Assembly (NCBI RefSeq): GCF_000003815.2
Contig: NC_049995.1
Span: 11,526,548 to 11,590,547 of the forward strand
From: Branchiostoma floridae
Taxonomy: Eukaryota; Chordata; Leptocardii; Amphioxiformes; Branchiostomatidae
DNA length: 64,000 nucleotides
Direction of reading: 5' to 3'
Both the position numbers and the translations under genes were made by a program. Below are positions 1-64,000 of this stretch, piece after piece. Numbering within the stretch: position 1 is the stretch's first letter; every line of letters begins with the position of its first letter. The notes under the pieces were generated by a model. That model worked only from the letters and a program-made list of their open reading frames with translations. It made no database searches and was not told where the DNA came from.

Positions 1-1599
1 AATAATAATAAAGAGTTCGTCCATATATTTGAGAAATTGTGTATTTCCAATTCATGCTGCAAGACTGTTGAGCGGGGATTGTATGAATGAGTACAAAAGC
101 AAAAAAATATACCGCTTGAAAAATAAGGACGCTGTTAGCAGCGGTGACGATCTAGCCCTAATTTAAACGAGTCGTTTATCAATTAGACACTATCGGACTA
201 GGTGCGTCTCAGAATTATTGGTGGTGAGATTTAAAACCAGACCAGTCTAATGCAATGCTGATAATATAAACATCAACAAATGTATACTACATCATATCCC
301 AACATATAGCGTTTAAAACCCGATCGACCATCATCTTTTCAAAATGTTGGAAATACGGTAGGTACATCACTAATATGTGCCGGTGTATGAAGAAACTCCA
401 CCTTTTGTCATCTTGGTGCCATCATGTACTTAGTATCAGTTTAAACTGCAACTGACAAAATGTAAATACGAACAACCGAACCAAAAATCTGTATGTCAAA
501 TGTTACCGCCTTTTTTTTTGTCGCCGCTGTTGGCTGTGATTGGTGACAAGTTGATTGGATCTTGAGTGTAATCGGGCACGCCCTGTCCAAGACGTACGAC
601 TGAAGACTGCCGCCATAGCTGCTGCCATGGTAACGGCACAAATAGCGGCATTTCCCATGCGGATCGGGTTACGTGCGTCCTCTACAAATTGTAGTTCTCA
701 ACTCGAAAACTTGCTACTATACAGGTTTTAGTCGTGGGGTAAAGGGTCGTTCTCACTGCAAAATTTCAGGCAGCGAAGTGGGAATAAAAAAATCACGGTG
801 CACCAAGCAGAATGTGATTGCGAGACAGTGTTTTTCCAAGGACGTTATATGGTTTTTCGCACGCTAATTTTGACGTCTTTACACGGAAGTGCCCCCGTCG
901 TCTTTCCTCCTTGTAAATGTAAGCACACCGAACATTGTCAACGAAGATCGTTTTATCTCGTGAGAACTCCAAGCACACCATTTGCTGACGACGATTCCTT
1001 TTTCAACCTCCTTGCCGAGATGAAGCGAATCACCCCCCGCCGAATGTGAAACGAGGATAGCCGAATATAGAAGTCTCCCCGGCTGTTTCTCAGAGCGTTC
1101 CAAATTATGGAAGAAAAAAAAAAGAAAAAAAAAAAACTTTCCCGTAACTTTTATGTGGTAAAATATGAGGAAAATACTGACACATGTTGGTACGCAGATA
1201 TTGACAAGATAGGAAAGTTCTAAGGCACAAAATTTGTCACCATGACGGCGTGGCTAATCATGAATAGGGTGGCATTGCAAACCAAAAGTACATTTTTACG
1301 TTGTATTTTCGTAACTTTACCAAGGACACAGGCCTGTGGTTATTTTATAGCAGTATTACTAATAGCATTTTTGTTCATTTTGTGTGACTTTCATTGAATT
1401 TGGTACATGACAACTAAAGGTTCTTTAACCTCCTTGGTAGAGGCTAGTAGATTTGTGAGAAGCGACTACCCCGTCCGGTATGTACATGTACTCGTATATG
1501 TACTTTGCCTTTGGCGCGCCGGCTTCAAAGGAAAGGTAAACAAACCGTGATATTTCTCCGCCCACCTCGCGGGCGGTCTGCATATGAATGCGGCGTGTT
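1..1599. other. no recognisable gene
   Basis: Only short open frames on both strands, none with a family signature. A/T-rich with poly-A at about 1109-1135. I looked for earlier TM9SF1 exons here and saw none. Confidence 0.5.
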
Positions 1600-1815
1600 T
1601 CTACGGAAGTTTCGCAGAATTACGCAGTAGGAATTTGCGTTAGGCTCCTGCTTTTCGCGAAACTCGCTGCGTAACTTCGCAGAATGCCTTGCGAAATTTC
1701 GCAGAACGCACTGCGAAAGACTGCGCAACGTCTTGCGAAATTTCGCGGAACGCGCTGCGAAAGAATGCGTAACGCACTGCGAAATTTCGGAGGACGTTTC
1801 GCGCAAGTTGACGCG
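1600..1815. repeat. degenerate GCGAAATTTCGC-type minisatellite
   Basis: About 200 bp of imperfect repeats built from GAAATTTCGC, AGAACGC and CTGCGAAA, many of them self-complementary (GCGAAATTTCGC). The open frames here on both strands follow from the repeat composition. It abuts the TM9SF1 exon array directly. Confidence 0.7.
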
Positions 1816-1831
1816 TATTTCGGGAGCGCCG

Positions 1832-2314
1832 CTGTACTGATCCTCATATGGCTGCTGGGTAAGTACTGGCCAGCTCAGAGCCTGGTCTCCAGGCTTTAGT
1901 CATGATTATAGGACTGTAGATAGCCTGGTACCTGGGCTCCACACAGGCCCTCCCCTACACAACAGTTATCCTACTGATTCTCATATGGCTGCTGGGTAAG
2001 TACTGACCAGCTCAGAGCCTGGTATCCAGGCTTTAGTCATGTATATAGCCAGACTGTAGATAGCCTGGTACCTAGGCTCCACACAGGCCCTCCCCTACAC
2101 AACAGTTATCCTACTGATCCTCATATGGCTGCTGGGTAAGTACTGACCAGCTCAGAGCCTGGTATCCAGGCTTTAGTCATGTATATAGCCAGACTGTAGA
2201 TAGCCTGGTACCTAGGCTCCACACAGGCCCTCCCCTACACAACAGTTATCCTACTGATCCTCATATGGCTGCTGGGTAAGTACTGACCAGCTCAGAGCCT
2301 GGTATCCAGGCTTT
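1832..2314 (+). repeat. 140-bp tandem array of a TM9SF1 exon with its splice sites
   Basis: Four tandem copies of a unit holding the exon end CTCATATGGCTGCTGG followed by donor GTAAGTACTG. Donors start at 1859, 1996, 2136 and 2276, so the spacing is 137, 140 and 140 bp. The first copy is partial and fused to the GCGAAA repeat. Copies 2-4 each hold a complete 49-nt exon (1947-1995, 2087-2135, 2227-2275) after acceptor CCACACAG. Units are nearly identical, so the amplification is recent or under homogenisation. Confidence 0.9.
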
Positions 2315-4373
2315 GCCCTGGACATAATTGTAAAAATGACTTCTTTGAAGTTCATATTTTCAGGAATCCTTTTGACAGTGCATTTAGCATTTTAAAGGGA
2401 AAACTGTACAAAAAATGACAAATAATGATAACTGTTGGACACAAAAATTGTTGTAAAACAAAATTATACCAATAATCCATTGGCACTATGAATTTAGGTA
2501 AATTTAACCCAAAGTGATTATCATAGCACAATAGAAATTGGTATTTACTAAAACCAAAAACGATAAAACGTCAGAAAGCAATGATAGTGAGATTGTCTTT
2601 TGTTTTCTTCTTTATCGACAGTTGGCTTCCCCCTGACCGTGATTGGTGGAATCTTTGGAAAAAACATGGCGGACAGTTTTGACGCGCCCTGCCGGACCAA
2701 GAACATCCCGCGTGAGATCCCGCCGGTGCCCTGGTACCGCTCCGCCCCAGCGCACATGCTGATTGGTGGATTCCTGCCCTTCAGGTTTGTCAATCATCTT
2801 TTACTGCATTGTCAATCACCAGTCAATTATCTTTACTGACCTAACAATCATGTTACTACTCCAGGGCTCTAGCTAGCGTCCGTTTTTCCGTCAATTGATT
2901 ACGGAAAAATTTTAAAACCAATCCGTCAACTTTGACAGACAAAACCCTTGGTGGATTAGCTACAGGCGGCTTGGGGATGCCGTCCACGGCCGTAAAAGCC
3001 ACACACTGTTTGTTTTGCTATAATTGTTATTATTGTTGACAAAGTGTGTCGGTGGCCTTTCGCATACAATAATCTCATTAAAAACCCGTTTTTCAAGGTC
3101 TTACTTCAGTCTTTCTAACTCCTGGAATAGTGTTTTCGCGACAATGTTACTACTCTGTCATCTATTACTTGCAAATTATCTGTAACATGTCAATCGTCCA
3201 TTGATTAACATCATATGTTTTCCACCTTTCAATCATCAGATGTTAATTATGCATTGTCAATCATCTGCTTCTCACCTGTCAATCATCTGGTACCTGTCAT
3301 TCATCTGCTTCCTGTCAATCATCAGTTACCGAATCATTTCTTGCTCACCTGTCATTAATTTGTTGATCTCTTGTCAATCATCTGTTTGTAACCTGACAAT
3401 CATCTGTTTCCTGTCAATCATTTGTTGCTCACTTGTCAATCATTGATTACTTATCTGTCAGTCATCTGTTACAAGCCTTTCAATAATCAGTTACCTTTTT
3501 ATCAACTGATATTCACCTGTCAAAAATATTTCCTGTCAATCATCTGTAGCTGACGTACTAAACATCATTCTGTTACTTAATTACTGTCAATCATCTTTTA
3601 TTCTCTTTCTCAATCCTCTGCTCGCCTGTCAACTTTGTTGCCCACCTGGAAGATGATTGCGCACAGTGTCATGACAAGGAAAATGGCAACATTTTGTTTG
3701 TCATTGCCACCGTTGTAATTTTGTCTTTTCTAATAATTTGAACCACAAGGTTTCAGGGCTCAAAATACCACCTGCATATGCAGGTTAATGCAGGTAAAAT
3801 TGGAGCTGTGCAGGTATTTCTGCCATGGTTGTCTACCTGCACCTAACCTGCACTGGTCCATACACTGGGTATTATACATAAATGACCTATAATGTAGGTG
3901 TATGTGAATTGTTATTAGCTACATTGACTTTTAGTGTTACCACCTAAAAAAGTATAAAAGAAAAAAATAGCAATGGTTACTAACAATTTTAGTATGATCC
4001 ATACTTCAAAAAATTTAGAGTGGTGCAGGTAAGATATGTCTGGTGCAGGTAATTTTCGGTGCAGGTAATTATCAATGCACTTGTGCATGTATGCAGAAAA
4101 AGGTATTTGGAGCCCTGCATTTTCTGTGAGTCATTTTTATCTTAAGAGTCAATGACATGTCCTCTGCCCCCCTCCCCCCAGTGCCATCTCTGTGGAGCTG
4201 TACTACATCTTTGCCACCATGTGGGGCCGCGAGCAGTACACGCTGTACGGGATCCTGTTTATCGTGTTTGTCATCCTGCTGTCCGTCACGGGCTGCATCT
4301 CCGTGGCGCTCACGTACTTCCAGCTGTCCAGCGAGGACTACCGCTGGTGGTGGCGGTCGATATTCAGCGCCGG
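2227..4373 (+). CDS. TM9SF1: TM9SF1, transmembrane 9 superfamily member (partial, internal exons)
   Basis: Three internal exons: 2227-2275 (or an upstream array copy), 2622-2784 and 4182-4373. TM9SF (nonaspanin) proteins are nine-helix membrane proteins of the endosome/Golgi system; their exact role is not settled. Splice phases fit: the array exon ends CTG G, joined to TT to give Val, so the protein reads [15 protein letters not shown] then [15 protein letters not shown]. This is followed by [16 protein letters not shown] and the next helices, [22 protein letters not shown] and EDYRWWWRS. Wording and spacing match the C-terminal half of TM9SF1 closely. Earlier exons and the last exon (final helices and cytosolic tail) were not found, so the gene is incomplete in this window. 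Introns contain a minisatellite and two MITE-like insertions. Confidence 0.9.
2622..2784 (+). CDS. TM9SF1: TM9SF1 exon, loop after a membrane helix
   Basis: Acceptor TTTATCGACAG before 2622 and donor CAG|GTTTGT after 2784. Encodes [14 protein letters not shown], a cysteine-containing hydrophilic loop ([12 protein letters not shown]), then the start of the next helix GGFLPF. Enters with two bases of a codon and leaves with AG, which joins T from the next exon to give Ser. Confidence 0.93.
2785..3640. repeat. about 20-bp TGTCAATCATCTG minisatellite
   Basis: Degenerate tandem copies of CTGTCAATCATCTGTTACC fill most of this TM9SF1 intron. They start at the donor itself (the intron begins GTTTGTCAATCATC). 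A CCGTCAA-type element at about 2866-3160 interrupts the array. Confidence 0.8.
2866..3160 (+). mobile_element. CCGTCAA-type non-autonomous DNA element, copy 1
   Basis: Begins GGGCTCTAGCTAGCGTCCG with CCGTCAATTGATTACGG. Shares a long interior (CACACACTGTTTGTTTTGC, AATCTCATTAAAAACC) with copies at 46,062-46,862 and, inverted, 56,203-56,556. No coding capacity. Confidence 0.7.
3755..4114. mobile_element. MITE-like element with GGGCTCAAAATACC termini
   Basis: Left end AGGGCTCAAAATACCACCTG and right end GGTATTTGGAGCCCT are inverted copies. The interior is rich in TGCAGGT. It ends about 70 bp before the TM9SF1 acceptor. A related element rich in GGTGCACCC lies at about 40,202-40,535. Confidence 0.7.
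4182..4373 (+). CDS. TM9SF1: TM9SF1 exon, two membrane helices
   Basis: Preceded by a strong pyrimidine tract (CCCCCCTCCCCCCAG) and followed by GG|GTAAGA. Encodes [18 protein letters not shown], then a long hydrophobic segment ([14 protein letters not shown]) and [16 protein letters not shown]. These are hallmark TM9SF1 segments. It ends in a partial Gly codon whose continuation is not visible downstream. Confidence 0.94.
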
Positions 4374-4444
4374 GTAAGAACTGAAAACGTTTTTTCTTCA
4401 CATATTTTTTTATTTATTTGTTCAGCTTTTTACAAACAGCCAGA

Positions 4445-4782
4445 GCTGCTCAACTAGCCGTAGGCTATTATCAAGGGCTAACCCTGCACATGTTCGCACA
4501 TGTTCGCACACGACGGGTTATACCGCCCCTTACGCGGTGACACACCCATCTGGGTGAATGATGTAGATCACCATGTGGCTGATACGAGACAGAGGTCGCC
4601 AGGCCTCCATCCGGGTGATTTGAAGTGAATCACCAACTCCCGACAGAAGGATTGAGTAAAGTGAGGAAAGTCGTGTAAAGTGCCTTTCCCAAGGGCACAA
4701 GACCGGCAACACGGCAGCCGGATTCGAACCGGCGACCTCTCGGTCACGGGCCGAATACACTACCACTGTGCTACGCGGCCCC
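4445..4782 (-). mobile_element. tRNA-derived SINE
   Basis: On the - strand it starts GGGGCCGCGTAGCACAGTGG (A-box-like), then GGTTCGAATCC (B box), then a conserved body with CCCTTGGGAAAGGCACTTTA. The same family occurs at 46,095-46,559, with remnants elsewhere. It is a SINE head, not a working tRNA gene. Confidence 0.85.
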
Positions 4783-4871
4783 ACTACATATACACATATA
4801 CAATGTGTAGCAAATGATGTCCCTGTAGCTCAACTGGTAGCAGCCTCACAGTTGAGATCCTGGTTCCAATA

Positions 4872-5015
4872 CTGTAAATGCAGAAGTTTTCGCGGTGGTT
4901 TAATGTTTGCGGTTTTCACGTTGCCAATTCACCGCGGACTTAAAACCACCGCGAACATTTTTCCACGGCAGTAAAAGACTACAGTGTGTGGTGCTACTGT
5001 GAACTTAAAACGCGA
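4872..5015. mobile_element. MITE, TACTGTAAATGC family, copy 1
   Basis: Starts TACTGTAAATGCAGAA and contains GCGGTGGTTT opposite AAAACCACCGCGAAC, so it can fold on itself. Copies at 21,202-21,371 and 41,074-41,282; a truncated one probably runs into the gap at 11,178. Confidence 0.7.
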
Positions 5016-6531
5016 ACAGTCCTTTTTCCCGCTTCCACAAAATTAGAAATGCATGTACGGTACAATGTGTATTGAAGGATATAAAATGGTGGTCTCATGC
5101 TCACAGAGGTACCTCAAGCTTAAAAATGAAGGTATAGTAAACCCTTCCTTTAAAGATAAGTACCCTACTACAGAAACAGTAAAGTACCTTGCTGCCATAC
5201 AAAATGTATGTGCCTCTTAGCACTACAACAACACTACAAATGTATATTATTATAGCTAACATCATTCTGCTATACACACTAAAAACAGAAGGCCTAAAAT
5301 TGGAATATCCCTAGAAAGGTTGCAATAAAGACTATGATATTGTCTATCTGATAATTTGAAAATGTATTATTATCAATGTTAACTTCTTTTGTGCTTCTCC
5401 TAATAGATGTAAAATGTTCCAGTATACATGTATTATATTATGATGTAAGGCTTTCATTGTTTGAATGCCCAAGTACTTACTTTGTGCCTAACTGATAGGA
5501 GATAATATAGTTAGGCAGTTTTGCCTGATACCACCAAAAGTATTGTAGGTATGGTTTAGTTAGGCAAGTATGTTGCTTGCCACAGGCTACATGTATGCTT
5601 TCAGTTAAACCCTTTCCATACCTTTCTGTAAATGTAGGTCAGTATCATACTTCATAGCAGTTGTGCAATCACTACAGCAGGGAGCTAGACCAATGGTAGT
5701 GGTGTGTGTTCTGCTACCATACTCTTTCTCATACATGTAAATGCTGGTAGTACAGATTGAAGTGATTGTGGATTTCAACAATGACATTTTTTGTTTATTT
5801 TGGCAACATGCACATTCGTATAACATGTTTTCAAGTCTAGCTGTGATGTTTCAACAACAATGGATGTGGTAATGTCGGAAAACAATGGATACACAGTCAT
5901 TGTCATATATTCAAGAAAGAATGATACAGAAAGAACTGAAGAAATAGGGAGTCTTTGCTACAAATATAGTCATTATTTAACCCTGTACAAAGTATTTCTT
6001 TTTAGCAATATACAAATGTACTATCTATGATTATGTAGACATACAAGTTTCTAAATTTTTGTCCCTTTTTGTATGAAGTTTCAGTGATAGCTTGAAAAAT
6101 CTTACTTCTGCGCAGACTTTCATGGTGTTTTCATGACATGGAATGCAATAGAGTTGTTTTCATCTATGTAGGTAGAAAATTTACCAAAAAACTGACTTTT
6201 GAAATTTGAAATTCTACAGCCCTGAGTCAACCTAACATTGCTTAAGTTGCCTTTATGAAATTATAATTCCTAAAGCACTGGAACAAAGGAATGCATCTCA
6301 TAACTGTTTTTTGACAACTGAAACTTTCTGGTCAACAGGATTTGGCTGTTTGTAAGGAGACAACCGGTGGTGTATACATAAACACTGCCATGTTATAAGC
6401 CGACAGTTTTAACATAACAGGGATGCAAGGATTCCGTCAGGCCAGCAGAAATGCGCGGTTTTGGCGTCGGAAGTACGTGTGCTCGTTCAAAACGCTGGCA
6501 CGTAAAAGGGGGGCGAGTTTTCATCCAATAG
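5016..6531. other. no gene seen
   Basis: A/T-rich sequence without a convincing exon. I looked for the last TM9SF1 exon here and did not find it. Confidence 0.5.
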
Positions 6532-8610
6532 CTAACTAGAAGATTTATCGGTTGGAAGAGTGGTATTGATCTGTACAATACTTTTTCTTCCAAATTATCT
6601 CAATGTGTTGACAAATATGTTCCCTCCAAAATGGTAGGCGCCAAACGCCACTTACCATATGTTACTCCTGACCTTAAACGGTTAATGAGGAAGAGGGACA
6701 GATACTACAGAAAGACCCTAGGTCAAAAGTCACCTGAGAGAAAAGACAAGCTGAACGAGTATAAAAAAGAAATCAAGAAAAAGTTAAAGGAATGCTACTG
6801 GCAGTACATTGAATCTATTATAACTGACATACCTGTACCAGGAGATACTAGTGATAACACCAATAACCCCTCTGCAAAGCAAGGCACCAAGAAGTTCTGG
6901 AGCTTTCTTAAATCCATTAAGTCAGAAAGGTCTGGTGTTTCCCATCTTAGGAACAATGGTACCCTGGTGTCAGACAATAAGTCTAAAGCTGACCTACTCA
7001 ATCAACAATTTCAATCTGTATTCACCAATGAGCCCTCAGATGACCCCCTGCCAGACCTAGGACCTAGTCCTCATGTCTGTATGGAGGACATCCAAATAGA
7101 GGTGAGTGGTGTTGACAAACTGTTGGGGAATTTAAACATCCATAAAGCCTCTGGGCCAGATCAAGTTCATGCCCATGTCCTGAAGGAACTCAGCTCAGTC
7201 CTCAGTCCCATCCTTCAGGTCATATTCCAGAGAAGCCTGGACACCGGCATTGTGCCCGAGGCTTGGAAAGAGGCTAACATAGCCCCTGTGTACAAGAAAG
7301 GTGATCGTTCCAAACCAGAAAACTACCGTCCAATCTCGCTCACATCCATTTGCTGCAAAGTAATGGAACACATTATTGCCAGCACAACGATGACACACTT
7401 TCAGGATAACAACATTTTGTATGACCTCCAGCACGGTTTCAGCCACGGCAAGTCATGTGAGACCCAATTGCTCTCACTAACAGATGACTTGGCTGTCAAT
7501 AGGAATAGTGGAATCCAGACAGACCTCGTTTTTATGGACTTCGCGAAAGCGTTTGATAAAGTCCCACACCGTAGACTGCTACACAAACTACAGTACTACG
7601 GTGTCCGAGGGAACACCCTTGTCTGGATACAGAATTTCCTGTTGGGCCGGTCCCAAACGGTTGTGCTTGATGGAGAGCGTTCGGACCCTATGCCAGTGAC
7701 CTCGGGCGTTCCCCAGGGTACAGTGTTGGGGCCCATCCTCTTCCTAGCATACATAAACGATCTCCCAGAACACGCTGCAAATGCAAAGGTGAGACTCTTC
7801 GCCGATGATTGCATTTTGCAGATGCCTATCCATGACAGCTCTGATTGCAACAAGCTACAGGAAGACATAGATAACATCTGTCTCTGGGAACAAAGGTGGC
7901 TGATGGAGTTCAATCCATCTAAGTGTGAGGTTATGACCATACCATCGTCCAAAACACCCATCACCCACACATACACCCTTCACAGCCATCCACTAAACAA
8001 GGTAAGTACCACCAAATACCTTGGAGTCACCATCTCCTCCAACCTCACATGGGGCAGCCACGTCGACGCCATAACATCAAAGGCCAACAAAACTCTGGGC
8101 ATGCTCAGACGCTGCCTGCGGGTTGCCAGCACGACGGCAAAGGAGAGGGCCTACATGGCCCTGGTAAGACCACACCTGGAATATGCCTGTAGTGTGTGGG
8201 ACCCGCACACCCAAGATCAGGTGAGGCGGGTCGAGATGGTTCAGCGTCGAGCAGCCCGGTATGTCACCAACAATTACCAGTATACAAGCTCTGTCACTAC
8301 ACTTATAAACCAACTGGGCTGGCAGTCCCTACAAACTAGAAGGAAAAATGCCAGACTTACAACTATGTACAAGATCATTCATAACAACATTTCCGTCCCA
8401 CACGCGTCCAAACTGGTCCTGGCGACTCGATGCTCCCGCCGCACCAACCACGCTTTCAAGCTGCAGGCCATCGCGAGCAAATCCAACTTTTATAGGCTCT
8501 CGTTCTTCCCTCGTACCATCCAGGAGTGGAATGAACTTGAGCCTGGTGTGGCGGAGGCGGGGTCTCTCTCCCAGTTCAAAACTGAACTGGGGAGGGCCCT
8601 GCTGCATTGA
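6532..8610 (+). CDS. LINE reverse transcriptase (partial)
   Basis: An intact frame of nearly 700 codons; the first ATG is at 6631 but coding-like sequence (DKYVPSK) runs upstream of it. The RT palm motifs are all present in order: KKGDRSKPENYRPISLTS; motif A with the first catalytic Asp in FMDFAKAFDKVPH; motif B SGVPQGTVLGPILF; motif C LFADDCIL with the catalytic Asp pair. The C-terminus has the ARYVTNNY / LGWQSLQTRR region seen in Jockey/CR1-group elements. It would copy its own RNA at a nicked target, but the missing endonuclease makes this copy non-autonomous. No stop or frameshift interrupts 6631-8610, so the insertion looks young. Confidence 0.93.
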   Translation, partial: LTRRFIGWKSGIDLYNTFSSKLSQCVDKYVPSKMVGAKRHLPYVTPDLKRLMRKRDRYYRKTLGQKSPERKDKLNEYKKEIKKKLKECYWQYIESIITDIPVPGDTSDNTNNPSAKQGTKKFWSFLKSIKSERSGVSHLRNNGTLVSDNKSKADLLNQQFQSVFTNEPSDDPLPDLGPSPHVCMEDIQIEVSGVDKLLGNLNIHKASGPDQVHAHVLKELSSVLSPILQVIFQRSLDTGIVPEAWKEANIAPVYKKGDRSKPENYRPISLTSICCKVMEHIIASTTMTHFQDNNILYDLQHGFSHGKSCETQLLSLTDDLAVNRNSGIQTDLVFMDFAKAFDKVPHRRLLHKLQYYGVRGNTLVWIQNFLLGRSQTVVLDGERSDPMPVTSGVPQGTVLGPILFLAYINDLPEHAANAKVRLFADDCILQMPIHDSSDCNKLQEDIDNICLWEQRWLMEFNPSKCEVMTIPSSKTPITHTYTLHSHPLNKVSTTKYLGVTISSNLTWGSHVDAITSKANKTLGMLRRCLRVASTTAKERAYMALVRPHLEYACSVWDPHTQDQVRRVEMVQRRAARYVTNNYQYTSSVTTLINQLGWQSLQTRRKNARLTTMYKIIHNNISVPHASKLVLATRCSRRTNHAFKLQAIASKSNFYRLSFFPRTIQEWNELEPGVAEAGSLSQFKTELGRALLH

Positions 8611-8828
8611 GTCGCCCCTACACGTCCTTGTACATATGTAAATAACACTAACCCACCACATTCACTTGTCTTGTCATTTGCACCCACAGTTTCATTTGTT
8701 TATGTACCTTTGTGTTACCTCTATTTTCCCGATGTTTGTATGTTACTTTCACCTGTAACTAACTAAGCATGCGCACTGCTATTAATCCCCGTCAAGGGGG
8801 CTGAGCAGTAGAAAAAAAAAGAAGAAGA
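6532..8828 (+). mobile_element. 5'-truncated non-LTR retrotransposon (Jockey/CR1-type LINE)
   Basis: A reverse-transcriptase frame followed by a short 3' region ending in A-rich sequence with AAGAAGAAG near 8811-8828. A small hairpin (CCCCGTCAAGGGG) lies just before the tail. No apurinic endonuclease domain is recognisable upstream and the frame closes with TAG at 6529-6531. It is therefore a dead-on-arrival 5' truncation or has decayed at its 5' end. Confidence 0.88.
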
Positions 8829-9643
8829 TGTCGCTATTTTTGAAGAAAAGGCGTTTAGGGAAGTTGAGCATTCTGTGTGTGTCATGTTCACTTGTTTTGG
8901 CAGGGTTCGGAGCATGTTTGTGTGAAATTCAAGTGTAGGAGGGTGAACTTGATATTGGTTTGGAGGGGAGTCTGCCATGTTTGGAATATTGCCCTGCAAT
9001 GTACATGTATCTTCTATCATTTTTGTGTGACATTTGTATCATGGTGTCGAATAGCTCCTACACGAGTGGACATGAATTTGAAGGTCACATGTCTGTTTTT
9101 CAGGCATTTCTGACTAGATGTTGTTCCCTTGGGAAAGGTACTTTACACGACTTTTCTCACTCTACCCTGGTGTAGAAATGGGTTGCTGACTTTGTTATCT
9201 TATTATTTTATTTTATTCACATTTGTTTTGTGAGCGTACGACAAGAAGCATATCTGCTTATGTGGGTCTTCTGCTCAGTAAACATAAAGCAAATAATGGT
9301 CAAAGTCAACGGGAACTACAACAAATACAAAGGTTGACATTGAAAAGGCTAAATGACAATCAACGGAGGAAAAGTAATAATTGCAGACTGAGTTACAATG
9401 AAAACGAACTAAAAACAAGATAACGGCTATACAGACACAAGGTTGGCTTAACAATCAAATTGAACTAAAAGAATCTTCCAGTCTTTGAAATGTAGTTAAA
9501 CACATGGTCTAGAATTTGATAGTTTATGGATTGTGGGAGGGAGGGTTTGCACTTTGCTGACTTTGTTGGGAAGGTACATTTTGTACAGTGAAACTTGTAT
9601 AAGTGACCACGTCCATAAGACGACCATCGGCCTATAACGACCG
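8829..9643. other. no gene; SINE remnant
   Basis: No supported exon. A fragment at about 9115-9180 (TTCCCTTGGGAAAGGTACTTTACACGAC region) matches the SINE body. Confidence 0.5.
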
Positions 9644-9743
9644 NNNNNNNNNNNNNNNNNNNNNNNNNNNNNNNNNNNNNNNNNNNNNNNNNNNNNNNNN
9701 NNNNNNNNNNNNNNNNNNNNNNNNNNNNNNNNNNNNNNNNNNN
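9644..9743. other. assembly gap
   Basis: 100 N, a placeholder length. Apparent frames across it are meaningless. Confidence 0.99.
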
Positions 9744-10500
9744 TAGGAAACAGCAATCCTTTTTTTGATAAAACAATGATTTTATTTAGTATTAATGCAA
9801 ACCTACTAATTAAGTCATTAACAACTACACACAAGCCTACTCGTGTCTACAATGTTCACTCAAGACTACCACAATAGGGTCGCTTCTTCAACTTTACTCA
9901 AGGTAGACTATAGTATATAGCATCACTTTCATGGTAAATGAGTATGTTTTCTGATAAAGTAATTTCTGATACAGTAGTGGCAAAAATCTTATAATATGTG
10001 AAAGGCACCAACGGGCGATCAATGTGTCAGTATGCAAATTTCACAGCTTTGGAAGAACTGGAAGAACAATAACAACTGTAAAGTCGTCAAACTGGTGTCA
10101 AAAGATTAAGTAGAGTTTCAAGATAATACTCGCTATTTCACACTTATTGAGTACATTTCACTACTGACACTAGTCAGACTTGTACTGAATCATTTCACAG
10201 CTTTAAAAGAACAATAACCAGTGTTAAGTGATCAAAAGGTGTCAAAATACCAAGCAGAGTTTCAAGATATTACTCACAACTGCCTTGAGTAAAGGTGTAG
10301 AAGTGACACTAGTGAGGCAGCTGAGTAGAAATGTGCCTTGAGTAAAGTTGAAGAAGTGACTCTAGTGTGGTAGTGGAGTAGAGTGAACATTGTAGAAGTG
10401 ACACAAGTAGGCTTGTGTGTAGTTGTTAATGAGTTAGTAGGTTTGCCTTAATACTAAATAAAATCATTGTTTATCAAAAAAAGGATTGCTGTTTCCTATA
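9744..10500. mobile_element. element with about 165-bp inverted arms
   Basis: Sequence at 9744-9910 (TAGGAAACAGCAATCC...) reappears inverted at about 10,325-10,500 (...GGATTGCTGTTTCCTA). The interior holds two imperfect copies of a TTTCACAGCTT...AGAGTTTCAAGATA module. The left edge meets the gap. No coding frame. Confidence 0.75.
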
Positions 10501-10514
10501 TCTTTTGTTTCCTA

Positions 10515-10805
10515 TATCATTTGAGTTTGGATCGGAGCTGGTCCTAGGGCCAACTCCGATCGGGGTCTCTCCTAGTAGAATCGCCGATTCTCCTAGGAGA
10601 GATCCCGATCGCAGTCTGTTTCCAATATCTTAGCATCATTTGAGTTTGGATCGGAGCTGGCCCTAGGAGAGACCCCGATCGCAATCTATACTAGCAGAAT
10701 CGCCGATTCTCCTAGGAGAGACCCCGATCGGAGCTGGCCCTAGGACCAGCTCTGATCGAGATCTCTCCTAGGAGAATCGACGATTCTACTGGATCGACAT
10801 CTCTC
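10515..10805. repeat. palindrome-rich GATCGGAGCTGG / CTCCTAGGAGA repeat
   Basis: About 290 bp made of reiterated, largely self-complementary blocks: GGATCGGAGCTGG, CTCTCCTAGGAGAG and AATCGCCGATTCTCC. Copies start near 10,530, 10,647 and 10,723. Strong local hairpin potential. Confidence 0.75.
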
Positions 10806-11177
10806 CTGTGACATATATATATATATGTATATCAAATTACATAAGCTACAAACTCAATAGGAACGCCAACTTGACAAAGGCACTCATGCAAGAGATTAGC
10901 AATTTTTTTATACCTGTATAGTATAATTTTCACAGATACATCTATCTATCTATCTATATCAATATAAATCTATCTATCTAGATCTATACCCACATTTAAT
11001 TTGTATCTATTTATACAGCTACATTCATGTATATGGTAAGCTCTCTTCTATACTACTACTATTATAATATATACACAATGTATACTGTAAAATTGATTTT
11101 CTTTTCTGGTTGGTTTTATTTCGCTGCAGGTGGAAAAAATAGAGGTTTTTGCAGTATTTTGACTTTGCGGTTAAAAG

Positions 11178-11423
11178 NNNNNNNNNNNNNNNNNNNNNNN
11201 NNNNNNNNNNNNNNNNNNNNNNNNNNNNNNNNNNNNNNNNNNNNNNNNNNNNNNNNNNNNNNNNNNNNNNNNNNNNNNNNNNNNNNNNNNNNNNNNNNNN
11301 NNNNNNNNNNNNNNNNNNNNNNNNNNNNNNNNNNNNNNNNNNNNNNNNNNNNNNNNNNNNNNNNNNNNNNNNNNNNNNNNNNNNNNNNNNNNNNNNNNNN
11401 NNNNNNNNNNNNNNNNNNNNNNN
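11178..11423. other. assembly gap
   Basis: 246 N. Confidence 0.99.
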
Positions 11424-13259
11424 CAGGGCATGTGGTCACTTAGGGTCATTAGTTTCCCACAAATGAATGACAGTTGGAGAAAAGAAGAAAGGAAAAAGCA
11501 TTGTTGGGTTTCTACAAAATTTCAATGAAAAATTAGATTGCTGATTATTTATTTCCTTGGTTTTGGACAGAAATTTTCAAAATTGCTTTAATCATTCACA
11601 GCAATATCAAGAAAATCAAGCAGTTTACTATACAGTAGAAGCCAGTAAATTGCACAACAGATAACTGCACACTTCTGTTAATTGCATGGAATCCCAAAGT
11701 CCCGTAGCTTTGTTGCACAATCCGACAATTGCACAAAATGTGCTGGCAAATGGGGAGTGCGATTCAACAACTTCGACTGCATATGAGTTTTGCTATTACC
11801 AGTTGGACAACTTTCAATCCTTTACCTAAGTTCGTAAATCCAAGGGGTTTAAATGTCCCAGCAAGTCCAATCCTAACATTAACAACAAATCTCTACCAAA
11901 GCCCCTAACACATGCAATACTACTTTACAAACATCAACAGCCTGTAGTACAGGGAATACCAACTTACAGATTCTGACATACTTAGACAAAACCTGCTTTA
12001 TGTCAAATAGAATTTTGAGCCAAGTACCCAGCTTGTGGTATCTGTGATTTGTCCTTTGGTGTAACACACTATAGTCTGTCCCTAAAGATGTCATTTACAT
12101 TATAGGAACTGACACAAGCCCTTCTATTCACTGTAAATCTTGTTAGTGTGATGGTTAGTGGATAGGACAGGTGGAAGCAGGCACATGTGTTAGCTTTTAA
12201 CTCTGACTGCTCTTCCTGATAAAAAAGAGGACAGACTCACTGTTTTTGAAATGAGCTCAAGATTCTGAGGAAAGCTCCTTCCAACAAATACTTCATAAAA
12301 ATGTAGCATACAAATAAAATTGGTCTATTCTTAATCACTATCGCCATTATTTGTCTTAATTGTAATACGAAATACTTTGAATGCATGGTTGGAAAATATG
12401 TGGGCAAGGACGTTATATAGGAAATGGCTACTTCCCTATATAACATTCTTGATAGGACAAAGAACTTCAGTGTTTTTAAACTAAAGCCAGACAGGTCGCT
12501 AAGGGCCCCAGCTAACAGCAGTACTCTGGCTTCCAGGGTCTCCTGACAACTTTCTTTCAGATCTTGGAGAAGTCACTTTGGGGCAATCAGGACAAAGAAA
12601 CAGTTCTCAAAGACTTAAGTGTTTCGCTAGGTACAACGTCTGTGTGTTTTCACTATCCTTCATACCCTTGTACACACAGGGCATTAGCTTTCTCCATCCC
12701 ACTTTATGTCTTGTACCAGACTTAAATAGTCTTTGCCTTCCAAGCTGGTTGGTATGGTGATAAAGCTATTGGTTTGTCTACTACCTGAGTGGTTCTCTCT
12801 TTCAAGTTAGACTTGTTGAGAAACTTGATACCACATTAGAATAACAAGATTTTACAGCTTTTCTGAAACAAAACTTTTGTATTTCTTGGTTGCCTGTGAA
12901 TATAGCAGAACACTAAGAGACAATTTCCCAGTATAATCAATACACAACTTTTTTGGCACATAAAATTTGAATTAAAAGAAAAACAAAAGAATTGACAAGA
13001 CTCCTGGAAGATTGGAATTTAAATGGAAGGTTCTGTTTTGAAGGTTAACCCAAGGTCAGTGAACAGGTGTTTATATCCGCCAGATTAACCCTGGTACACC
13101 CGAGGGGGAGGGAAGGTGGGGGGTTACATACTCAGATCAACAGGGGGGTGATTACAAGGTAGACTGGATGTCATTGCCAGACTGTTTCCAGGGCCTGTAC
13201 AGCCCAACTCTTCCGCTCTAGGGCCAACATGCCTCCAAGGAAATTCTATGGTAGCCCCC
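11424..13259. other. no gene seen
   Basis: A/T-rich. Minus-strand open frames at 11,879-12,094 and 12,237-12,446 resemble no family I know and lack splice context. Confidence 0.45.
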
Positions 13260-13630
13260 CTGAGCAGGTCTGCATGCTCTTTTCTGTAAAGCGAAATCTT
13301 TAAGTGTCCCGTAAATTGTAAATGTGGCCTCCCAAATTTCGGAAGTCTTAGCGAAGTCCAGGAGCAAATTTTACCTCTCATAATACAGGAAATTGCATTT
13401 CGGAATGTTAAGACCACAATTTTGCCAGACCTCCCTTTCGACACATTTCACCTTCGGTCAGTGATAATATACGAGTATATGTGGGTGTCAGCAAAATTTG
13501 CCTATCAAAATGCAGGAAATAGTATTTACGAGGGTCAAGATGAGGGTCAAGTTGAATTTAGCGTAAAGTGCTGCCGGCCATCCCGAATCTAGCGTAAAGT
13601 GTTGTCAGGACCTTCCATGCTGACCCTCTG
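13260..13630. mobile_element. diverged GAGGGTC-family element
   Basis: Starts near GGTCTGCATGCTCTTTTCTG and ends near GACCTTCCATGCTGACCCTC, matching the ends of the better-preserved copies at 30,067-30,268 and 37,460-39,054. Confidence 0.55.
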
Positions 13631-15130
13631 GAGTTAAACCCTGATGCACTGAAGTGATATTATTGAGATCGTCTGGGGTCTGGTATCCAGGTAAATTATA
13701 GACTGTGACCTATGCAGCTGACTAGTCTAATCTTCAAGCAGATGTTTGGTAGAAAATCACAACTTTTTTCAGTCCTGAGCTCACTTTTCTGAAATGCTAG
13801 CTGATCAGAAAATGATAGAAAAGCTGCCAGAAAATATTACGATTTTCTTTCCCAACCTCTGCTTGCACACCAGCAGCTGACCTACTGTAGGTTGATATAT
13901 ACTAGCAGGTTGCAAGTCTGAACCATATGTCTGAACCCAGTGACCTGGGTTCAAATCCCGCCCTAAAACCTTGAACTTTTGATTAACCTGGCCACAGTTG
14001 GAGGTGAGGGTGAAATTATTGAAATTGATTTTGCATGAAATTGGCAAGATTTTGATATAACTGGACCCACAGTGTGGGGGGTATTAGACAAAAATTTGTC
14101 AATCAATTTTGAATAGTCAGAATATTTCACAGATATTTGACAGCTTGCACTTCAACCATTTCTCTGGTTATTGTCTGCATGTATTCTTATAATATCAAAT
14201 ATGTGTTGTGATGGACCATTGGTGAAAAAATAAAATAAAGTTTAAACAAAGTCAAGGTCATTTCAAGCTCCAATTGCTTTGCTTTAAAAAAATATTCTAA
14301 TTTCTGAAAGTTTAACTCATTTCTAAGTGTAACTGACTCTTAACTAAAAAAATTGAGCAGTAAAATTATATGTGTCAATGAAGGTTAATTAATTAACATA
14401 AGTTGGAATTTAAGTAAGATTACATACAGTATTTCTTGTACATTTGTTCAAATAAGTTCATTCAACATTTCAAGATACTTTTGTAAGAAAGGAGTAGAAA
14501 CGGACAGATATACAATATCCTGGCTCCCGGGATTCCAACCCGCCGAAACCGGGCCACCAGACCACAAAGCAAGCAACGCAAACCACTAGGCCAAAAGGCT
14601 CACTGCCATTTGGCATGGTCAGTTTGGCAGTACTTGAACCCCACTGTTACACTTTCTCATTCTCTCAAACAGCAATACCATTTCCTTATCTGTCTGTGAC
14701 CACAATCACATAGGATGTGAGTGACAGTGAACTTGAACAAGTCTGAACCCTATGGTACCCAGATCTACCATTAGTATTCATTGAAGGGATAGCTACCCAC
14801 ATGGGGTCAACAGAGGTCAAGGGTAGGTTCTTCTCCAATTCTGCTAAATACATATCACAGCTGTCTCCTTTCTGTTGAATGGTTCTAGTTTCAAAACAAT
14901 CTGGGACACATGGCATAGTGGAAACAGAGCATGAAGTGCTGTTGTCTAAACACACCACTAAGCCAGACAGTGAGATAGAAAGAACTTGGCAAGGGATTTA
15001 CTTTTGTGAATTTGTCAGTTTCTTATCTTGGGTATTTTTCTACCCACTTGTCACCCCTCTCTCTCTCCTCATGTTAATGTTTTTTTATTCCATTGTGATC
15101 CAATGTTGTATATTTATATGCTTTTGTGTA
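13631..15130. other. no gene; tRNA-like SINE remnants
   Basis: No supported exon. Around 14,520-14,620, minus strand, a tRNA-like head is visible (B box as GGATTCCAACCC / GGGTTGGAATCC), a decayed SINE start. A similar fragment lies near 13,930-13,970. Confidence 0.45.
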
Positions 15131-15183
15131 TTATGCTGAACAATTGAATAAAGTTTAATTTAAAAAAAAAAAAAAAAAAAAAA
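15131..15183 (+). repeat. AATAAA plus poly-A tract, likely retroposed 3' end
   Basis: GAATAAAGTTTAATTT is followed by more than 20 A residues. This looks like the 3' end of an inserted polyadenylated transcript; the upstream body is not recognisable. Confidence 0.55.
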
Positions 15184-15748
15184 TCAGTCATCATTTGTTG
15201 TTAATGGTATCTGGCATCATTCCGACTTTTTTCTCTCTATTTTTACGATAGTTTGCATTCAAAGATAACTCCATCCTCAATACCAAGCTTGCCGAAACAG
15301 GACATTTTGTTGATGATTCATTGTCGTTAACTTTGACTAAAAACAAGTGCTTCAATAAAAAGAAAATTTAAAAAAAAAAAAAATTTTCTACCTATACTGA
15401 ACGTCAGCACATATCTGCTGGTCTACAAAAAGTGTGACAGGTGGATGTATGCTGATAACAGCTGTTTTTCTTCTTACAGAATTAGCGAGAATGAGATCTA
15501 GGGCAGACTGTTTGTTCCAAATAGCAATAGACAACTACTAATGGTTTGGCTCAATCTGAAGAATTTTAAAAGTATTGAATTTGTAAGCCTCGAGGTAACA
15601 AGTTGTAAAGGCCATAGATACATGTACATGTAGTAACTAACTAACTTATGCATTAATACAAATATACTCAAAATTTATCTTTCATATGAAGTGAATTTTC
15701 TTAAAAGGTTTCTTAACAAAATTTTTCTGCCTCTCTTGTCCTTTTATT

Positions 15749-15970
15749 GTAACGCTAGCTCACCTTTATCCGTGGGGTAACCTATATCCGTTGTTTTAAA
15801 ACTAGATGGTGTTTAGGGACATTGAGTCAACGGAAGTTGGTTTCAAACTGCTATATTTTGAAAATACAGATTGTTTTGTAGTTTGAAACCACCGTCCGTC
15901 GCATTGATATCCATAAATACCCATAATACGGATATAGGTTACCCCGCGGATAAAGCTGAACTAGCGTTAC
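15749..15970. mobile_element. MITE with GTAACGCTAG termini
   Basis: Left GTAACGCTAGCTCACCTTTA and right CTAGCGTTAC preceded by CGGATAAAGCTGAA are inverted repeats of about 24 bp. GGGGTAACCTATATCCG is mirrored by CGGATATAGGTTACCCC inside. A 222-bp hairpin-forming element, related to 58,255-58,500. Confidence 0.85.
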
Positions 15971-18355
15971 CTCCACAATGCCCAATGCTCACAAGCAAAT
16001 ATAATAGTGATGGTATGTATTATTGAACACGTACATCGAACGAGACATACAAGGATTACAATGATAAATGTATGGGTGAGTGTCACTCTTTGCATTATTA
16101 ATGATTCTATTACCAAACACAAACATACGTGTATCTAGGGCATTGGGGTATTAATATTGCCATGGTACAAATGAATTATCTATAACTCATATCATAATAA
16201 TGTCCTACATGTAACAAAAACACTGCCTACATGTACTTTGTTTGATAAAGCACTAGCAAGGCTTTTACAATCATGGTAGTATTGTTATACATGTATACTA
16301 GCGTATTTCTTCCAATAGTCAGTACAATTCTGACAAAGATCATTTTATGTATTTGTTACATTGTTTAACTTAAAAGTTTAGTTTAAAATTAGATCTACTG
16401 AATTGGATGAATAAAATGTTTTACTAAGTAGAAAATATAAGATTTGAAAAGTTGTCTGAGATTCTTTTACACATTGGTAATTAGACCACGCAGAACAGTC
16501 AGTGAATAGTGTTAGGTTCATTTCTGGTTACATTATGCAAAACTCAGAACCTCACACAAATAAAAAGCAATCTCTGGCAATCTCTGTACGATATTTGGAT
16601 TGAAATCTTTCCTTTTATTTTCTGTGTATAGGATTCTGAACTGTAAGCCCATGTCGGCAATCAGACAAATGTGACCTGCAGTGTGGTCCTCTCCATAAGT
16701 GTGTTGGGTTCTTTAATGTACGTAAACAGGTTTTATGCTTGAAGCTTACATCTGGACATCTCACGAGGCTTCATAGGTCTCCTTCTGAATGCAGATGCCA
16801 CTCTTTTCCATGAGTTAATACTAGGCCGCCCCCGTAGGATACGAGAATAGTAGAACTTGGCCAAAAAATTAGGAAACTGGCCATGGGAGCCAGTCCATAC
16901 TAAGGTTAATGTTCCCCTCTCCGTTTGGCTGCCACTGCCTACCAACTCTTCTGGTAGCAAACCTCCCTTGGCAAATTATTCTCCCTATAAGTATAACATA
17001 GTATAAGCTACTAATAAGCAGTATACCAGCCAGCGTAGTCAGTCTGGCAGACCATAGGGACTACCTTTCTGTTGAGATAGCACAAAGCATTGGATTGTCA
17101 CCCATCCTCATTAAGATACCTTAATTGGCTTGTAGGACATTTTTGCCTTGACTTTTCCTGTCCCTGGATGTCAAGTTCAGCCCCATGCCCTTGAACTCTG
17201 CCCTGATTGGCTGACAGCAAAGGCTAAGGAAGTGTTTTCTCCTTCATCACCTTGTCTTGTGGAGTGATGAGAAAAACCTGCCTACAGTCCTGCTTCCTTT
17301 GTAACATTTTCTTCTGGGCTCTGGTAGCCCTGCACTCTAAAAGTCTATCAATTTCAAAGAGGACCATTCCATTCAAACTGCTAAATTATGGGTGTAAGGA
17401 TACATATGTAAAAGTAAGGTAAAGAATTATGCTTTTTTCAGGTACGTAACAGTGGTAGTGAAATGCAGCTTTACTATTACTCGCGTTTTTGGCAAAGCAC
17501 AACGGCTCACCCCTACATCTTCTCGATAAGTGTGTTGGGTTCTTAAGGTGCAGAGGTTTCATACTTGAAGCTTGAAGATCTCATATACATGTGGCTTTAC
17601 CTCCCTTTGTGAATGCCTTTGGGCAATTAACATGAGTAATGACTTTCCTCACTTCACTCAGGTGAAAATGAGTACTTAACTTCGGCCAGGGCCATCCCTC
17701 AGATAGGACGTCTAATGGAGGTTCCATGTTTGAGGAGAGTCACACCTTGAGCATGTTAAAGAACACACCATACTTAGTAGAAAGAGTAGTGGTCCTTCCT
17801 GGTGTGAGTGGTTCAAAACCTACAGTCCTTTGGCTGCACTGGGGCAATTGCTGTTGTATTGAGGTCACCTGAGTTAGTAGCAGCCGCTCCAGACCCTTGC
17901 AATTTAGCCAAGCCTGTTGTAAGCCCATTCAGGCACTGGCTGTGAAAAAAGAGAAGTTGGCCTGCCCAATAACAATAACAGATGACACTCTTTTCCAGGT
18001 TATAAGATAAGGCTGATGTGTAGGAGTTAGACTCTTGTTGCCCTGAAGGAATTCTATCCTATGACCCATGTGCCCCTTTCAACCTCTGGCAACATGTCAT
18101 CTAGACCACTGCCTGAGGAGCTGTTAAAGTGAGCAATTCCAACTGTTTTTAACATACAGTTATTAATAGTTATTAATGCAATTTAACATCAATTTAATAT
18201 ATCACCCCCCCACCCCAAATGTTATACTGAGCAACCCCATCTGTTTTTAACATACAGATTGAAGTAATGCAATTTAACATCAATTTAATGTATTGACTCC
18301 CCCCATAATGGCAAACCACATTACTAAGGCCTAGGAAAAAACTTTTTTGTTTCTT
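15971..18355. other. no gene; SINE-tail fragments
   Basis: Two fragments (about 16,690-16,760 and 17,525-17,600) share GTGTGTTGGGTTCTTTAA and TGCTTGAAGCTT with sequence near 44,040-44,110, so they are dispersed repeats. Nothing else is supported. Confidence 0.45.
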
Positions 18356-18527
18356 NNNNNNNNNNNNNNNNNNNNNNNNNNNNNNNNNNNNNNNNNNNNN
18401 NNNNNNNNNNNNNNNNNNNNNNNNNNNNNNNNNNNNNNNNNNNNNNNNNNNNNNNNNNNNNNNNNNNNNNNNNNNNNNNNNNNNNNNNNNNNNNNNNNNN
18501 NNNNNNNNNNNNNNNNNNNNNNNNNNN
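18356..18527. other. assembly gap
   Basis: 172 N, followed by a run of G that looks like low-quality gap-edge sequence. Confidence 0.99.
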
Positions 18528-21201
18528 GCGGGGGGGGGGGGGGGTGGCTACCCAAAGAAAATATCTCCTGCAATAGAAAAAGTGTCTGATGCATTTAAGT
18601 TTTGCATAGCTAAAATGCATTTATTGGACCACTTTGGTCGGTTGGTCAAAATTTGGAAAAGAGAGAGAAAAGTATACACCCAGTTTTGTTCAGGACAATA
18701 ATCGGAAACACAAAATTGATCTTCGAATTCCTAGGCTTGAATATCAGGGGACACCAAGGTCTTTTCGGGTGTTCAAATATCATTTATAGTCAAACATGAA
18801 CCATAAGTTTCTTTTCAGGGAGTGCCTTACCAGGTATTGCCTTAATAATTTTCTCAATATGGTCATCATTTATGATATATATAGCGCCACGAATAATTTC
18901 AGAAAATTTAGAGACCTTGTCTTGGCTCGGCAGTATTGAAGCAAATATTTCTCATTTCAAAATGACAATTTAAAGTAAAGCTTTCCAGGTGTATTTCCCA
19001 AACATGTACATTTTTCCTTGAGTGGCCAACTATCTTTCATAAAAAGTTCATTCCAGTATCAAACCCTTTGATGATTAGATAAACTTGGATGGAAGCCAAA
19101 TATTGTCAGTTACTGAGAGTGACAGGTTGTTTAAGGATGGCCTTGAATGTGACATGATGATTGAGACATACATCCTTAGATGTGACAATATTTTGAGAAG
19201 TGGACCCTAGACTTGGTATTATGTTACCTATGTGGTACAACAGTGTATACAAGGGTCATAATGATGTTGAACAACTGTCTGACCTGTTCTGAACTCCTTG
19301 GAACTTTAAAAGCTCAAGGAACTGGTATGATGATAGAAACTTACTGGTACATAAAGCTATTTATCCTATTTTTGATGGTTTGGGCTAAAATGTGGCCAAA
19401 TCATTGGATCTTCTGTCGATTTGGTTTGATTTTTAACAGTTTCCGATATACACACAAAAAAACTTGTTGAAATCTCGTAACTTTTTCAGGTGTGGAAGAT
19501 GAAAGTAATGGTTACCACAATACAAAGGAACAATGGGGCAAGCATTACCATTAGATAAAGATTTTTAGGATCATTAAAAAAAAGTGCTTTTTCAGGAACT
19601 CCTGTATTTAGTTTTAGGTGTCTAGGAATGTTACGAGAGAAGGGTGTGGGCATGAGAAACTTCTTGAGAGCCAAGGTTCTGTACACAGTCTTAAGGAATT
19701 TTCAACATGCTTCAAGTTCAATGTTACTGAGGAGTCCCCTGCTGCTTGACACACATCTGGGAGTTGTTGTAAAGTCTAACCAGGAGGGTTGAACTGTTTT
19801 CTGTGTTTCAGTATCAGTGCCTCATTAATACTAAATGGTTGACAGAATATGCTACGACAACAATCAGTATGAAGTATGTTCTAATTGTGATCCATTTAAT
19901 AGATTTATGAATTAAGAGAAGTAACCAAAATCCTCTTTCTTTTCCTACTTTTTCAGTACAGGATTAACCATAAGATATCCTTTTTTAAAGTCAGTAGCTG
20001 AAATGTCAAGTGTAGTTCTAAAGAATGCTGCAAGAGGGTCTATATTATAAGTATAATTAGATTTCTCGCAACCGCAAGACAAGTGCTATTTACTACCCCA
20101 AAGTTGTGACCATAGCTTGCAGGAGATATCAAAAGCGGAAGTTCCACTGCAGTACCATGGGAAGCCTCTGGTCTCATCAATATCTAACCGCGCACCAAGT
20201 ACAAGTATCAAGGCATTCTAGAGTTATCATGCTCACAGACGGACAGATCAACACTGCAAGATGCCAAACCAAGGAGGCTATTCCTTGGGAAAACCAAGAG
20301 AGGATAAATAATTACATAAGTTTGAGTGATGCTATATCATATGTATAAGTTATAACCAAGAGCACTTTAGGGTTCCTTAGATCTTCAAGCTTGGAAAAAC
20401 ATGTGGTTTGGGGAGAGAAGAAATCTTCAGAGAATATCTAGAACAGGTGTCCATCAAAGGAATGTCCACAGCTCATAAACACAAATCTCTACCATCCCTG
20501 TATAATCAGTGGAATGAGACTTGGTAACCAGACTCAGTAACATATTGTGACAGCATATTTTCTCAATTTCTGACAGGAAAACCTACCTTGGTATGTCCAA
20601 ACTGATACTGCCAAATCTTCTTGCTTAAGGCCTGACTGTCTTGGGTCACCAAATAAACTGTCCTAGCTGCCCCATCCCGACTGGCCCCCAGGGTAGGCTA
20701 TTTCTAGCTTTTTCCTATCCCACTCCCACTAATAGATTGTTGATTTTCCTTTTTAAAAAACGTCCCTTTGAGCTCATAAAAATAGACTTTCAACAGCTTT
20801 ATGTCACGAAGTTCACATTTTAAGGACCGACGGGGTAATATTTTTTTCCGTCCCAACAAGCAAAAATCCAGGGACGGAGGGATGGGTCCTGGAGACAGCA
20901 AGTTGTGTTTGTCTCTCTGTAAGAGCTCATCTGAGAATGCCATGAATGCAGTTCTACCTCAGCAGGTGTTTGTAGAAGTGGATACAGTACTCAGAACCCT
21001 GGCTATTTGTGCTGAGTTGACAGACAGAAGACATGTGTCAGCACCAGGGGTGGCCTTTAATAACACAGATATCATCATGTCTACACTACTGGAATTGTTT
21101 GGGACCTTCCTAAGGGGATATATGGCTAAACCAAAGGATAGGATCTCTGTAAAATTTGCTTTGTTGGATTTTCTGAGACATTAGAATGCAGAGAAGTTTG
21201 T
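18528..21201. other. no gene seen
   Basis: No exon with family similarity on either strand. DNAJC27 exons expected downstream (lower coordinates, - strand) were searched for and not found. Confidence 0.45.
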
Positions 21202-21371
21202 TACTGTAAATGCATCTACTTTTGCTGTAGCGGGAAAATGGAGCTTTCACGGTGGTTTTAAGTTCGCGGCAGCGCCATAGACGGTAGTCTCATACTTTAA
21301 GTTCGCGGTGAAGTGGTCACTGCGAAAACTGCAAACATAAAACCATCACAAGCATTTCTGCATTTACAGTA
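21202..21371. mobile_element. MITE, TACTGTAAATGC family, copy 2
   Basis: Starts TTACTGTAAATGCATC and ends GCATTTACAGTA. Interior TTCACGGTGGTTTTAAGTTC is opposed by a TGCAAACATAAAACCATCAC block. Confidence 0.8.
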
Positions 21372-22950
21372 TATGTACCATGTCTGTCTGGTTGGTGACC
21401 TAATGACATTTGTGAGACAGAACATAGACAGTCTATCAGTGTTGTGTCCTAACTATTGACTGATTGTTGACAGAAGATTTGGGCTAGCTGACAGCATAAG
21501 CCCTGGACTGGTACAGAAAGATCCCTGTTGTGTGTGTACAAAAATAAATAATCTTTGAAAAATGCATATGTTGCTGACTTGCTGTTAATGTTTAGTGACC
21601 ATGCTTTTCAACTAATCTTCATATATGCCTAATATCTTACTTTTCTCCTTGAATCATTTTTTCTAAAATGTGTTTTCTTTAATTGTTCGTTTTTTAGACT
21701 AAGATCCCCTTTCTCAATCCTTCCTTTTGAGTTTTGTGCTAGCCTAGTTGACGCTACTAGCACAAAACTTGAAAAGTTTTAGGTTAGGTTTTATTTTGTA
21801 AACCTATATTTCCACAGTGATACTCTACAAATGATGGGAGCACAAGGGATGAAGAATTGTTACCAGGTAACTGGAGAACCCATATCAACAAGTCCCACAG
21901 GAGGACTGGAGTCAAGAAACAGCTTGACATCTAAAACCCCAAGGAGCAAATGCCGCCAAGGATGGATGTGGAAATAATCATTGGGTTTTCAACAGAAGCC
22001 AAACACCCTATCTGGTATTACTTGAAACCACATGTTGAAAGGGACTGACAACTAACCATTTAGTGTAGCATGTATGGAGAAGCAAGGAGGATAAAAAAAA
22101 CACCTCCTTGGGAGAAGTAATACATATATGGTAAATGGCCTGGTACCCATTTACATTGTTGCTGACTGTATCTCGTCCTATTTGGTAAACATTACAGGGT
22201 AACGGCCATTGCATTTCATATATCACTATATTAATTATCTTGAATAATGGTTAGTAGGTACTCCGTGATTAATAAAGGTTGTAATGGGGAATGGGGTCAG
22301 TAATACAGTAGCTCCTATCAAAACTTTCAAAGATTCATACCCTTTCCGTAAACAGTATGACCTTACAGTTACAAACAGGACTCTATTAATTAGATGACCT
22401 TATACATTTGTATATGGTAACATGACTGTATATGCTTGATTGCGGTGATACGCTCCCTACTGTAAATGCTTAGGCCATTCAATTTGTTGGCTATTGTACT
22501 TGTACACAACACAAAATGTACTTGGAAAAAAAAGAGAATTAAGTATGAGGAGAAATTCTGTACCTTACGTACTCCTTAGTACACAGACAACCAATGAAAT
22601 GAATCACTGTGGCCTATGGCTATGGGAAATTCTTTTTCTTCTTGCAAACACAATGTTTCACATGAAAATATAGATTTGGATTTTTCAACCAAGGAGCTTT
22701 CATTAGTTTCAATCAAAATGATAAACAAACTAAAAATAGTGACATATTTTGTTATACATGTATCTGTTTGTGTTGCCTGCGTTTCTAAGCTTTGATCTAT
22801 CAAAGTACAAGAATCTAAAAAAAATCCTGTACCTTCACATTTACTAAGTCACTCCTACCAAAACCTATTCAACATTTCACGTTCCAATCCTTTCACACCT
22901 TTTCCCAATGACATCCCCTCCCAGGTTTGTTATGATAATTTTTGACCCAC
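21372..22950. other. DNAJC27 first-intron side; no exon seen
   Basis: Presumed intron of DNAJC27 on the - strand. No further exon recognised. Confidence 0.4.
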
Positions 22951-23019
22951 CTTTCCGACTTCCGAGTTGCCCATGCTGATAACTTTCACTCTCAGTGGCC
23001 TCTTCGCCTTGGAGTCCAT
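22951..23019 (-). CDS. DNAJC27: DNAJC27 (Rab-like GTPase with J domain), first coding exon
   Basis: ATG at 23,019-23,017 on the - strand opens a 23-codon exon, MDSKAKRPLRVKVISMGNSE then VGK, followed by donor AAG|GTGGGT. The RVKVISMGN-EVGK stretch is the start of the Ras/Rab-like domain of DNAJC27 (RBJ). The exon ends at the P-loop lysine, so the intron splits the GTP-binding motif from the expected next residues (SCIIKRYCE in the human protein). DNAJC27 pairs a Rab-type GTPase with a C-terminal J domain for Hsp70 partnering. No other exon is visible in the 22.9 kb to its left, where three gaps lie, so the gene is represented only by this exon. Its start lies 827 bp from the divergently transcribed STK3/4 start. 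Confidence 0.82.
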
Positions 23020-23846
23020 GTCGGGCAGAGTCTTTAGGAAACCTTCGCTGATCCTTGTAAGAAATCCTGGCCTGTGGTTCACGGCTCCTTAGAGATAATC
23101 CATGAAAGACTACTTCCAGATGTTACAACTTTGCACCCACACGAAAAACGTCGTTTTACGTTTGCCAACAACTGGGTATCTTACGAGCAAATATTATGCA
23201 AAATTTCTGTCAGAAAAGTTGTATCAGACTACAAAATCGCTGTAAGTTGGGAGAAAGTTGACTTTGAAGGCAAAAAATCGTTACTTTACAGCGCGCAACA
23301 AAAAAATCACAACATTTCTCCACCAACCGGCTCGAAAATCTGGTTTGGGGATACGATTTCATATAGTCACTGCGCTTGCGCGGAAGTTACCACGGCGATT
23401 CCTAACAATCAATCTGATTGGTCAAAATAGTAAACTAATTATCAATGTTTATAAACTAGGCTGTGATTGGTCCTAAGTGAGCTAATTTCGCGGAAGATCA
23501 CAAAATACAATAGGGAACAGTAAATTTACCATATTTCTATAGTATGGCAAATTTTCACTTAAGCAACATATTTAATAATAATGAACAAATATAAATTAAT
23601 TATGATGTTACTATACCATATTTATGTAGAATTAACTTGTAATCATAAAACAAATTATGTCAGATTCAAGTCCTACCCCTATATTCATTGGTTTGACCTG
23701 AACCTACAAGTGAAATTCTAGAGGGGGTGGGCGAACACTGTTTCCTCTGTTTTGTGGCGATTTCTCGTCTATTATTTCAATATTTTCACCCACACAACAC
23801 TAAAGATGAGTGTTTCTGACTAGCGGCGAAGGAATTCGAGGCCAAG
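23020..23846. promoter_or_regulatory. putative bidirectional promoter between DNAJC27 and STK3/4
   Basis: The 827 bp between two divergent start codons. Inverted CCAAT boxes are visible (CTGATTGGTCAAA near 23,413 and GTGATTGGTCC near 23,463; also CATTGGTTTG near 23,687). A GC-richer patch GCGCTTGCGCGGAAG lies near 23,370. CCAAT/NF-Y sites are common in bidirectional promoters; transcription starts cannot be placed by eye. Confidence 0.55.
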
Positions 23847-47460
<23,614 letters not shown>

Positions 47461-50400
47461 AAAGAACCAACTCAGCTCAACATTTATCTTTTGTAAACTT
47501 TCTCTACTCCCCGGAAAACTTGAATGAGGCTTTCTGTTTCAAGGCCACCTTAATTGATCTGTTCAACTTTTTTCTGTGATCTGAAAGGAAAATGCTTAAA
47601 ACTGGAAAAACACAATGGGGGGGTCTGTATGCCTCTTTTCCATAAAGCATAGGCAGCCAATGTCTATTTCCTGCAATTTGTAGGGAAAGATGCCTTATTT
47701 ACTCTATTTGTAGCGCACCATACAAATTTCGTCAAAGTGTTTTGGGGAGAAAGCCAAATACTTAGTTTTGTTCAGTAAAATTCTTAGTTGGTTTGCAAGA
47801 AGCCCAGCCCTTCTGAATAGTGCTTGTATGGCTATAAGAATCCGTTTTTAAGTTGCTGGCAATTTTCTTAACTTTGTACATACTTATCGTTTCCTTTATC
47901 TTATTTTTGTGTTCTGTTGCTGTCTCTTAGACCACCCAATGTATAGTTGATAATATATTTCCATGGTCAAAGTAAAAGTTAGGCAAAGTGCATTTTTATT
48001 GATTAAACTAATGACGCCAGCAAATTTGGAGGATTGAGGTCCAATTTAGAACTTTTCTTTTGGTAACACTAGTGATAGATAGCTTGTTGGTACTGTGATG
48101 TTTGTTGTAAATAATAGGAAACGGTGTAGGTTTTACAATTTTTAGACTCTGCACGGTAGAAAGAACAGTGTCTAGATTTGTAGGTGTTTGATACAAAACT
48201 TTGCTTTTATTGCTAGAGGTGTATTTAGATATGTATCGTCATAGCAATGGGAAAAGTTTAAGATTCTGCGACTATTTTTAGTCGATAAGAAAGAATTGAA
48301 GGGTGCATGGGCAAAAGATTGGCAATAGGAGTGTGGTAAACAATATTGCATCGAGTTATAGAAACTTTTGTAACATTTTCGGGGAGGAAAGTTGTTAATC
48401 TGCACCAAAATTTAATTTTAGGTTCACATCTTTATCGTATCCTTCATTTTGCATCTATGAAATTGTGTTTGTTGCGAGAAATCCATTTTTTTCATATTTT
48501 CATTGTCACAAAAACACAAGTGTGTTAAGCATTTACGCACTAGGTACAAATGTATGTACCAATAGGAGTACTGGATATGAAACAAATGCTTTTTGCTAAA
48601 ACCTATTGTAAAAATGTACCTCACTTTCAAAATTTTTTGGAAGCAATCAGATACCATGTGCCATCATCCTGTGCAGCAATAGTCTTTTCTAGGAAGAACA
48701 GGCAACTTCAAATTTTGTAAATTTGGAATATTTTCTAGAAGGAAACATTTTGTAAACTGATGATATTACCAAGCACTTAATGTTTAGCGTCTTTCTACAC
48801 TTTTTGAAGACAATGTACTGTAGTATTCAGGTGTTACAACAAGAGTTGGAATCACAGTGACAATTTGTACGTAATTTAGGAATGTTGGAAACTGGAGAAT
48901 TTAAAATGATATCGGGATGCCACAGTAAAAATGTTACATATCACTCGTGACAAAAGGAAATATTGTTGCCAAAATGAGTATAGTTGCCATCTCCATTTAT
49001 CCTTCATGCACATTGTATGTTTGTGGTAACACTCCTCTCTCCTTCTAGTGCTTTACCTAAATACTATAGGCCAGAAAGAAATGTGCATAGATTGCCCCAA
49101 AACATAGTCTACAAACAAAATGTAGTAAAGTCACTATGTCAGTATGTGTATAACACTGGTTGCTTGACAAGGTTGAAGAAAACTATTCAATGTCACAAAC
49201 ATAACCAACACCTGAAAGTCTTGTGATAGAGAGATGATAGCATGATATGACCCAAAGTGACAATAACTTGCAGCACACCATATGTATAACTGGGAGGGTT
49301 ATACTTGTATAAATTACATTTGACTGTTTTTGAAGGAGGTCCCACAGCATTTTGTAGTGTTTGTTTTGTTACTTTCTACTCCATCCACTGCCAATATTCT
49401 AATTAGCACAACTTTGACAGAAAGTGGTATTTTATAGTGCCTTGTATAATTGTAAGCAATATCTCCTGTTTGTAATAGATAGGGTCTTATGTAGAATTGT
49501 AAAAGCAAATAATGAAACAACAAAATGTGTTGTCTTTGTAATGCTTGCTTACACTTGGCGTAGAAGTAAGACTAGAACAGTAATATGCTTTGTCATAATT
49601 TATTGTACATAGCTAGTTATAAGTGCTCAATCAGAAAATGTAAACTGTCACGAAAACATACTTGTGATTGAAATATTTTTGCCAACTTCTGCATTTTGTA
49701 TTTGCCGTATATTTCAACTTTCAAAATGTTTTGCTTAATTTTACATTCGGAAACCTATTTTACAGTTATAACACAAAGACATACTCAAGTCATCTTCTGA
49801 ATCAATGTGTGGAAGGTAGAGGATTTCCCCTGAACAATTGTGACTGTATGATACCTTCTATTATTACTTGCACCCAAGTATGGAAGACCGTTGCATGTAT
49901 GTATGTGCACTTGCATGGATATATGTCACTGTTGCATGTATTTGTACAGCTCAATTTTTGCTATGTATTAACAATGGCTACTCCTGGTCTATATAGTATG
50001 GACACTTGTATCCAGCAAGTACAACTGGTACATTGTTTTTGTAGTACTAGTATCAATCTTTTTATTTTTTGTTTACATATCAACACATTTTCTTGTATTT
50101 CAGAGAAATTCTATTTTAGGCATTTATACTTCTGTTACCGAATGTTTGCACGGGAACAAAGTTTTAACATACAAAGTAGTTGTTCAGTTATGTTTAAGGA
50201 CGGACATTATTTTTTTTCCACTTATAGTCTGTACACATACATTTGTACAAATTTCTTTAAATACATCACTCAATATTGTATGCCCTTTTTTGTATCTCAT
50301 TATTTGACCATTCTTCATCAATTACTCGTATCTTTTCTGTCTTTCCTCTCGCTTGCAATAGTTCAACTTTTCTTGAAATAATAACTCATTTGCTTGCCAA

Positions 50401-50834
50401 TCATAAACTCCTCACAATTCAGCCCCTGGTTGTAAAGAAAGTAACCAACCCACCCAATGATAGTAATAATTATAATAATAATAATAGAAATTGTGGTAAA
50501 ACATAAAGTTTAACACATTTTCTAAACACAGTGAGTGTTTTGCATTTGAATACATTTTGTACTTAAAAATATATTTTAATACATTTTGCATTTGACTATA
50601 TTCAATACATTTTGCCCTTTGATACATTTTTGGGTTTTATAAACCACAAACAATTCTCCTCAATCATCTGTCTCAACTCTCCTGTGTGCTTGCAATAATT
50701 TCTTGACGAGAAGTTTTTGTTATTTACATTTAAGAACAAATACAAATATTTATGAACAATAATTCTAGCAGGAGTAGAAAACATCAACATCATCATGATG
50801 TAATTGAAATCATATAAAAACAAAAAATCATATC
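47461..50834. other. 3' regions of convergent STK3/4 and LACTB2
   Basis: A/T-rich, no exon recognised; presumably the long 3' UTR of STK3/4 plus intergenic DNA. A GAGGGTC-type fragment (GGGGGGTCTGTATGCCTC) lies near 47,622. I could not place an AATAAA for STK3/4 with confidence. Confidence 0.5.
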
Positions 50835-50884
50835 CTATAACTTGCTCAGTGCCCACTTTGGAGCAGAAGGATCTCCAAATTTCT
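50835..50884 (-). CDS. LACTB2: LACTB2 exon 7 (C-terminus)
   Basis: After acceptor [25 protein letters not shown] then TAG at 50,837-50,835. Small but in phase, and similar to the human end (DPDKKWKAHL). Confidence 0.88.
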
Positions 50885-53800
50885 CTGAAAAAGAAAGAAT
50901 ATTGTTACACATGGACAAATGTGTACATTACAATTAGTCATTTTTCAATAACTACATGCATTCAAAAAGTCGAACTCAAGCCAAAAGTTTGGGGAAAGCT
51001 GATAAAAAAATATAAACGCAATGCAACCCTTCTGAAAATTATATTATCAGGTTGGTAGATCATAGCATATAGGACTTTTCTTTTACACGTCAACCAGTTA
51101 GGTGAGATTAACTGTTTGTGTAAAAGAACACTCCTATATCCTACAATGTAACCCTTTCAGGAAAATAGTAGCACTTTGGTGGTAATGGCCAACACTGCAT
51201 TGTGGACACAAAACACAGACAAATGCACACAATGTCATACATACGCACAGACATACAAACTGGCATGCATACACCAGAGACATTCGCATACACACATACA
51301 TGAATACATTTGTACATGTGCACACTGCAACCAGACACACATGAACACAGGAAAAAATCAACACTGCACTACCTGTTGCTTATGCAGATTCTGACGTAAA
51401 ATACATTCTATAAACCAGAAACTACTGTACCTATTGTTCCCTCCTTGACCAGTTTGTGTAAGTGGTGTGTGACGTTCCCTGCTGCAGCCTTGTGTAGGTG
51501 TTCTGGTGTGTCCTACTCAATGAACAAAAACATTCTTTTTTTTAGTTTCAACGAACAGGGCCAATAGCCTGATAAAATCTTGCTTACAGCAGCCCGCTAG
51601 ACCCATCTAGATGGGAGGGGCAAGTTACAGCCCTGGACAGCAGATTTTATGTTACACAGACTAAAGGGGCCAAAAATGATAATTAGTTCAGACCCTTAAA
51701 TAGATCTGGCTACAAGTGTTATTTTCACTTTTTGACAGATTTTCCCTTAATCATGATAATGTTTTACATAATCTACGCTACTTACCCCATAGAATGAATA
51801 TTCAGTTCCTAAAAAATTAAGTGACCAAGTGAAAAGAGAATAGACAAACAGGAGGCAAATATTTATCTTTAGCCCTATTTACCGAGTCTACCAGATTGAC
51901 TAGTTACTATTATAGGAAAATAATTTGCCAGAACAGTTTTGCTACCAGAGATTTCAGCCCAAGGGGGAATGCAAAATCAGCACAGACTGACTACCCTGGC
52001 AAATTTCCCCATTTTCTGCAAAATTCTACAATTCCCGTACCCCCTTAGAATTTAAAAGCCTAGTCTCTACCAGACTTCGGGTCCCTGGAAAAACCGTAGA
52101 AATGGAACAAATAGAGGAGTAAACCAGCCAGAGGCAACCTGGAGTCTGGTAGGTGGCATGCTGTTCCCTAGCCGGCTATGTTCCTCTGGCCGGTTTACTA
52201 TTAATTTTGTTCCATTTCTACGGTTTTTCTAGCGACCCGGAGTCTGGTAGAGACTAAGGAGGGCCTGGTGGAGGCTAATATTTACCACATAAACCATTTT
52301 AACAATCTCCATAGCTGTGAGCGGTGTCTCCCTGGCCTTCTGAAACACTGCCAGGATCTGAGACTCTCTCATGTTTCTGTGGTTTATGTACTCCTGGATC
52401 TTTTCTGTCGCATTCTGGACGATCGGCCCGTGACCTGGATAGATGGTCCCGGGTTTCAAGCCCGCTAGCTTCTGAAGGGACTTCATGTAGTCATAGAGGT
52501 CCTCAAATACCTGTGACAGCAGAGAGAGTTACTGCTATTACTTAAGGGTATACGCCAAAAATAGTTACTCAAGCAACTGGATATGGTTTTGAAACGGTCA
52601 GACGTTTCGGAAAGAATCCACTTTCCTTCGTCAGTGACACTGAAGTGATCTGCAAGAAACAGGTCTTTTATACTCTAACTATGAATGAAGACAATTTCAG
52701 ATGTCCAATAGGAAAGGTTGTAAGACAATTCAGACTGAAGACAATTTGGATTCCAAAGAAAACAAAGCTAAGCCAAAGTCAAGCTGAAGACAATTTGGAT
52801 TTCAAAGGATATCAAGGCTAAGACACAGTTAATGCAATTGAGTCAATTAGCTCCTGTTGTTTTAGTTACAGGAGCTAAAAGTTTTGTTGGCGGGGGGGGG
52901 GGGGGAGTGCTGTGTCCCAAGTGCCGGAAAGTTCCATACGTAGCCCCCCTTTTCTGTTGAGGGTGGGATTGTAGATTCTCTCATATATGGCCTCTCTAAC
53001 TCCCCGTTCAAACCAGCGGGCTTCGCGGTCTAGGATGTCGGTAGATTGGAGGTTGAAGGAATGTCCTTGGTTGTGTTGTAGGTGGTTGAAAATAGCAGAA
53101 GAGTTGCCGTTGGCCTTCGCTTTGCAATGTTCTTGGTATCTTGCTTTTAGTGGACGACTAGTCTCACCAATGTATGTGTTGTTACAGTTGGGTTCCTCGC
53201 ATTTGAGTCTGTAGATTACATTGGCCTTAGTACCTTTCTGTGGTTTGTCTTTTGGATGTACCAGTTTGTGTCGGAGGGTTGAGTGAGGTTTGAAGTTAGT
53301 GGCGATGTGGAAGTTTTGGAAGATCCGTCTGAGTTTTTCCAAAACTACTTGGACATAGGGGATGGTAATGTTGGCTTTCTTTCTGTCGGTCAATGGTTTG
53401 CACTTGGCTGTTTTCTTTGAGTGGTCCGAGGGTTTGAGGGCTTTGTTGAAGGTCCAGTTTTGGTAGCCACATTTGTTCAATGCACTTCGGAGGTGTTTGT
53501 GTTCCTCTGTTTTGGCTTTGCCAGAGGAAACGATGCTGTCTGCCCGGTGATACAAGGTTTTGATCACTGCCAGTTTGTGTTCCAAAGGGTGGTGAGAGTC
53601 AAAGGCCAGATATTGGTCAGTGTGCGTCGGTTTCCTGTACACTTCGAACTGAAGGCTGCCGTCCTTCTCTATGATAGTTTTGGTATCTAGGAAGGGGAGC
53701 ATGTTGTCATGACTTGACTCCTGTGTGAACTTGATGTTCTTATCTACTTGGTTGATGTGGTCAAAGAACTCATCAGCTACTCTCTGTTTTAGCTTGCAAT

Positions 53801-56800
53801 AAGTGTCATCTACATAGCGGAACCAGTTGAGTGGGGGAGTGTCCTTGAAAGTACTGATAGCCTTCACTTCAAACTTTTCCATGTAGAGGTTTACAACAAT
53901 GGGTGACACTGGTGATCCCATAGCACAGCCATGCAGTTGTTGGTAGAACTGTCCTTTGAAAGAGAAATACGTACACCCTAGGCAAAGGTCTAGCAGTTTG
54001 CACAGTTGGTCTGGAGATAGCTTGGTTCTGTCTGTTAGTGTGTTGTCAGCCTCCAGGGCTTCCTTGACTACCGAGACTGCGTCCTTAGGAGGTATGCAAG
54101 TGAAAAGCGAACAGACATCGTAAGAAGTGATGATTTCATCTTCTTCTACCCGGAGATCTTTGATTTTGTCAACGAAGTCTGCACTATTCTGAACGTGATG
54201 TTGAGACTTCCCCACTAAAGGTCCCAGGATCTTAGCTACACTACCAAAAATGATTTTTGCTTGTTTTGCTTACCCCATGGACAATTCTTATATGAAGAAA
54301 AAATATTCTTGCAGGAAGAAAATGTAGAATAAAATTCTAAGCAAAACAAGCAAAACAAGAATCTACCAAAAAATCTTAATTCTCATGCAAAGAACAATTT
54401 TCTTATTCTTCTTTGGTGAAGAAAATTTTTTCTCACACCTAAGAACTTGAAGCAAAATCTTCTTGTTTTTTCTTATGGTGCAAGAAAAAAAATCTAGAAA
54501 TGCTTATTTTTTTAAAACTCTTAAGAAATACAAGAATTTTTGTTCTTGATGTAAGAAAAGTATTCTTGGTGTAAGAATATTAATCTCAAAAATGTCTAAA
54601 AAAATTCAAGCAAAAATTTGCTTGCCCCATGGACAAGCACGTTTTTCTTAGATTTCTTGGGGACAGAATAATTTTCTTCCTGGAAGATAAATTTTCTGTG
54701 AGGAAGAAAAACAAGATACACAGAAAAAATCATTTTTGGTAGTGTAGAAATTTTGCTAACTCGTACGTGACAGAACCTATGCTGGACACAATGGGGCGTA
54801 GGGGGACATCCTGTTTGTGGATTTTGGGAAGGCCGTAGAAGGTTGGGGGTTGTTCCGAAGTGGGGTAGAGTTTTAGATAGGTGGCACGGTCAATCTTTTT
54901 TTCCTTGTCTTCCAATTCCTTGAGAGCCGTGATGATTTTCCCTTTAAATTGGGAGGTGGGGTCCTTCTTCAAAGGCACGTAGGTGTTTTTGTCCCCTAAT
55001 AGATCTTGTACCTTTCTGTCGTACTGTTCCCTGTCTAAGACTACTGTGCATCTCCCCTTGTCTGCCGGCAGAATTACTATGTCTTGATTGGTGGCCAAAT
55101 CTTTGAGAGCAATTTGTTCTTCCCGAGTGATGTTGCTGGGAGGGGGTTTCGAAACTTTCAAGGTGGTAGCTACTTTGGCGCGTAAGGCTTCAGCCTGTCT
55201 CTGTGGCAAACGGGCCCGGTGGATTGCTGACTCAGTTTCTGTGACAATGTCGATGCTGGGGATCTTGTTAGGGGCTACTGCAAAATTTAGGCCTTTAGAC
55301 AGTAGGGATTTCTCTGGTTCTGTAAGAGTATGGCTACTGAGATTCCTGACCCACCTCTCGTCTGTTCTAGTCTGAACTGGGGTTTTGGAACTGTTTGATC
55401 TCCAATTGGGGTCCCTATCTGCACGACTGTTCCCTTCCTTTTGTAATAGACGTTCAAATTTGTCCTTTTGTCTGGCTTTCCCCTTCTCGTGTTGGTCTTG
55501 TTGACCGCGAGTTACAAAGGCTTTAGTTTCAGCAAAGGTGTTTTCTGATAGTTGTTCCCTCAGTAGATCTTCAAGGTTAGTTTTTCTGTGATTGAGACCA
55601 TCCAATTTGTAGTTAATCTGTCTCACCCTCTCGTTTATCAGCTTCCTTTCAGCGTTGCGAATGATATTGTTGGCCTTGAATCCTTTGATGGAGGTTTTTA
55701 GACGTAAACTAACAGGAGTCACACGTACTTTGAGGCTGCGCAAGTTGTAACGAAGATGGTTCCTGTAGTCCGTAAACTTTTAGCTCCTGTAACTAAAACA
55801 ACAGGAGCTAATTGACTCAATTGCATTAACTGTGTCTTAGCCTTGATATCCTTTGAAATCCAGATTGTCTTCAGCTTGACTTTGGCTTAGCTTTGTTTTC
55901 TTTGGAATCCAAATTGTCTTCAGTCTGAATTGTCTTACAACCTTTCCTATTGGACATCTGAAATTGTCTTCATTCATAGTTAGAGTATAAAAGACCTGTT
56001 TCTTGCAGATCACTTCAGTGTCACTGACGAAGGAAAGTGGATTCTTTCCGAAACGTCTGACCGTTTCAAAACCATATCCAGTTGCTTGAGTAACTATTTT
56101 TGGCGTATTACCTGGATGTCTAACCTACATCGACGTACTTAAGGGTATAATCTACTTATTCTGAGACAAGTTATTGTCATCATCATCAGTTAGCTGGTAC
56201 AAAGGCTCTAGCCAGCTCGACATTTTTTTCCATCAGCCAATTCCCATTGTCGCAAAAACACTATTCCAGGAGTTAGAGAGACTGAACTGAGACCTTGAAA
56301 AACGGGTTTTAATGAGATTATCGTATGCGAAAAGCACCGACACACATTATCAACAATCATAACAATAGCAAAACAAACAGTGTGTGGCTTCTACGGCCGT
56401 GGACGGCGTCCCCATTTTTTAGCCACCTGTAGCTTCCACCAAGGAGCTTTTATCAGATTTTGTCCGTCAAGGTTGACGGATTGGTTTTAAAATTTTTCCG
56501 TCACACGCAGCAAATTTCCGTCAAGTGACGGAAAAAACAGACACTGGCTAGAGCCCTGGCTGGTACGCAGGCGACTGTAAGTTTCTTCAAGTCCCGTTTG
56601 TCAGTAGCAAGATAACGGATCTGTCTAGAGGTCATCTGGCTGTGATAGTTAATCTCCAAGTAGATCTTGCTGTGGCAAATGGGAAGGAGTTTAGCCGGCA
56701 GAGGAGTTATTGGCCACAGCGAAGATCTGCCGCAGAACGGAACCGCTCAAAGGCACTGGGAGGGGCGATCTTTTCAGAAACGTGTTTCTGCTCCTCCTAG

Positions 56801-59800
56801 TATCCACTTACCTCCAACGTGAAGATTGGCTAAATTTGGCCGGGATTATCGTTTTACAACCCTTCCGAGCCAGTATCTGGGACAAATGCGGCGAGCCGTG
56901 CCAGTTCACAGCGGGGGCTTCCCCCCGAAACCGCTGGAGCAGATCAGTTGTACACAAATAACAAGTTGTTACTTGTATATATTTTGCAATAAAAGCTGCG
57001 CTAAACACTTCCTGTATCATTTTTTCATGTCTGCAACTTCAAATCTTTACCGATCATATACGCCTGGATTCGGTTCAAAGACCAACGCTCGTCACATTTG
57101 ACGGACAGACATCGGTGTGTAAAAACGTAGACAGAACTTGAAATTTTGGAAAGGTATCCACATAATCAGCACATGCATTTTCAGCAAAGCCAATTTGAAT
57201 TATTTCTAATGGCGTCCGGTGCATTCTCAGACAAACAAACGGGCGCCGTGGCTTCATGAAACGTTGGGGGAAATCGACGTCAGCGCCCCCCTCCCCACTG
57301 CACTTGCGTCCTGTCGCATCGTGCTGACGCGTTTTGCTGTTGTTTTCCTCCAGTACGTAGTCAGTTATTGACGCGTTATTGACACCAAAGAAGCAAAGAA
57401 ATCCCCAGATGTCACAGAAAACACAATGAACTCTTACAGCCGACCCGTGACGGGATCCCTGGCCCCGCACGCCCGGGGCAATTCGCACCTTCTTCCTAAC
57501 GCAGTTTAATTGCCTGATAATTGCCTTTGAGCGGTTCCTTTCTGCGGCAGATCTTCGCTGTGGCCAATAACTCCTCTGTCGGCTTAACTCCTTCCCATTT
57601 GCCACAGCAAGATCTGCTTGGAGATTAGTGATAGTCTCACATGGGCTGTTTGATGTACTGTAGGTAAGTAGTAAGTAGTGTACAAGTTTGACTGAATTAC
57701 TAGCAATGGTTGGAGGAATAAAGAAATGAATGAAAGGTAACAATTGTAAGCAAATACATAATGTCCAGCCTAACTGCTCTGATAATTCTTACTCAAACAC
57801 ATTCATAATGTATGGTTACCTGAGCGCCTCCGGCCCTGTCCTACCACTTGCTACATGATGTAATTGAACACTTCAGGATGTCTGCTACTTGACAAGTAAC
57901 CATGGTGACAGCTACCTCCAGAATTATTTTATTTGAAGAAGAAGAACAAGGTAAGAAGGCATGAATATGATAACATCTGCCTCTTTCCTAGTGAGCGGGT
58001 CTTGAATGAAAGAATGAGCATAAAGGAAGAAAAGAATAACTTACTGTTGTCCCCTCTCCCAATATACAGTCCCCTGAGAACACAGCATTCTCCTCCTCCA
58101 GTAGAAGTGCCATGTGGTCATCTGTGTGACCTGGGGTGTAGATGGCTCTACAAGAAGGGGGGGAGGTAAAATAAAGAGATAATAAATAATGATTTCTTTG
58201 CCGTCTGAATTAGTTCTTGGCTGACAACTGTACGATGTACCGGTAGTTAAAATTCAAGTTCACCTTTATCAGCGGGGTATAATAATCCTATATCCTTTGT
58301 TTTTAAAAACAGTGTATTCAAAGAGGAATATCAAGTTGACGGACGGTCATTTAAAAATTGCAAAATTGCAATATTTTCAAAACATTGCAGTTTGAAGTCA
58401 CCGTTCATCCACTTGTATCCCTAAATATCCTACTTTTAAAAAACAACAGATATACACAACATGTAGGTTACCCCATGGATAAAGATGAACTAGCATCAGA
58501 CACGCTGATGAATGCAAAAGATGCCAAAATGTTGGACAGGAAGTTAGCTCACGTAGCATTAAAAGAACATGCAGTTCTTCTTTAATAGACTACAAAAATA
58601 ACATAATACAAACTACATGTACACCGGTATCACTTGGCCCACAACCTGCCTGCATGTACACAAAAATTATGAAAATCGATACCTACTTTTTTCTGGTTAT
58701 CATATTCAACGTCAAACAAAACAGGCAACAAATACTCACTTGAGTGTCGCTCCTTCAGTCTTGATGACATCCCCCTCCCTGAGGTAAATATACCCCACCC
58801 CTGTGACCCCAGTGGTCTCCACCCCCTGGGAGGGACTGTACCCCTCTGCGTCCTTCGACCCCAGACCACTGGGGTTTCTGGGCAGTTTGCTGATTCTGAA
58901 GGGCGAGACTGGAATTACACAGAAAAAAACAATAGAATTTGAGTAACAATAAATATCAAAACCACAAATTATATAAAGTAGGGCTTTTTGTTTTCCTCTA
59001 CTTCCAAAAAAGAAGTCAAGTACGAATTTTCTAGATAAAGCCAACACTAGTAGTATTCGAGTACCCCGTACTCTCTCTTTATTATATGAGGGTCTGCGTG
59101 CCCTTTTCCGTTAAGTGTTACGAGCTATTCCGTTGTTGGCCCACTTCAACATCAAGCACTATCTCTATATCCTTTGTGCTATTGGTCATTTCAATGCTGC
59201 GTAATACGTAAATATTTGTTATCCTGAATCGATTTTTTAGGCATTCTTCATGACGAGTAGACCTTTGTACATTTATCAAAGACATTTGACAAATGTACAA
59301 ATCTACTGTGACATACATAACGCTATAACGGACTCCGTTACATGTATAAACAAATGCAACTAAGCAAAGCAGTTGTGTAACTACTTTAAGAGGGCCCCCA
59401 AGGGGGGTACCGACAACGCTGTACACTAAATTCGGGAGGGCCGGCTACGTAATAGGAGCCAAAAATATACATTTTTTAGTTAAGAATGGCTAAAAATCCC
59501 AAATATCTCATTTTATAAGTGCTCTATGAAGAAAGTGTTGATGGGGTCCTGTTGCCATGTGTCCAATTTACCTCTGTACCAAATTTCAGGTCATTTGGTT
59601 TACATACAAGGGCATAGAAGCCAAAAATATACATTTTTAGTAAAAAATGGCCAAAAACCCTAAAATAACTAATTTTTGAAGTGATCTATGAGCAAAGTGT
59701 CAACGGGGTCCTGTGAGCATATGTTCAATGCACCTCTGTACCAAATTTCAGGTCATTTGGTTTCTATACAAGGGCATAGGAGCATAAAATATACATTTTT

Positions 59801-62800
59801 AGTCAAAAATGGCCAAAAACCCTAAAATAACTCATGTTTGGAGTAAAGAATGAATAAAGCGTTGATGGGGTTCTGTGGTCATATGTCAAACACACATATG
59901 TACCAAATTTCAGGTCATTTGGTTTTTATACAAGGGCATAGGAGCCAAAAATATATATTTTTAGTCAAAAATGGCCAATAACCCTGAAATAACTAATTTT
60001 TGAAGTGATCTACGAAGAAAGTGTTGATAGTTTACTGTGCTCATATGTCCAATGCACCTCTGTACCAAATTTCAGGTCATTAGCTTGTAATACCAGGGCA
60101 CAGGGGCCCAAAATATACATAATTGGTCTAAAAATGACCAAAAACCCTAAATATCATAAATTCTAAGACCTCTATCAAGAAAGTGAAAAAAACACCTGAG
60201 GGTATTTGCTATTTCTACGACCCTGCCAAATTTCAGCTCATTTGGCCCACAAATGAAAAAGTTGAATCAAATTGAAGATTTGACAGGAGAAGAAGAAGAA
60301 GAAACCAAGGAAAAACAGTATATTGCAATCCCATACTACGTATGGATTGCAATATAACTAAGCAAAGCAGTTGTGTAACTACTTTAAGAGGGCCCCCAAG
60401 GGGGGTACCGACAACGCTGTACACTAAATTCGGGAGGGCCGGCTACGTAATACGCTAAATTATGGACACTTAATTACGCTCTACGCTAAATTAAGAAATT
60501 TCACAATGCTGCAAAATACACCCGATATTATTATTATTATTATAATTATTATTATTATGCACATCTTTATCGTCTTTTGGGTGAAATCCGTCTACGGCAG
60601 AACACGTGAAGAGGGGATCTAAACAAAACCGATAATTCCATCAACAAGATTCCCGTCCGCACTCTCGGACTTGCCTCGGCTTATCCCTAAATGCTAACAT
60701 TGTGCCGTTTTTACCAGTATCTTTATGAAACATTTTGATATAAACTACCACTGCGTACCATTTTGGGAACTTAATCTATGTTATTGTAAATTGCGTAAGA
60801 GCAAATTCTCACAGGAGTCTGCCCGTGGAAAGCGCAGTCACAATTTGAAGAGGGACAACTTGCTGGCCAGAGCCGGCGACAGCAAATTTCGTATGTGGCG
60901 TAATTTTCAGCACTCGTAGCACCGAAAGCGGAGGCGCGACAATCCTAGGGCGTCCGGGGGCATGCTCCCCCGGGAATATTGTGAAATCTTGACTCCCTCA
61001 AACGCCAATTTATGCATTTTAAAGGGCACATTTTGCTCACAGACTAAACTAAGTTAAATAGCATTCCAAATAGAAATTCACATGGTTTTAAGTTATTGAG
61101 GGCAACGCCCCCAAACATCATTTTCAGATTTCGAGTGCCGAAAGCACGAACTGTCGCAAGGTAGGTATGGGAAAATTTGGAAATTTGTACCCTCTGAAAC
61201 ACCATTTCCTGCATTTTGAGGGATAAATTTTGCTGGCAGACCATGTGCTCAATGTAGTGACATTTCTGTCAGAGAAACGTTTTGGAGGGCGACGAGCGCC
61301 GGAGAGTCGTGAGCACCAGAGGCCCAAGCCGTCGCCAGTCCAAGGGCCGCCCGGCGCCCGGAGCAAAATTGAAATCTCGACCCTCTGAAATGCCATTCCC
61401 TGCATTTATCAAGGGGCACATTTTGCTTGTTAACTAAGTTCGGTAAAGAAATTTCTACTAGTTGGGGGGCGACGCTCCCGCAACATATTTTCACCATGTC
61501 CAAGGCCGAAGGGGTAAGCCTTCGCAAGGAAGGTCCGGCGAAATTTTGAAATCTGTACCCTTTGAAACGCAATTTCCTGCATTTTCGCGAGTAAAATTTG
61601 CCGGTAGACAAGTTAAGTTTAATGAAACTTTGATTACGCTTTACGAAAAATTAATATGAATTACGTTTTAAGGTAAAATCCGGTTAGCTTCTACGTAATA
61701 CGTTAAATTAAAGGGGCCAATATCGCTCGACGCAAAATTTACCAATTACGCTCTACGTTGAATTCGAGCGGTCCCGCTACGTAGTACGTAGAATTAAAAC
61801 CGCCGATTACGCTCTACGGAAAAGGGCTTTGGGGCCCCCCTTTAATACCAAGCTGGAAAGCCTGCCATATTGCAGGGATGCCCCATACATGGTCGTGGTG
61901 CCAGTGTGTGATGTTGTATCACTACTTACCGAGTTGGAAAGCCTGCCATATTGCAGGGATGCCCCCTACATGGTCGTGGTGCCAGTGTGTGATGTTGTAT
62001 CACTACTTACCGAGTTGGAAAGCCTGCCATATTGCAGGGATGCCCCCTACATGGTCGTGGTGCCAGTGCGTGATGTTGTATCACTACTTACCGAGTTGGA
62101 AAGCCTGCCATATTGCAGGGATGCCCCCCACATGGTCGTGGTGCCAGTGCGTGATATTGTATCACTACTTACCGAGTTGGAAAGCCTGCTATATTGCAGG
62201 GATGCCCCCTGGAAGATAGCCCGGTATCCCAGCATCCCCAGTGTCTATCAAAATACGACTATGTACCAAAAAAAAAGAAAAAAAAAATTATAGATTTGGT
62301 ATCCTGTTTTGTTTTTTTCGACCTCTTGTATTAGATTGTGCGTCTGAAGAGTCTGTCATCCATTAGATTTACTGGTGAAAATTTATGGGGTGAAAGAACA
62401 GTGACTGTTTTCTGACAGCTGGTTTTCCATGACAGTCTTTTGACAGATACTGACCTTAACGTCTCCAGGCAGAAAAGGTTTGTCAAAGATTATTAACCTG
62501 GTCGTTTCAAAAACGTTTAGATCTTACACCCCAACATCTGCTTGAAGATTACCTACTGAGGTCAACGTCCTTCCGGTCAATCATAAGCCAAACGTGTTGC
62601 CTTCTTCAATTAATTTGGTTGGCTGTCCGTTGTTAACAGATACAAAGTATTACGTCTATCGTCAAGCTTCTTTATAATAGATAAAGATTTAGCTGTCATT
62701 TGTTGTAAAGACTCTTTAAAAGCTTGTTCCTGTACATGTAACTGCGTAAGTCTAACTCTAAGTGACCTAGTTACAAGTTATATCTTGTACAGTATACCTG

Positions 62801-62971
62801 CGCCTTCCTTTCTTTGACGACGATTGAAAGGTGTTGAAGGTTGACTCACCTTTTCCCCGTTCCTACCAGGTACGTGTTTGTGCCCCGGAGAGTGAAAGGA
62901 CCCGGGTTCAGCCCCAGAACGCGAGTAACGCGCGAGGAGAGCACCTCGATTTTCGGGATCGCCGTCGCCAT
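50835..62971 (-). CDS. LACTB2: LACTB2, metallo-beta-lactamase-fold endoribonuclease
   Basis: Seven exons on the - strand: 62971-62850, 62258-62173 (disrupted), 58908-58740, 58147-58045, 52510-52286, 51512-51431, 50884-50835. Phases agree throughout. LACTB2 is a zinc-dependent mitochondrial single-strand endoribonuclease in mammals. Visible landmarks: start [20 protein letters not shown] with [34 protein letters not shown] (zinc His); [11 protein letters not shown] (zinc Asp); IYPGHGP (zinc His); end [12 protein letters not shown]. The defining [10 protein letters not shown] motif is present only in array copies B-E, not in the exon joined to the RILIDTGD part. That joined exon also has an in-frame TAG. 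As assembled, the gene cannot make a full enzyme; either this allele is broken or the array was mis-assembled. Confidence 0.93.
51431..51512 (-). CDS. LACTB2: LACTB2 exon 6
   Basis: 82 nt, [20 protein letters not shown] then LVKEGTI. Corresponds to NTPENLHEMAK...LEKEGKI in human. Confidence 0.92.
52061..52256. mobile_element. inverted-repeat MITE
   Basis: About 70-bp arms: TAGTCTCTACCAGACTTCGG and GGAAAAACCGTAGAAATGG on the left, mirrored on the right. 196 bp in total, ending 30 bp from LACTB2 exon 5. Confidence 0.82.
52286..52510 (-). CDS. LACTB2: LACTB2 exon 5
   Basis: 225 nt, [60 protein letters not shown]. The PGHG His is the last metal ligand. Confidence 0.96.
52597..52638 (-). ncRNA. 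hammerhead ribozyme motif (left arm)
   Basis: Reverse strand: GTCA, CTGACGA, stem GGAAAG/CTTTCC with a 6-nt loop, GAAA, minimal 2-bp stem III (AC/GU), GTC cleavage site, TGAC. In the same sense as the RT genes, at their 3' side. Confidence 0.82.
52875..54236 (-). pseudogene. Penelope-like RT C-terminal part plus GIY-YIG endonuclease
   Basis: Continues the [39 protein letters not shown] and the catalytic [11 protein letters not shown]. Then comes [20 protein letters not shown], a linker, and a GIY-YIG domain: [20 protein letters not shown] with RYQEH, ending near LNRKGG. GIY-YIG is the integrase-like nuclease typical of canonical Penelope elements. No stop or frameshift apart from the MITE. 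Confidence 0.93.
54239..54744. mobile_element. mariner-like MITE inside the Penelope-like ORF
   Basis: Perfect inverted ends CACTACCAAAAATGATTTTT, flanked by TA on both sides (54,237-54,238; 54,745-54,746), as expected for Tc1/mariner. The interior is a CTTGTTTTTCTT / AAGAAAAA-rich low-complexity body. Removing it plus one TA restores the host reading frame exactly. Confidence 0.92.
54747..55785 (-). pseudogene. Penelope-like RT, N-terminal part
   Basis: The open frame starts right after the 5' arm hairpin (no obvious ATG) and contains [71 protein letters not shown] and VTYELAKF. These are the N-terminal and first RT-domain landmarks of Penelope-like elements. It is broken by the MITE inside the following residues. 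Confidence 0.9.
56020..56061 (+). ncRNA. hammerhead ribozyme motif (right arm)
   Basis: Core CTGACGA (56,024-56,030), stem II GGAAAG/CTTTCC, GAAA (56,050-56,053), then CGTC with predicted cleavage after 56,057. Stem I GTCA/TGAC. Identical to the left-arm copy but on the opposite strand, antisense to the RT. Hammerheads with tiny stem III are known from Penelope-like elements. Confidence 0.82.
56203..56556 (-). mobile_element. CCGTCAA-type DNA element, copy 3
   Basis: Reverse orientation: ends GGCTCTAGCCAGCTCGAC and CTGGCTAGAGCCCT are inverted. Interior matches copies at 2866 and 46,062. Confidence 0.8.
56650..57627. mobile_element. hAT-like non-autonomous element, 978 bp
   Basis: Arms of about 105 bp (TAATCTCCAAGTAGATCTTG ... 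on the left; ... GATCTGCTTGGAGATTA on the right) are inverted. The 8-mer GTGATAGT flanks both ends (56,642-56,649; 57,628-57,635). The interior minus-strand frame of 222 codons has no recognised domain. Confidence 0.82.
57636..58044. other. LACTB2 intron, nothing recognised
   Basis: No exon or element identified. Confidence 0.45.
58045..58147 (-). CDS. LACTB2: LACTB2 exon 4 (zinc ligands)
   Basis: 103 nt, [19 protein letters not shown] then [15 protein letters not shown]. His of TPGH and Asp of SGDC are metal ligands of the fold. Donor ACA|GTAAGT. Confidence 0.96.
58255..58500. mobile_element. MITE related to the GTAACGCTAG family
   Basis: TTCACCTTTATCAGCGGGGTA on the left and TACCCCATGGATAAAGATGAA on the right are inverted; same inner motifs as 15,749-15,970 but more diverged. 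Confidence 0.65.
58740..58908 (-). CDS. LACTB2: LACTB2 exon 3
   Basis: 169 nt, [14 protein letters not shown] through [24 protein letters not shown] and [12 protein letters not shown] are shared with human LACTB2. Longer than the human segment by a Gly/Ser-rich insertion. Confidence 0.93.
59358..59454 (+). repeat. 97-bp direct repeat, copy 1
   Basis: Identical over 97 bp to 60,356-60,452 (begins AACTAAGCAAAGCAG, ends GGCTACGTAATA). Confidence 0.95.
59455..60245 (+). repeat. about 165-bp tandem repeat, five units
   Basis: Each unit starts near GGAGCCAAAAATATACATTT and includes ACCAAATTTCAGGTCATTTG. Unit starts at about 59,455, 59,618, 59,787, 59,940 and 60,105. Followed by a GAAGAAGAAGAAGAAA run and a hairpin (TATTGCAATCC / GGATTGCAATA) around 60,320-60,355. 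Confidence 0.85.
60356..60452 (+). repeat. 97-bp direct repeat, copy 2
   Basis: Identical to copy 1; the repeat block resumes after it. Confidence 0.95.
61847..62215 (-). repeat. 81-bp tandem array of the LACTB2 active-site exon end
   Basis: Five copies at exact 81-bp spacing (GCCTGCC start points 61,860, 61,941, 62,022, 62,103, 62,184). On the - strand each of copies B-E reads [20 protein letters not shown] (the most distal copy has W for one G), then CTCG|GTAAGTAGTGATAC. The unit is about 66 exonic bases plus 15 bases of intron. The copy nearest exon 1 lacks the HWHHDH part. Donors of copies A-D: exon ends 62,173, 62,092, 62,011, 61,930; copy E ends 61,849 with GTATTA. Confidence 0.92.
62173..62258 (-). 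pseudogene. LACTB2: LACTB2 exon 2 as assembled: deleted and stopped
   Basis: After acceptor GGTACATAG it encodes [17 protein letters not shown] and then jumps directly to GGIPAI, where the human protein has about 25 more residues including THWHRDH. The codon matching TGG in the other array copies is TAG here. It then ends QAFQL plus G before GTAAGT, the correct phase for exon 3. Confidence 0.85.
62259..62849. other. LACTB2 intron 1
   Basis: Lies between exon 1 and the disrupted exon 2. I searched it for the missing residues of exon 2 and saw none. Confidence 0.55.
62850..62971 (-). CDS. LACTB2: LACTB2 exon 1
   Basis: ATG at 62,971-62,969. [20 protein letters not shown] then [20 protein letters not shown]. 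Donor AG|GTGAGT. Confidence 0.95.
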
Positions 62972-63055
62972 GATTTGACTTTGAGGGGAAAGTTTATCGG
63001 ACCGAACCATTCGATTGAGGGGGTGCAAAACGGAAGCATTGTTTTGGTGTGCTTG

Positions 63056-63258
63056 TGCGCGCGCGCGGTGTGTGTGTTCGTGTATGTGCGTGTGCGCGTG
63101 TTTGCGTGTGTGTGTGCGCATTTGTGTGTGTGTGTGTGTGTGTTTGTGTGCGTGTGTGCATTTGTGTGTGTGTGTGTGCGTGTGTGCATTTGTGTGTGTG
63201 TGTGTGCGTGTGTGCATTTGTGTGTCTGTGTGCGTGCGTGCGTGTGTGTGTGTGTGCA

Positions 63259-63296
<38 letters not shown>

Positions 63297-63297
63297 A
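63056..63297. repeat. (GT)n microsatellite with GTGTGCGT variants
   Basis: About 240 bp of alternating purine-pyrimidine, 85 bp upstream of the LACTB2 start codon. All open frames across it are repeat translations. Confidence 0.95.
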
Positions 63298-63715
63298 ACT
63301 ATAGACCCCCCAGTGTGGTACAAGCTTCCGTTTTTTTGTATCTTTTGACCTGAACACGCTATTAAATGACTGGATTTTTGTTGATTTCGGCCTGCTGGAG
63401 ATGATCCAATATAATTTTAGGTCGACGTTAACGAAATGAACAGCAAGGCCAACTGTCAGCGTTTTCTACTTCGTATGAGGGATAAAGGTATAAAGGGAAC
63501 TATTACATACATTAGATTGAGTATTTCTATGCTACAAGCGACATAATATTTGTCAAAAGTAATTTAGGAATGGTACAGTTTCTTTTCTGCATGGCGTGAT
63601 AAATGTATTGATGACCTAGGTGCATAGTTTTGCCTTTTGGAGTCATGACATAATAAAAGTATATTCAAGGAGGTTAAAAAAACCTCCTTGGTATATTGAA
63701 GAGTACCTTCCGAGT
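63298..63715. other. no gene seen
   Basis: Intergenic. A short palindrome GGAGGTT/AACCTCC lies near 63,670. Confidence 0.45.
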
Positions 63716-63961
63716 CTATTTATTGGGGAGAGGTGTTTTCCCCGAAATCTGTCCTGAGAGACGAGCCGGCTCTACCTGAATCTTCCCGGAGGAACGAGAC
63801 TGTCCTCCCGGAGCATGACCGGAGCGATCCATCGGAGCCTTCCCGGGAGAACGAGATGGTTCTCCCAGTGTCAGTTCGTATGGACTACGGTTCTTTTTCG
63901 GGGGAAGAGGCGGCGGTACCTCCGACGCGTTGCGGTTCAAATCTTCTCGAATAGACGCCAT
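63716..63961 (-). CDS. hypothetical proline/basic-rich open frame
   Basis: ATG at 63,961; 81 codons, MASIREDLNRNASEVPPPLP then PKKNRSPYELTLGEPSRSPG. The PPPLPPKK stretch would suit an SH3 ligand. I do not recognise the family. The composition is imperfectly repetitive (SRSPGK, SRSSGK, RLSGQ), so it may be part of a repeat or a mobile-element gag-like frame. It could also be a first exon of a gene beyond the window. Confidence 0.3.
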   Translation of the reverse strand: MASIREDLNRNASEVPPPLPPKKNRSPYELTLGEPSRSPGKAPMDRSGHAPGGQSRSSGKIQVEPARLSGQISGKTPLPNK

Positions 63962-64000
63962 CCGGGGGTGTATTTAGCCTCCATAGCAGGCTCGCTATGG

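Follow-up and report, generated by a model that had tools for sequence, protein, structure and literature searches.

Mirage-like tandem duplications across exon-intron boundaries of TM9SF1, STK3/4 and LACTB2 in a 64-kb window of the Branchiostoma floridae genome

We analyzed a stretch of 64,000 bp of the Branchiostoma floridae genome, referred to as the window, in which three genes were recognized. STK3/4 was identified by a PDB match (E 1.8e-33) and by the Mst1_SARAH domain (Pfam), LACTB2 by its match to the PDB entry 4ad9 (beta-lactamase-like protein 2, E 1.2e-23), while the 41 amino acids encoded by LACTB2 exon 1 gave no Pfam match. The third gene belongs to the TM9 family according to an EMP70 Pfam match (E 8.3e-48); its product had no PDB match up to an E value of 1. 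We take it to be TM9SF1 rather than another TM9 protein on the basis of a human sequence and of the position of the array described below. Exon ends were placed by eye with an accuracy of about 3 bases. The resulting list of 38 splice sites is incomplete, as the first STK3/4 exon(s), the last exon of TM9SF1 and possible further LACTB2 exons were not found; its TM9SF1 entry at 1,858 belongs to the first array copy.

The TM9SF1 array resides on the plus strand at 1,835-2,314 (TRF period 140, approximately 3.5 copies, 97% matches) and was also recovered by self-BLAST. Each full unit of 140 bp consists of an exon tail and the donor GTAAGT, and four such donors were counted by eye. The next TM9SF1 exon is located at 2,622-2,784 and the following one at 4,181-4,373, both on the plus strand. 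In three copies, the exon piece within the array matched the human probe, though weakly (10 of 16 residues, E 1.1), and it was assigned to TM9SF1 partly because it directly precedes the next TM9SF1 exon. Upstream of the array, the human probe did not reveal the exon body in positions 1-1,834, so that the outermost exon copy is absent as assembled, nor did such a probe detect the last TM9SF1 exon within the window. By eye, repeat-like sequence adjoins the left side of this array.

Three duplications were found in STK3/4, all on the plus strand. At 40.65 kb, alignment disclosed an upstream copy (40,654-40,768) of the intron end together with 26 nt from the start of the 40,871 exon, followed by a filler of 11 bp at the duplication joint (40,769-40,779, by eye) and by the real copy comprising the intron end and a kinase exon (40,780-41,038). 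TRF reported this pair as two copies of 84% at 40,654-40,896. The intron part of the upstream copy differs at 16 of 89 aligned bases (73 matches) and has 2 gaps, and all 26 exon bases were identical, with an intact acceptor at 40,743. The exon piece thus appears to have been kept somewhat better than free decay would give, which speaks slightly against such decay. A similar arrangement exists at 44.31 kb, where an acceptor and 79 nt of an exon were copied upstream (44,309-44,402) with an in-frame stop. The exon part of this copy exhibited 68 matches, 11 mismatches and 2 gaps. A 7-bp filler (44,403-44,409, by eye) separates it from the real acceptor and exon at 44,410-44,552, and TRF again found two copies of 84% (44,309-44,505). 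By eye, both fillers differ from the bases after or before the other copy.

The third STK3/4 duplication is a relic. The exon at 42,928-43,034 has a copied 3′ edge and donor, and a decayed copy of the exon end and the intron start was aligned at 43,301-43,419. Positions 42,991-43,030 and 43,322-43,361 are 85% identical over 40 bp, an alignment ending 4 bp before the donor; a looser alignment crosses the donor and reaches 43,085/43,419. The score of the intron block was matched by 1% of 500 shuffles and by 0.5% of 1,909 local 79-mers. According to the alignment, an inserted base breaks the donor GT of the copy, which lies 331 bp downstream of the source exon end and is no longer in tandem.

The metallo-beta-lactamase motif is HxHxDH, and in LACTB2 it is this very region that has been multiplied. 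The array (61,846-62,210, minus strand; TRF period 81, 4.5 copies, 97%, also recovered by self-BLAST) is composed of units made up of the exon tail carrying the motif and the donor GTAAGT. Read on the minus strand from exon 2, it contains five copies, the first of which is truncated. Four of the five possess the donor GTAAGT, which is replaced by GTATTA in the last copy, and four encode HWHHDH. Exon 2 as assembled (62,174-62,258, minus strand) runs into GGIPAI*QAFQL; it is devoid of the HxHxDH stretch, which the four neighbouring array copies encode, and contains a TAG. Compared with the human protein, we estimate a loss of about 30 codons. The broken exon may be a matter of the assembly, of the allele or of biology. 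On its intron side, the array is adjoined by repeat-like sequence, as seen by eye.

The tandem copies over exon-intron boundaries that the earlier note had described in these genes are therefore real: self-BLAST recovered all five exon-edge duplications (one in TM9SF1, three in STK3/4 and one in LACTB2) and TRF four of them, the 43.3-kb STK3/4 relic being seen by alignment only. On the donor side there are two arrays and the relic, on the acceptor side two pairs; the repeat units measure 81, 101, 126 and 140 bp (TRF). In the whole window 20 local duplication clusters were detected (E 0.01), five of which are at splice sites. The STK3/4 copies have diverged by 15-16% and the TM9SF1 and LACTB2 arrays by about 3%; this mixed divergence within one window indicates repeated duplication events.

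The earlier note had also mentioned a splice-site minisatellite in another STK3/4 intron. The array is present, yet it does not belong to the exon-edge set, as it is part of a palindromic transposon-like element (25,576-29,455) of 3.9 kb, which is located between two STK3/4 exons, contains an N gap close to the middle and possesses arms that are 98.5% identical over 1,792 bp. The splice-like minisatellite of 51 bp occurs in both arms (26,716-27,367 and 27,601-28,315), and strings such as CAGGTGAGT and TTTGATTACAG occur in its units of 50-51 bp. A search with the STK3 probe at an E value of 5 yielded no match in 26,716-28,315. We rejected the minisatellite as a sixth member, since it lies inside the arms of the palindrome and an origin from a host exon edge was not found. 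By eye, the palindrome may be flanked by a target duplication of 9 bp, ATGCATGTA, which five unmatched bases separate from each arm. A Mutator-like origin was considered and is not claimed; evidence for Mutator-like elements in chordates is described as limited, with no transposase in the lancelet sequences checked there (PMC6446971).

The five duplications match structures already described in amphioxus as mirages; the members are new, the kind is known. Mirages are minisatellite-like tandem duplications of 5′ or 3′ exon/intron boundaries, many copies of which carry AG/GT signals; they were reported for the globin genes BflGb6 and BflGb9 and, by citation, for Adh3, with units of 150-160 bp in the globins and 10-72 bp in Adh3 (PMC3087553). 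Despite the mirages, regular splicing was reported for the globins and Adh3, and the discussion of mirages in the same paper also references work on the retinol dehydrogenase and presenilin genes (PMC3087553). Our loci share the architecture, the affection of both exon edges and the size range, the units of 81-140 bp falling within 10-160 bp. Boundary-spanning tandem units are present at four of the five loci, while the 43.3-kb relic spans the boundary in the looser alignment only. The AG/GT signals are kept in some or all units, lost in the relic and altered in the last LACTB2 copy. Unlike the published cases, the loci reside in other host genes, and their TM9SF1 and LACTB2 arrays have no genuine outer copy in the assembly.

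A further lancelet gene, PGBD5, exhibits imperfect repeats of 60 and 108 bp over exon edges, and troponin C is added by citation (PMC3902484). Omission of a predicted exon within the PGBD5 repeats results in an apparent deletion of 13 residues from the protein (PMC3902484). This deletion recalls the gap in LACTB2 exon 2. There, however, the loss is larger, presumably about 30 codons against the human sequence, and is accompanied by a stop. Outside amphioxus, a tandem duplication across an intron-exon boundary led to intron gain in the potato RdRp gene (PMC4974935). Its duplicate consists of the 3′ side of the intron and the 5′ side of the exon, like the copies at 40.65 and 44.31 kb, but the new potato intron is in use, whereas the copies in the window lead to stops and look unused. 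Boundary duplication is discussed in connection with intron gain in PMC3087553, PMC4974935 and PMC2891723, and new introns have been proposed to arise, among other routes, by exon-edge duplication (PMC3087553, PMC4974935). Genome-wide surveys of mirages were not seen in the open-licence literature.

We consider it probable that all five loci are mirages, i.e., local duplications of about 80-140 bp which include a splice site and may have originated by break repair. A break near an exon edge would be repaired with end fill-in and little added sequence, yielding two adjacent copies. Most copy pairs would then decay, while a few, as in TM9SF1 and LACTB2, could grow to several near-identical copies via slippage or unequal exchange. 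Such duplications might survive if splicing can continue at the outer, genuine site, which would turn the inner copies into intron. The involvement of break repair is suggested by the filler at two STK3/4 joints, though the fillers could instead be later mutations. A point against the mirage explanation is that neither TM9SF1 nor LACTB2 has an intact genuine outer copy in the assembly.

The strongest alternative is chance. In a repeat-rich genome tandem duplications may arise anywhere, and those at edges would be noticed through the recognizable exon and the copy held by selection. The earlier note regarded the duplications as too frequent for chance and proposed a comparison of splice-site with random windows. 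Run within the window, this comparison gave no secure excess. For 37 sites (one of the 38 was dropped owing to N bases) and a control grid of 37 bp, from which exons with 80 bp around them and the region 25,500-29,500 were left out, a nearby copy at score 50 was found for 5/37 splice-site windows versus 123/1,411 random windows (one-sided p 0.22). Removal of the mirage footprints from the control resulted in 5/37 versus 88/1,367 (p 0.09), and restriction of the control to genic parts in 5/37 versus 51/684 (p 0.15). Among 15 combinations of five thresholds and three controls, a single one fell below 0.05 (3/37 versus 27/1,367 at score 100, p 0.042), the other 14 lying above. At threshold 40, seven of the 37 sites passed, two of which (44,552 and 62,258) are the opposite edges of exons already counted. 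With 600 random points as control, 49 had a copy at threshold 50. The count of covered bases points in the same direction: at E 0.01, 4 of the 38 sites were covered where 2.7 would be expected (p 0.29), and stricter cut-offs gave p values of 0.21, 0.17 and 0.11.

The count of founding events speaks against chance. Unit lengths were entered by hand (the relic as 100) and the palindrome arms were merged, which reduced the 20 clusters to 19 events. Five of them are at edges compared to 0.67 expected by unit length (p 0.00015), and p was still 0.006 when edge copies were taken to be twice as detectable. Without the relic, p amounted to 0.003 (0.026 with doubled detection). When STK3/4 was counted once, meaning that two of its three events were dropped, it rose to 0.017 and, with doubled detection, to 0.091, a value that suits chance. 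In subsets chosen by strength, four of 11 stronger events (p 0.001, doubled detection 0.011) and four of seven events picked as young tandem arrays (p 0.0001, doubled detection 0.002) were at edges. Since arrays inflate covered bases, we consider the event count better suited, even though it was carried out only once the pattern was known. The same phenomenon is, moreover, in print for other amphioxus genes. Altogether, we regard chance as a possible explanation, albeit one that we rather doubt, and the exon-edge excess in the window as suggestive and unproven. The local mutational process at exon borders suggested earlier fits the loci, and structures of this type already have a name in amphioxus, but the window does not provide a secure excess in its favor, and taken alone the copies in it look like tolerated debris. 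Should the event-level excess (5/19 versus 0.67) extend to the whole genome, amphioxus would lend itself to observing this route of intron gain and to asking why borders break.

A more far-reaching reading, which we think unlikely, is that exon edges in this genome are hot spots of break repair, an error-prone process in which edge sequence would be copied as well as deleted, so that genes would continually lose and regain intact borders. TM9SF1 and LACTB2 would then be alleles after edge loss and the apparent PGBD5 deletion a third such case.

The duplications could also be an artefact of the assembly, i.e., of collapsed or misjoined haplotypes in a heterozygous draft genome. The window contains seven N gaps, the TM9SF1 exon body is missing left of the array and LACTB2 exon 2 is truncated. 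For one of the globin mirages, an aberrant assembly in the draft genome has been noted (PMC3087553), and the numbers of PGBD5 repeats vary between two published versions (2 versus 7 and 3 versus 6), although the original PGBD5 sequence was borne out by new data (PMC3902484). The three STK3/4 duplications, diverged by 15-16%, are hardly the product of misassembly, and we judge an artefact as the cause of the set to be improbable. There is similarly little to commend transposons, whose insertion beside exons might capture and multiply edges. Repeat-like sequence does lie beside the TM9SF1 and LACTB2 arrays, but at the STK3/4 joints at 40.77 and 44.40 kb no transposon ends were visible by eye, only the filler of 7-11 bp, and a strand-reversed self-comparison (16-base words) disclosed no inverted-repeat pair bracketing any of the five loci.

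It is very improbable that the copies serve as alternative or regulatory (poison) splice sites, even though GTAAGT accompanies four copies each in LACTB2 and TM9SF1 and the acceptor at 40,743 is intact with 26/26 exon bases. At all four loci checked, use of an inner site would, as read by eye, bring a stop into frame within some 15 codons (TGA or TAG in TM9SF1 depending on the copy, TAG in LACTB2, TAA and TGA in STK3/4), which argues against productive use, not against a poison role. The fifth locus, the 43.3-kb relic, has lost its GT and is without a usable donor, and the 44.3-kb copy has decayed. In view of the stops and of this relic, the inner copies are best read as tolerated intron, and they look like unproductive debris. 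Productive alternative exons were rejected on account of the stops at 4/4 loci, and the idea that the copies are a source of new alternative exons is unsupported as they stand.

Other repeats were encountered in the window. An open frame of 692 codons at 6,532-8,610 encodes a strong reverse transcriptase domain (E 1.6e-33). The region 52,547-56,112 in a LACTB2 intron has inverted ends of 339 bp that are 99.4% identical and enclose open frames on the minus strand. One of these has a reverse transcriptase match just below the Pfam cut-off (28.2 versus 29.6 bits), and no match was found for the other. We also rejected a known RNA family as the origin of the duplications, since the Rfam scan at the gathering threshold yielded two tRNA-like matches only. 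A tRNA-like repeat is present in two copies of opposite orientation (4,653-4,783 and 46,094-46,224), which are 98.5% identical over 131 bp. Finally, a tandem array of 162 bp with about 4.3 copies (59,358-60,452, TRF) sits between direct copies of a flanking stretch, 97 bp in length, 100% identical and 998 bp apart (self-BLAST).
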